Positions 1 through 64,000 of a stretch of DNA of 64,000 bases are shown one piece after another. The first letter of the stretch is position 1; the number at the start of each line of letters is the position of its first letter. The position numbers and the translations under genes were made by a program. Source of the DNA: Sabellastarte sp. h YS-2021 (taxonomy: Eukaryota; Annelida; Polychaeta; Sabellida; Sabellidae). The notes below the pieces were generated by a model. It saw only the letters and a program-made list of their open reading frames with translations. It did no database searches and was not told the DNA's origin. The stretch lies in the NCBI GenBank assembly GCA_964017235.1, contig OZ024929.1:113879793-113943792 (forward strand). The letters run 5' to 3'.

Positions 1-560
1 ATGGTCACGATGTTAATTTCTTGTGCAATTAACACAGAAAAAAATGAACATAATTAAGTTGTGTTATACAATTATGAAATTCATTATCTTTGTTTATGTA
101 AGGATGTGTTTCGTGGACATAAAATCCCTATGGCTGTCAAAATACATCCAATAAATTCAAAATGAAAAGGGTGAAATGGACATTGACCATGGGTGATCGG
201 GTGTCGGCCGTGGGTGCTGTGAAAAGATCCACCTAGAATTATTTCAAAAATGGCATCACAAACACAACATTTATGTACATTTGGGGCTTTGGTGGTTGTA
301 TAGGGTGGTAACTGGTAAGACAATCAACAGACCATGTGTTTTAACCTTGACCTTAAGTACCAAAGTAAATGGTTACAATTAATGTTAAATATTGACCAAC
401 TAGTATGTGCACTATTGTCCTCTCTCGATTTCCTGTCCAGTTATGTCCTGACACTGTAAGTCTTGAGAGCTGTACCATTCCCCAAATTAAGTTACTTCAC
501 TAACTTCACTAGAATTAATTTGCATTTTATGACTCTATTAGCTTCTAACCAGACAATGCA
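1..560. other. AT-rich stretch, nothing recognised
   Basis: I see no open frame with recognisable similarity, no repeat with a partner in this window and no RNA gene. The short frames here look like chance. Confidence 0.6.
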
Positions 561-569
561 AAGAGTATG

Positions 570-840
570 TACCTCCCCCAAGGCACAACTCCTCAAATTT
601 TGCATATGGGTGTATTGATGAAAAACATCCTCTTAGAAGGTGATGGATCCAGCAGATGATATGGATCATCACCGAACCTGAATCACCCGTTCCTTTATCC
701 ACTGATCTTCAATTGACGACTTTTCATGAAACTTTGATCAAAGCATATCTATAACTTAGTCATTTTGCAAACAAATGAACAAACAGACAATGACACGCCA
801 TCAAAAATATAACCTTCTTGACAGAAGTACAGTATAAGTG
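570..840 (-). repeat. Degenerate copy of a dispersed repeat (family K)
   Basis: The stretch begins with a CCTCCCCAAGG-type phrase and ends with a run of AAACAAATGAACAAACAGAC followed by AACCTTCTTGAC. That is the reverse-complement order of the better copies at 32290-32530 and 56265-56560. Those read: accaaggaggtatt, TTTGTTTGT-rich spacer, GCAGGATTA, a box with ACTACTGG, then TTCATGAAA. This copy is old and the match is by eye. Confidence 0.35.
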
Positions 841-844
841 GAAA

Positions 845-1580
845 TTTTCACAAGGCATCTTCAAAATTGGAAATTAGAGAAATTTTCTTCCAGTAAAAGT
901 TTTTACTTGTGCAGTAATCACAACAACGTAGGATAGTTAACTAAACCAATGACAATGTTGTGTAAGGAACACATAATTTGATATGACTACACCACTAGTG
1001 GCCAGTGTTGTATAGAGACCCTTTCACACAGTTGGATTGCATGGTTGTAAGCATTGAAATTGCCTAATGCATGACTTTTGGTTCCCTAAAGCACTGCACC
1101 AACACATGAGACGACCCAATGTGGATAACAGATTAACGTCAAAAGTCAGTTCTATATAGGATCCTTCCATTATAACTATTATAACAATGACATGCTCCCA
1201 TTTCAGTGCCACAGAAATTATATTAATTTGAAAGGTGTGAAAGAAGGATGTTATTAGGGATGTCATGATGACGTCAAACTAGGTATTGATCGGTAGAAGG
1301 TGTGGTTCAAAAGTATATCCTGTCAACACCAATCTATCTCAGTAAACCATTTAATATTAGGTATCTGCACACAATGTATTTTCTGTGGTGAATTTTATTT
1401 AGTTAATTTCGAAGGCTATTTATTTTTTGACGAGGTCAAGAAAAGTGTAATTTTGTTATATCTTTCATGTCTTTCCACTGATATTTATAAAAGAAATGAA
1501 CAATTATTGAGGTTTTAATAACAGTTTTACAATAAAATATGTGATTGCTGCTATTTTATTGTTTGGTCACCTGACTTACT
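845..1580. other. AT-rich stretch, nothing recognised
   Basis: Frames at 1024-1266 and 1300-1518 have no recognisable domain and no plausible splice pairing. I see no repeat partner elsewhere in the window. Confidence 0.6.
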
Positions 1581-1586
1581 TACTAA

Positions 1587-1693
1587 GATCACTTCAGTAC
1601 TTACTTGTTTACCAGGAAGCTACCAGGCAAATAGACAAAAAGCATGTTCTAGTAACCCTGGGTAAGTATAATGAGTACTGAAATGACCACCCG
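1587..1693. repeat. Short imperfect inverted repeat (mini-foldback)
   Basis: The left arm (1587-1618) and right arm (1660-1693) are about 30 bp each and inverted. They share TTCAGTACT and a GGTCA/TTACC(C)AGG frame, separated by about 40 bp. It could be a very small MITE or a fortuitous hairpin. Confidence 0.4.
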
Positions 1694-1746
1694 AACGTGG
1701 GAATTGATTGCCCCCCATCAACTTAATACAGGTACATTAAATCAAG

Positions 1747-2520
1747 GGTGCGCAGAAAAAATAGGGCATAGGAAAAAAGAGACCTAGAAAAAAGGGGCAC
1801 AAGAAAAAAGGGGCACAGGATCAAAGGGGCACACAGATTTTGGAAAAGGGGCACAATTTTTTTTAAATCAAAAATGTGAATATAAATCAAATTTATTTAA
1901 GGAGCATATAAAGTCCTGATGTGTGAACATGAATACAGATTTTAAACATTTAACATTACCTTTTAAAATATAGTGTGTTTTAAACCTACTTTAAAGGGTT
2001 TCAATTTTAATTTGCAATACAGAGATTATAGAATTGCTTAGATTGCTTGATTGGGTCTACTAAAAAGGGCTTTCAATTGTAAAATGCAATTCAGAGTAGA
2101 TGCATGGAATTGCTTGGATTATTTTAAGGGGTCTACTTAAAAGGGCTGTTAATTGTAAAAGGAATTCTTAAAAGGAGTTGGACATTGCATAAGACTGTAT
2201 TAGAAACATGGAGACTGCTAAATATTAATTTGTATTCATGTTCATGCATCAGTTCAGATTTATTGTTTTATTTACTTAAATGTTTCTCAAATAAAAGTTG
2301 ATTTGTATCAGTAATATTCCTACAGAGTTTCATGTTTGTTGCATAAAAGTAATTAAAAGTTGATTTGTATCAATAATGCTTCATTCATAATTGGACAAAA
2401 AATTGTGCCATTTTTCCCCTTTTCCAAAAACTGTGTGCCCCTTTTTTCCTCTGCCCTTTTTTCTTTGTCCTTTTTTCACCTGTGCCCCTTTTTTCCTGGA
2501 TTCAAATCAAGACCACCCTT
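1747..2520. mobile_element. Foldback element with GGGGCACA-rich arms
   Basis: The left arm (about 1747-1868) and right arm (about 2390-2520) are inverted copies. Both are built from short units of A-run plus GGGGCACA, and both end inward with the phrase ttttggaaaagggg..cacaatttttt (reverse-complemented on the right). The roughly 520-bp centre is AT-rich and has no transposase frame. The 76-residue frame at 2391-2621 is the right arm read through and is not a gene. It is a foldback or long-inverted-repeat non-autonomous DNA element. I could not define a target duplication. Confidence 0.6.
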
Positions 2521-2639
2521 TTAAAACGAGCAGAATTAGAGTTAAATTTGGGTTGGAGAAGTCATCCCCTTTCTCAACGATTTTTGGTGAATATGACGTT
2601 ACATATTGTTATTTTGTGTGATGGCTGATATACTTTGAT

Positions 2640-3260
2640 AACATCTTGTCCTAATTTGATCATGAGTTGATGTTGGATGATGTACGTTTGATTTGATAGT
2701 TTGTGTCACATGCATTACCCGAACTAGTTTGCTTCTGTGCTAAAATAAATATTGCAATACTGGGTAAAACAGCAGAAATGCGAACTAAAACTCATGACAG
2801 AATTAAAAATAAAGGTAAAAGTTGGAATTTCACTTCCCTTTGAATATCTGGTGTAATATAAGGACCTGCGTGAATTCAGAATATTGCCATAGTTAGTTTC
2901 GAACCCACAAAATCACGCATATGCTAGTCAAATGTTTAAATGTCAAATTTTTTAATTATTTCAACACTGAGGCAAAACATATTAGCCATTCACAGCATTG
3001 AAACATTTTATCAAGAAGCATATGCGGACAATGGAAGACAAAGTGTTATTACTTCAAGTCTTCAACACATGTCTTACTTTAGGGGATACTGGAAAATGTA
3101 GGACAATATGTTTGATTTAGAGTGAAAAAGACTGCTGAACGTTTCATTTAAATACTGTTTATCAATGGAACTAAAAAGGCTGTGCGTTTAGATACAAAAG
3201 TTTACTTTATCTTTTTAAACTTGAGGATATACAGTGAGAAAATTGAGCCATGATCTTGTT
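2640..3260. other. AT-rich stretch, nothing recognised
   Basis: No frame, RNA or repeat partner was identified. Confidence 0.55.
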
Positions 3261-3282
3261 TCAAAGTTTCGTAAGTATTGTA

Positions 3283-3517
3283 TTTATTTATTTATTTGGG
3301 GTTTTTACGTCGCTTTCAACACTGTACAGGTCATATCACAATGGGCAGTGGAAGGGCAGAGGAAAGCAGTACATACAATTCATCAGGGTTCTGTACTGTA
3401 AACTGCCGACCAACGGCAAGCAACTACCAGCTTTCCCACTTGCGGCCGTGCCGGGAACCGAATCCGGGCCTCAGAGGTGGGAGGTGAGAGTGTTACCACT
3501 CTGCCACCGTGGCCCCC
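3283..3517 (-). mobile_element. tRNA-derived SINE with intact 14-bp target duplication
   Basis: Read on the minus strand, the element opens with a tRNA-like head: an A-box TGGCAGAGTGGTAA (3493-3506) and a B-box-like GGATTCGGTTCC (3454-3465), spaced as in pol III promoters. A body of about 150 bp follows, then a tail of ATAAATAAATAAATA type. It is flanked by the exact direct repeat TCGTAAGTATTGTA (3269-3282 and 3518-3531). The perfect duplication indicates a fairly recent LINE-mediated insertion. Confidence 0.85.
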
Positions 3518-3584
3518 TCGTAAGTATTGTACAACGAGGGAAGATATATGTCATATGTTTTACTTATGTGATGGCATAAATTTA

Positions 3585-3848
3585 TTTTTCTTTTATTTGG
3601 GGTTTTAAAAATCTCTTTCAACACTGTATACTTCATGTCACGAGGTGTTGTTTTATGGGCAAAGGAAACCAGTACATACAGTTGGTCAAGGTTCTGTATT
3701 GTAAACTGCTGACCATTGATAAACAACTACCAAACTTTCCAACTTAGGTAAGCAACTACCAAGTTTCCCATATAAGGTCTGGGGTTCGAACATCAGACTC
3801 CAGAGGTGGGAGACGAATGTGTCACCACTGCGCCACCATGGCCGTGAG
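3585..3848 (-). mobile_element. Older copy of the same tRNA-derived SINE
   Basis: It runs parallel to the SINE at 3283-3517 over most of its length, sharing TTTGGGGTTTT, CAACACTGTA, AGTACATACA, GGTTCTGTA, AAACTGC and a tRNA-like end (GCGCCACCATGGCC; B-box region ggttcgaacatc on the plus strand). It differs by many substitutions and has an internal duplication of the aactaccaa segment (3725-3762). No convincing target duplication remains. Confidence 0.7.
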
Positions 3849-3859
3849 AGCATGAAAGA

Positions 3860-5090
3860 CATTGACACATTTTAGTAACTATTTATGTGTTCAATAGTAT
3901 GTCGGGGTTTAAAGAAGTGATCAAAAGTGCAACAAAATAGAATGTTTAACATAGAATTTCATCTGTTTGCACCATTTTGTGTAAACCATTACTCTTCTGG
4001 TTACACTATTGTATGTACATCATTCTCCCCCAAATGTTATAGTTTATGATGTAGATTTAAAAAAAAATATCAGCATATGTTTTCGTATTCATAATACAAA
4101 TGCTATACTTTCTTAATATATGGTAGGGGCAAAAAATTAACTTACTGTGTACAACTTTGACAAAAAAGCAGCCTTTATACAATGTTGCTTATGATCGTAG
4201 CATACTCCACCATGTAAAAAGATCCGTAAGGACTGTCACAGAGGGAAGCTGTGTTTGGTTTTAATAATAAATTTATTAACTTACAGTAAGTGTTGCTGAA
4301 TACATGGAGAACGGGCTAGAGTATAAAACCTTCACTTATAGACATATTGTGCAAACAGAAATCTGACAAACAGGAGTAGTCCAAGTTATAAGAGGGTTGT
4401 TTCACATCAACGAGTGTCTAATCCATAGAACTCGTGTAAAAAAAGCTTTGTTATCCAGAATTTTTCCATTTGGAAGGGTTTCGAGAAGCGTTTGGGTGTG
4501 TTTTCAAACCTCTTAATATTTTGTTTTGAACATTCATTTCGGAATTGGAAGTCTTTGGCAGCTAATTACATCCTTTCTCAATAAATTAAAACTATTCGAA
4601 ATTTTCATGAACCTTTTGTGAACCTTATTAGATTTTTGCATTTGGAAACACAATCTCACACTTATCTTAAACCTATTCTATCATTCATAAAGGCATCTTT
4701 TGGATCTTAAATCGATCTGAAAGTGATCTTAACGCTCTTAAACTGTTCAGGACCAATTTCAATCTATAATAAAGCCCTAAGATCCTGTTGAAAACCTTTA
4801 AGATCAAATACGAAAGCTATACGATTAGAATGTTATACAGTTTACAAACAGCATATCACAATAGTACTTTACTCCAAAATGCTGACACTAACTGTTAAAA
4901 ATCCATCTCGAATTACAAGATCAGGGTATATGACCAAAAAGATTGAGAAGAAGGGCTCCTGAATGGCTTAAGATGAGTTTGCAATTGAAAATATTACAAC
5001 AAATATCTGCAAATTGCTTATATGAAATGATTTTGAAACATTCTTGATTGCATGGACAGACTCCAGTGAGACTACATCAATGTGAAAATT
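3860..5090. other. AT-rich stretch, nothing recognised
   Basis: There are no recognisable coding frames or repeat partners. A run around 4600-4800 has several CTTAAACC/TCTTAA-like short phrases but no clear period. Confidence 0.55.
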
Positions 5091-5099
5091 AATTAGACG

Positions 5100-6480
5100 A
5101 TGAAAAAGAGAAAAACTACTACTGCGGAGAAATCACAGGGCAGGACTGAGAATCCAGAAAGTGAGACAAGTAAGCCTAAGACTCAGGCTGTTCAGGATGT
5201 TTAGGAGGCTCTTGAAGGTAGACTTACTCACAAGTCTTTACTTTGGTTTTTTTGAGACAATGAATGAGTGCATTTTGTAAGAGTCTGGATTTTACACTCT
5301 CACTTCCTTATGGAGGGAAATGCTCTCAGAGAATCATAATGCACTAAAGAAGGACCCTACACAAGGTCTATCTTGAGGGAGATGATGCATTTGAGATACT
5401 GGAGACACATGTAGAATACCAGAGTGCCTTGGGTAGTCACACGCTGTGACAGGTGGATATGACACAGACTCTGAGGCAACAGTGAGGAGGATGATTACCG
5501 CTGCAGTTTAATTCAGTCAAGATTAAGAGGTGCTCCTGGTGGAGTTTCAGGTGGTTCTAGTCCCAGAGGACTATCTATAGGAAACTTACTCAAAACTTGA
5601 GGCAGTGCACCTCTGATCTTACAATTCGCCAGATCTGGGTCAAGGATAAATTTGACTTTATTAGAAACCACATTGTGAGACTTTGCCAACATTTAAAGCT
5701 CCACCCAAGGCAATCAATTCAAGGCCAACAACCATGCAAGTTAAAGAGCCGACAACAGAAGAGACGCTCCCAGCCATCTATACCACCTGGGCATTGACAC
5801 AACATTCTCAGCCCTTATGACTGTATGACCACTGCCCCATCCCTTCTCAAACCCCCTCCACAAGTCACCATTAATCTGCAACCCCAACCACCAGTGAGTC
5901 CAACTATCACCTCTAAAACCACTTATAGAAAGAAGAAAGAAGTTTGACAAGATTAGCAACTTGCAATGATTTTAGGATAAAAACGAAAACCAGCCAGAGG
6001 TACCAGAGGCTTGCCTTCTGCTACTGGTTGACTAAAGAAGCCAGGCAGCTGTCCTATGATTGCTCTGAAACATCCAGTTCGACGCTATTAACTTACTTAG
6101 ACATTTCAGAAGGAAACAGGTCAGCCAACAGGATCACATCCTGCTACAAGACATTGTGACTATGTTTGGGCTGAATGCAAGCTCCACTCTACCTGTTATG
6201 TCACAGGAGGCCATGTTCCAACATCTTCAACTACAGCCAAAACCACTTCATCATTTTGTGCAACAGCAGTTTCCAATTGACTAGTCTGTACAACAAGGGA
6301 CACTACATCAAAATGCAAGCCATGTCCAAGCAGCAGCAGCAGCAGATCCCAGAGACAATTACCATGTGTTACATCACCAATGTTACAGGGACCCACCACC
6401 AATGAAAAAGTCAAGTAAAATGGTTCAAAAACTGCATCCGAACATTATTCTGATACACTTCACCTCACCCCACAAAAAAT
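5100..6480 (+). pseudogene. Decayed low-complexity coding-like region (possible transposon ORF)
   Basis: An ATG at 5100 opens a Lys/Thr/Glu-rich frame that stops at a TAG near codon 35. Further on, different plus frames read like coding sequence: a proline-rich then basic stretch at about 5825-5945, and a Gln/His-rich stretch at about 6110-6460 with a CAG run near 6331-6346. Stops and frame changes break it throughout. It lies next to the broken Harbinger transposase on the opposite strand, so it may be the second gene of that transposon. I did not recognise a domain, so this is inference from composition and position only. Confidence 0.3.
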
Positions 6481-6828
6481 TTGTTATAAAGAATGGGCGA
6501 ATCTACCACAGTGGTGTTTGAACCCGACACCATCACAATTCAAGATCTTGTGAGGAAAATATCCCTTCTGTATACCCTTTCTCTGGTCGGGCGGAGAACT
6601 TAGATTCGTTAAATATGAAAATTACTTTGAAATATAATGTAAAAGTAGTTTGAAATCGATTCAAGAATAAATATAGATGGACACCATGAAATTGCATGCT
6701 GAAAAGTTTGTAGCATTGAAACTCTATATGTCATTGAAAGTCTATATCTATTTGCCATGGCATGGCTCCCCTGTTGTGGAAGTAGTTCACTAAGAAAAAA
6801 GACATCTCTCTGGGCCTTGGCAGCCAGT

Positions 6829-7400
6829 GTCAGGTTTCTCCCAATGTACAGAGTGTTAATTCCATGCAACACTGCAGCGTGATAATCCAAATAACCATGT
6901 TGTATCTGCAATGCAGAATGTTGTGCAGAATCATACATGCCATGACAATGCACCACTTGGGTTTCTTCCTGCATCTGGATAGGAGCACCCAGAAACTAGA
7001 GGCAGGGATCAGAAGGTGCCTTCCATAACTTTGCATCCACAGCTCAGCCTATAGTTGTAAACTCTTTCTGATATATGTAGTGTTCAATTGGAGAATGATT
7101 TCATGAACTATATCCTGAGTGAGAATGTGTCATTTAGCCAGGATGAAGTACTCGAGTCTTGGGTCATGATCAATGAAAGAATCTGATTTAGGGAAGCTGA
7201 TGGGATAGTTCTCAGTCTTCTGCCTGAGCTCCAAATGATTGAACACCTGACGATCCGTGTTGGATCCATTGTTAACCCACACATGTCCACCACTTCCAGC
7301 AACAATACAGAAGGAAATCTCTTGCAGCTGAAACATTAGCTGTCTCCAGTTGTGGGTATCAGATGGAGTTGAGCTTGCCTAGATCACAACTGACCCATAT
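6829..7400 (-). pseudogene. Broken PIF/Harbinger (HARBI1-like) transposase
   Basis: One minus-strand frame from about 7336 to 6830 carries the hallmarks of the DDE nuclease of HARBI1-like transposases, interrupted by two stops. First comes NNGSNTDRQVFNHLEL, matching the family's glycine-serine-Asp..(V/I)F..SEL segment. Then comes a Pro/Asp-rich segment and LEYFILAK, where the family has the second catalytic Asp after YFI(L/V)GD; here the frame stops. Finally there is VMACMILHNILHCRY, matching the conserved LHN near the C-terminus. Catalytic residues are lost and the N-terminal helix-turn-helix part is not visible. It is a transposon fossil with no host function expected. Confidence 0.55.
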
Positions 7401-7503
7401 TGCTCTTAAGCTCTGATTTTCAATCAGGAATTGATCAGCACTACTCGTATAACTATCACAAATATTTTATTATTGCATATACTGATCCACCTTAAACAGC
7501 AGG

Positions 7504-8310
7504 ACCCAGTAAACATTTTCAGGTTTTGCAAACATTTGATAGGAAACGTTTGGCAAATGTTAAAAAATGATGGGTATGAAAACCATTTATAATAGAATGT
7601 TTTTAAAACGTTTTATGTATACCGTTTATTAAACGTTTAATGACAAATCTTAGAAAAATGTTACAAATGAACATAATAATGTTTGAATAATAATGGGGTC
7701 AGAGGTCAAATTCAATATCTTTTTAAGGTTGCTCATTGATGAAAATATTATTTTTATGTCTAAAATTGTAAGATAGTGACTTAGAAATTGTGCCCCCATT
7801 CAATTCTTACTTTTAGGGATTGCATGTGAGACAAATTTTGACCAAGTCCTCTAAAATCCCCTATTATTGCTCACCGCCATCTTTGTTTGGACATGTTTGA
7901 AGGTTAAGGTTTAGAAATATGGGTTTAAAAAACTTTTTTGATAGAATGTTTTTAAAACATTTGACAAGCAATGTTGTTTAAACATTTTATGTGTACTGTT
8001 TATCAAATATTTTATGATGAATGTTTGAAAAACATTTCAGGCAAAACCTTCATTTCTTCAGCTATTTTATAAATGTTTTAAAAACATTTCCAGTCAAACC
8101 TAGCTTCTTGAGTTATTTTATAAACATTTAATAAACATTTTCAGTAAAAACATTTGCATAGAGAATGTTTATAAAATGTTCTTTAAACATTACAGCATAA
8201 ACATTTTTCTTGGAAACGTTTAGAAAACCATAAGATAGGGTTTAAATAGGTTTTAAAAATGTTTTATAAACATTTAAACCATTTAAAAACATTTCTATTG
8301 TTTACTGGGG
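7504..8310. mobile_element. Non-autonomous DNA element of AAACATTTT-type repeats
   Basis: The terminal inverted repeats are CCCAGTAAAC (7505-7514) and GTTTACTGGG (8300-8309). The interior is crowded with short inverted and direct variants of AAACATTTT/AAACGTTT and ATAAACATTT, so most of it can self-pair. There is no coding frame. Such self-similar AAAC(A/G)TTT elements are common non-autonomous DNA repeats in animals. A target duplication is not clear. Confidence 0.65.
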
Positions 8311-8698
8311 AGAAGCAGATAAGTAATTTTGCTTATAACTGAAGCTATAAATCTGAGGAATATAAATAATTCATGAATTCTGACAGAGAAATATGTCTAA
8401 TATGTCTTATGCTTTTAATCACCTGCACTTCAATTGACAATGTTTTGAAGACACGTTGAATGACAATACATTATTATAATTGAAAAGCACTGTATTTTTA
8501 TGTTTTTATCAGTGTTTACATTTACATTACTTTTAATATAATTGTATGTAATAACAGCCGAGGCTATTTCCATTATGGCATAGTTTAGGATTAAAAGATG
8601 AATGTAATAAGCTGAATTAGAGATATGACATGAATAATATAAGTGCTGGTTATAATTCTGCCCTTTCTTATTGTAAAATAAATGTAGATATAACTGGA

Positions 8699-9610
8699 AA
8701 AAGGCCTGAAGGCCTTGGGACATCCTCTAGAGACACACACAGAAAAGTCAGTTTTCAATATTACAACATTCATATTGTTTTAATATGGCAAAAATGTTCT
8801 ATGTTGGATAAAACATGCCAGAAAAACACAATGGGAACATTTTTGAGACATTTGAAGCAAGCCTTGTGGTACTTAGCATCAAATCAGCAAAGTTGCATTT
8901 TACAAAATTACCTCTGGTGGCCATGTTTTTTCACTCAGTTTTGCCCCAAATCAATATGCTTCCCCTAATAAGTAATATCAATAACTTACAAATGTTGAAG
9001 ACTATCTAAAGCAGTCTGGACTTAGAGCGCACACAAATGTTAAAACTGGGTGGCGGCTATCTTAAAAACAACACAGTTTTTTTTTCAAAAGTTGTTACCC
9101 TTGACTCTAAAATAAACACAGGAAACCTGAATTTGATATCTCTAATGGTTTTACTGTAATGATGTGTTATAGAGTTATCAAGTGCTGAGTCACAAAATGA
9201 CAAAATTTATTAAAACAGTCACATTTTCTATATGGGATAAAACATGGTGGAAAAACACAATGGGAACTTTTTGAAACATTTGAAGCAAGCCTTGTGGTAC
9301 TTAGCATCGCATTGGTGAAGTTGCTTTTACAATATCTCCTCTGGTGGCCATGGCGTTTAATCAATTTTGCCTAAAATCAACAGGCTTCCTCCCATGAGTA
9401 ATATCAATGACTGTACAAAGTTTGAATACAATTGGTCAAAGCAATCTGGACTTAGAGGACGCACAACCTTTAAAAATGGGTGGCAGCTATCTTGGAAACA
9501 AGATGGCAAAAATAAAAAAAAATTCAGAAGTTGTCCCCCTTGACCCAGAAATGACACAGAAAAAGTGATGATGATATCTTGAATCATTTTGCTGTAATGA
9601 GGAAAAGTAG
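8699..9610. repeat. Element with 5' palindrome and two about 430-bp direct repeats (family I)
   Basis: It starts with the palindrome AAGGCCTGAAGGCCTT (8701-8716). Two direct copies follow, at about 8803-9175 and 9232-9605. They share GATAAAACATG, AACACAATGGGAAC, GAAGCAAGCCTTGTGGTACT, CTCTGGTGGCCATG, CAGTCTGGACTTAGAG and a GATATCT..AAT..TTTTACTGTAATGA phrase. The layout (hairpin, then direct repeats) is that of the minisatellite-bearing elements elsewhere in this window. Frames inside are repeat noise. Confidence 0.65.
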
Positions 9611-9857
9611 AAAATGAATGGAAAAAATGGAGAAAAAAAATTCTGACAAAACCTGAAGGACATCTGTGGCCGATTTCCTAATTATAACTGATTCTGCAGC
9701 TAGATACTTATGTGAAACAGATGTAAATAGTTTCTGGAGGAAGACTAGAAACAGTAATAAATCTAAGTTATTAGTAGGCAAAATAGATAAAACTAAAAGA
9801 TGAAGAATATAGGTGAAGAATAAAATACGTTATGAAACACTTTTGAATTCTGTAAAC

Positions 9858-9882
9858 AACAGGGCCAAAAGGTGTTTTGGTC
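9858..9882. repeat. Near-perfect palindrome (possible element end)
   Basis: GGGCCAAAA and TTTTGGTCCC flank a 4-5-nt centre, forming a stem like the 5' hairpins of other elements here. The rest of the element is not defined. Confidence 0.4.
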
Positions 9883-9984
9883 CCTTAGTGTGAGCGCAAA
9901 GCCATCAGAGACATGAGTAGTACATTAGAATTTACAAAAGTCTCGTGACAGAAATAAATTCCAACTTAGATACATCCCACAGTT

Positions 9985-10065
9985 TGTCCTGAACTGAGAC
10001 GGTCACCTATCCAAGTACTAACATAGCCCATTGCCACTTAGTGAGCAGACAGTCATGACTCTGTG
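9985..10065 (-). pseudogene. 5S rRNA-like fragment (5S pseudogene or 5S-derived SINE head)
   Basis: On the minus strand the text GTTAGTACTTGGATAGGTGA followed by CCGTCT (about 9996-10023) matches the conserved 3' half of animal 5S rRNA, whose consensus is GGTTAGTACTTGGATGGGTG followed by ACCGCCTGGG. Upstream is a worn equivalent of the intermediate region (TAAGTGGCAATGGGC where 5S has TTAAGCAGCGTCGGGC). The 5' third is not recognisable and the end is lost, so it is not a functional gene. A 5S-headed SINE (SINE3 type) or a retroposed pseudogene are the alternatives. Confidence 0.55.
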
Positions 10066-10118
10066 CCACAATTCATGATGGTCCAATGGAAGAAGGACAT
10101 ATGTATGGGAAAAAGCCA

Positions 10119-10138
10119 AAAGGACATGTGTCCTTTTA
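10119..10138. repeat. Perfect 20-bp palindrome
   Basis: AAAAGGACATGTGTCCTTTT is its own reverse complement. It lies about 60 bp from the 5S-like fragment, with no further structure that I can define. Confidence 0.5.
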
Positions 10139-10375
10139 GCTATTGGAGGGCAAGAAAGGGAAATTGAGAGTCCACCTGTGTTGTCAATTCTATCAAAGTC
10201 CAGAGACAAAAAAAAAGTGACCTGTAGAAGCGCGAGCTATAGTAAGGCTCACGCTTAATAATTCATTGAAACTGGTTGTACTAACAAAATTTAAATATGT
10301 TAATTATAATGCGAACATGAATGATACATTAGAAGGGGCTATATACAGTAACAGCAAAATAGCTAATACTCTATT

Positions 10376-10537
10376 GTAGGAATAAATACCCAGTGTGAGG
10401 GCATTTGTTACACTATTTATGCCCGGCAAAAATTCAAATAATGCCAGAGCATAATTAGGCACAAGGGCATTATGAAAAAAATTTTGCTGGACATAAATAG
10501 TGTAACAAATGCCCAATCATAAGGTATTTATTGCTAC
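10376..10537. mobile_element. Short MITE with about 65-bp inverted arms
   Basis: The left arm starts GTAGGAATAAATACC and the right arm ends GGTATTTATTGCTAC. Inside both arms is GGGCATTTGTTACACTATTT in inverted orientation, followed by GCAAAA and ATAATGCC. Only about 20 bp separates the arms, so the 162-bp unit folds into one long hairpin. It is a typical MITE shape with no coding capacity. Confidence 0.75.
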
Positions 10538-10539
10538 TA

Positions 10540-11640
10540 TAAAGACCTGCCTACCTGGTTAAAAAATATCCCTTTATTTTATAAGGTGACACAAACAAGG
10601 ACACTGCCATATTGGATTACTTTTTTTAATGCATGATCGTGCCCTTGTAAAAGCAAACAATTTTACTACCAACATACAATCAAGTAGTTCAAAACAGCAC
10701 TTTCGGCGTTCAGTGGGCATGCATTTGTTCTTTCATTTAAGCCTACTGATTGTCTGCGCATAGAAGTGTTTTCATTTACTGCGCATTTTCAGTCTTTATA
10801 ATTTGTGATTTAAAGCTCTGCTTGGCAACAATGGGATGCCTAATTCCTTGATAAAACAAAAAAAAGTACCAAAGGTGAAAATAAATGTGATGATATGTCT
10901 GACATAAAAATTACAGGCCATTTTCTATTAGCTCTGTTAAATTCAAGTCATTAGAAATGGTTATGTGTAAAATATATTTATGCAGTTACCAATTTGATTT
11001 TAAAAAAACAACATTCAGATGATACACATTTTTTTACAGAAACATAGCACACATAGCTGAATTTATTTGAGAACTAAGTGATATTTAGTGCGTAATTTTT
11101 CCCAGTTGATATGTTAAGTTTGTAGTATTAGGCTCAGAGCCTGGATGCTAAGTGGGGAAACTGTTATTCAGGTAACTTCTCTATTAACAAAAAAACTCTT
11201 TGTGATACATACACATGCTAAGTGAATAATTAATGAAATATGGTGTTACTTGGAAATTCTGAGGGAAACTAATTAATTATCTTTTACATACAGATGATGT
11301 GTGTCCTCATCTATGTGTGCAGCATGTGGAGACTTTGTAGTAAAGTACAGCCTCAAATTTAATAGCAGAAAAATACATTATATGGTATTTGCTAAAAAAG
11401 GGAAGTGAGCCTTGAAGCCAATCTTATTTTCGCAAAATTACTTTATGCAGCATTCTGGAGTCTGAAATATTGTATTTTATTTTTCTTTTATTACAATACA
11501 CTGCCAATTATTTACTGTAATGTCAACAGGACATGCCTTTTATGCTATGCAATTTAATCAATGATTATATCGTTTATAACTGTCAATAATGTTTATCTTA
11601 TGCACCCTTCAAACTACATTTTAAACTTTTCTGTGTCATC
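10540..11640. other. AT-rich stretch, nothing recognised
   Basis: No gene, RNA or in-window repeat partner was seen. Confidence 0.55.
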
Positions 11641-11644
11641 AGGA

Positions 11645-11800
11645 GGTCTATTTTTGCCTAGTGGTTAGCAAGTTTCGCATCTAATATCAGCTAGGCAGTC
11701 ACCTCTGTGTGGGTTCCACTTCCACAAGTGACAATGCTCTGACCTGTTGTCCATATATTACCCTGGCTATTGAACAGTACGTAAAACCCCAACTTTGAAC
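11645..11800 (+). mobile_element. tRNA-derived SINE, second family
   Basis: The A-box-like TGCCTAGTGGTTAGC (11655-11669) and B-box-like GGGTTCCACTTCC begin the unit. It then runs through CACAAGTG, CAATGCT, ACCTGTT, ACCCTGGCT, GAACAG and TAAAACCC. The same order is present in the fresher copy at 27360-27514, which supports the call. Confidence 0.7.
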
Positions 11801-12069
11801 TTTCTGTCTTATCTGTCAGAATTCCCAAAGCTTTTTACATAATCTTTCTTATTTCGACGGAGAAAATTATAAAAATCCGCTAAAGTTAGTGTCCATGTTT
11901 ATTTCCGGGACTGCCACATAAACTTCCACTATAAACTTCACTAAAAAGAGACTGCCCATACAGTCCTTTTTCTGTGTCAATGTTTCCTATTTTGACAGTT
12001 TATAATTTGTATCTTTATTAATCTGAAGGTAGGTTTTATTTTATTTATTCATACTATACACTAGTTGCA

Positions 12070-12905
12070 CGTCGCCGTTCCAATGTGGGTATCAAGATGT
12101 TTCGGTGTCAAGACGATTCGCCCCCTGAAACAATTCGCCCCTTAAAATTTTTTTCCTCTGAGCAATAGTAGTTAATTGGTAATAATTTCTACTGAATAAT
12201 ATGCAATAAATATGTGGTTTTTTTGCCACATGTTGGCTAGTTTTGTATAGTTGCAGGTGACAATGCAACTCAGCTGTACATAGAATAAAAGATAACCCAA
12301 CTATATAACAATATGCATTGTATTAGCTTCAAAATTACACATTTAAAATGACTAGTAGTCTAGTACTATGTATTGTTTACAGAATGGAAATAGACAGTAC
12401 ATTCATAAAAATCACCAAAGGTTTCCATAAAAAGGAGACAATCATCTTTAAAAATGGGGGCGAATTATCCTTAAAACAAGGGGCGAATCATCTGGAAAAA
12501 ATGGGGCGAATTGTCAGCATGGGCGAGTTGTCTCGAAATCGATGTTTCGACCCATCGGACGTTTTGACCTACGGGTACTATTATCAGGCAGTTCATAGCA
12601 CCCAAGTCATTAATATTCATGAGAAAATAGGACGACACAGATTTTCCCTGGTATTTCCTTGCAATATTTTATTAAATAGAAGCATGAACAATAATGAAAT
12701 ACTTTAAACTACAGAACTCACGGTCATAGCACCCAAGTCATCAATATTTATGACATGATTCGAGGACACATTTACCCTGGGATTTCCTTGCAATATTACA
12801 TAGCTTCCAAATTGGGTCAAATTGTCCAGCAAAAGTAGGTCGAAACATCTGGGAAAAAGCGGGTCGAAACGTCCGGAGGATCGAAACGTCTGGTAATCCC
12901 AAAGT
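12070..12905. mobile_element. Foldback element with GGGCGAAT-type arms
   Basis: The left arm (about 12070-12150) contains GACGATTCGCCCC and CAATTCGCCCC. The right side (12455-12600) has the inverted form, repeated: GGGGGCGAATTATC, GGGGCGAATCATC, GGGGCGAATTGTC, GGGCGAGTTGTC. A second right block at 12815-12905 is made of GGTCGAAACATC/GGTCGAAACGTC/GATCGAAACGTC units. Arms built of short direct units repeat the plan of the 1.75-kb element. The frame at 12348-12707 is arm sequence read through. Confidence 0.55.
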
Positions 12906-12959
12906 GTTATGCCAGTACGTATACTGTATGGTGCTTTACCATGTAATAGGCCCATTAAG

Positions 12960-13305
12960 CAAGAAGTAAAGTGTTTTTTAACAGAAAGCTTTACAAATTA
13001 ATAAGCACGTTTGGATACAATAAATGCATAACAGTTGCTTAACATTGGTAGTTTTATTGATATGTGCTGTAAAACGTGAATTTTTACTCTTAATGCCATA
13101 TTACGCATAATGGGGCGAAAATATGTGTTAGGCTGAAAAGAGGATTAAGTGGATATAAGAGCATCACTTTCGTTTTGTAAAAGATAAATGATGCTCTAAT
13201 GCTTATAATTTGACAAAACATTTTCACATTGTTGAAAAATAAAATATTTAGAAGTGAAATAAGTCTGTACGACTTCTGCTGTTGGGCCTTAGATCCCATC
13301 AGGGT
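12960..13305. other. AT-rich stretch, nothing recognised
   Basis: No supported feature was seen. Confidence 0.5.
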
Positions 13306-13310
13306 TCATT

Positions 13311-13877
13311 GCCGAGGTAACCACTGGTGTACAAGTTGCGTAAACCTGATAAATGTTAATATAATCTAGACATGGTTACCTCGGCTCTACTTTACTTGCA
13401 TGTAGAGCCGTTGCATGACCCCACATAGAACTGGAGATTTGCAAAAAATCTATATCTGTTGAATAAAACTTGAAAAAATGACTGAAAATGGCTTAATATA
13501 ATTAGAAACAGTTGATATTAAGCCAAGGACACAACAAATACAATACTTGTACAAAATATATGCTATTTAACACAGCTTTTATAATGAAAGAACTTTACAA
13601 ATTTTTGGAGAAATGGTCCAAAAACCCTGGTAAATCAGGAAATGTCATATTTTTTTTTTGTCAAACATGTTTGCATGTTGATTGATTGTTGAAGAAAATG
13701 AAACAAAATAGTTGTGGGAACAGTTAATTGTACACAGTTGTATGATATTTGTGTTTTATGCAAATCTCCAGTTCCATGTGGGGTCGTGCCACGGCTCTAC
13801 ATGCAAGTAAAGTAGAGCTGAGGTAACCATGTCTACATTATATTAACATTTATTAGGTTGACGAGCCGAGGTAACCA
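13311..13877. mobile_element. Long-inverted-repeat DNA element
   Basis: The arms are about 100 bp (13343-13443 and 13759-13860) and almost mirror each other. They include AATGTTAATATAAT, AGACATGGTTACCTC, TCTACTTTACTTGCATGTAG, AGCCG and ACTGGAGATTTGCA. Outside both arms lies the same direct phrase GCCGAGGTAACCA (13311-13323 and 13865-13877), which also pairs with the TGGTTACCTCGGC inside each arm, so each end folds on itself. The 315-bp centre is AT-rich with no transposase. Confidence 0.75.
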
Positions 13878-13894
13878 TGTCTAAATATAATGCT

Positions 13895-14590
13895 GCTGGT
13901 AACCAGATCATTCACACAAAAATGCATTCTCTTAAATATTCAGTGAAAAGGTGAACAGACAGGACAGAAAGACAGAAAAAAAACCCAATTAAAATAACCC
14001 TCTAATGTTGTTGTGCATTAATCATCTGTCTTCTGTATAAAACGCCTCTGTAGATATTCTACACAAGTACTAATTCGTTCGTTCCATGAGCTGTATTGTC
14101 TTCAGTCACAAACTACATCCATATTTGCAAATTGCAATATGGTTATTTACCGTATCCATTGTGGTTGAATTCACTAGATCATCTCGTTTTCTGCTGACCT
14201 TCACCTTTTCAAGTACTGCTCGTCAGCGGCTATTTAGAAGTTCTCTTCAAGAACTCCTGAAGTTCACCACACCTTCATTTGTAATATACCTTCTGAAAAC
14301 CATTTCCATTGATATCAGAACTAATTAAGCATGCCTAAAAGGGCACTTATTTGCTTTCACTTCAGTTTCACCGCTGCCACTACCGCGGCTGCATTATGGT
14401 GTCCCTTGAATCTTGAATATCTCCCTTATCATTGGATGTTTTCCATCCATATTCAGCAAATATTTACATTAGGAAAATTTTTCCACATGCTTAAATCTAA
14501 TCTTTGATCTTTATCAAGGTCATATGACCAGAAAATAGTATTTTGGATACACCCGCCCGTCATAGCCGCTTAGCAAAATCTACTAACCAC
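13895..14590. other. No recognised gene
   Basis: A frame at 14086-14328 has no recognisable domain or splice context. No repeat partner was found. Confidence 0.5.
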
Positions 14591-14599
14591 ATAGGCTTG

Positions 14600-15450
14600 G
14601 GGGTGGACATATTATTTTTGCTTTTTCCGACGTCCGGACGCTTGGTTTCCGCTCACATGGCGGCCATTTTGAATTTTCAAATTTTTGCCAAAAATGGCAA
14701 AACACAAATTTGCTTGTATCTCCTTAACCGTGCGAGATAGAGCGATTTTGTCGAAATTTTCGACCCACAGGGTATTTGAAAAATGTACTCTTGGCAATTT
14801 TCAAAAAATTTTCCCCTCCCCAAAAATGGCGGCCATTTTGAATTTTCGAATTTTGGCCAAAAAAGGCAAAACACAAATTTGCTTCTATCTCCTTAACCAT
14901 GCGAGATAGAGCCATTTCGTCGAAATTTTCGACCCACAGGGTATCTGAGAAATGTACTCTTGGCAATTTTCAAAAAAATTTTCCTCTTCCCAAAAATGGC
15001 GGCCATTTTCAATTTTTGAATTTTTGCAAAAAATGACAATACACAACTTTGCTACTATCTCCTTAGCCGTGCGAGATAGAGTGATTTCGTCGAAATTTTC
15101 GACCCACAGGGTATCTGAGAAATGTACTCTTGGCAATTTGCAAAAAAAATTCCTCTTCCCACATATGGCGGCCATTTTGAATTTTCGAATTTTTGTCAAA
15201 TATCGGAAAAAAACAAATTTGCTTCTATCTCCTTAACCGTGCAAGATAGAACGATTTTGTCGAAATTTTCGACCCACAGGGTATCTGAGCAATGTACTCT
15301 TGGCAATTAAAAAACAATTTTCCTCTTCCCAAAAATGGCGGCCATTTTGAATTTTTGCCAAAAATTGAAAAACAGAAATTTGCTTCTATCTCCTTAACCA
15401 TGCAAGATAGAGTGATTTTGTCGAAATTATTGACCCAACCAATGCAAAAA
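14600..15450. repeat. Tandem array, about 170-bp unit, about 5 copies (family A)
   Basis: AAAATGGCGGCCATTTT recurs near 14655, 14824, 14995, 15164 and 15335, giving a period of about 168-171 bp. Each unit then carries CAAATTTGCT, TATCTCCTTAACC, GCGAGATAGAG, GTCGAAATTTTCGACCCACA, GGGTAT and AATGTACTCTTGGCAATT. The GCC-centred segment is an odd palindrome (AAAATGGC, G, GCCATTTT). All frames on both strands here are array read-through. Family B at 35262-35500 is a diverged relative. Confidence 0.85.
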
Positions 15451-15537
15451 GGCATGAAGTTGAAATAATTTACATGTATACTGATAAGTATTTAAGCATC
15501 ATTGATATATTTTACAAATGAAACAGGGTCTTGTAAG

Positions 15538-15907
15538 TAGTGCTGGGACGAGTTGAGTGAAGCTCAACAATTAGGGGTAACATCGATCTGTACAAGTGCA
15601 ACTCGAGTTTTTTAAAACGTCAATATTTAAAGCTGACACTTCACCAACACAATGTAAATATCCAATATTTTCAAAAATGTATTGTATTTTTACTTAATTC
15701 TGGCTTAAATCAATGAAGATTTAACATAAATTATATCGCGAAAACCATTTCCAGGTCAAAGTTTTGGCTAATGTACGGTTATGTAAAATATTTTCCAAAT
15801 TAATGGCTAACAAATGATCCCAAAAATTACTCGAGTTTAACTCGAGTTCAACTCACTTCTAACAGGTGATACTCAATCTGCCATTTTAGCTGGCGATCCC
15901 ACCACTA
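15538..15907. mobile_element. hAT-type MITE with 8-bp target duplication
   Basis: The termini are TAGTGCTGGGACGA on the left and GATCCCACCACTA on the right, which reads TAGTGGTGGGATC inverted. They are flanked by the exact 8-bp repeat CTTGTAAG (15530-15537 and 15908-15915). An 8-bp duplication and TAGTG ends are typical of hAT. The interior carries ACTCGAGTT(T/C)AACTCGAGTT-type palindromes and no transposase. Confidence 0.85.
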
Positions 15908-15915
15908 CTTGTAAG

Positions 15916-16190
15916 ACTACTGTACAATTTTTGCAAAAGGTTCATGGGGTGGATATTACACATGATAATGTGTGTTCTTCTATTCTATCCTGTTTCTATA
16001 TATATGTCGCAGCTACTGTCAACAGGGCGTCCTATTTCTAGTTTCATACACACATTCATACTATCAAGAACGGAAGCTGATTACATTTTGGGAGTGATCT
16101 GTTTCAAAATTGACTGTTTTATGAGTCATTTTCCCATAGGTTACCAACCAGAAACCTTAAAATTCATGTAAACCCCTTATTATATACTTA
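15916..16190. other. No recognised gene
   Basis: A short AT-rich spacer between the hAT MITE and array E. The frame at 15944-16171 is not recognisable. Confidence 0.5.
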
Positions 16191-16194
16191 AGTA

Positions 16195-16650
16195 TTGCAT
16201 TTAGAGCCATGAAAGGTATTGGGAGGTAGAAAGAAGCCATATGTGGAGGGTCTTAGAAAGCAAGTGAAATTCTCCCACCCCTATCCCAAGCTGGAATCAT
16301 AAAATAGCAGATTTTGCCATTTTGCCCTCTATCTCCCTTATTATTGCTTTTACAAGTTTGGAATGTATTAAGAAATATTGGGAAACCATATGAGGAGAGT
16401 CTATACAGCCTGTCAAATTTACCCTGAGCCCCCTTATGGGCTAAGCTGGGGTTATGAAATAGCAGATTTTGTCTTTTTGCCTTATATCGCCTTTGTTATT
16501 GCTTTTACGATTTTAGAATGTATTAAGAGGTATTGGGAAACCGTATGTGGAGAGAGTATATAGCCGGTCTACCCCCTGACCCCCTTATGGGTCAAATCAA
16601 ACTGGGGTTATAAAATAGGAGATTTTTTTTGTTTTTCCTTTATATCTCCT
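16195..16650. repeat. Tandem array, about 154-bp unit, under 3 copies (family E)
   Basis: AAATAGCAGATTTTG at about 16302 and 16457, and ATAGGAGATTTTTT near 16614, mark a period of about 154 bp. Units share CCTTATGGG, AAACTGGGGTTAT, TATCTCC.TTATTATTGCTTTTAC, GAATGTATTAAGA, TATTGGGAAACC and TATGTGGAG. The TATCTC..TTATTATTG phrase matches TAACTCGCTTATTATTGG in family D, so the two families are related there. Confidence 0.75.
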
Positions 16651-16941
16651 TAAAGGAGACTCTTATATTATTGTACACACGAAAAGCAAGGATACTAATC
16701 ATACTATGGATCATGCACGGTTATCATCCTCGTCCGTATACGCGTCCACAGAGATTTTTTGTGTACACATTTCTTTTGGGATTTCTTTTAAACTTGGCAA
16801 GTGGCTTGCTATGGCAGAGATCTGGCCACCCTATTCCTTTGGTAGCCCAGGAGTGAAAATTATGCTCCGGGGAGTCCAAAATATCAAAAAGTTTGATTAT
16901 TGCTTATATTCAAGCTATAGAGCACAGTTTCTTTCAGATTT

Positions 16942-17880
16942 ATTATCTCTGGCCGGGCTTTAGCCCGTCAGGGAGATTATAAAATGCATAATGTGTGTGC
17001 GTTTGTGCATTAGTGTGTCACGCAGATTTCTCCAAAACTACTACAGCTACAGATTTTTTGTAAATTAATTGTCCCAATGAATTTTCATGCCCTCGAAAAT
17101 TTTGTTGGTTTTGTGGACTTGGGCCTAAAGGTAAGCGAGTAATATCAATATTCGCTACTTTGGGTAAAGGACTCATAACTCAAAAACCATTGGAGTTAGA
17201 GCTTTTTCTTCAAATATGTTGTTCAGCTACTTTGTCCTTAGCTACAAGGTGGTACATAGTTTGGACGTCCATTGCGTGCCATAAGTGAGTAATAACTATT
17301 TTCTTATTTGTAGCAAAAACTGACAGAAGTAATTGTCAAATATCTTCAAAAGTATTAAAGTTAGGCAAATCTTTTCAAGTATGTTATTCATCTAGTTTTT
17401 GGCAAGCTATCACACAGTAAAGTTTTAGACCTGTTGCACATTGGATAGCTGAGAAATAGCTACTTTGACATTCTGACATTGTGCCTCCATCTCACAAGAA
17501 AATGTATATAACACTATCTTTAGTACATCTAATTTATATGGCGGGAGATAATTGTTTGCGTCAGAATGCTTGTTTTATATTTAGTTTGTGAATTGGTGGG
17601 TATGATGTCTCACCACCCTCTGGGATCAAAACCAAGCAAGTAATAACTATTTTAAGCCCAGGAGTCAAAATTGTGCTCTGGGGAGTTAAAAACATCAAAC
17701 ATTTCAACTAGTAACTTGAAAACTATTACATTTAGTGAATTTTGTTTGAATGTGTTATTCAGTTACTTTTGGGTCAGCTCTAACATAGTGAAATTGCAGA
17801 CCTGTAGCTCATTGCATGGCCGAGTAATAGCCACTTTGAGGTTCTCACTGTTGAGTAAATCAGTTGTAACTTGAAAACTA
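16942..17880. repeat. Element with 5' hairpin and degenerate about 180-bp repeats (family F)
   Basis: The hairpin at 16942-16980 has arms ATTATCTCTGGCCGGGC and GCCCGTCAGGGAGATTAT around a short loop. After it come degenerate units, each with a line such as TAACTCAAAAACCATTGGAG followed by TTAGAG, then TTTGT/CTTCAA, ATGT.GTTATTCA and AGCTACTTTTGG (near 17165, 17340 and 17715). A separate phrase, GCCCAGGAGTGAAAATTATG / GCCCAGGAGTCAAAATTGTG, occurs at 16847 and 17656. The right end runs directly into family D units. Confidence 0.6.
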
Positions 17881-18290
17881 TTGCAAAAGTGCTTATAACT
17901 CGCTTATTATTGGTCCTAGATGTTGGCAATATGAAACCAATCTATAAGAAATCATGGGTTAGGAATCTTCTGATGAGGTCAGATTTCAGGCCCCTCCTTC
18001 AAGGTCAAACGAGGATTGCCAAAGTTAGCAGTACTTATAACTCGCTTATTATTGGTCCCAGAGGTTTGCAAAGTGAAACCAACTTATAGGAAATCATGGG
18101 CTAGGAATCTTTTGATGTGGTCAGATTTGACCTTGGGTCCCTCCTTCAAGGTCAAACGAGGATAGTCAAACTTAAAAGTGCTTATAACTCACTTATTCTT
18201 GGTCCTATAGGTTTGCAATGTGAAACCAACTTATAGGTAATCATGGGCTGGGAATCTTGTGATGTGGTCAGATTTGACCTTGAATATTTG
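17880..18290. repeat. Short tandem array of the about 147-bp unit (family D, copy 1)
   Basis: ATAACTCGCTTATTATTGGT (or a close variant) occurs at about 17896, 18037 and 18184. The same unit forms the longer array at 28325-29200. Each unit has AAATCATGGG.TAGGAATCTT, GATGTGGTCAGATTTGACCT and CCTCCTTCAAGGTCAAACGA. Confidence 0.8.
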
Positions 18291-18575
18291 AATATTTTAT
18301 TTGGAAATATTGCTGGAAATCCCACAGAATTCCATGACCTCATGATTTCTAATTTACATATTTTATTTTAAAATATTGCTGGGAATACAAGACATGATAT
18401 TGTGATATTTTTACTATTATCCTCTAAATATGAGGTCTCGGTCGAAGCAGCATTTTTATTTAAAATATTGAAATGATGAGTGAAAAAATGCTGTGAAAAT
18501 CGATTGGATAATAGTGGGAGAAATGTTTTTTTGTGTGAAAATAATCTGGTAATCATACTGTTGGTAAATACATTT
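18290..18575. other. AT-rich spacer with weak short repeats
   Basis: AATATTGCTGG.AATAC/CCC phrases at about 18305 and 18373 suggest a degenerate direct repeat related to one at about 22150-22310. Nothing coding was seen. Confidence 0.35.
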
Positions 18576-18581
18576 TGCCCC

Positions 18582-19735
18582 ACAGCCCTTAAGGGCTGTC
18601 AGGGTATTGTTTTTACCCATGGTGTTCGGATGGGCAGGCGGGCGAGCGGTAACTGTAAGATGTAGGAAGTTGATACTTGGTAGGGGCATTGGTTAGGGGG
18701 TGTAGGTGTGCAACATCATGGTGTGACCTTGATTTAACATTTGACCTTGCCGCAGTGACCTTGAGTTTGAAAATTTTGTCCGGGCTATATCTCGGAAACC
18801 ATAGACTTGCTAGACTTGCAAGTCTTTGTATTTTTATTCCACCAAATCTGACATACATGGAATCATTATGAACCCATCATGATGGGTGGGGAAATTACTG
18901 AGGGATGAAATACAAATGTCAGCCCCACATTCTGGCCAAAAAGTCATTCAGTCCTCATATAATACCTAAGATAAAAGGACTTGAGGAAAGTCTAGTGTAG
19001 GAAGTTGATACTTGGTAGGGACATTGGTTGGTGGTGTAGGTGTGCAACATCATGGTGTGACCTTTATTTGACCTTTGACCTTGTTGTAGTGACCTTGACC
19101 TATAAAATCTTGTCCGGGCTATATCTCGGAAACCGTAAGCTGTAGGAAGTTGATTACTTGGTAGGGACATTGGTTAGGGGGTGTAGCTGTGCAACATTAT
19201 GGTGTGACCCTTATTTGACCTTTGACCTGGCCGTATTGACCTTGACCTATAAAATCTTGTCTGGGCCATATCTCAGAAAGCGTAAGGTGTAGGAAGTTGA
19301 TACTTAGTAGGGACATTGGTTGGGGGTTGCAGGTGTGCAACGTCATGGTGTGACCTTAATTTGACATTTGACCTTGCCGTAGTGACCTTGACCTTTAAAA
19401 TTTTGCCCAGGCAATATCTCTGAAACTGTAAGGTGTAGGAAGTTGATAGTTGGTAGGGACATTGCTTAGGGGTTGTAGGTGTGCATCATAGTTTTTAGTT
19501 TACTGATTAATGCTGTCATCTTGCTATTGAATTGTCTTGTTTTAATACTTTATCTTTACATACAATTTTTAGATGTTATTTTCTCTACCTAAACATCATT
19601 TGGAATTTAATATAATTGACACTACTCTAAAAGTATCCCGATCTTTGTACTGTTTCGCTACTTCTATATCTCATGGTGTTGAAAACTATTTCTCCAGGCT
19701 GTGAGGTACGGGCATCTCTGATGCTATTTTTATGC
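18582..19735. mobile_element. Minisatellite-bearing element, family C copy 1 (HINE/pearl-like)
   Basis: It opens with GCCCCACAGCCC, a palindrome CAGCCCTTAAGGGCTG and TCAGGGTATTGTTTT. A GC-rich stretch (GGGCAGGCGGGCGAGCGG) follows, then units of about 148 bp from about 18650 to 19480. Each unit contains GGTGTAGGAAGTTGATACTT, GGTAGGGACATTGG, GTGTGCAACATCATGGTGTG, ACCTTGATTTGACC, TTGACCTATAAAATCTTG and GGGCTATATCTC. The right end is CAGGCTGTGAGGTA plus a small hairpin GCATC-TCT-GATGC and T-rich DNA. It has no protein gene. The class assignment is by architecture only. Confidence 0.7.
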
Positions 19736-20023
19736 TTTATTTTTACATGATATCCACAAAATGATATATCTTTACAATTTCATTGTTACTTGTCATAATG
19801 CAGCTACTCAAATTTGTTACCCACCCAAGTAAGTCACCTTTTTCAAATGACAAGGTTGATCCACGGCATCATGGATTATAAGATTTACCTTATTTCCCCG
19901 GCATCCTAAAATATACTTGTATTAGCATTATTTGAGTGACTAATATGAGAATATATAGGAAGTCATTGAATCATGGGGGGGGGTTTCAAAGCAATATTTT
20001 AATATGTTGATAAAATGCTGCAT
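19736..20023. other. Spacer between two family C copies
   Basis: AT-rich, with a short G run at 19976-19983. No supported feature was seen. Confidence 0.5.
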
Positions 20024-21960
20024 TTTACCTCACAGCCCGTAAGGGTTGTCAGGGTATTGTTTTCATCCATGGGCGGGTGGGTGGCAAGAAAAGTTTGTCT
20101 GGGCTGCATCTCAGTAACTGTAACGTGTAGCAAGTTGATATTTGATAGGGACATTGGTTGGGGGGTGTAGGTGTGCAACGTCATTATGTGACCTTGATCT
20201 GACCTTTGACCTTGTGGTAGTGACCTTGAATTTGAAAATCTTGTCCGGGCTATATCTTGGAAACCTTAAGGTGTAGAAAGTTGATACTTGGTAGGGACAT
20301 TGGTTAGGGTTTTTTGTGTGTGCAATGTCATGGTGTGATCTTTATTTGACCTTGACCTATAAAATCTTTTCCAGGCTATATCTTGAAAACCGAAAGGTGT
20401 AGGAAGTTGATACTTGGTGGGGACATTAGTTGTAGGTGGTAGGTGTGCAACATCATTGTGTGACCCTGATTTGACCTTTGTCCTTGCAATAGTGACCTTG
20501 CCTATAAAATCTTGTTCAGGCTATATCTCAGAAACCATAAGGTGTATCCATTTGATACTTGATAGCGACATTGATTGGGGGTTGTAGGTGTGCAACATCA
20601 TGGTGTGATCTTGGTTTGACCTTTGACTTTGTCATATTTACCATGAGTTTTAAAATCTTGTCTAGGCTCTTGAATTCTGTAAGGTGTAGAAGGTAGACAC
20701 TGGGTAGGGACATTGGCTTGAGGGTGTAGGTGTGCATCATGGTGTGACTTTAACTTTGGCTCTGCCAAAGTGTGTTCACCTGCTATACTTGAGACATGTT
20801 TCTCTTATGACAAAAATCTATGGATTGCTGCAACTAATTATATATGTACTTTTACATAATTGTGCTATTTCCATTGACATCTGTTCCCCAGTTAATAAAT
20901 TTTACAGAGTCATAATTTTAAGTTTACTGATTAATGCTGTCATCTTGCTGTTGAATTGTCTTGTTTTAATACTTCATACTAGTGATCTCAGCAGGTATCC
21001 GAATATCCAGGTACCCGACCCCTGAATATTTACCCGAATCCGAAATCACATACCTGAGTACCCGAATCTAAGCTTTATTGCTGTCAATATCGCCCACGTT
21101 GGCTGACCGAGTATAGATATATCTCGACTTCATAAATTCACCAAAAAATTAAACTATTCAATTAAAATGCATATGAATATTGTTTTCTCACCCTTGTACA
21201 CTATTTATAGTATTATATTTGTCTTTTATTTTGGTTGTTTATGCACTGTCAAATGCCGGACCTCTTTGAAAATCGTCAGTATATTAACACAGTTACCTAA
21301 TTCCGAGTACATAAAATGCTGTATATTTGGCCATATAGCAGCATGCACTCCTTACATATATAAAGCACAATATTGTCATACAGTAGTTGATCATTTTACA
21401 TCAATAAAATTCACTTACGCACCTGAAAAGAAAATTAAAGTGTAAATTCCGAAACTACATTCGAGCAATAGTGTGATGCTTTCTTGATAGGTCATGTGAT
21501 TCCATTTTTATGGACACTGCAATAAACAAACAACCGTGCAAATACAGAAGTCTACTTTATTTAACATTTCTTCCGTGTCCTACTGTTTTGAATGCAAAAA
21601 TGGTGGCCGACAAAGAATAAAGCAAATGGTTGGATCGCAGTTTTTGTGTAAGTTCAAGTTTGTAAATGTAGAGAGTTTTGTAGCATCAGCTATTATCGCC
21701 CATTGGCGCGAGTACCCGGGTACCCGCCTGTTGAAATCACTACCTACCCGGTCCCAGTAAAAAGGGTATATTGAGAACACTACTTCATACATATATTTTC
21801 TTTCACTTAGACATTATTTTCTCTACTTAAACAGTATTTGGACCTTTATATGACTGACACTGCTCTGCAAGTATCCCAATCTTTATACTGTTTCACTACT
21901 TCTATATCTTGTTGAAAACTATTTCCCCAGGCTGTGGGGTATGGGCATCTCTGATGCTAT
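20024..21960. mobile_element. Family C copy 2, split by a hAT MITE
   Basis: It has the same plan as copy 1: ACCTCACAGCCCGTAAGGG start, a GGGCGGGTGGGTGG tract, and about 148-bp units from about 20090 to 20750. The tail contains CTGTTGAATTGTCTTGTTTT and TATTTTCTCTACTTAAACA and ends CAGGCTGTGGGGTATGG, then GCATC-TCT-GATGC. The tail is interrupted at 20980-21782 by a hAT element. Removing that insert restores the order seen in copy 3 (62040-62110). Confidence 0.7.
20980..21782. mobile_element. Non-autonomous hAT element nested in family C copy 2
   Basis: The ends are TAGTGATCTCAGCAGGTATC and, inverted on the right, TAGTGTTCTCAATATACCC. They are flanked by the exact 8-bp repeat CTTCATAC (20972-20979 and 21783-21790). 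Subterminal blocks on both sides are rich in GGTACCCG/TACCCGAAT phrases. Frames at 21167-21445 and 21536-21760 show no transposase features, so it depends on a transposase supplied elsewhere. Confidence 0.85.
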
Positions 21961-21969
21961 TTTTACAAT

Positions 21970-22540
21970 TCTAACATTCGATTTACATTTAATTCGCGAC
22001 CACAGCATCTCACTACCAGTAACTCACAACCACATATCACTAGCTAGCCACCTGAATAAATAGTGGTTAATATTGAAAAGTATAAGCAAATATCAATATG
22101 TACACAATAAAATATTTAAAACAGAATATATGGAGGACATTTATTTCTATTACTAGACTATCATTAGGAAACCCCGCTGAATTCCATGGCAACACACTGG
22201 TAGAAGTCTGTGACTTATTTGATCTTCAAGCACTAGCAGTACTTGTATTTATAAAATATTGTTGTGGAACCCCACAGATTTCTGTGACCTTGAATACTTT
22301 GTTGATTTTATTTTACTGTCAATGACAGACAACTGTTTGTGAAATAAGAATGCCATGTACACAGAAATTGAACAAAAGAAAAAAATAAAATATTGGTAAA
22401 TTATTTATTGTATCCTATTTATTCTTGTGAAATAAACAACATATTGTCGAAAGCCGGCAATACAAGGATATGTATTAATTGGTAGTGAGATGTGGTAACG
22501 AGAATATGGTAGCAAGTTGCCATGGTTGTGAGTTCTGCAT
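21970..22540. other. Degenerate repeat-like DNA
   Basis: TCTCACTACCAGTAACTCAC (about 22006) and GGTAGTGAGATGTGGTAACG (about 22482) are weakly inverted. GGAAACCCCGCTGAATTCCA (22160) resembles GGAAATCCCACAGAATTCCA (18313). These may be remains of an old element. No gene was seen. Confidence 0.3.
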
Positions 22541-22559
22541 TATCTACAAACTGAACAAT

Positions 22560-23082
22560 CAAACCAGCTAGTGCCTGTGTTAAAAACCTCGGTGTTCTCA
22601 TCAATGGGGAGCTTATATTAAATAATCACATAACTTACATCTGCATCTCCTGCTATCATTATCTGAGGAATACTCGTACAGTTCAGCCATATTTTACTGC
22701 ATCATCAGATAAAACCATTGTGTCTTCAGTTATCTCTGCAAAATTGGATTACTGTGACTCTCTCTTTGTTGACATCCCAGATTTTTTATCACAAATTTAC
22801 ATGTACAGAATGCTGCTGATAGGATTGTCCTGATTTTGAAGAAGTTGACTCTGTAACACCTTTGAAACTGCACTAGCTACCTATACCATAGCATACCTAT
22901 TCTGCCAAGCTTATCCTCCTTAGTATTTTCCACCTCATATGGTGTTCTCCGTGATGTCGACCATAGCTATGGATAAGGACAATGATTTTTGTAACTATGC
23001 TTATGATGTTGCGCCTTAGAGTCTGTCACTTCGGCAGAGATTAAGCGCTATAAAAGTTGAATTGGAATTGGAATTGGAATAA
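22560..23082 (+). pseudogene. LINE 3' fragment (CR1/L2-like reverse transcriptase C-terminus)
   Basis: One frame reads KNLGVLINGELILNNHI, then a segment with YLRNTRTVQPYF, then SSVISAKLDYCDSLFVDIP, and in a shifted frame NAADRIVLILKKL. These correspond to the NLGV.fD..l....Hi, LR.ir, SrLDYCNsL and qNaAARlv blocks near the end of CR1/L2/jockey-type ORF2. It is frameshifted. It ends in the 3' terminus GCGCTATAAAAGTTG plus ATTGGA repeats (about 23048-23080), a typical LINE microsatellite tail. Confidence 0.75.
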
Positions 23083-23400
23083 GACAGCGCATTATCAACA
23101 AACTGAACCTCATTGTGTTCAAGGCATTAAAGGGTGATGCCTCGACTACATTCAATCCTTGCTTTCTATAAACCAACTACCAAGACCACTACGTTCACGT
23201 GACAAAATGTACAAACTAAAAGATGATCGATGGAAACTGAAAACCAAGGGATACCGATCTTTTCACATTGCAGCACCTCGCTTTTGGAATGGTCTACCTG
23301 ATGACGTCCACAACATCGAACTGGATTTAAATGGCTTCAAGAAAGACTTAAAACCTTTCTATTTAAGAGTGCTTTTATCGGAGTAGCACAGTGATTAGCC
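23083..23400 (+). pseudogene. Second LINE ORF2 C-terminal fragment
   Basis: The frame at 23159-23386 contains LPRPLRSRD, then KGYRSFHIAAPRFWNGLPDD and LNGFKKDLKPFYLR. This is the C-terminal block of CR1/L2-like ORF2 (RS...GxRaFsvaaPrlWNsLP...fKk.LKt.LF). Upstream, in another frame, is KLNLIVFKALKG. It starts directly after the tail of the preceding LINE copy, so it is a separate insertion or a rearrangement. Confidence 0.7.
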
Positions 23401-23419
23401 AATCAGTGACTAGAATTGC

Positions 23420-24860
23420 ACTACATAAGAACTAATTAACTATGATTATCTTACTAAAATTCACTGTATATACTACATGTATAGGCTGCAGCCAGATTAC
23501 TGCATGATTTTCTTGAATGAGAATAAAAAATGGAAGAATATATGTCCAATGTTTGATACTACTGTTTCCAAATAATTATCATAAAAGGAAAAAAGATGGT
23601 GACATATCTCTTCAATGCTAATCTTTAAAATGTTTGAATGAAGTAGTAACATATCACATGCCTGACATCTGTGATGCATTGCTCCCAATTTATTTGCTGG
23701 GTTTTCATCAGTGTGAGTCACAAAAAAAGATCATTTCTACATTCAAAAATGCATGTGTCATTTTGTCCCAAATAGCAATTAAAAGTTAAGTATATTTATT
23801 CATATATCTTGATTTGCTCATTAATATTTATCGGTTCAACTGGGGATATAGAGATACATTTGGTGAAATATATGTGATGAGTAATTCATATTTAAACTTT
23901 GAGGTCTGTGAATGGTAACATTGGAAGTGTACTTCATTAAATATATTGGTGATCTGATACTTGATCTTTATTATTTTGCTCATTAATATTCTTGAGTTGA
24001 ATTTAGAATTCAGTTAACTTTCCATCATTTTGCAAAAAGGATCATTGGGGATCTGTTGTAATAGATCAACATATCAACAAGTATGTAATCTTTTGGAAGT
24101 GTGAAAAGACGGCCAGCGTTTCATTATTGTAGACATTAACTGTATTTCTCTGTGAAAATAATAGGCTTTGAAAATGAATTGCTATTAAAAAATCATATTA
24201 ATATAATCTTTAATATTGTCACATTATTGACTTACTATTGAAGTTTCTAATACCTTTTATTTGAATGAAATTGGTGCATTAATAACTAATAAACTTAAAA
24301 TGGTTGGCTACACCAGAAACTTAGTGTTGAAAAATAATTTGTTTTTGGCAAAGAACTTTTAATCATAATTTATAGTACTTAATCTCCAGTAAAAATTTTC
24401 TAAGTTGCAACAGTCAAGAGCAATATCCAATTTAAAAAATTGGGGAAAAAGAAAAAGGTCAACACCAAGGATATGCAGGATAAATGAAGAGACTATGGTT
24501 GATATGCTTTGTAATAGAGGTAAGACTTTGAGGTTATTTCTTGAGGATGCAGTAGAAGAGGAAGCACAACCTCAACAGCTTGACTGATTTATGAATGGAG
24601 CAAGAAATACGTGTAACCACAAGAAGTTTACTATCACCTTGACACCGCCAAATATTGTGCGGACTGGTATAAGGAGAAAGATATAAAATATGAGTCTTGG
24701 TCGCAAGCAGAGAAGCACCATGAGTTAGAAACTGTCAAACCCTTCTAAAGTCTCTAACTTGTAAAAAGCAACCCTTGCATAGATTTTGTATATGTTCAGA
24801 GAAGGAGAATCCAGATTCTTGACTGATTCATCCAGCTGGAGCAGACTACTCAAAATGTCA
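23420..24860. other. AT-rich stretch with one unrecognised small frame
   Basis: A 60-residue + frame at 24405-24587 is Arg/Lys-rich then acidic, with no recognised domain. I cannot call it a gene. The rest has no supported feature. Confidence 0.45.
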
Positions 24861-24869
24861 TCAGGAAAA

Positions 24870-25035
24870 CATGCTTTCAGTCTCTGCCATCATGATTTAG
24901 AGCCAAATAGTATAACTCAGTCTTGTCAGGATTTAACTTAAGTTTGTTGTTGGGCGTCCAGTTTTTCATATCACTGAGACAGTTGTTTAAATTTTCCGAT
25001 GCAGCTGACATTCTTTTTACTTTGTTACAATCTGT
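24870..25035 (-). pseudogene. LINE reverse transcriptase fragment
   Basis: The minus strand reads SENLNNCLSDMKNWTPNNKL followed by KLNPDKTELYYLAL. This is the L..CL..I..WM..N.LkLN.dKTE block that follows the YADD region in CR1/L2-like reverse transcriptases. There is no longer frame on either side. Confidence 0.75.
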
Positions 25036-25039
25036 AAAT

Positions 25040-27345
25040 CCTTTTGGCCAAATACAATTGCCATTTTGTTTTCCAGGATGTGATCACTTTGTATACATGT
25101 AGTTTAATTTATTACACAATGATGTTAAATAATCCAGTGGATCAATTAAGAATCTCTCTTTTAATCTGCCGAATTTCTCTAGTGTTTGATCCATAATACT
25201 TTGCCATTTAAATTGGAATATCAAGGTATTTCTACAAGTAACATACATGAGAACAATACACTTAATGATACCCTTTCAAATAAAGCTAAACTTTCTGATA
25301 TGTTTGCATTATGACCATATCAGTGGCAGTGCTATGGCTGATATCCACATGGTAAATAGAGGTGATGCAAGTAGGAGATATTTTAGATAAATCTGTTGGC
25401 CAAACTATGTCATCACATAAGGAGCATAACATTAAGACATGTACTATGGAAAAAGAGAGCACAAGAGTTATTTCCTATAAGAAGTGATGCCAAAGGCCAC
25501 GAAAACCTTATGGGGAAAGAGTGACCTTTGTTTTAATGGCAGAAAAACCAAAATGTTAGGATTGAATAAGATCGTAAAGTGGGCCCCATGTAAATGACAT
25601 GATATTTGCATTGTAAAATTTTAATAAGATCAATAAAGTGATTTCAATTACTGTCAATGTCTTAAACTTAGGGATGGCATCAATGAAACAACCAGGGGAA
25701 AAAATAATTTATAGGCACAACACAAACTGTGTGGCATTGCAGATGTTGCATATATAAAGTTAGAATATAGGATCCCCCCACAAAAAAAAAAAAAAAATAA
25801 AAATTATTTATTGTAACCAGTGATGATGTAATAAAACACTTCATATAAAAATTTACTTCTATTTACAATGGCAACTAATAGCAAGGTAATCCCAGCTTGA
25901 CAAGATGTAAAAGGTGTCTAGAGTTTATGTCCCAAAGGTTGTGATATCCCTCCAAACAAAATTACATCGTCACAGTTTTCTCAGCAGTCTGACATCACAA
26001 ACTACTCTGTTTTATAGTCGAATATACATGTATATCTCTGTATTTAAGGCAGAATCAGATACTATTTACCTCTAGCTTAAAACTGCCTGATAATGAAAGA
26101 AACAGCTTTTCTAACATCAACAAAGACACCATAATTTCATGAAAGGTAGTGCCACCACTGAGTGTGTCAAATGAATCCTCAGAAATATCTGTGTATAAGA
26201 GAATAGAGAAATACAAACACCGGGACCTTGTTCAATGTGATTACAGGTAGTTGATATTTTTTAATCTAAAATAAAATATTAGAACTGACTTTCATATCTG
26301 AAAGCCGAGGATATATTCTGTAAATTTACATTTACATTATTTTAATTTAAACCTATCACACTAAAAGTTGTTTTAATTAATTATACTATTAGTCATAGGA
26401 GCATCAACAAGATGAGAGCAATCAATTCAACTCAAAGCTTGGATACTGTGCATGAACATTGTTTCAATACATTAACAGTTTACTTATTACGTAATAAAAT
26501 TGATTTTCTCTTTGTGTAAGAACATTGGTTAGTTAATGAATAGTGCAAGGAGTGAAATGTCACTATAATGTAAATATCAACTTTAATTTTTCTCTACCAA
26601 TTAATTAATATTGGAGTTTAAATGCGTCAATTGACTGCTACTGATACCTCAGGTAAATTAAAATCATATTATAAATTCATACAATTTTCTTTTTTTTATG
26701 TTGAATTTAATAATCATTCTGTCATTATTATTATTATTACTACCATATTTCCACATTTAAAGCAAATGTGTTTATATTACATAACTATGTAACTGTAACA
26801 TGTTCAACCAACAAATGAAATACTGTGTATTTGAAACGACTTATAAGCTCATTAGGGGCTGGGCAATTAATATTAATTTATTTATAAACATGTTTTTTTG
26901 TGAATTGCATGTCACTATAATAAATAAATAAAAATAAAATAAATATTATGCAAGCTGATAATAAATTTAAGACAAACTGGTAATGAAATGATACTGGAAA
27001 AATTCACACAGCAGTTACAACTAAAACTTCTGTACAAGTTATGCTCAGGATATAAAATCCTAATACACAGCAATCTGAGACAAAACCCAACCATCTTCTA
27101 TCTGATGCTGGATAAAGATGCAATTAAAATCCTGAGTTATGAAAGATCTTTTGTGTCTGTACAAATGAATGCCAGTATTAATCATATGGAAATCTGTTCA
27201 TGTTACTTGTGTAAAAATATATTACTAAACATGATCTAGCCATCAGGTCCATAATTACCAGGGTAGTTACTATTGACAACAGGACTTAAAGGTCTTTCTG
27301 GCAAAATAATTAAACTCACGGGTATAAGCATTAGAACGTCATTCT
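25040..27345. other. AT-rich stretch, nothing recognised
   Basis: It contains a poly-A run near 25780-25797 and a TTATTATTATTATTACTA-like run near 26725. The frame at 26988-27239 is not recognisable. No gene is supported. Confidence 0.5.
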
Positions 27346-27359
27346 TAGTGAGTCTGTAT

Positions 27360-27514
27360 AGGTCTTCGGTGGCCTAGTGGTTAGCAAGTTTGGCATCTTG
27401 TCACAGGCTGTCACTACAAGGTGGGTTCAACCTCCACACGTGGCAATGCTGAGCACCTGTTTCAATAAGACCCTGGCTGTAGAACAGGACATAAAACCAT
27501 AACTTTGACGTTTC
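27360..27514 (+). mobile_element. tRNA-derived SINE, second family, with target duplication
   Basis: The A-box TGGCCTAGTGGTTAGC (27369-27385) and B-box GGGTTCAACCTCC (27423-27435) have normal spacing and form a tRNA-like head. A short body with GACCCTGGCTGTAGAACAGG and a TAAAACC end follows. Flanking direct repeats AGTGAGTCTGTAT (27347-27359) and AGTAAGTCTGTAT (27515-27527) differ at one base and support retroposition. Confidence 0.85.
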
Positions 27515-27529
27515 AGTAAGTCTGTATCC

Positions 27530-27985
27530 AACACCTATTTAACATTTTAAAAGTTAAAGTTTTACAATGTTCTTTCTTTATTTACATTTATCTCAACTGG
27601 TACATCATATGGCAATTTTCTATTAATATAAATTGAATTTGTTTATACAATTGAATCCTGTCTAAATAACTTGAAATCTTGTCTGAATAGACTGGAAATA
27701 AAAAAAAAACACTTCTACTTCACTAGGATTTTCAGATGACTTGGAACACTTTAGTAAATGAGGCCCTTGGAAAATTTAATATTTATTTCTACTCAAAAGA
27801 GAATTGACTCTTGAGAATTCCACTAAAGGTGTCCATCTTCAAAAGTCACTGGGATATTGCCATTGACTCTGTTCACAAAGAGTTCTGATGTGAGTTTTTA
27901 AGTAGAAGTAATTATATTTTACTGAATTTACACAGTGATATGTAGTGACTAGTGATTCCAGTTGAATGTTCAGAACAAAGCTTTC
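27530..27985. other. AT-rich spacer
   Basis: No supported feature was seen. Confidence 0.5.
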
Positions 27986-27991
27986 ATTATT

Positions 27992-29245
27992 GTATCCACC
28001 GGAAGCATCCGGTGGATACTTTGGTTTAGCGTTCGCTACGCCGCCGCCGCTGCCGCCGCCGCCGTCACGCGTAGAGAGATTTTCGGCGTTAACGCTCTAA
28101 GAGGAAAACAACAGCAGCTAGGTTCACCAAATTTGCAGGATATCTTCATTGGGGGGTAAGCTTCTCTGGGAAGGAAAATAGCCTCATTCTGAAAAACAAG
28201 ATGGCTGCCACGAGCATTTCTTTGAAAATAATCTACATTTTTCTACTGGCTGTTCCTCATAGGTAGAAGGTTGAATCTCTTCATAGGTGATATGTATGAC
28301 ACATATACATGTCCTCTACAACCTTGCACACATAGGAAATCATGGGCTGGGAATCTTCTGGTGTAGTCGGATTTGACCTTGGGCCCCTCCTTCGAGGTCA
28401 AACGAGGATAGCCAAACTTAAAAGTGCTTATAACTCGCTTATTATTGATCCCAGTGGTTTGGGATGGTAAACCAACATACAGGAAATCATGGGCGGGGAA
28501 TCTTCTGGCATGGTCGGATTTGATCTTGGGCCCCTCCTTCAAGGTCAAACGAGGATAGCCAAAGGTAAAAGTGCCTATAACTTGCTTATTATTGGACTTA
28601 GAGGTTTGGGATGGTAAACCAACCTATAGGAAATCATGGGCTGGGAATCTTCTGGCATGGTTGGATTTGACCTTGGGCCTCTCCTTCAAGGTCAAACGAG
28701 GACAGCCAAACTTAAAAGTGCTTATAACTCGCTTATTATTGGTCCTAGAGGTTTGGCATGGTAAACCAGCATATAGGAAATCATGGGCTGGGAATCTTCT
28801 GGTGTGGTTGGATTTGACCTTGGGTCCCTCCTTCAAGGTCAAACGAGGATAGCCAAAGGTAAAAGTGCCTATAACTCGCTTATTATTGGTCCTAGAGGTT
28901 TGGGATGGTAAACCAACATATAGGAAATCATGGGTTGGGAATCTTCTGGTGTGGTCGGATTTGACCTTGGGCCCCTCCTTGAAGGTTAAATGAGGACAGC
29001 CAAACTTAAAAGTGCTTATAACTCGCTTATTATTGGTCCTAGATGTTTGGGATGGTAAACCAACATATAAGAAATCATGGGCTGGGAATCTTCTGGTGTG
29101 GTCGCATTTGACCTTGGGCCCCTCCTTGAAGGTCAAATGAGGACAGCCAAACTTAAAAGTGCTTATAACTCGCTTATTATTGGTCCTAGAGGTTTTGGTG
29201 CATTGTCTTTATGGTGGATACAATTTGCATCGGTTTTCCGATGCG
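27992..29245. mobile_element. Minisatellite-bearing element, family D copy 2 (HINE/pearl-like)
   Basis: The 5' hairpin (27992-28019) has 12-bp perfect arms, GTATCCACCGGA and its reverse complement, around AGCA. A GCC/GCT trinucleotide tract (28039-28070) and a unique stretch with AGAGAGATTTTCGGCGTTAA follow. The tandem array at 28325-29200 comes next. The right end repeats one hairpin arm (GGTGGATAC, 29213-29221), then a perfect 7-bp hairpin GCATCGG-TTTT-CCGATGC (29227-29244). It has no protein gene. Confidence 0.75.
28325..29200. repeat. Tandem array, about 147-bp unit, about 6 copies (family D)
   Basis: ATAACTCGCTTATTATTG variants fall at about 28429, 28577, 28723, 28870, 29018 and 29165, so the unit is 146-148 bp. 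Every unit carries the inverted pair TTTGACCTTG and CAAGGTCAAA around 11 nt. Since 147 is divisible by 3, the array leaves long open frames on both strands (for example 28624-29136 minus). Those are artefacts of periodicity. Confidence 0.9.
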
Positions 29246-29524
29246 CTAGGTCTAGTTTTAATTCATTTTATTTTGTTTTAAAAAGGTAGAAACTTTTAGC
29301 TATAACTAAATTTGTAAAACGTTTGTCCTTCAATCCCTTAAAGGTTAACCATAGGTAATAGATGTCATTTTTGTGTATTTTGGGGTGTGCTGCAAAGATA
29401 TTTAATAAAATTAGCCTAACAGAAAACTTCTTTTCTCTTTTTCCTCATAAATGGTTATCAGCATAAAATTAAGAGGTGCTGTATGTGTGTGTGAGTCAGT
29501 ACTGAAATGTCTAGTTTTCTCAGC

Positions 29525-30500
29525 TGGTTTCAGAACTGAAAATCTGTGTTCATAAATTCTTTTTCTGGATTCCCTACCTGTCTCAGGGTCTCATCTATAT
29601 ATAATATATTGCATTTACTACAGGTAATGACATAGATTATATTGTTAATCTCACAGGTAATTCTCGGTTGTATGTTTACTGGTTTACAGGTGGTTTCAGT
29701 GCTGGGACAGGTGATTTGTTGCATTGGTTTGATTAAAGGGCGATACTTGCATTTGCCCAGTCTTGCACATATTTTAGGTTTATGATCTGCTTAAGTTGTT
29801 GGTTTTGGGGGTATGAAATTTTATTATTAGTGAGGATGTTCCTTAGATTTGGGAGTCTTCTCAACCCCCCTATGGGAAAATGTATCCACAGTCACTGCTG
29901 TTGCTGACCATGTTTCAGTTTTGTTTGATCATCTTTTTAATTTCTGGATTTCTAGATTGGTTTTCAAGAGCTTATTTTGAATGAAATTGGCTCTATTATT
30001 TTATTTTTTCAAGATCTTGATAGGGTATCCTCTTTTTCGGTAGTATTGTTTTAGTTTATAACTATTGAAATCCTCGTCTTTGGTACAAATCTGTCAAAGT
30101 CTAAGGTATTGTCAATATGGTCCCTTAGACCTGCATGGGTCATGATGGGACAAAGAACAATGTAGGTACAGGTGTGTGTCAGTAGGTTTCTCATATAGGG
30201 TGGTGTATAGTGTCCTGTCTGAGTCCACTTTAACTGTTGTGTCAAAAAAGTTAATGGCTTCATGACCATATTCACAGGTGAATTTAATAGTTGTGTGAAC
30301 ACTGTTCAGGTAGTCAGTGAACCTCCTGAGTTGCTCATGCAAATGGGTCCAGATCATGAATTTATCATCTATAAATCTGAGCAAGATCATTGAATTATAT
30401 TCCCAGTTATCTAAGGCTTTTGTTTCAAATCTCTCCATAAACAGTTTTGCATTGCTGTTCTCCCAACAATTTGGAGATAATGATCCTATTAAAATTAAAG
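29525..30500 (-). pseudogene. Decayed Penelope-like element (reverse transcriptase plus GIY-YIG)
   Basis: From right to left on the minus strand: NSNAKLFMERFE, matching the A.LFM..fE block; then SMILLRFIDDKFMIWTHLHE, the Penelope RT catalytic block with FIDD for the usual YIDD; then LRRFTDYLNSVHTTIKFTCE, INFFDTTV and YEKPTDTHLYL, which follow in Penelope proteins. After a broken linker, a second part (29530-29724) reads CEINNIIYVITCSKCNILYI followed by DET. That is the GIY-YIG endonuclease start with its C..C pair. Stops and frame changes make it non-functional. Penelope proteins carry this RT-then-GIY-YIG order, which supports one element. Confidence 0.8.
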
Positions 30501-30519
30501 TTCACAGAATGTAAAACTA

Positions 30520-32285
30520 GCTGTGAAAGTTTGAAAATTAAAGGGCCTATCTCATGTTTTGATGGGTCACCCCTAAGGTTATCAACATAGCTGTTATGAA
30601 ACTGAAAAGATAATTATTGCACATTTTCTAAAACTGCCCCTGTGGGAATCAGTGTAATGGTGCTCAGCCTAAATATGCTAGTGGCATGGTTGTAAATGTG
30701 TATTAATAAATATGGATCCAAATGGTAATTACTAAACATTCCCTGTTACCACCTGTACCTGTTATGCCTGTTACCATTTAATGTAAAATGTTTCTGTTTT
30801 CTGATCAAAAGTATATTACAAGATACATTTTCCAAGTGACTGCTCTTATGCCAGGACTTCTTTTCTACACAAGATTTAGGTGTAGTGATCTGTAAAAAAG
30901 TAGTTCCCCAGCCTTTGATGGGTGAGATTTAGATGCAAGGATCTGTAAAAAAATTCTTCCATGGTCTCCATGTGGAAAAAGCTACAGACAATACAGTCCG
31001 TTGGGGTTGGGCTGCTCTAGCTGATAACATGCTGGTCACATTGTGTTCACTTAATGGTGTCTTTAATACATGGTAGCTACACTTCAATGCAGACTGGCAC
31101 TTTTTGTTACCCCTCCTATGTTTATTTATACCCCCTCTAATGAAGGAGCTTTAATTCCAGACTGATTTGGTGTGTGTGATGGTGATTACATTTGGTGTCA
31201 AGGGAATAACAATTCAGTGCTTGATTTTTCTCAAGTGTTGCCGTCACCAAGAAGAAAAGAGGTTTCTCTGGATAGTTTAGTATTTTTGGTGAATGAAGAA
31301 AGTCACATGGTACTACACAGGGTCTTTAGTTAGTCCCGTTATTGTCATTTGGCTTGTTGTGATATTTTTATCCCCCCCGCCCCTGAATTAGATTTAGAAA
31401 GTAGAATTATCAGTGTGGTGACAGCTGAGCTTTAAATATGTTTGTTGCTTCATGTGTTGTTACTGAATAATTGTACTTAACTGCAGTGAGTTCAATTATC
31501 ACACTGCACAGAGCTGACAATGCATCACTGTGTTCACTGTTACAATTCATACACTGATTTCCATTGACTGAATCATGGTAACAACTTCTTAAAGAAAAGC
31601 ATTGGAAACCTGCTTTAAATGGTGTGGCAGACTCAATTTAGTGATATTATGAGCATGGCAACGAAAACAAAAGTAACAGATGATATACTGATAATGTGGG
31701 TGTGTGATTGCTATTGTGCTTGTACATATTCTGTGCAATTTTAATGGGATTTTTATCCAATAGAGAGAGGATGTTTTCCTTGGAATAGTAGCAATTTAAA
31801 TCATTGGAGTCATCAAAGCAGTTGTGGGTCATTCTCTGTAAATGTAATGTGTGGGACTGATGCATTGCTTCATGTAAGACTTGTTTGCTTTGTGGTTGTT
31901 ACAATTCCTATTACGTTTATTGTTGCAAAGATAATAGTGACAAAGAATACAGGTAGTTAACTTGAAAAATCAGTTTGCAAATAAATATTTCTGGGAAAGG
32001 AGGTGTGTTGCAAGCATTATAAAACAATCACTTTGTGTACAAGATCTGTTCACAAAAGTTTTGGTGTGTTATCTGTTCAACAGATTTTTACATAATTGTT
32101 TGCTAAATGTTGTGTTCAGTGGAAATACCACTTCCAGGGAGTAGTCATTTACCAATACTTAAGGGTGTGGACATTATTGTAAAAAGCTTTCATTTTGCTA
32201 TTTTATGAGTGTCAATATTTGAATATTGTAGATTATAAATGCTAAGAATAAGAATATATAACCAAAGCCTCAGGCCCCAAGTGTC
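30520..32285. other. No recognised gene
   Basis: AT-rich DNA with a short C run at 31373-31382. No repeat partner or coding frame was recognised. Confidence 0.5.
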
Positions 32286-32289
32286 AGAG

Positions 32290-32530
32290 TATTTATTATC
32301 TTCACCAAGGAGGTATTATTTTCAGGACTGTTTGTATATTTTTTGTTAGCAGGATTACACAAATGCTACTGGTTAGATCTTCCTGAAAAAAAAATCAAAA
32401 GTCTTGCTCCAACTTCGATCATATTAAATTTTGAGAGTGATCTGGATGACTGTCTGGATACAGGAAAAAATATTCAGGATTTTCCCATTTTACTTATTAC
32501 CATGTGTCTTGCTGGAGGTATACACTTTCC
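32290..32530 (+). repeat. Dispersed repeat family K, plus copy
   Basis: It reads TTCACCAAGGAGGTATT, GTTTGTATATTTTTTGTTAG, GCAGGATTACACAAATGCTA, CTGGTTAGATCTTCCTGAAA, TTTTGAGAGTGATCTGGATG and ATTTTCCCATTTTACTTATT. The same order appears at 56265-56560, and inverted at 40245-40475. The long frame at 32343-32732 starts inside this repeat and I reject it as a gene. Confidence 0.6.
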
Positions 32531-32769
32531 GAGTGGTCTTGTTCATATTGTTAAATTACATAAACTTGATAAAACTTCACTTTCAGGTAAATGCGAATTA
32601 GCAATCTTAATTTTAAGTGATATACAAATTATTCCTCACAGAGGGATTAGAAATGGTTGGTTGAATAGTACATTAAAATGTAAATTTGAGGCATTGTTTG
32701 GAATGATATCAAGTTTAATTTCAAAAGTATGAAGTTTTTACTGTTACCAGGATATGTGTTACATGCCAT

Positions 32770-33800
32770 ATTTTGACCCCATCTGCTGTTTAAAACGGCA
32801 GTCCGCCATTTTAAATGGCAGTCCGCTGTTTTAAACAGCAGGCCGCCGTTTTAAATGTCTCAGCCAACTAGATAACAGGAACACATACTTCACATGGTAG
32901 TATGCACTTATGACATATGTACCGACAGATTTTAATGTGTCACCCAGCGATATTTCAAGAGAAGAAGCATTCTACTGATTGATGTAATTGCAATTTATAG
33001 CCCTCCTTTTACTTGCATTGTCTTGTTTATACACAGTTGCATTTGTTTAAGGTTGTCTTTAGGAAAAAAATCACTAATCAGGTGTTTAAAGTACATTGCT
33101 GTTTGAAATTCATTCTTTTGTGAATTGTCCTGTGATTTTTACATCAAAGGGGGTAAATCTAATGAACTGATTATCTTTCCCTGTGAACTAATCACCAGAA
33201 AAAGGCATGGCTTCCACAAATTCAATCTGTCATGTTAAATCCAACCTACATATTAGACAATACATCAGAAAATAATCCTACATTTAAAGAATGGCTTTTC
33301 ACTGACCAGTCTTTTAATAACAGTGTGGAAGTCATCCCTATTCTGTTGATTTGTTAACCATTATTTAAGTGATGACTTAATTGGATTGTCCCTATTGTTA
33401 GGATATCACAAAATTATCTTTGACTGAAACAATTGACTTGGAAGTGTTAAAGCTATTTGAATACTTGTTAAGATTATATTTTTATTTTATATTATTATTA
33501 TTATATATTGATATAATTATATTGCTATATAATATTTAATTTTTTTTAAATTTATAAGCTTAAATGACAAATAATGGAAGGAAATTAAATCATTTTCATG
33601 CAACATTAAACATATATCCCACAGAAGACAAAAAATAATCCAATAGCTAACAAACAGTTATAGCTAGAAAAAGTTAAAATGGTTGGGGGCTGGAATCCAC
33701 TGTTTTAAATGGCTCAGCCATTTAGAATCATTATTTGAACCCAGTGAATATATAAATGGCAGGGTCTGTCATTTAAAACGGCTTGGGGGTCAAAACGGCA
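32770..33800. mobile_element. Foldback-like element with serial TTTTAAA palindromes
   Basis: The ends carry TTTTGACCCC (32770-32779) and the inverted GGGGGTCAAAA near 33785-33795. The left subterminal block (32783-32862) is a run of palindromic units about 21-23 nt apart: GCTGTTTAAAACGGC, GCCATTTTAAATGGC, GCTGTTTTAAACAGC, GCCGTTTTAAATG. Matching but worn units lie at 33698-33782. The centre is AT-rich with no transposase. The exact ends are uncertain. Confidence 0.5.
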
Positions 33801-33804
33801 GTGA

Positions 33805-34370
33805 ACATATGCATTAAAGTTTCTTTTAATTGTGTAAAATACCATTACCTTATCCTCACAAATGCTGTATGTTGGCGAAAGCAAAAATCCATAACCAACT
33901 CAAATATTTAAAAAGAAAAATATGCTTATTAATACTACTGTGTATGTACTACTGTCCTTAGTTCCCTCTAATACTTCATATTTTTTGTATGGCCATTGGA
34001 GAATAAACATGTACTTTGTGAACTATTTACCATTTTATTTCAGAATGGCTGAAATTTAAGAAAAGCACAGACAAACTTCTGGGTGTTGCCCTTTTTAAAC
34101 ATGGATGTATTTCTGAAGTTATTTTTACAATTGGTTTTAATTTATCGTGTGTCACATTGAGATAGTTAGATTTATAGGTTTCTGGTGAAGCATTGCTAAT
34201 CCGTAAAACACTGTCAACAACGGATCAACAAAAAGTTTTTAAGAATGTTAACTCATGATGGGAATAATGAAATTTGAAGTCACGTAAGTAAGGTCGAATG
34301 CATTATAGCACTAAGTACAAACCTGCATGCTTTACAGTTAAACAACACCAGGTAACATAGAATTGTTGCC
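33805..34370. other. AT-rich spacer
   Basis: No supported feature was seen. Confidence 0.5.
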
Positions 34371-34374
34371 TCAG

Positions 34375-34515
34375 CTAAAGAATATATGTTTCACCATGCA
34401 AGTTTGTCATCTAATCTGATTAGACAGTGTCATCTCTGTTTGGATTCAACTCCAACAAGTGGTAAAGCTGAAGGCCTGTCACAATAGGACTGTGGCTCTC
34501 AAACCTTTTTTGATA
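34375..34515 (+). mobile_element. Worn tRNA-derived SINE, second family
   Basis: TCTCTGTTTGGATTCAACTC (B-box region) followed by AACAAGTGGTAAAGCTGA, CCTGTCACAATAGGACTGTG and GCTCTCAAACC follows the order of the SINE at 27360-27514. The A-box end is too decayed to define. Confidence 0.5.
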
Positions 34516-34519
34516 CTCT

Positions 34520-35255
34520 GTATTTTGACATTTGACTATATATGACATAATGTAGATCAATACTAGTCATAAATGTCAATTTCAGGATCTACACGCCGTA
34601 TGGCATGCAACATGAAAAAGTAAAATTAGGTTTTAAAATTCAGATTATTTAAAATTCTTCAGCTTGGTGGAATAAAAATTTTCCCACATGATTAAAACAG
34701 ATTTTAATATTCTTGTTAAGGTGAACAATTTATCCAAGTTTTATTGGCAGTTTACTTGTATATTGTACAACCTTGAGGTCCTAAACACCATATAAACTTG
34801 AGATTTTCTTTGCTGATAAGAATGTTGGTGAGTAACAGCTGTTAGATCTCCCATCACCACCCATGATTTATTGATATACTTATTGATTTTAATATGATAT
34901 TATTGTCTTATAAACACATGAAACAATCATCACAATTGATATATTTTGTTAAAACAACCATATGTTATATGTATAGCTGCTTTCATGTTGCCAATCATGT
35001 CTTCTTTGTATTGAAGTCTGTTTCAAATGTCACTGAGCAGCTTTTACTGGAGCTCTAAAATTAATAACTAAATTACTTTGTATCTTTCCCAGACAGATTG
35101 TGATACAATTAAGTTTGTTGGAAAATATATAGAGTATGGAAAATTGTAGAGTACTGCTTTTCAAATATTTTTTAAAAGTGGAATACTTTAATATATAAGT
35201 TGTGTATTGCTGGTACATGGAACAAATAGAGGTACTAACATTTATTAATGTTATT
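34520..35255. other. AT-rich spacer
   Basis: No supported feature was seen. The frame at 35030-35266 minus is unrecognised. Confidence 0.5.
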
Positions 35256-35261
35256 ATAAAA

Positions 35262-35505
35262 TGCAAAAATGTGTGTATCTTGGAAACCGTACCAGCTAAA
35301 GTGATTTCCGGCTGAATTTTTGGCCCAGAGACTTATGCAGAGTCATCTGCACCTTTGTCAATAAATCATTCTTGGCCATTTTTGGCTGCCATCTTGAATT
35401 AGTCCGGAAAACGCAAAAATGTGTTTATTTCAGAAACGGTGGGAGATAGATCAATCTAGGCTGAATGTTTTACCCAGAGGGTATACACAGAGTTATCTGC
35501 AAAGA
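35262..35505. repeat. Two tandem copies of a repeat related to family A (family B)
   Basis: Two units of about 140 bp share GCAAAAATGTGT, AT.T..GAAACGGT/GAAACCGT, GGCTGAAT.TTT, CCCAGAG and GAGT(C/T)ATCTGCA. The TTTTTGGCTGCCATCTTGAA segment corresponds to the ATGGCGGCCATTTTGAATTT segment of family A. The phrase GGGAGATAGAT also matches family A. Confidence 0.65.
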
Positions 35506-35837
35506 AGAAAAACACATCATAAACAGAGCATGACACAGTAATTTTGGCCAGAGCACTATTGCTCATTTGGACGCTTTGTTTTTGCTCTGCAAAAATATCT
35601 TTCTCTTGTAAAGCGATACTCTCAGTAGCTTTTTTCGAATTTTTTTTGTGTTTTCTACAAAGTTCAAAGTTGAGATTTATGGCTAGGTAACACCTTTCCT
35701 TATAGTCGTATGTGTACATATTTAATTTCTGTTTGTTTATCTCATTCTTATGGCTCCAAAAGGGGATATTGTATCAGGGTAGTACTACATGTTCATCCAT
35801 TCCCCTCATCTCCACCAGCATATTTATTGTACAGTTA

Positions 35838-36568
35838 GTGGTTGGAGTGTGGATCAATTCCGATTTTTGCTTGTACAAACATGTTCAGAATGTCTGCAAA
35901 AGTTGTTTTGTGCAACTCCATGACTTTAGACATGTCAGGCAATTTCTTACTCATGATGCTTCTGTACTTGTGGCCAATGCTTTTGTTAGTAGTCAGTTGG
36001 ATTACTGTAACTCACTTTTCAGGAGTCTCTCTAAGTTCAGTCTTCATAAATTACAGTGCATCCAAAATAGTGCAGCTAGAGTCGTATCAAATACTAGTAG
36101 ATACACTAGTATAACTCCTGTGCATAAGAAATTGCATTGGCTTCCTGTTGAACATCTGTCAGTCTTTAAAACAGCCACCCTTGTTTAAAAGTTTCTTTAC
36201 AGTCTGTTTTCTGAAGTATTTTGCTCCATATATCTCTTCCTACAGTTCTTACAGCACCAGGCGCAGTCAGAGTCTTGGTAATTTCCTTGTTCCAAGGTTC
36301 CAACCCTCTATCCATAAATCTGTCAAGTAGTTTGGTTATAGTCTTGCTTTTGATGCCCCGACTGTTTGGAATGTTCTTCCTGATGAGATTCCTGCGTCCC
36401 CCTCCATAGCCTAGTCTTACTCACCCCCTGGTGTTTTCTGTGGTGCTTGGCCTTTTTTATGTACCTCGATACTGAAATTGGTTGACTGGTTTGTTTTGTT
36501 GCACTTTAGAGTCCTCTTTGCATAGGGGAGGATAGTGTTATAAAAGTCCAATTAGAATTAGGATTGGT
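35838..36568 (+). pseudogene. LINE 3' end (CR1/L2-like ORF2 C-terminus)
   Basis: The frame through 36188 reads VGVWINSDFCLYKHVQNVCK, FLTHDASVLVANAFVSSQLD followed by YCNSLF, LHKLQCIQNSAARVVSNTSR and ITPVHKKLHWLPVEHLSVFK. These are the standard blocks of the region after the reverse transcriptase palm. Shifted frames continue with APYISS and FDAPTVWNVLPDEI. It ends near TATAAAAGTCCAATTAGAAT, a worn LINE 3' terminus. Frameshifts make it dead. Confidence 0.85.
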
Positions 36569-36919
36569 TATGGGAAGTTTTTCAAACATTTAAAAAAGTG
36601 GTCCTGAAAGCAGAAAGGGTTGTGTTGATTCACCTTGAAGGTGTCCTGTACAAATATAAATCCCACTGAATCACACCAAAGATGTCCTAATTAAATATGT
36701 GGCTTTAACAAGAAATCGGAGCCAATTTGGGTGAAGCTTGTGAGGCCAGTGATGGACAGGTGTGACCTTGGTATTATATATTAAGTTTGAGAGCTGGGGT
36801 CACATTGGGATAGTCCAAAACTTAGTATTTGCCACAATAACATTGTCATGATCTACGGTAGTTTATTTAAACATATTTTATTAGCAATCGGACAACAATC
36901 ATACAAGTACAATTATATT

Positions 36920-37770
36920 AAGTCCTTTTGCAGGATGAAATATTTACAGATGAAATGAAATGAAAATGAGTGGGATGAACAATCACTGGTATAGAGTTGG
37001 TGAGAAATGTTTGGATTGGCAGATATATTTATGGACTGCATCAAAGATACCTAGATTCTTTTCATAGCTTAAAATATTACTTCCGTAAAGTAGGATTTCT
37101 GGTGAGATTTCGATATTTCTTGCTATTATCAATGCATTTTGTAAAATGTGATGGATATTGTCATACAAGGGGCAATGTAGAAAAAATTATACCAGGTAAA
37201 ATATTGTTAAGGTATGTTGGACAAAAGTTGTTGGAGATTTTAAATACCATTTTTAGTACATGTATTTCTCTTCTAGTGGCAAGAGGAATCCAGCCAGTTT
37301 CTTTGTACAAATTAGAAGTGTTTGATCTAGCAGGGGCTCCAGTTACAGCTCTCATTGCTTCTACTACCATGTGGTCAAGTTTAGACAGGACACTGATTGA
37401 TGCTCCAGCCCAGATTATATAAGCATATTCCATGATAGGTCTAATGTAAGAGAAAAATATTTTTTCAATGGCCTTCCTGTTTAATTTGTTCTTTAAAAAC
37501 TTCAGAATACCAATAAATCTTGAACATTTGTCCATTTAAAACTTTCTATATGTTGATGCCATTTAAGATTGTGTGAGATCCACAGTCCTATGTGTTAGTG
37601 AGCCCGCACATGTGCTATAGGCATATTATAAAATATAAGTCTTGGATGACTATTCTGCACATGTGGTTTCAGTGATACAACCATACTCTCAGTTTTTGAT
37701 GGACTAAATGTCACAAGCCACTTCTTTGCCCATTCTTTGATGTTCTTTAATATATGATCCAGTTATAAAT
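36920..37770 (-). pseudogene. LINE reverse transcriptase fragment, antisense
   Basis: On the minus strand from 37765: HILKNIKEWAKKWLVTFSPS followed by KTESM (the W...W.v.FnpsKTe block), an in-frame stop, then HIGLWISHNLKWHQHI (the LG...s..l.W..Hi block). The frame at 37535-37161 follows, with LNRKAIEKIFFSYIRPIMEY followed by AYIIWAG, EAMRAVTGAPARSNTSNLYK followed by ETGW, and REIHVLKMVFKI. This order is typical of non-LTR ORF2 C-termini in jockey/CR1-like clades. Stops show it is inactive. Confidence 0.85.
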
Positions 37771-37774
37771 AATA

Positions 37775-38405
37775 TTGTAAACATGGCAAGGTCGCAAATC
37801 TTACTCCCCTGCACATCTGCACTGTATGCCTGACTGTGCTAAAGTGATTTGAATTTCACTTGTTTATAGGCAGTAACATTTTGCTTGTCACTAGACAACG
37901 TGGTGATTGAGGTCACTGTGATGTCATAACGTTTGTGATGTCACAACTTTATGTTTGTGACATCACATGTATTTGCTGTACATGTGTTTATTTAATGGTG
38001 GGTTTAAATAAACACAATATAATGGATGTACAACATTATATAAGCAAAATGAAGGGTGCACAGTTTCGTCAGGGAGACTCATCAGAGGCTTGGTATATAG
38101 TGCTGTTGAAAAATACGATTTTTTAAGAATTTCCAAGTGAGTTGAAGGAATCTCTGGTGGTTAATTCTTATTGTTCATAAGGAAATACAACACAAAGTTT
38201 GTTGAGTATTTTCCATGCATGGTTGGAGTGGCCATGGTCAAATACCTAAATTGGATTAATTTTAAGTATTTGTATGAACTGACAGAAAACATCAAAGTAT
38301 CACAAATTGGTACACATTCTGTTTACTAGCAACAACCAATCAAATGACTGCATTTCTAAGGACATGCGCCATTTTGAACCAGAAAAATTTTGCCTGAATA
38401 TTTTT
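37775..38405. other. No recognised gene
   Basis: Short TGTGATGTCACA-type palindromic phrases occur at about 37900-37970 (GTCACTGTGATGTCATAACG, TTTGTGATGTCACAAC, TTTGTGACATCACATG). Nothing coding is supported. Confidence 0.45.
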
Positions 38406-38407
38406 AA

Positions 38408-38512
38408 GTCATATTGTCTTAGATGACTGACCCCTAGCTGCATTTGATACCATTGACCACACATTGCTACTCACTTGCTTATCGGACTGGTTATATTTGG
38501 CACTATTTAAAA
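38408..38512 (+). pseudogene. Small LINE reverse transcriptase fragment
   Basis: The frame VLDD-stop-PLAAFDTIDHTLLLTCLSDW matches the LDL.AAFDTIDH.iLL..L block at the start of the CR1/L2 reverse transcriptase palm. No neighbouring blocks remain. Confidence 0.7.
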
Positions 38513-38514
38513 AA

Positions 38515-39265
38515 ATTAACTACCCTAGTATTGGGCATAAAATTTGAATCACCAAGTCTCACATTTAAAATGTAAGTTATCATTGACAACTATTAAAATG
38601 GTTAAAAGTTTCAAACTTCATTCAAAGAAGGAAGTGTTTCATGATTAATAAATTGTTCAATAATTTATCTTATAACCATTGTCATAGCCAAACAGTTTTA
38701 TTTTTTATGATAATGGCTAATTTTAAAACTAGATACAACCATTTTTGTAACTACATGTATTTATAATTAGCTTCCATTTCTTGAATTCTTAAAATAATTT
38801 CCTGCCATTTTCACTGTCAGACTTGCCAGACATGGTTGTACCTAAAGTACTGCTAAATAGCTAGTGGGTGAGGCCTATGGAACAGTTCCTATTACTCTAT
38901 AGTTCTGTAAACAAATAAAATTTGTGTGATGTTTTTTTCCATTTTAAGATATGTATATTATTATTTGTCTTCATATTGTCTGTACATTGTATTATGATGA
39001 AAGGACAAAGCAGCAGAAGGTTATTAGGGTTTTGATCCCAGAAAACTAGTAATGGCTGTAGTTTTATCATTATTTAGGTCTGTCAAAAAATCCTCGGGTG
39101 CTTTTAAGGAATGAAGAAATGGGTATCTTTGAAAATGCTTCTCTAGTCAAATTTTAATAGTTAAACCTAATAAACAGATATTCCATTGCAGGTGGTTTAA
39201 AATGTCATTGAGTCAATGTCTGACATAGTTGATACGAACATAAGCTATTTGTGTATATTTCATTG
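38515..39265. other. AT-rich spacer
   Basis: No supported feature was seen. Confidence 0.5.
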
Positions 39266-39269
39266 CTGA

Positions 39270-39715
39270 AAATCGTACTGGGCCCACTGGCTTCTTATTT
39301 CATATTGTATCATTTTTAAATACAACCTCCTCATCTTTAAAGCCATAAATTTCTCACAACTCCCCTATTTGTCATCTCTGGCCAAGTCTAGTACTCTGAC
39401 ATGTTGAAATAAAGTATCAGTTCCTTAGTCCATCCCAGAAAGGCCATAAGCTGGTATGTTTTTGCCATGGCTTCACCAGTGGGATGGAACAGGCTCCTAC
39501 TTTGTGTCAGGTCACAACAGATAATTTTAAGCTTTGTTTAGAAGCCAGCTCAAGACTTAACTGTTTAGACTAGCTTACCCACCACCATAGTCTTCCTCCC
39601 CTGGTGGGTGCTTACTGAGTTACAACTTTGCTAGGTTAAAAGACTGTCCCTATTTGGATTCCAGTGCATTAGACGATATTCTTGTGTGCTATACAAATGT
39701 TTCTATTACTGTTAC
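39270..39715 (+). pseudogene. LINE ORF2 C-terminal remnant with 3' tail
   Basis: Broken frames read HWLLISYCIIFKYNLLIFKA (the HWLP...RI.FKi.lL.fKa block), then FAMASPVGWNRL (the FSvaaPr.WN.LP block), then FRSQLKT-stop-LFRLAY (the FK..LKT.LF.. block). It ends in TGTGCTATACAAATG plus TTACTATTA-like repeats, typical of LINE 3' termini. It may be the same old copy as the fragment at 38408-38512. Confidence 0.65.
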
Positions 39716-39802
39716 TCATTGGAGAAAAGAGTGATGGTAAAAGAGTTATCAACTACATCTTAAAGAAGAGAGTGATGAGCATCTTAGATTCAACTTGTCT
39801 AA

Positions 39803-40060
39803 TTACCCTCGTCCCCTGAAGGGGAGGGGTGAGGGTATCATACTTAGGTCTGTATGTCCGGCAATGTATATAACTCGAAAACTCTACATGGATCTGAGTC
39901 ACAGTTTTACACAAGGTTTTGCCTACCTGTGGCTGACACTTTGTGCTGTCTCAGACATTGCTTGTTTTACATTTGTGCAGAGTCTGCACTGCAGACATTT
40001 AAAGGCAGTTGGTCTAAACTGAAACAATTCCGGTCAGTGTTGATGGGAAAGTAAGCTAAA
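39803..40060. repeat. Element with 5' hairpin (family H)
   Basis: A hairpin at about 39806-39839 has arms TACCCTCGTCCCC and GGGGTGAGGGTA. It is followed by GTCTGTATGTCCGGCAATG and TAACTCGAAAACTCTACATG, a version of the box shared by the tandem families. Only one unit is present and no 3' end was found, so it is truncated or solo. Confidence 0.45.
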
Positions 40061-40244
40061 GCCATCTATATATGTTTTATCACTGTAAAAGGTAATCCCA
40101 GCTGAGGAGAGTTATGGCAAAAGAAAGAAAACTTGAGTTCAAAGCAAAAGCTTCACATTCTTTACACCCACAAACATCATCATTAATTCTTCTTACTGAA
40201 GTTAACTCTGTGTGTAAGTAGAAATTGTGTGTAAGTAGTTAAAG

Positions 40245-40475
40245 TAAAAACAAGAGCACTCGGAGAGCACATACCTCTGCCAAGGCATGTATGATTTTTT
40301 TAAAAACGTCTCAGTAATAATTAAATGAGAAAATCCAGATCTTTGGTATTTTTGTATCCAGGTGATGATCTGGATCTGTCTCAAAATTTATCTTGCGAGC
40401 CATAATCCTGCTGACAGATAGACAAATGGTCATGAATTTAATATCTCCATAAGTAATTATGTGTAAGTGGAGCAA
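40245..40475 (-). repeat. Dispersed repeat family K, minus copy
   Basis: It begins GAGCACTCGGAGAGCACATA then CCTCTGCCAAGGCATGTATG. It continues with the inverted AATCCAGATC, TTTGTATCCAGGTGATGATC, TGGATCTG.CTCAAAATTTAT and AATCCTGCTGACAGATAGAC. The copy at 56265-56560 ends with the exact opposite-strand phrases (GGCAGAGGTCTGTGCTCTC). Confidence 0.65.
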
Positions 40476-40654
40476 GTTTAAAGGTTCCAACATCAGAAAT
40501 TACAATACTTTTTGCAGTTATGAGTAGAAGTCAGCCATTACTTCAGCCAGTTGCTGATGATATTGAAGGTTCTAGTTATACAGTGACCACTGTATTTCTC
40601 CTTTCAAAAGAAGACTCCCACCCTTAATATTATTATTACTTCTCATATTTTCAG

Positions 40655-40687
40655 AACTATGCTGTAGCTATCGGAGCACATAGTGAG
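40655..40687 (+). other. MGAT1: 5' untranslated part of MGAT1 exon carrying the start codon
   Basis: A pyrimidine-rich tract ending ATTTTCAG (40647-40654) is a good splice acceptor just upstream of the start codon. Translation therefore probably begins in the second or a later exon, with a non-coding first exon and the promoter further left. I could not identify that exon. No in-frame stop lies between the acceptor and the ATG, so an upstream start cannot be fully excluded. Confidence 0.6.
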
Positions 40688-40783
40688 ATGAAGCGTAGGA
40701 CTGTCACTTTGGTGTTCCTGACAGTCTTTATGGGCTGGAACATTCTCACCTATGTCCTATTGGCTGGTCGTACACCATCAAAG
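40688..40783 (+). CDS. MGAT1: MGAT1 coding exon 1 (tail and membrane anchor)
   Basis: It encodes 32 residues starting MKRRTVTLVFLTVFMGWN and ending AGRTPSK: a short basic cytoplasmic tail, then one hydrophobic segment, the type II signal-anchor plan of Golgi glycosyltransferases. The start has a purine at -3. The donor AAAG|GTTAGT leaves phase 0. Confidence 0.88.
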
Positions 40784-43700
40784 GTTAGTGTCCAGTCCGG
40801 TCATTGGCTGTGCTCTTTTGATTGTTTGGTAACCAGGTCTCATAGTTTATGATATATTTTGATAAAAAAAAAAGATTTTTAAATTGACAATTTTATTTCA
40901 AACATATGATCTGAAACTGAAAGTATATTTGTTCATAGTGGTACAAATGTTTTTTTCTTGTTTTGATATACTGTTATGTTAATTTTTAAGCAAACCTATG
41001 CTAATTTTCAAGACCAGTAATTAAAACTAATTGACGACAAATGACATAGCATTAATAATTACAATATCATGCAAAAAAATTTTAATGCATCTTGTTTGTT
41101 AAAAAATTGCTGATGTTAAGAAAGCATTTATAAACTGGAAACATGCATTTTCTTCAAACATCAGAATTTATTTACATTTTGAAATTTTAACAATTAATTT
41201 ATACAGTATTGTATTCATTATCTTTATTTTCAAATCTTTAGTTGCTTTTTTGAAAAGTATTTCTGTTACATTCAAATAGTTGTCTTGTGTAATACAAGAA
41301 AAGGTCCATTAAATATTGCACAGTCCAGAGACTGGTCCATCCCAAGAATTTTTTTTCTGTCGAAATACCAATATTATGACCAAAATTTGGAAAAAGTAAA
41401 GGACAGACTAATGGAAACTATAAATACCCTTGTGCTCTAATGTCAGTGTACTAAACATGCCATTATACAAATATGTCCAAAGCAAATTGTATTTCAAACT
41501 TAAATCATAAAACATAATATTGTTGGAGTTTTAAATACTCAAACCTGATATTTATACAGTATCTTCATTTTGCTCATATTTGTATGTCAGCTGATGAAAT
41601 TACTGTCAAACCACTGTCACCTTGTGATGTGTCCATTGATCTATGTCCTCAAGTTCACATGTTATACTGTACAAGTTCAAATTTTCACCAGACATTACTT
41701 TTACATATTTTAACAAACTAGCTTATAGTGAAAAACTGAAAAATAATTTCTTGTGAAATTTTAGTACGTATTAACAGGAAACTAACAATTAGTGAAAATT
41801 AATTCTAGTAAATTTGTTAAAAATGATGAATTGTTAAATTTTTCTTCTTGCTAAAATTTCTGCTTGTACAGTATTTGGCATGGATACTAAGGGTGAAAAG
41901 GTTAAAAGTGAAAACCGAACCTACATGGAGTGACCATATACAGAAGTGTTTGCAGCATCCAAAACTCTTGTGTTCTCCAGAGGCCTTTGAAAGGATGCTC
42001 ATACCCCTTTTTCTTGTGAAAATATATATATATATATATATATGTTACATGTATATATATGTACAGATGTACAACACTACTACAATATCTTTTGCAAAGA
42101 GCTTCATCCCTGAAGCTGTTTTATTTAAGTTTTAAAACATATTCTCAAAGTAACAGGACAATATGTGATGCAAAGAGTATCCATTTCCATCTGTAAACCA
42201 CAGAAATATTGTAATGTACTCCGTTCATTTGTTAGATGGAGGTGTTTAAATCAGCATTTTAGCTATTAGAGTAAGAAATGTAAAATTCGCCACATATCTG
42301 AAATTCGCCACATGTAAAAATACTAATAAAATAAATGAATTGTGGTGAGATTTGTTGAATGTATAGTAAATTAAGGCTTTTTGAACTGAAAAATACCAAT
42401 TTTGAGACAAAAACATCATTTTTTTCATAAAATTAACTAAGGTTTTAGAGGTGGCGAATTTTAGATTCCTGGCGAATTTTAGATTTCTTACTCTATATGA
42501 GTAAATTTTTACAAAATGCTTGGCTAATGTCAAAAATTTTATTTTCCATTTACAGCAATGGCATAATTCAAAGGAAATAGAGCTTAACACATCATAACAA
42601 AGTGTCCTGATACTTTGCCTGTTGGGGGATTTATAGTTTGATAAAGTATTTGTTGCTTATCCAAACTTGGTGTTACTGTACATATTTCATAAGAAAACTA
42701 TTACTTCAGTTTTGGTTTGTTATCAATTTCTTTTCAGAAACTTTTTGCTGCCAGAGTTCTGAGAGAATAATATTTTACTTGTTCTATTTTGAACCTGTGT
42801 TCATAGTTGATTTTTTGGAGAAGATTTAGTCCATAGTAAGACAGAATGAAAGCATCACTTTCAGAACCAAGATTATCTTTGACATTTACAAACTAAACGT
42901 AATCGGTGAAATGTGATTAATTTATATCAATTTTCAACAAAATTTTCCTTATTTTAGCAGTTATGACAACTTTTATTGCATCAAGATTTCTTTACCAACC
43001 GCATATTTTGCTTCCAGTCGGTGTATGCTAAAATGTGGTTTCCCTAAATTCGGATTATTTTTTTCGAAACGCCCGGCTGGTTTTCATTGTTGTAAACGCC
43101 CATCCCCAACTTTTGCAAATATTTGGTCACATTGCCAATGGGCGTTACAGAGTGCGGCACCAGTATATGTCTGAAGTAATGATTTTTAACTCCAGCCCAT
43201 AAAGGCTGGGGTTATAGTCGTCCCCTGCGCCTCCGGGCGGTGGCGGCGGCGGCGGGCATAAAGCTTGTGGGTGTTCCACAGCCTAAACCACTAGACGGAT
43301 TTTCACCAAATTTTCAGGAAATGTTTACCCCAAGAGGATCTAGAGCTGATTAGGTTTTGGGGATATCCGGTAACAACTGTTGCCATGGCAACACTTTTAA
43401 GATTTTTGGGTCTTAATCTTTGTGGGTGTTCCACAGCCTAAACCTCTGCATGGATTTTCACCAAATTTTCAGGATATGTTTAGCCCAAGAGGATCTACAG
43501 CTGATTAGGTTTTGGGGGGTATCCAGTGGCAACTGTTGCCATGGCAGCACTTTTTCGGGTCTTAAAGTTTGCTCTAAAATCTTTAATGTTTTCTGTCAAC
43601 AAATTTTCGGGTCTTATAGTTTGCTCTAAAATCTTTAATGTTTTCTGTAACCTAAAATATTACAGCTAGCTTCATCAGATTTGGCTTCAAAATATGAAAA

Positions 43701-46700
43701 CTACTTGTAAGAAATCATGGCCTGTGAATATTTTGTAGAACATCTTGTGGGTTCTCTATACTTCTTACAACAGAAGTTGTTCCTAAGATTTTCCCATATC
43801 TCAATATTGTTGGCCATTTAGCTGTACCTGTGGGCTGGGGTTCTTGCCTACCAAGGGTGGCTATTTTTTTCAGTTGCTTTTATACACATGCTCTCACTTG
43901 ATGAGTTTTACGTAAAAGTCACATCACAAACTGCTCTTCCTATACTATGCTGTCAAATTAATTTCAAATGTAAAAAACAGTTTTATGGAATAGATCAAAC
44001 CTTGTTGATATAAGTATGAAATATTGGTATTTGTCTTAGCCTAATGATGGTTCCTCATTTGCAAACCATCTTATGGTATTAAACAATACTTATTTATGGT
44101 TACCCTACTGATAGTAGTTAATGAAAATCAGAGGCTCAACATCTGCTATGTTCAATGTTGCTTGTTCGATGGTTTGATATTTCAGTACGAGTCACTTCAA
44201 GAAATGATAAACATACTTATCTCAAAGCAGTCTACCTAAACTAACAAAAATTTATATTCTTGATATGGTCATTAGTTGACCAAATTTATGTTGTAATAAT
44301 TTTGATGTTATTATATTTTATGAAATATTTATGTCTGGAGTTATTTGTTTTCATGTCTTTGTTTTGTGTCATTACATATGATATTGAAAGCAATAGAGTT
44401 TAATTTCTTTAGCAATGTTTCTTTTTTTTTTTGGTCTAAATTTTTTCAAGTTATGATTTTTTAGATATCCAAATACTTGAGTAATTTTTCTTGATCAGTC
44501 CTCACATTATTTATTCAAAGTCTTTTTCTGGTGGTTTCTTGTTTGCCTGTGTCATCTACTTGTGTTAAGTTAAATTGATTCCAGGAACTTTATTAGGTGA
44601 AATGGGTGAGGATGATGGGATAAGTCAACAAAAAACAAAGATAAAGAAATGAGGCAGTGTTGTTTTAAGAAACCCATTAGTCAATAGTATTGACTTAACT
44701 TCAGTTCCATTTGCCCAATTTCCTGTTGTAGTCTTCATTTAGGATAGCAAGCTTCTGACGGAAATCTTTAAGGACTTTTTTGTAAAACACCAATTTCAGG
44801 TTGTCGGCTGATTGACTCATTTTCTTGGAGCAAAGATGAGCAGAGATTTTACTGGATTTTAGTAAGGAGGTGATCAGAGTTACTTGTCCCTAGCAATTCT
44901 TCCTGTCACTGAATCCTTAATGTAGCTGTGTAGCTCATTTCCCATTGCGGATCATTGTCTTCAAGTAAATTGGCGTAGAGGTTATTGCACAAATTTGCAA
45001 CAAAAGTTATGCCAGAAGCTTTCTTTGTTTTTAAAACAAAATGATAGCGATACATATTTTGATTGAGAACATTTCTACTTTGCCACAGATTCTGATTGGT
45101 TTTCACACCATAATGCAGAAGAAATTTCCAAAGTTTTTTCCAAAAAGAATCAAGGCTGCAGATGTTTTGTACATTCTTTTAGGGCCAGTCCATTGATCCT
45201 TTCCATTTGGGGAAAATGGGGTTCACTCATAGGCCATTCACTGAGGGACTGTAGGGGTCAGGGAGGTAGCATTTGCTACTTAACTTTGCTACAACCCACC
45301 AACTCCAGATTGCCATAAGTCTGCCAGTGTAACGACAATAAAAACAACCACGGTTGGTCCACCAACTACCTCTATATGTGTCACAAATGACAGCCATATT
45401 TTGTAATTCCCAGTCGCCCCTCCTGCCTCTCACTACAAAACCTTTGGTGAGTGTCTGTATTAAAGCAAACAGGGTCTATTTTAAGTTATTAAGTCTGGTA
45501 ATAAAATACTTAATATGACTGCTCGATGTCTACTTGGCTGGGCAATATCAAGAAGACGTATGGGAAAATATGTGTTTTAAGGCACCATTGGTTTAATAAC
45601 AAGCATGATTACTCTTGAAAATTGTCTTGTGGTAATGTAGCTGTACTTATTTATGACTTCATTAGAGTCAACTCAGTTACTTTATCAGTGGCTGACAGAA
45701 AACCTTAATCTGGCTATTGATCATGCGTCTGGTGTGGTCTATTTCATTTTGTCTATATTGCCATGATAAATGATTTCAGCTCATACCTTTGCACTCGGTG
45801 AAAGCAAATTTCCCTCGAAATGCTGACAACTAACATATCGTGTCTTTTTCAGAGAGATTAGTAGGATTGGATAAGTTCGTATTTCTTGGTATGGCATCCA
45901 AGAAAGAGTGCAAGCAAAGTTTGCTTTTCTTTTCGGTCCCTCTAAATACCGTTCGGGACTCCGCACGGTAATCTCCGCACGTTTACCGTGTGGAGTCACT
46001 TTTATATAGATTGAGTTGTATAAACCCCCAGAATCAAATTTTTAGGAGTCACTTTCATATACATGGAGTTGAATGAAGCCACAGAATCAAATTTTTGAGG
46101 AGTCAGTTTCATATAGGAGTTGCAGAAGTCCCAGAGTAGACTTTTTGAAGCCACAGAATCAAATTTTTGAGGAGTCAGTTTCATATAGGAGTTGCAGAAG
46201 TCCCAGAGTAGACTTTTTGGTGGGCAATAAGAATATATTTAAATGATGGTTTTTGTTAAAAATGTAATAATAAATCTTAGATGCAAAAGGGAATGAAATT
46301 ATTATTTGGTTATGTACTCCCCAGATTTCAATATAATTAACAATAACTAAAAGACAACATATTTTTTACTTGCACAATCATTTACATTAATCCAATTGTA
46401 ATTATATTACCTTTCAAATGTGATCAAAGGATTATTTTATTTCACATCTCTAAATATTTGACATGAATTCTCAATGAAATTGCACTTCATTGCAATCAAG
46501 GGTAAACTGTTTCTGTCCACAGTCTTTTGATTCAAGTCACAAATAATGACAATAGTGTCATGTTTTTCATTTTCTTTGAAATAATATCAAAGGATTCTGT
46601 TCTAATATATTCAAATTACAATAAGTCCTCTGCCATGGGTATAAATATACCTAGAAAAGATAATCACAAGTCAAACAGATCTCTTGAGTGTATGTTAAAT

Positions 46701-49700
46701 TTAAGTTTTTTTTTCAAAAAGATATTTATGGAAACAGTGATATAATGATATAACCTCACAATTTATCTCTTCTGATAAACATAAAATGCTATGATAGGAA
46801 TACAGATATAAAAATTCTGGACCTCAGAGCAATACCCTTAATTAGCATTTATCTCCACAATGTGGCAGTGAATTTTTTGTGTGATATGTCCAATTTTTCA
46901 CAACTTTGTACATATTTTACAATTTGAAGTATTTTGGCACTCAGTTTATTTATTTGATGCAAATAAATATGCATACACAGAGGTTTTTGGAGTGTTTTAA
47001 AACTCCGCACGTTTACCGTGTGGAGATACCGTGCGGAGGCTCCGCACGGTGTTTAGTGGGACCCTTTCTTTTCTCCAAAGAAGTTCAGGAAAATTATATT
47101 TTAAGTTTCAGTACAATAGGCTGAAACGCAAAATGTTTCATTCCCTATGAAAGTATAGAAATCAGCAATTACATACCTGAATGTACAGAAATTAAGCTAC
47201 TTATGTACCAGAGATTTGATATTTTGAGTAAATTAGAACCCTCAAGTTTTACAGTATCCTGTGCCTATGATTCCTGGCCAACAGGACCTGTTATTTTTAA
47301 ATTTGCTAGTGATTTTACATTTGTTAGGTTGTATGAAATATTTCTGTTTTGTACTGCTTCTTCTATATTTTGGTGTTTGTTCTGTAAATATATTTTAATA
47401 AAGTGATTTCAGTTTGCTTAATCCCTGCCTATTTATTATTCAAATGTTATCCTTTTAGGCGTGGTATTACTGGTTATATAAATTATACAAAGATAAGTTG
47501 ATTTCAACAAAATCAGCACATCATTTTCACTACTAACAGTGAATATAAAGCTTTTAGCACTTTGACGATTCTATGAAGTATTACAAAAGCCACATGGAGA
47601 TAGACTGCTTGATTTGAAAATGTAGTAATATTTTGGTATTACATTTACATATGATTAACAGCACGTTAACACAAAATACTTAATTTTGTAAGTTTGGTGA
47701 TGCAGTTAACATACTTATTCATGAATATATTCTCAAAATTCAATCTTTTCATACTATATATTCATTATATTGTGAAGATTTATCAATTAAAAAGCATCAT
47801 CCTGCCAGTGGACCACTCTTGAGATGATTGAAATTTAGCTATATGTAGATTAGTCATCCATGGACTCATGTTGACACTGTTCACTGTATTATCTCAGTGG
47901 CATGATGTTTGATCATCTCTGTTGTAGTGCTGGTAAAGTGGTAATATACAATGTTTATCCTAAATCGCTGGTGTCAAGTTGTTAAAGTGTCAATTTCAGT
48001 ATCATTTCCAAAATTTTAGTCTATAATGGTTCTAGGGTTTTTATCTTCTAAACGTGTTAGGAAAGATTATATCACGCATAACAACAAAAGATATTGGTAA
48101 TTGAGCACAAATTCAGTTTTAATGTAATGCATTTAATTTTTTGATATTGATTGCCATTGAAAGCCCATATTGAAGCTTAATATCGGAATTAATATTTAAT
48201 ACCACCACTACTTCAGAGCCATGAATTTTTTTTTCTGTCCAAAAATATTATGGTGTAGTTTCTGTAGCATGGTATTGGATCGCCTCTGTTGAATGTTATG
48301 CATGGTTGTGTAGAGAGTAGAACTTTAAGTTGCAGTACTCCTGTGTTTTTACAGCAGCCTGCCAGAGATGCCGATCTACTACAGAGCATTCATGACTTAG
48401 AGCTGTCCGTCAAGTCCCAGATCCAGGAGAGGGAATCCTTGATCCAGGAACTCAAGAAGCTTCAGGAAGGTCTTGTGGAGAATATGCCTTCACAGGATGA
48501 GCAAGTTCCAAAAGCCAGTGAGTTCATATGGGAATGAAACAGTTACCAGGACAGACCTGTTGATGCGATGCCAATTTTCCTCTATTCACTCAGGGGGTCA
48601 TGGTGTTTCTGCAAACTTATTCATTGTTTACATTTTTAAAGTATCCTCATCTCGAATATTTTATGCTAGAAAAACTGTTCTTTTTTTAATTATTGTATTT
48701 TGTAGAATTTGATGTTTCTTTTGTGTGTGCTGGTTTGTTGTTTAGATATCTTATTTGATTTCTTTGTTTTATTTGATATTTTTTTCTTGAGAGGAGAGGT
48801 TTTTCTTATTTATTCTGTATCATTCCTGCTTTCACACTAGATTTGATAGTGGCAGTTGGTAAAGATGTAGGCCTTTCCAAATTCTTTGGTGTAGACATGC
48901 ATATATATTTAATAGTTTGACAAATTTCTTACTTTGTTTGTAAAAGTATGAGACTATTTGATAGTTTGTTTTGAAAACAACCTGCTTATTTCATGTACAT
49001 TTTATTAAGTCAAAATATGAAAATGTTCACTAAGTTCATACAAAACTTCTAGGGAACTTTACAAATGTTAAGTAGTTACATGCATTTGTGTTGGTGGTTT
49101 GTTTGGGCAAATTGCCTGCTGGTGTTATGTTTATGGCATTTACTAACCAAAGTTAAGGTATTGAAGTTTTAGCTGAAGTTCATAAAAGACAGTTGAAGTA
49201 TCTTGAAGTGGTGTGTTTTCAGATGAAATAGTCTGCCAGGAATAATATTTAAGAGTATGTGAATGATGATATTATCAGAACTACTGTATGTTCCCTAGTG
49301 AAGGAAATTATGAAGAGCAATACCGGAGAGATATTGTTTTTATTGAGGGTCAGTGAGTTCTTCATTTCTCTGTTATTGGTCCTCTGAGGATTGGAATTGT
49401 CTATTGCAGTGAAGCGAGTCCATCATGTTCAATTACATCCCAATTTCAAGCCTGCCTTTTACAGCAGTCTGAAGAAAAGACCTCCAGATAGAACTTTTTA
49501 CACTTTATGAGATTGCTTCTGGGCTTTTGCTGTAAATTTGTCATTCATTTTAACAACACAGTCTCAGGAAAATCTACAACTGCTCCCTTTGTAGAGTAAC
49601 ATATTGTGCAAGTTTTACTACTATGAGCAGCATCTATTGAGAGCTTTAAATATTTTGATTTAAAATCAAGGTTTAATTACCTCTCACACACACAAGGGGA

Positions 49701-52700
49701 GTTTATTGTAATTAGGTTTGTTTTTTTTCTGTTTGTTTGGATAACTTCAAAGACATACATTGGATGTGGGTCACACTTTGACAAAAGGTGAGGGTCTAAC
49801 TGTGTCTCAGTCCTTCTCAAACATGGTCTCTGGATCCAGATGTGGATTGCAAATCCAGAAAATTGTTTTTGCAATTTCTTGGTAATCTTCAAATGCTTAA
49901 CTCAAATATTATTCATCGGATCAGGGATATATATTCACTCAAGATAGGGGTTCGGTCCATGGCTAGGTCCTACTCAAATTGACCAGGAACTCATTTGATG
50001 ATCCTAATCTTGATCTGAATTGACAATACCAATTTTTTTTGTATTTGTTTCAGCACTATCTATGGGGGAAGTTATTGTTACCGGAGTGGTAACATTAAAA
50101 CTTGTACACGGGATAACACAAGAATTTGTGAGTCAAGATATAAGTTTTCAATACTTTATTTTACTTCACATTCTTATGTTATATCCATTGTTAATCACAG
50201 GGAGAAGAAGATGATACCTGTGCAAAAACTATAAGCCTTCTGACTAAAAAACCACGCTTTTTGTCCTGTGGTGATGTCAGTAGAAATTGTGGGATTTGAA
50301 TATTACTTTGCTAACATTATCTGCATTCTCAGGCATTGCTTGTACTAATGTTATCATGATTGATTTTGTCTCCTGCTATCTGGTAAATCTATTTTTGATA
50401 AAAGATATGACAAGTTCTAGTTTTGAGAACTAGTACATACTTAATATAGCTAACAGACACATTCTGGCTATCAAGATGTAACATTGTCTTCCTTTTAAAA
50501 ATATGATGTACATTTATTACAATTTGGTTTTGAAAATAAATTATTATCACTTATGTTGTGGCAGATTGCAAATTATAAAACTTTTCATCAGAAAATTCTG
50601 AATAATATATCTTACAGGAAGTTTAGTTTCTCTTGCTTTATGATCTGTGAAGGCAAAAATATTCCAGTACTTCAGTGACAATTGTTTCTTGATTATAAGA
50701 ACTACTAGACCATATTTCATAGTATGTTACGAGACAGTAATGGTTGATCCCGTTTTCTGCAAACAGCAGCATCAGCTAGCAAAATACTTATTCACTGGAA
50801 AATAGCAGTAAATATGACTTTTGCACTGTATATTAATGATAAGATTCTTCATTGATACCAACATAAAATATATTGGCCAACTTTTTAAACAATGTTTTTT
50901 TTTGCCAGTTGGAACTTTGAGAATGAGGAAAAAAATGTGCTATGGCCTCTTAGCCCGAGAGTCTGATGAGTTTCCTCCTCCTGACAGAGTAGAGTATTGG
51001 CTTTTAAAGGAGACAAAAAAGACTGTACTGTGACGCTAGTTTCTTTGTCATTCATTGCGTGTCAAATAGCTACCAATCAAAGTGGGCTGTCCTGTTTGTT
51101 TTTATAGTGGTACAGGCTTATTAATTGTGTTGGTGACATCTGCATATTGAGAATAATGGGAGGCGGTATGGGGACAGAAAGGAACCTGGAAATTTCAGTG
51201 TCAGTGAAATGTTCTAGCTGACCTCTACTGCTTATGATTAGGTGTGGTCTGATGCCACACTCTTGAAATTTGTTCATGAAAATCTGGTCACTAAATAATT
51301 TCATTTAACTGAGTAAACGTTTTACAGTTTTCATCCATTTATTTTTTCATTTTTTTCATAAATAGTTGATTTCAGCACATTAAATGTAAACGTAAGTGGC
51401 CTTACTAATTCAAATGCTAAGAATTCCAAGTTTTAACTTAAGATTCCTTCAGTCTGCCAGAAAGCAGATCCTGTATTTAGCACCATGTCCTTCCTGTCTA
51501 TTAAATCACTGGCTTCATTTGTCTGTTTTAGGTTAATTCACTGATTCTATAATTGCATTTCCACAGAATTTATTTTGCTATAGCCATGTGCTTCCTGTGG
51601 ATATTAGAACGGGTCAGAGGAAATGGACCCCATCGTCTTCTTTTAATGTTTCCAAGGAGGCAATCTCTGAGTCACTGAATAATTCAAATGTCTATGGAAA
51701 TTATACAATTTTTTGTCATTCTGCATACGAGTTTTGGATGTGATTTAAGAGCAGAAAAAATAGTCATTTTTCTATGGGTATATCTGATAGTTGTTTCCAA
51801 TATTTCAGGATGAGCTTGTGAAGATATTTTGGAGTATTTGTAAAGTTTGAAAAGTCACAAGGGTGACATATCTATATTTCTTTGCTTTGGTATTATTCAT
51901 ATTTAATGCATATTTGTAAGGTCAAGCAAAACATGCTTAACTGTTATGATTTTTGTAAAAGGTTAGATTAGTTGGCGTAGATTGATCCAAGTATTATCCA
52001 CCCGATCTAATGGCAGTATGTATATTGTGGTAGAGATTTTAACTCATCATTTCAAATATTTACAATATTTACAATAACATTTCATCATTGTATGGGAAAA
52101 GCAATAGGCAAAAGACTAACCAGCAAGGGATTTCACCCCTGGATGATATAGTGTCAAAAAAAAAAAGTGTAATCAAAAACATAATGCAAGTCGATTTTAA
52201 GAGATTGTTTTTTAGAGCCCTACTAGAACTAGCTTATAAATTTGACTCTGAAAACTGGAAATAGGGACATCGCAGAGGCTGTACTACAAGATGATTCCAT
52301 CATAATGTAGAGGGTAGCTCCTTGTCTCGCTAGAATTAGATGTTGGTATAATTTTTTGTCCACTTAAAGAAAGCCAAGAGGCAGGGTGAATGTAGACAAA
52401 AATGTCAGTTTTAAGTGTGGTAACCAGGGTTCCACCTCAATGGTATCCTTGAAATAAAGCTGATACATTGTTTTGGTTTGGGTATGACAGTAGAGAGTCA
52501 TTGCCAAAAAAGAGTAAAACCACCGTATGAGGAAGGATGTTGCAATAGCCTGACATGCATTCAACAGGAAAATGTGCATTAACAAGAAGCAAAATATAAT
52601 TGATATTAAGAGTCAGAAACTTCAACTACAGACAGAAGAAGCTATGAAGAAAGAAAATGCATCTTTATGCATTTATGGTTATTCATTTCTAGCTGTTCAT

Positions 52701-55700
52701 TCGTTTTTCACCTTTACATCATGGTGATGCATTAGTTGCAACTGCATTTTGTACATTCCTGCTGTGATGTAATTAATCCACAGTTAACATTATCACACCA
52801 AGCAGGGCATTAGATGAACATTATAATTTTACCATTTTGTATTTGATGAAAAGCTGAATGTGAGTTTATTTGCATGAGAGCATTTTATGTTGTAAGGCCT
52901 TTACAGTGTCTTTCATAAAAGCATAGAACAGCTTTATAGTCATGCTTTTAACGTAACACATAACCATGATATATGACTGAAGTGGGTTCTCTTTTTATAT
53001 TAAACCAAAAGACATCCTATTGCTATTCCTGTTTTTCCTCTCTGTCCTTTTTAACACATTTCAGAGGTCTGTGGCTATACTTTATACAGACCCTTTATGC
53101 CATGTTTGTTGTCATTTCACAGTCTTGTTGCGTGGGATCTGTTCATTAATCACTGTCTTCATCTAATTCTCTTTTTTTTCCCTTCAGGCTCTCGCCATAT
53201 GTTTTCCTTCCTCTGATGTGACACTTATAAACTCAGATGTTGATATTTCTTTGAGTGGTATTCTCACTTCTCTGTGCAATCATGAGTAAATAATGATTCC
53301 AAAGACTCAGTTCAGTGAGAAACTCAAATAATCTTGAGAAAAAGTTCTTCTTTATTGCAAAGGTAGATGTAAGCATATTAGAAAAGTGGCAAAGTGATGT
53401 CACAATAAAAGTGTCTTAGTGAATCAAAGTTCTGTTAAAACATTTGAAATCCTTAGGTTATAATATACACGACTTATTTTCAGATGTAATTTGATATTTT
53501 AAATCTTTCTCACAAAGATATAAAAATTATGATGAAATTAAGATACAGCAGAAAATAAGATGTAAAGTGATACATTTTATCATGAGAAACAATAGTTTGA
53601 TATCAATTGATGCAGAAAGGAAAATTAAGGCTACATATTGATATTAATATTAATGTTAAATATAAGCAATATGATTTACAAAATATCACATAGACTCGGT
53701 TTCAAAATAACATTCTAACGTATGTCTTGAACAGGAAAGTGAGAATATGCCAGCAGTTTATAGATGAGAATGCTTCTTTCATATTACAGGCCATTCTGTT
53801 CTCCATTTGTTTCTGCAGCAAACTGTCCCTTGTCATCTTGTCCATTGGCTGCTTCAGATTGTGCCATGTGATCTTGTGTTCTCAACTTCTCATTACAGAG
53901 TCTCCTATGAAGTGTGCTAATGGCAGCACACTGTGTTGGTTTTGTTTCAGGGCATGGCATTTGATGGGCAGGATGTGCGTGGTCAGGTGACCTACCTAGA
54001 GACTCAGATAAAGCAGCAGATTTCTCACCACCAGAGGCTGCTGACACAACTCCATCAGTACAAGGAGACCCTGGCAGCCAGTAAGGGGTCCATGGAGGGT
54101 TCATTTAGAAGTAGCAGTGTTGAGCAATATCTTTCTGGGATTTTGTGACCAGGAATAACCTTACTCCCAGTGAGGGAGTTCAGAAAGAGAAAGTCTGAAG
54201 AAGCAATGTTTAATATAGTCTCTGTGACTGAGCTTGAGAAAAGCTTTCTCCCTTAAGAAGTAGATTTGGTATCTACGTCTCAGTTGGTGTTATTAAGCAC
54301 AGTCCCTTCTGCGATTCTCTGAGAGTTTTAAATTGGTGCCATCAGTGAGGGGTTCAATGTAGGACAAGGGAGGACTGGGGGGTGGGGGTGGGGATGGGGG
54401 GTGCTGGGGGGAGGGGGGGGGGGGGGTTATAGATTTAAACTAAAAATTTAAAGTCAAAATGCATAACATAAATTTACTGTTACTCTGTGATAGAAAAAAA
54501 ACATGGGTGCCAGTAATTGGTGTCCAGAGGGAAAGGGAATTTGTGATTCAGAAAATTTTGTTGTTGATAAAATAGGTTCTGGAAAAAATGGGATTTAATG
54601 AAAGAGTAATGTTAAATATAGTCTTTCTGAGTATTAAAACCTGGCTTATAATACAAGAGGGAAGTCGATGTGGCAAGTTTGGTTGAAGGATATCAAGCAG
54701 TGTTGGAACATTTTGGTTTTTGTTAGCATTTTTAACATTTTATTATTTTCTATTTCCTAGATGATGCTGAATTATTTGTACAAACTTTTAACAATTACAA
54801 TACTCAGGAACAATTTCCATTCTGTAAAAACCCCCCCGTCCCCCACTTATTTTCCACAAATTTAATTATTTAAATTTCATTTGGGGTGGCCTTACTTCAG
54901 AATAATTCATTTCTCTTTGATATCTCATGGTGTCCATCTGCTTATTTTTGTAACCTTGCATAACCAGGACCACTGGTCCCAAAACGGTTGAGTAATTGAA
55001 GCCCTGATTTATTTGTTTTCACTGAAACATTGACAGTAAATTTGAGTGATCAATGTATTGAATATTTCAGAAGTTTTTTCTTCTGACAATTTAGACAGAA
55101 CCATCTGTAAGGGAGCATTGAGAAATGATTGTGGTACATATATCCATACAAATACACACATATATATGGCTTATAACTAATTTAATGAGTGGCTTGGGTT
55201 TTGGGAGAGCGCCATAGTAATGATAAAATCATCTAGTTAACTTTGATCTATGTACTACTGAAAAAGACAAAACTCATCATAGGGGAAAACAGGATATGTT
55301 TCATATCTTCTACTGTTGGATTGGGTTTTTGATTTATTGGAGTGCGTCCAAGGATGGGGGTGAAATTGGCAGTTCATTGCTCCCGGGCTCGGTGATGATA
55401 GTGATTTATCTGTGGAATGATCATAGTGAGGAAAAAGCTGGGAGAGTCAGAAGTACAAGATTAGGGTGCTTGATTCATCAATATAGAGTGTATGGCTTGC
55501 GATTTATTATTGGATATAGTTTTGTGCCCTCCAAGAGAAAAGGTCTTTTTCTGATAGTGGGCAAATGTTTTTGGCAGTAAAAATTAAAGGTTTCATTCAA
55601 AACTACCTCATCTTTTGTGAAATAATGTAGTTTTAAATCAAACAGAAATGCAGTCATTTAGTATCTAAATGAAGTGAAAAGTGTCACTTGTTGTTATTGA

Positions 55701-58700
55701 ACTGTAAAGTGTTGTCTGTTCAATATAATCAACAGCATTTATCAGTGCTGATGGACTGAGTACATGGGGAAAAGAGAATAATTAATTAGTACTTAGATCT
55801 GGTATGAACAAAGTTAATTCCTGTAGCTGAATCTATTTGAAAGGAAATGCATTTTCTGCTACAGTGGTGCCAAGTACTTATTCACATTTAAAAATTTCCA
55901 AGCTCAATAAAATTATTTAACTGGTCCAGGTTGTGACAAATAGCCAAAGATGTAAGCATAAAAAATATGTATATTCAGAAAGTTGAAAGTTTTAAATATT
56001 CCATGAAATCTGTGAATGTAGAAAATTTTTTTTTCTTCAGTTGTTTTATAATTACCATGTCATGTCTCTAGCACAATAGACAGTGTATTAGAAGTATTTA
56101 GGTTAATATGTTCATCTCCCAATTAGTATAATATCATGTTAAAGAAAGATTTTAGAAAACTATCGAGGTTCAGTAAGGTATAGCATCAGCAATCTGAGCA
56201 CTGTTGATCTGCGTAATTTGGACCATGTATTGTAGATTGACCTGCATAGTCAATTCATCATTTTTACCTCCACCAAGAAGGTATTAAATTTGTTACAGTT
56301 TGTCTGTTTGTCCTTTTGTTTGTTGGCAGGATTAAGTGAATACTACTGGTTAAATCTTCATGAAAAAAATGAGAAGATGGGTCCCGGTCTAAATATAAGA
56401 TCCCAATAAATTTTGAGCGTCATCAGGATCACCACCTGGATACCAAAAAAATATCAAAGATTGGGATTCTCCCGTTTACTTATTATTGAGCCATGTTAAA
56501 AGAAAGCATGCATGCTTTGGCAGAGGTCTGTGCTCTCTGTGTGCTCTTGTTTAGTTTTAGACATTAATAACTGTAATTACTTTGTCAAAAATCATTAATA
56601 ACTGTAATTACTTTGTCAAAAATTTGTGCCACAACGTTTCTTCCTCCCACAATCATTTTTGATCAACAGTTAGGTCTGAAACCCTTTTCAACAATTTTTT
56701 AATTACAATTTAAGAAGAAGTGAGCAAAATTAACAGCGCTAATAGCTGTAATACTTTGCTCTCTTTTACAGAATATACCAAGAGGGAGAAAAACATTTAT
56801 TCCCAAGGCTGGAACTGTAATGACTTTTGCAGAGAAAAAATATGTTCATAGTTGTATTTTAAGCTGGAAATATTATTTCAGATATAACTGAAATTGGCTG
56901 ATAAAGGGTCTCTTGAGAAGCTTTGTTGTGACAAAAGTCAGATGACTTTTTAATTGTTCATTGTAGAATGATGAGTCTTAAATTTTTAGATCCATAATTT
57001 TCAAAACATTGAAAAATTAAGTGAATAAAAGAAGTAATAAGTAATAACAAACACATGTATTAAGTTAGTTTATGCCATAGTATAAGCATTGAACCGTGGA
57101 TGTGTATTACCAGTAAAGCTGTATGTTGCACAATAATTTAAATATCTTCTATTGGCATATCATCACTGTATTACAGTACCATTGCTTCCTCTTAAATGCT
57201 GAACAGAACCTATAAAAATATCAGTGAAACATCTCATCAGACTGATTGTTGCATTTTTGTGCTAACTTGCTTGGATTCATTGCTGGATAGTTTCTTTTCT
57301 TTTATGACACAAAAAAACTTGTACCAGGAAATGAATGCTACAAATTCAGTGAAGGCTTCCTGTTGAGACATTGTGTTCAATCCCTTTTTGGTTTGTCACT
57401 TGAATACAGCCAATTAAGCCAATCCATCAAGATTTGCGACCAACCCCTTTGTAATATCAGAAACCAACTTGCATGGAATCTTAAAGTAGAACAGAGTGAG
57501 TTTATTGCTTGAAAAGTCCCTTACTAAATTATTTCAGTGGTTGTCATTTTGTGTTGTTAAATCTTTGTTTATCAGACAGGCATTTTAACATGAAAGCATT
57601 TGGCAGAGAATGCAAACTATGTCCTGAATAAGTCAAAGTGAATTCAAGCGCCGAAATTCATTTCCCTGATTTAGAGGGCTGCTGACAAATGACACTGCTG
57701 TTAATGACATCACAACACCTCCGAAATATTTATCTCTGGTATTTGGCCCCAAGATACATCATCAAGGTCTCTTGCCTGCAGGCTGAATAAACTAGATTCC
57801 CACCATTCCACTTCTATTTATCTTTTAAATCCCCAAAGGTCTTTAACAAGAGCTGCTATAGATTAGCCCTGCTGTGGACAGGCTTGTTTTTGTCAACGAC
57901 TATAGATCTGATGTAAGGCACTTTTTTCCTCTTTGTTTCCCTTTTAAGTGTGTCTAGTATGTTGTCTGGGCCATTATAACATTCCCTCCTCATTTCAAAG
58001 TTGTATCATCTAGCTTGTATCACTGTTCTGAATCTGTGTGTATTGTTCCATGTTGTCTTTATTGAAAATTATGATTCTGAGAGACATTATTTATGTTCCA
58101 TTGAGGATCACTGATAGAGACAGATGTCTCCTACTTTATTAAATGCAGCAGAATAATATTTCCATAATTAAGAGGACTACCTTCATTTGGCTTTCTGATA
58201 GTGGTTGGCATGTGGTAGGAATGTTTCAGAGCTTTGATCAGGGAATCTGCAATATGGCTAATAATGAGCTTGTTTGATTCTCATATGTCTCATCTTCAAC
58301 TGAAGAGTAAAAAAAATGTACCACAACTTTAGTGGTATGCTTTAATAAATTAAGTTTGTGTGATTGGAAAACATTCAAATCTTATACTCTGCTTTTTCAA
58401 ACACCTTTCTTTTATACATAATTTTGGTGTTCTTTGTAATCAGATTTTCTGCTGGCAAGTTGTTCATTGAGTATTGCATCTTCTGTTACAGTAACTGTCA
58501 AACTGCTTCATTCTGTACATCAAAGTGGATTTGGCGTTTTTTCTTGTCACATTCATTCTTTCTTTAGTGCTTGAATTTGTTCTCATTCAAATGTCCAAAG
58601 TACAAGTTTAATATTCTTGATGAAATACTTTGGTAAGGTTTTTTGACAAGGTTTGCCTAAGTTTAATCTGTTGCTTGCACTTGATTTTTTAAGGAGTGGG

Positions 58701-61700
58701 GTGAAAAATGTGATAGACTATTTTCTTTCAAAACATATAGTTTTATGATTTTTATCAATATCCATTTAAATTGTGTTAATTTATTACTTCTAAATAAATG
58801 TTATTTCTTCATTTTATGTTTTGACTGGAGGTATAAATGACAGTATTTTTGAGTATGTAGTGTGTACTTTTGGGGGTTGCATTCCCTTATGTCTTTCTAT
58901 CATTCAGATTTATTCTATTGTTGAAAAATTATATCATGCAAAAAACCATGGCTAATTTTCTAATATGTAATGAGCAAAATGTATTTTTATATGCAGGGAA
59001 TAAACTTTATTTTTAAACCACATAAATGAGGAGAAAATGTGTCAGATATCAGTAAATATATATTTCTCCATTTATTTAGTAAAACATTCATTTTTCTTTG
59101 GAATAAATCAACCTCACACTTGAAGAGAAAAAAATAGTCAGTATGGCAAAAAATACTATCTGTATTTTAATTGTGGTGTCAAAATGATTGTTGTTTCTTT
59201 GCACATTCACTCCTGTGTATTCAGATCCCAAACTGTCAGGTCCTCTGGGTCAAAGACTGATGTCTGTAGTTGGAAATGCAAGGGGAGACAATGTAAAGCC
59301 AGTTGATGTCCAGGCGCAAGTCATAGACAAATCCATTGGTATAAAAGCAGAGACTGTACACAGACACCATCTACCAGAGGACACAGAGGGAGACCCAAAT
59401 AAAGTTATCTTACCCATTCTAGTCATTGCCTGCAATAGACCTTCAATTAATGTCAACCTCGACCAACTCATACGGTAGGACCTTACGATGTATACAAGTG
59501 TACTTGTGTAATGCTGTAGGGGTGACATCGCATTAAATTGGTTTCACTGTTGAACTTGGCCTTTTTTGTCAAGAGTATTGACATTTTGTTTCAGGGGCAA
59601 AATCCTGTTAAATTTCTCTTTATTGCGTTTAGCCACGTTACTGTCAGAATGAACGCAGCCAACTGGCTGCTGGGTATTGTATATCATCTGTGTGATAATG
59701 AAATCCTTTATTAACTTTTTAATTCACTGGTACTTCTTTGGGATATATTTATTATGTGGCAGTTGTCATGTATATGCTAGTATGTTCACCCAAACAGATG
59801 TATCAGTGATGTTAAACTAATTTTATCCAAACTATTGGATTCTTCATATTTTTTTAAATATACTAAAGAAGTGTGATAATATTATCTGAATAATAAAGAA
59901 AGAACTGCAGAGCAGTCAGAAAAGCAATCAGAAAAAAAAACACTAGCAGTGCATTATTAGAGTAGTGCACTGTTAATGAAAGTCTTGAGACCCCCAAAAA
60001 TGGAAAAAAAGGTGATCTATAGAAGCTCAAACCTCAGAGAGACCTCGGACTGGACAAAAAAAAATAAATAAAAACAAGCATCAATTAGTTTGTAAATTGT
60101 AATAAAGTATTGCCATTGGATATTAATTCCATATTTAAACTTTATTTTGCACTCCCAACAAACATAAATTACAATTTAGCTCCCATGCGAAGGAATAATA
60201 ATGGTTGTCAAATCTTACAAACAGTAATTAAAATTGCAACAACTAAAAATATTTTTTTTAAAGTTTTGTGTTATAGAACTTTTTTTTTGAATACACCTGA
60301 TGTCTCAAAAGTTATTTTGATTGCTAGCCAAGTATCACTATCTCATGTGAACTCTTGCCTCATTTCTCTAGACTTAGTATTTTGGATGTAGAGTTACTTG
60401 TTACTGTGTTTTAGAATAAGACCATCAGTGGAGCGTTTTCCTATCATTGTCTCACAAGATTGCGGTCACTCTCAAACTGCTGATGTCATCAAATCTTACG
60501 GAGACCAGGTTACTCATATAATGGTAAAGCTGATGTTTTATTGACTTTTTACCCCACAGCCCTTAAGGGCTGTCGGGGTATTGTTTTCACCCATGGTGTC
60601 CGGATGGGTTGGTGGGCGGGCAGGGGGCGGGAAAAGTTTGTCCGGCCTGTATCTCAGAAACTGTAAGCGGTAAGAAGTTGATACTTGGTAGGGACATTGG
60701 TTAGGGGGTGTAGGTGTGCAGCATCATGGTGTGACCTTGATTTGACCTTTGACCTTGCCGTAGTGACCTTGACCTATAAAATCTTGTCCGGGCTATATCT
60801 CGGAAACCGTGAGGTGTAGGAAGTTGATATTTGGTAAGGACATTGGTTAGGGGTTGTAGGTGTGCAATGTCATGGCATGACCTTGATTTGACTTTGCTGT
60901 AGTGACCTTGACTTATAAAATCTTGTCCAGGCTATATCTCGGCAACCATAAGGTGTAGGAAGTTGATACTTGGTAGGGACATTGGTTAGACGGTGTAGTT
61001 GTGCAATGACATGGTGTGACCCTTATTTAACCTTTGACCATGCCATGGTGACCTTGACCTATAAAATCTTGGCCGGGCTATAACTCAGAAACTGTAAGGT
61101 GTAGGAAGTTGATATTAGGTAGGGACATTGGCTAGGGTGTGTAGATATAAAACGTCATGGTGTGACCTTGATTTGACCTTTGACCTTCCCGTAGTGACCT
61201 TGACCTATAATGCCTTGTTCGGGCTATATCTCAGAAACCATAAGGTGTAGGAAGTTGATATTTGGTAGGGACATTGGTTGGGTGTTATAGGTGTGCAACG
61301 TCATGGTGTGACCTGGATTTGACCTTTGATCTTGCATATCTGATGCTATTGTATCTCTCTACAGGGATATCTGATACTATTTTATATCTCTTATATCTTA
61401 TATCTTTTTACTTGAATCTTGGTTGTTGCATCTTTGAGTATCTTTTGATGTAGATTAAACAATGTTAAAGTGATATTAGAATTTATTAAGGGCTTTACTT
61501 TTGCAACTTCCCATTGTAACAGATGGTATTTCATTAAGTGAGCCATAGGTTTTGCCCCAACACCACACATAAGCATGTTTTGTCACATCTGTATGTATGG
61601 GTAATATTCAAAAACATTTAAACCGTAATTCGACCATACAAAACAAATATTAAAATGGGAAAGGACTTAAATCTTCACGCAAATGTATCAGGTCACTTTG

Positions 61701-63774
61701 GTATGGTTGAACAGTATCGAAAACATGCAAGTCATAATTCAGCTGTGCGAAATGTGCATGTATAATCATCTTACAGCTTCTAGACAAACAGACTGGCAGG
61801 ATCTTAATCTTTTCAACCCAATAGCATTTCTGTTGGCTGCGGAGTGACGGATCGACGCTAATTTCGAACCCTGCCTTGATTTGACCTATAATATATTGTC
61901 TGGGCATATCTCGGCAACCGTAAGGATATGGATTGCTGCAACTGATTATTATATGTACTTTTACATAATTGTGATATTTACATTGACAGCTATTCTCCAG
62001 TTAATAAATTTTACAGCTTCATAATCTTTAGTTTACTGAATTGTCTTGTTTTAATACTTTATCTTTACATGCAGTTTCTTTGTCTTAAATATTATTTTCT
62101 CTACTTAAACATTATTTGGACACTGACACTGCTCTGAAAGTATCCCATTCTGTGTATTGTTTCACTACTTCTATATCTCATGGTGTTGAAAACTATTTCC
62201 TCAGGCTGTGGGGTATGGGCATCTCTGATGCTATTTTCTTATTTAAAATCCATTTGCTGTATCATTTAGGAGTGTTTTAAATTTTAAAATATTAAAAGAA
62301 CAGTATTTATTTATTCATACTTTCAAAATGTACACAATTCACCATTTATGGAAACATGCATAAAGTGTAATATATTTATACTTTGTTTTAAAAGTATTGT
62401 ATAAATGCTATAACAACATAATTCCATAGCAATCATACTTAATTGGATTATCATGTAATTTAATGCAAAGGATACAGTCTGCTAATATCCCATGTTGCAT
62501 TGGTGGATTTTCAGAAATAACCATGAGACAATATACTTATTATAAAATAGTAAATACATATTGTAATTGAAATTCACATGTAATTTATTGCATTCCTTTT
62601 GTGTCTGACTTAAATCTTATCGCCCTTTACACATTGACAATCATTTGATAGGTCACCTGTCGTATTGATTACAAAGTATGACGTGTGTGTTTTGAATTGT
62701 GTGGCATGTACATTTAATCTGGTCCCGTATTTCAGACTAAATAAGAATAACAAGTTAGATATCATTATCGCTGAATAGACAGTGACACATTGCATTAAGT
62801 AGATTGCACAATCTTCAGTAGAAATTGTAATATGATATTTATCACAAGAGTAGTGACATTTTAAAATTCCAGCTTTAAGGATTAGGAGAGATTTAATAAC
62901 AAAGATGACATTTCTGATGAATTTTATCTTTCACTGTTTTAGACACAGTGCTCTAGAGGTCTTAGAATTCTTTGTAAACTTCAGATACACAAGGGCCATG
63001 TAAATTACAGCAAAAATGCATTTAATCTAGATTTCAAAGAAAATATGGTCCACAGGAGGCCTCATAATTCACTGAAATTAAAAATATGCCTTTGACTTTT
63101 ATAAAATGTAAGCATTATTTGCAATTTCTTCAGTGGGTATCACCATCTGACATTATGTTCTAGTGATTGGAATTTCTGCCTTAAATTTGTGCCTAGTTTA
63201 AATGAAGACCAAGTATGGTATATCTTGATGGGAATAATACTTTATACAGTAGAACCTCTATTATCCGACCCTCTATTATCCAAATTTTCAATTATCCAAC
63301 CTCCAATCTACTCTCCCAGCTCCATTTAAACCTGTTATTTCAGGCTTTCTATTATCTGACCTTTCTATTATCCAACCTAATTGTTACTCTCCCAAGAGGG
63401 TCGGATAATACAAGCTCTGTATTTGTTTGGTAAAGCTATCCAGGTCCACCTTGTTAGAATGTAAATGTATTTTTTAAGAAGTTGACAAGAAACCTTTGAC
63501 TTTTGTCTGTTAGCCCATTATGACATCTGTGGTAATTAATTGGTATAAATAATAATGGGTTAACTTACAAGAATATTTTTAAAATGCTAATGTCAGATAA
63601 AACACAAGAGTATGTTCTTTTTATTACCATTACAGCATCCTGATCTCAGTGATATCAAGTTGGGCACCAAAGAAAAGAAATTCCAGGGATATTACAAGAT
63701 CGCACGTCACTACAAGTGGGCGATGAACCAAGTCTTTCACCATTTTAACTACTCTGCTGTCATCATTGTGGAAG
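40688..63774 (+). CDS. MGAT1: Alpha-1,3-mannosyl-glycoprotein 2-beta-N-acetylglucosaminyltransferase (GnT-I), 5' part, seven coding exons
   Basis: GnT-I transfers GlcNAc from UDP-GlcNAc to the alpha-1,3 mannose of Man5GlcNAc2 in the medial Golgi, the gateway to hybrid and complex N-glycans. The joined exons give 320 codons plus one base. The cytoplasmic tail is MKRR. A signal-anchor spans about residues 6-26. A Gln/Glu/Leu-rich stem with coiled-coil character covers about 33-86 and 117-154. The catalytic domain starts at about 215. Visible family blocks are ILVIACNR (219-226), FPIIVSQDCGH (246-256), KFQGYYKIARHYKWA (289-303) and AVIIVE (315-320). In family terms R226, D253 and H299 correspond to nucleotide-sugar-binding residues, and E320 begins the Glu-Asp-Asp metal motif. 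All junction phases agree and all introns are GT-AG. The catalytic domain begins about 100 residues later than in vertebrate enzymes (about 445 residues in total). The 3' half lies beyond the window. The identity is firm; exon 3 is the least certain part. Confidence 0.93.
42024..42060. repeat. AT dinucleotide microsatellite
   Basis: (AT)n of about 20 bases followed by GTTACATGTATATATATGTA. Confidence 0.9.
42268..42494. mobile_element. Short foldback with AAATTCGCCA arms
   Basis: The left arm (42268-42311) reads AGAGTAAGAAATGTAAAATT then CGCCACATATCTGAAATTCG. The right arm (42451-42494) is its inverted form with a few changes. Each arm contains two direct copies of (T/A)AAATTCGCCA, so the arms are again made of short direct units. 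The frame at 42246-42590 minus is read-through of this element. Confidence 0.75.
43188..43842. mobile_element. Minisatellite-bearing element, family G (HINE/pearl-like)
   Basis: The 5' hairpin has arms AACTCCAGCC and GGCTGGGGTT (43188-43213). A GC-rich tract with (GGC)n follows (43233-43258). Two direct repeats of about 157 bp come next, each with GTGGGTGTTCCACAGCCTAA, GGATTTTCACCAAATTTTCA and CAACTGTTGCCATGGCA, then a shorter duplicated unit (TTGCTCTAAAATCTTTAATG). The right end repeats one arm, GGGCTGGGGTT (43832-43842), followed by a small hairpin GCC(T)ACC-AAG-GGTGGC. It has no protein gene. Confidence 0.7.
45935..47064. mobile_element. Non-autonomous DNA element with nested-palindrome termini and 8-9-bp target duplication
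   Basis: The left end is GGTCCCTCTAAATACCG, then CTCCGCACGGTAAT and CTCCGCACGTTTACCGTG. The right end is the inverted counterpart (GGGTCCCACTAAACACCGTG, then CTCCGCACGGTAT). Within each end CTCCGCACG pairs with CGTG(T/C)GGAG to make a hairpin. The flanks TTTCTTTTC (45926-45934 and 47065-47073) are an exact direct repeat. If the element starts one base earlier, the duplication is 8 bp. There is no transposase. A 72-bp tandem duplication lies inside. The superfamily is not decided. Confidence 0.75.
46016..46219. repeat. 72-bp tandem repeat, two exact copies plus one worn
   Basis: Units start with GAAGCCACAGAATCAAATTT at 46075 and 46147 and are identical to each other. A diverged partial unit precedes them (46016-46074). 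The exact identity implies a recent duplication inside the older mobile element. Confidence 0.85.
47075..48354. other. Intron 1 remainder, AT-rich
   Basis: No repeat partner, RNA or additional exon was seen. Confidence 0.5.
48355..48517 (+). CDS. MGAT1: MGAT1 coding exon 2 (stem, coiled coil)
   Basis: It encodes residues 33-86 and the first base of codon 87: QPARDADLLQSIHDLELSVK, then a Gln/Glu/Leu-rich helix with QIQERESLIQELKKLQEGLV. The leucine spacing suggests a coiled coil that could support dimerisation in the Golgi lumen. The acceptor ACAG|CAG is a NAGNAG site, so an isoform lacking Q33 is possible. The donor GCCA|GTGAGT is strong. Confidence 0.85.
48518..50053 (+). other. MGAT1 intron 2
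   Basis: A 1.5-kb GT-AG intron, AT-rich, with no repeat recognised. Confidence 0.6.
50054..50127 (+). CDS. MGAT1: MGAT1 coding exon 3 (predicted 74-nt phase-restoring exon)
   Basis: Exon 2 ends in phase 1 and exon 4 needs phase 0. Direct joining of exons 2 and 4 hits a stop after four codons. This 74-nt interval has an excellent acceptor (TTTTTTTTGTATTTGTTTCAG), a strong donor (TTT|GTGAGT) and the exact length to repair the phase. It adds residues 87-111, reading TLSMGEVIVTGVVTLKLVHG then ITQEF, an alternating hydrophobic stretch unlike the flanking helices. I know of no counterpart in vertebrate GnT-I. An unseen alternative exon cannot be excluded. Confidence 0.6.
50128..53950 (+). other. 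MGAT1 intron 3
   Basis: A 3.8-kb GT-AG intron, AT-rich. Frames at 50821-51033, 51077-51304 and 52364-52625 have no recognised domain. No repeat was clearly identified. Confidence 0.6.
53951..54080 (+). CDS. MGAT1: MGAT1 coding exon 4 (stem, coiled coil)
   Basis: It encodes residues 112-154 and the first base of codon 155: GMAFDGQDVRGQ, then VTYLETQIKQQISHHQRLLT and QLHQYKETLAA, another heptad-like helix rich in Gln and Leu. The acceptor is TTTGTTTCAG and the donor GCCA|GTAAGG. Frames on the opposite strand here (53784-54104) are shadows. Confidence 0.83.
54367..54426 (+). repeat. G-run, potential G-quadruplex
   Basis: Many tracts of four or more G with short spacers, ending in an unbroken G run of about 14. 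The G-rich strand is the coding strand, so the pre-mRNA could fold, about 290 nt after a splice donor. Confidence 0.8.
56265..56560 (+). repeat. Dispersed repeat family K, plus copy
   Basis: The most complete copy here: ACCTCCACCAAGAAGGTATT, GTTTGTCTGTTTGTCCTTTT, GGCAGGATTAAGTGAATACT, ACTGGTTAAATCTTCATGAA, GATGGGTCCCGGTCTAAATA, AATTTTGAGCGTCATCAGGA, and the end TGGCAGAGGTCTGTGCTCTC followed by TGTGTGCTCTTG. Copies are found at 32290 (+), 40245 (-) and 570 (-). Confidence 0.7.
59225..59474 (+). CDS. MGAT1: MGAT1 coding exon 5 (end of stem, start of catalytic domain)
   Basis: It completes codon 155 and encodes residues 156-237 plus two bases of codon 238. A polar linker leads to VILPILVIACNRPSINVNLD then QLI, the first beta-strand of the Rossmann-like nucleotide-sugar fold with its conserved Arg (R226). 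The acceptor is TGTATTCAG and the donor ATACG|GTAGGA. Confidence 0.92.
59475..60414 (+). other. MGAT1 intron 5
   Basis: A 0.94-kb GT-AG intron. The frame at 60110-60391 is unrecognised. No repeat was assigned. Confidence 0.65.
60415..60523 (+). CDS. MGAT1: MGAT1 coding exon 6
   Basis: It completes codon 238 and encodes residues 239-274, including RPSVERFPIIVSQDCGHSQT and SYGDQVTHIM. The SQDCGH block contains the Asp (D253) that in GnT-I contacts uridine. The acceptor is GTGTTTTAG and the donor ATG|GTAAAG, phase 0. Confidence 0.93.
60548..62240. mobile_element. Minisatellite-bearing element, family C copy 3
   Basis: The best-preserved 5' end of the family: TACCCCACAGCCC, the palindrome CAGCCCTTAAGGGCTG, TCGGGGTATTG, then GGGTTGGTGGGCGGGCAGGG. 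Five units follow between about 60640 and 61330 with GTAGGAAGTTGATA at about 60670, 60818, 60957, 61100 and 61248 (period about 139-148 bp). A unique segment comes next, perhaps with a further insertion at 61340-61860. The tail GAATTGTCTTGTTTTAATAC through CAGGCTGTGGGGTATGG then ends in the hairpin GCATC-TCT-GATGC. Confidence 0.75.
62241..63246. other. Intron 6 remainder, AT-rich
   Basis: No supported feature was seen. Confidence 0.5.
63247..63419. mobile_element. Tigger/pogo-type MITE
   Basis: The left end CAGTAGAACCTCTATTATCC followed by GACCCTC pairs with the right end GAGGGTCGGATAATACAAGC followed by TCTG. TA dinucleotides flank both sides (63245-63246 and 63420-63421), the Tc1/mariner-Tigger target site. 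Additional CTATTATCC units repeat inside. It has no transposase. Confidence 0.85.
63636..63774 (+). CDS. MGAT1: MGAT1 coding exon 7 (last in window)
   Basis: It encodes residues 275-320 and one base of codon 321: HPDLSDIKLGTKEKKFQGYY, then KIARHYKWAMNQVFHHFNYS and AVIIVE. FQGYYKIARHY.WA is the most conserved GnT-I signature and includes H299. The donor GAAG|GTGAAA cuts after the first base of the expected Asp codon of the metal-binding motif, so exon 8 outside the window must begin with two bases completing it. Confidence 0.94.
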
Positions 63775-64000
63775 GTGAAATAAGCTTACTAACTCTTTAA
63801 TTACTTTTACTTGACACTTGTGTCAGTTATGAAACAGTGAAATTGAGTTGGGTTTCATGTTCCTTTCAGAACTTAACCTTGAGGTTCAGTTTAATTGGGT
63901 ACAAATGTAATTTTTACCAGTTTGGTTTCATTATGAAAAAGTATATAACTAGAAAAAGCTTTTTATAGACAAAGCATCCCAATATGTATAAAAAATAGAA
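63775..64000 (+). other. MGAT1 intron 7, 5' part
   Basis: An AT-rich intron that runs off the window edge. Confidence 0.7.

Follow-up and report, generated by a model that had tools for sequence, protein, structure and literature searches.

A short core common to otherwise dissimilar tandem repeats within HINE-like elements of Sabellastarte

We have found that the tandem arrays in a stretch of 64,000 nucleotides of the Sabellastarte genome (the window, meaning the whole stretch analysed; contig OZ024929.1, 113,879,793-113,943,792) occupy the centre of HINE-like elements, which are non-autonomous and related to the Helentron/Helitron rolling-circle transposons, as seen directly for families A, C, D and F, and that repeat families which are otherwise dissimilar have a core in common. 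The consensus of this core is roughly TA(T/A)CTC-N2-AAAC-N9-TA(GAG), which in the A/B superfamily becomes a perfect 6-11-6 palindrome of strict spacing. Judging from the sequences, we propose, with about even confidence, that source elements which propagate retain the core as a cis-acting DNA site, and that copies would drift freely after insertion. That unlike families have one core in common is an argument for part of the repeat being retained to serve the element's own spread, and the 23-30 bases of this core form a target open to direct testing.

The initial annotation regarded the arrays as tandem repeats, and the arrays are indeed real, but it missed that they are the interiors of HINE-like transposons. 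Arrays were located by TRF, which recovered most of those named earlier, and boxes were listed when at least four arm positions were paired. The features of the window are the following.

14599..16041, + strand: A element, with a 5' hairpin remnant (GGGGTGGACATATTATTTTTGC), a GTCCG-rich stretch, the array, the 3' subterminal GGGGTGGATATTACA region and the end TTTCTAG, then T
14657..15437, + strand: central array of A, TRF period 169-170, 4.7 copies
14717, 14886, 15056 (exact) and 15226, 15387 (right arm AAGATA), + strand: A boxes, from the pattern listing
16181..16665, + strand: E array, with left arm and spacer TATCTC-ccttattattg at 16330 and weaker ones at 16181, 16485 and 16643
16944..17380, + strand: HINE-like left end of F, with a hairpin at 16944-16979, a GT-rich microsatellite and cores at 17027, 17176 and 17341
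17885..18282, + strand: D array of 147 bp, with cores TAACTC-gcttattattg-GTCCTA or near it at 17896, 18038 and 18185
18995..20668, + strand: C arrays of 145-146 bp at 18995-19489 and 20250-20668, from TRF and the profile
27991..29249, + strand: D element with both ends, array at 28328-29195, cores at 28431-29166
35276..35448, + strand: B, two degenerate units of the A/B superfamily, with boxes at 35276 and 35426 (T4-G20 wobble at 35426)
39804..39893, + strand: H, with a left hairpin at 39804-39837 and one core-like TAACTC-gaaaactctac at 39871, sub-threshold
43187..43600, + strand: G, with a left hairpin at 43187-43214, a GGC-rich microsatellite and about two units by eye
60550..61335, + strand: C element, with a 5' hairpin at 60550-60580 and the array at 60638-61335

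The HINE-like plan consists of a terminal hairpin, a microsatellite, the array and then, most clearly in D, a 3' subterminal repeat, a hairpin and CTAG. D at 28 kb is the cleanest such element of the window. At its left end, the 5' subTIR TGTATCCACC at 27991 and its inverted copy GGTGGATAC span 27991-28019 and are followed by a CCG microsatellite; at its right end stand the 3' subTIR GGTGGATACA at 29213, the hairpin GCATCGG-TTTT-CCGATGC and CTAG ending at 29249. Left hairpins of the HINE kind are also present in C (60550), F (16944), H (39804) and G (43187), and the microsatellite after the left hairpin, judged by eye, is CCG in D, GTCCG in A, GGC in G and GT-rich in F. A matching 3' subTIR was looked for in the C element at 60 kb and not found, no HINE-like ends were seen in the surroundings of B and E, and the hairpin survey gave none for several C and D arrays besides those named.

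For family A, the 3' flank is common to the window copy and three further loci (L004, L013 and L016). A 263-base query from this flank yielded 720 candidates in the genome, and the best 40 of the 720, spread over 11 contigs, show 96-100% identity. The 3' end reads TTTCTAG or TTTCGAG in seven copies read and in the window, L004 departing near the end, and a T directly follows it in 8 of the 9 copies read, few of them with the 5' flank in view. Whole 5' ends, found in L013 and L042, form the hairpin TTATGTCCACCCC..GGGGTGGACATA, with the 5' subTIR and its nearby inverted copy as TATGTCCACCCC/GGGGTGGACATA; the window copy retains one arm, and GGGGTGGACAT is seen again close to the 3' end. By eye, a 3' subTIR and palindrome are present as well, farther from the end than in the published HINE plan. 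The window copy of A also carries an insertion of ~370 bases at about 15537-15907, with ends TAGTGCTGGGA...TCCCACCACTA and CTTGTAAG on both flanks, which resembles a small hAT-type element with an 8-base target duplication. Four of the six window frames of at least 120 amino acids were searched (6609-6974, 35712-36188, 36997-37422 and 37161-37535), and none has a Pfam match at E 0.001.

The families were also combined into a profile of 34 columns, in part with window families as training data; it gives 40 matches at a score of at least 9 in the window, 39 of them on the + strand, versus 1 in the reversed window. The 6-11-6 boxes described earlier in A, F and B are confirmed at 14717-15387, at 17176 (TAACTC/GAGTTA) and, with one wobble, at 35426. 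Equally, the pairing in C is only partial: its cores, TATCTC-N11-GGTGTA or near it, stand at 19122, 19269, 19415, 20107, 20253, 20379 and 20524, and in the C element at 60650, 60796, 60935, 61081 and 61227. D (17896-18185, 28431-29166) and E (16330) retain the left arm and the spacer, as had been noted, and the right arm of the E array is not palindromic. H and G, on the other hand, had been read as loose 6-11-6 fits; both fall below the profile threshold, and the supposed box of G is its left-end hairpin.

Several other features of the units were observed. The terminal unit of the A array reads TATCTT/AAGATA in L004 (2493) and L016 (4024) and TATCTC/AAGATA in L013 and the window, and an internal unit of L040 (1966) likewise reads TATCTT/AAGATA. 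D units have palindromes of their own, of the CCTATAGGTT..AACCTCTAGG and TTTGACCTTG..CAAGGTCAAA type, unlike the 6-11-6 box (L011 4063-4096, window 28372-28402). The string TCAAGGTCA/TGACCTTGA, which resembles an ERR/SF-1 nuclear-receptor half-site, has 23 occurrences in the window (6+17) and none in the reversed window; most of them fall in C and D units (17999-20355, 28539-28841, 60732-61203).

We have counted the box and core patterns over the whole genome (1.786 Gb in 647 contigs), with the same pattern read backwards as control. TATCTC-N11-GAGATA is found at 146,149 places versus 91 for the control; that is, the box is real and beyond chance. With the 29 spacers from 12 to 40, the same arms give 18,832 places in sum (control 1,795), and two other palindromic repeats are prominent among the 100 of these places listed. 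The F/G16-type core TANCTNNNAAANTNTTNNAGNTAG occurs at 96,294+99,738 places (control 6+9) and the C-type core TATCTCNNAAACNNTNNGGTGTAG at 33,531+33,290 (control 0+1), so that the three core types sum to ~409,000 places, overlaps included. One dense array (G000:C1:1570435-1573983) has TATCTC and GAGATA at a distance of ~29 bases (TATCTCAATTTCTTGAGATATTAAGTCAATTTTTTGAGATA) and seems to have no relation to the HINE core. The search of the 64-kb window against Rfam families, hammerhead included, gave 0 matches at the gathering score, and the core strings (14-mers, and 12-mers by title) have no match in a repeat context in literature text, the scope of this search being text as distinct from figures, supplements and Repbase.

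To compare the families, eleven consensus units were anchored on the box, with E represented by the E16 consensus from L016. Mean identity among the eleven is 0.47-0.83 in the four six-column blocks spanning the box against a background of 0.26, values which are inflated at invariant columns because the cores were aligned by best match. A, B, L033 and L028 belong together in one superfamily, with identities of 0.74-0.91 in the box, 0.64-0.91 over the next 22 bases, 0.40-0.60 far from it and 0.29-0.80 upstream. The earlier statement that the families share little does not hold for A and B: between their consensus units, identity reaches 0.91 in the 22 bases that follow the box, against 0.60 farther on and 0.41 upstream.

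Because anchoring bias was to be avoided, we have also used a leave-one-group-out profile, in which the profile is derived from the other groups and each array is compared with 300 dinucleotide shuffles. The p value is below 1/300 for A, for three C arrays (C, C60 and C16), and for F13 and F13b; it is 0.003 for F11, 0.03 for G16, 0.030 for D, 0.037 for D11 and 0.053 for E16, and the D-like array D11b fails the test (p 0.39). The 11 negative arrays give 0.27-0.97 with the all-group profile and 200 shuffles. In this test 12 of the 30 arrays served as members and 11 as negatives, picked after the array survey had been seen; seven arrays were unused (L011 3759, L013 4121, L013 4393, L016 3248, and window 14657, 17885 and 20347). 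According to these p values, support for the core is good in A/B, C and the F-like families and marginal in D and E. Both the consensus comparison and this test bear out a conserved box inside drifting repeats, and also the alternative that the initial annotation had offered, one very old common ancestor.

Plain descent is the main rival. It holds that shared ancestry is all there is: the families would go back to one old HINE array, and the core would be its last recognisable stretch, without function. We consider it possible, though rather less than evenly so. In favour of descent, likeness within the A/B superfamily extends over the entire unit, and in the 22 bases that follow the box the F-like families (F13, F11, G16 and F) are still 0.27-0.64 identical to this superfamily. 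In the box itself, the F-like families are 0.43-0.70 identical to it, with 0.12-0.44 upstream and 0.12-0.38 farther on. What descent accommodates poorly is C, and the main contrast of the core rests on this family. Relative to the A/B superfamily, C is 0.65-0.83 identical inside the box, yet it stays around the background of 0.26 outside (0.09-0.23 after the box, 0.22-0.32 before it), a pattern not expected from uniform drift. Part of what is observed would also arise from common ancestry and chance retention.

Drift inside families was measured as divergence from the family consensus, box versus rest, with all windows of the unit ranked, in five families. L028-L039 were left out of the divergence analyses and the array survey because they had been chosen for holding the exact box, and L004, picked by its box, enters a separate run on A but not the comparison of the five families. 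The divergence of box and rest is 0.028/0.051 in A, 0.100/0.109 in C, 0.058/0.065 in D, 0.051/0.058 in G16 and 0.149/0.181 in F13, and the box ranks for low divergence 14 of 146, 38 of 124, 49 of 125, 42 of 111 and 22 of 133, respectively. In the separate run on A (57 units), the values are 0.034/0.056 with rank 13 of 147. Outside CpG sites, A shows a larger contrast (0.013/0.048). A search for selection on individual copies gave no more than a slight trend (box below the family mean in 5 of 5 families, mean z -0.65). That is, the box drifts within a family almost like the rest, as descent also predicts, so the conservation is mainly between families: the box exceeds the background there, but is hardly favoured within them. 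Since copies drift nearly uniformly after insertion, the conservation between families points to the source elements.

The orientation of the core is in part established: it lies in one orientation relative to the 5' end of the element, where that end was found. By eye, the left-end hairpin is 5' of the core strand in all 7 arrays where a hairpin was taken to be that end (window D at 28 kb, window C at 60 kb, L011 D, L013 F13, L013 A, L042 A and L016 G16), and the A remnant and F of the window show the same polarity. Other hairpins, some of them 3' of the array (L011 1689, L016 677, window 21002), were by eye not taken as left ends and were left uncounted, and several arrays showed none. One polarity is also predicted by plain descent.

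Returning to the cis-acting site, the source elements would retain the core as it would aid their own propagation as DNA, and inserted copies would drift freely, which would leave the constraint visible among lineages rather than among copies. We infer that the core is read as DNA; a DNA-level binding site at this place is possible, and its reader might be the replication or transposition machinery of the element itself, unless the core acts as a seed for array growth. A narrower version, which we think unlikely, is that the Helentron replication protein, or an accessory protein, would recognise the core in an iteron-like manner, which would make the HINE central repeats functional parts of the element and not passenger satellites. 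The genome contains 24 matches to Helitron_like_N, several of which lie in long frames. One Rep-helicase frame of ~2240 amino acids (L048 3557 to L049 270) contains DUF6570, Helitron_like_N and PIF1 helicase domains, and is possibly an intact autonomous Helitron. Arrays with a similar core, CAG-TATCTC-AAAAATGGCTT-GACAGATT, start at L049 1519, ~1.2 kb downstream of the frame on the same strand. No ends matching the HINE elements were identified at this one locus, and the array may be a neighbour of that element rather than a part of it.

A second type of reader would be a host protein, centromere- or transcription-factor-like, whose putative binding site favours the elements that carry it. The strict spacing and the fixed arms of A/B suit such a protein, and AGATAG in these arms resembles a GATA-factor site. 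This arm, however, is missing from the consensus units of C, D, E16, F13, F11 and F, and the 40 scored A copies are spread over 11 contigs; we find this reading quite improbable.

The arms had also been thought to form a hairpin kept by compensatory changes, and selected pairing in RNA or single-stranded DNA would fit either a processing hairpin or a stem in rolling-circle replication. In the consensus units, the arms pair fully in the A/B superfamily and F, at 5 of 6 positions with a wobble in G16, and at 2-4 of 6 in D, F11, F13 and E16. When one sequence per family is folded and compared with shuffles, A (z -4.2), B (-2.8) and F (-2.3) do better, but C (+0.65), D (+1.48), F13 (+1.64) and K (+1.27) do not. 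Since only A, B and F of the seven fold beyond shuffles, the hairpin is a property of A/B and F, and not of the shared core.

The arm counts in the genome lead in the same direction. The double change of F, TAACTC/GAGTTA, is real as a family-level state in F, but few places carry it genome-wide (112, control 66). The other altered combinations are TAACTC/GAGATA (346+340, control 51+40), TATTTC/GAGATA (1322+1247, control 176+167), TATTTC/GAAATA (1141, control 391, with a box-like loop in 3 of 50 places listed), TATCTT/GAGATA (8997+8575, control 113+120) and TATCTT/AAGATA (7217, control 628). Doubles exceed independence in relative terms at pairs 3-21 and 4-20, with absolute numbers that are tiny beside 146,149. 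The excess of TATCTT/AAGATA speaks for selected pairing at first sight; however, 41 of the 50 places listed carry the loop of family A, and in L004 and L016 the combination stands in the terminal unit of the element, so that most of the excess seems to go back to one inherited state. Independence of the single changes predicts ~530 such doubles, and the remaining fifth, ~1,300, comes to ~670 once the control is subtracted.

A similar picture emerges from 276 core-like units, a set in which related units are counted many times and the threshold of 14 of 20 admits some chance matches. Doubles at the six pairs number 0, 2, 15, 3, 3 and 22, versus 0.4, 0.8, 4.8, 2.3, 1.5 and 8.4 expected. The excesses at pairs 3-21 and 6-18 would favour a hairpin; yet 13 of the 15 doubles at 3-21 are Watson-Crick and 11 of these 13 are F-like, and 11 of the 22 at 6-18 are unpaired. 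The family-context box listing was compiled without L002, L003, L005-L008 (overlapping L001/L004) and L025-L027, and the 276-unit set also without L045-L047. Among 100 places listed for the F/G16 pattern (one 58-kb stretch, mostly one array), pair 3-21 is T-A in 94, A-T in 1 and an unpaired T-T in 5. Doubles are thus largely inherited family states or unpaired, and a hairpin kept by covariation across families is not borne out. Taken together, the six altered combinations, the 276 units and the folding of seven families reject a compensatory hairpin as a general rule, and we regard selected pairing as very improbable. A prokaryotic or viral origin is rejected, for the oriented box occurs in 1 stretch of the prokaryote genome collection and 2 of the viral contigs, as a single box each without an array, in what we have the impression is coding sequence.

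A short box retained in otherwise variable satellite units is familiar from CENP-B-box-like motifs; in contrast to those satellites, the arrays here are the interiors of dispersed elements. The central repeats of HINEs are known, and so is, from the oyster, a precedent for segments common to unlike repeats. In the elements of Drosophila and a mite, DINE-1/HINE has subTIRs, an inverted repeat near the 5' subTIR, a microsatellite, central repeats, a 3' stem-loop and T-rich insertion sites, and the description in that source mentions no core common to the central repeats of different families (PMC4067079). Most satellite DNA of the Pacific oyster is described as Helitron-related (PMC8268682). Cg_HINE of the oyster, with Cg170/HindIII-type satellites, is described as having a left flank with a subTIR, an inverted copy and a microsatellite (GTCY/GTCC in several), a central array, and a right flank with a subTIR and a palindrome (PMC7492417). 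The HINE-like elements of the window follow this plan. In the same account, CL1, CL2, CL10 and CL13 of the Pacific oyster share two conserved segments with CL4 and are dissimilar in the rest (PMC7492417). In Sabellastarte, the core extends over three or more groups that are otherwise dissimilar, at some 400,000 places, and it bears on the question why Helitron-related elements carry central repeats.
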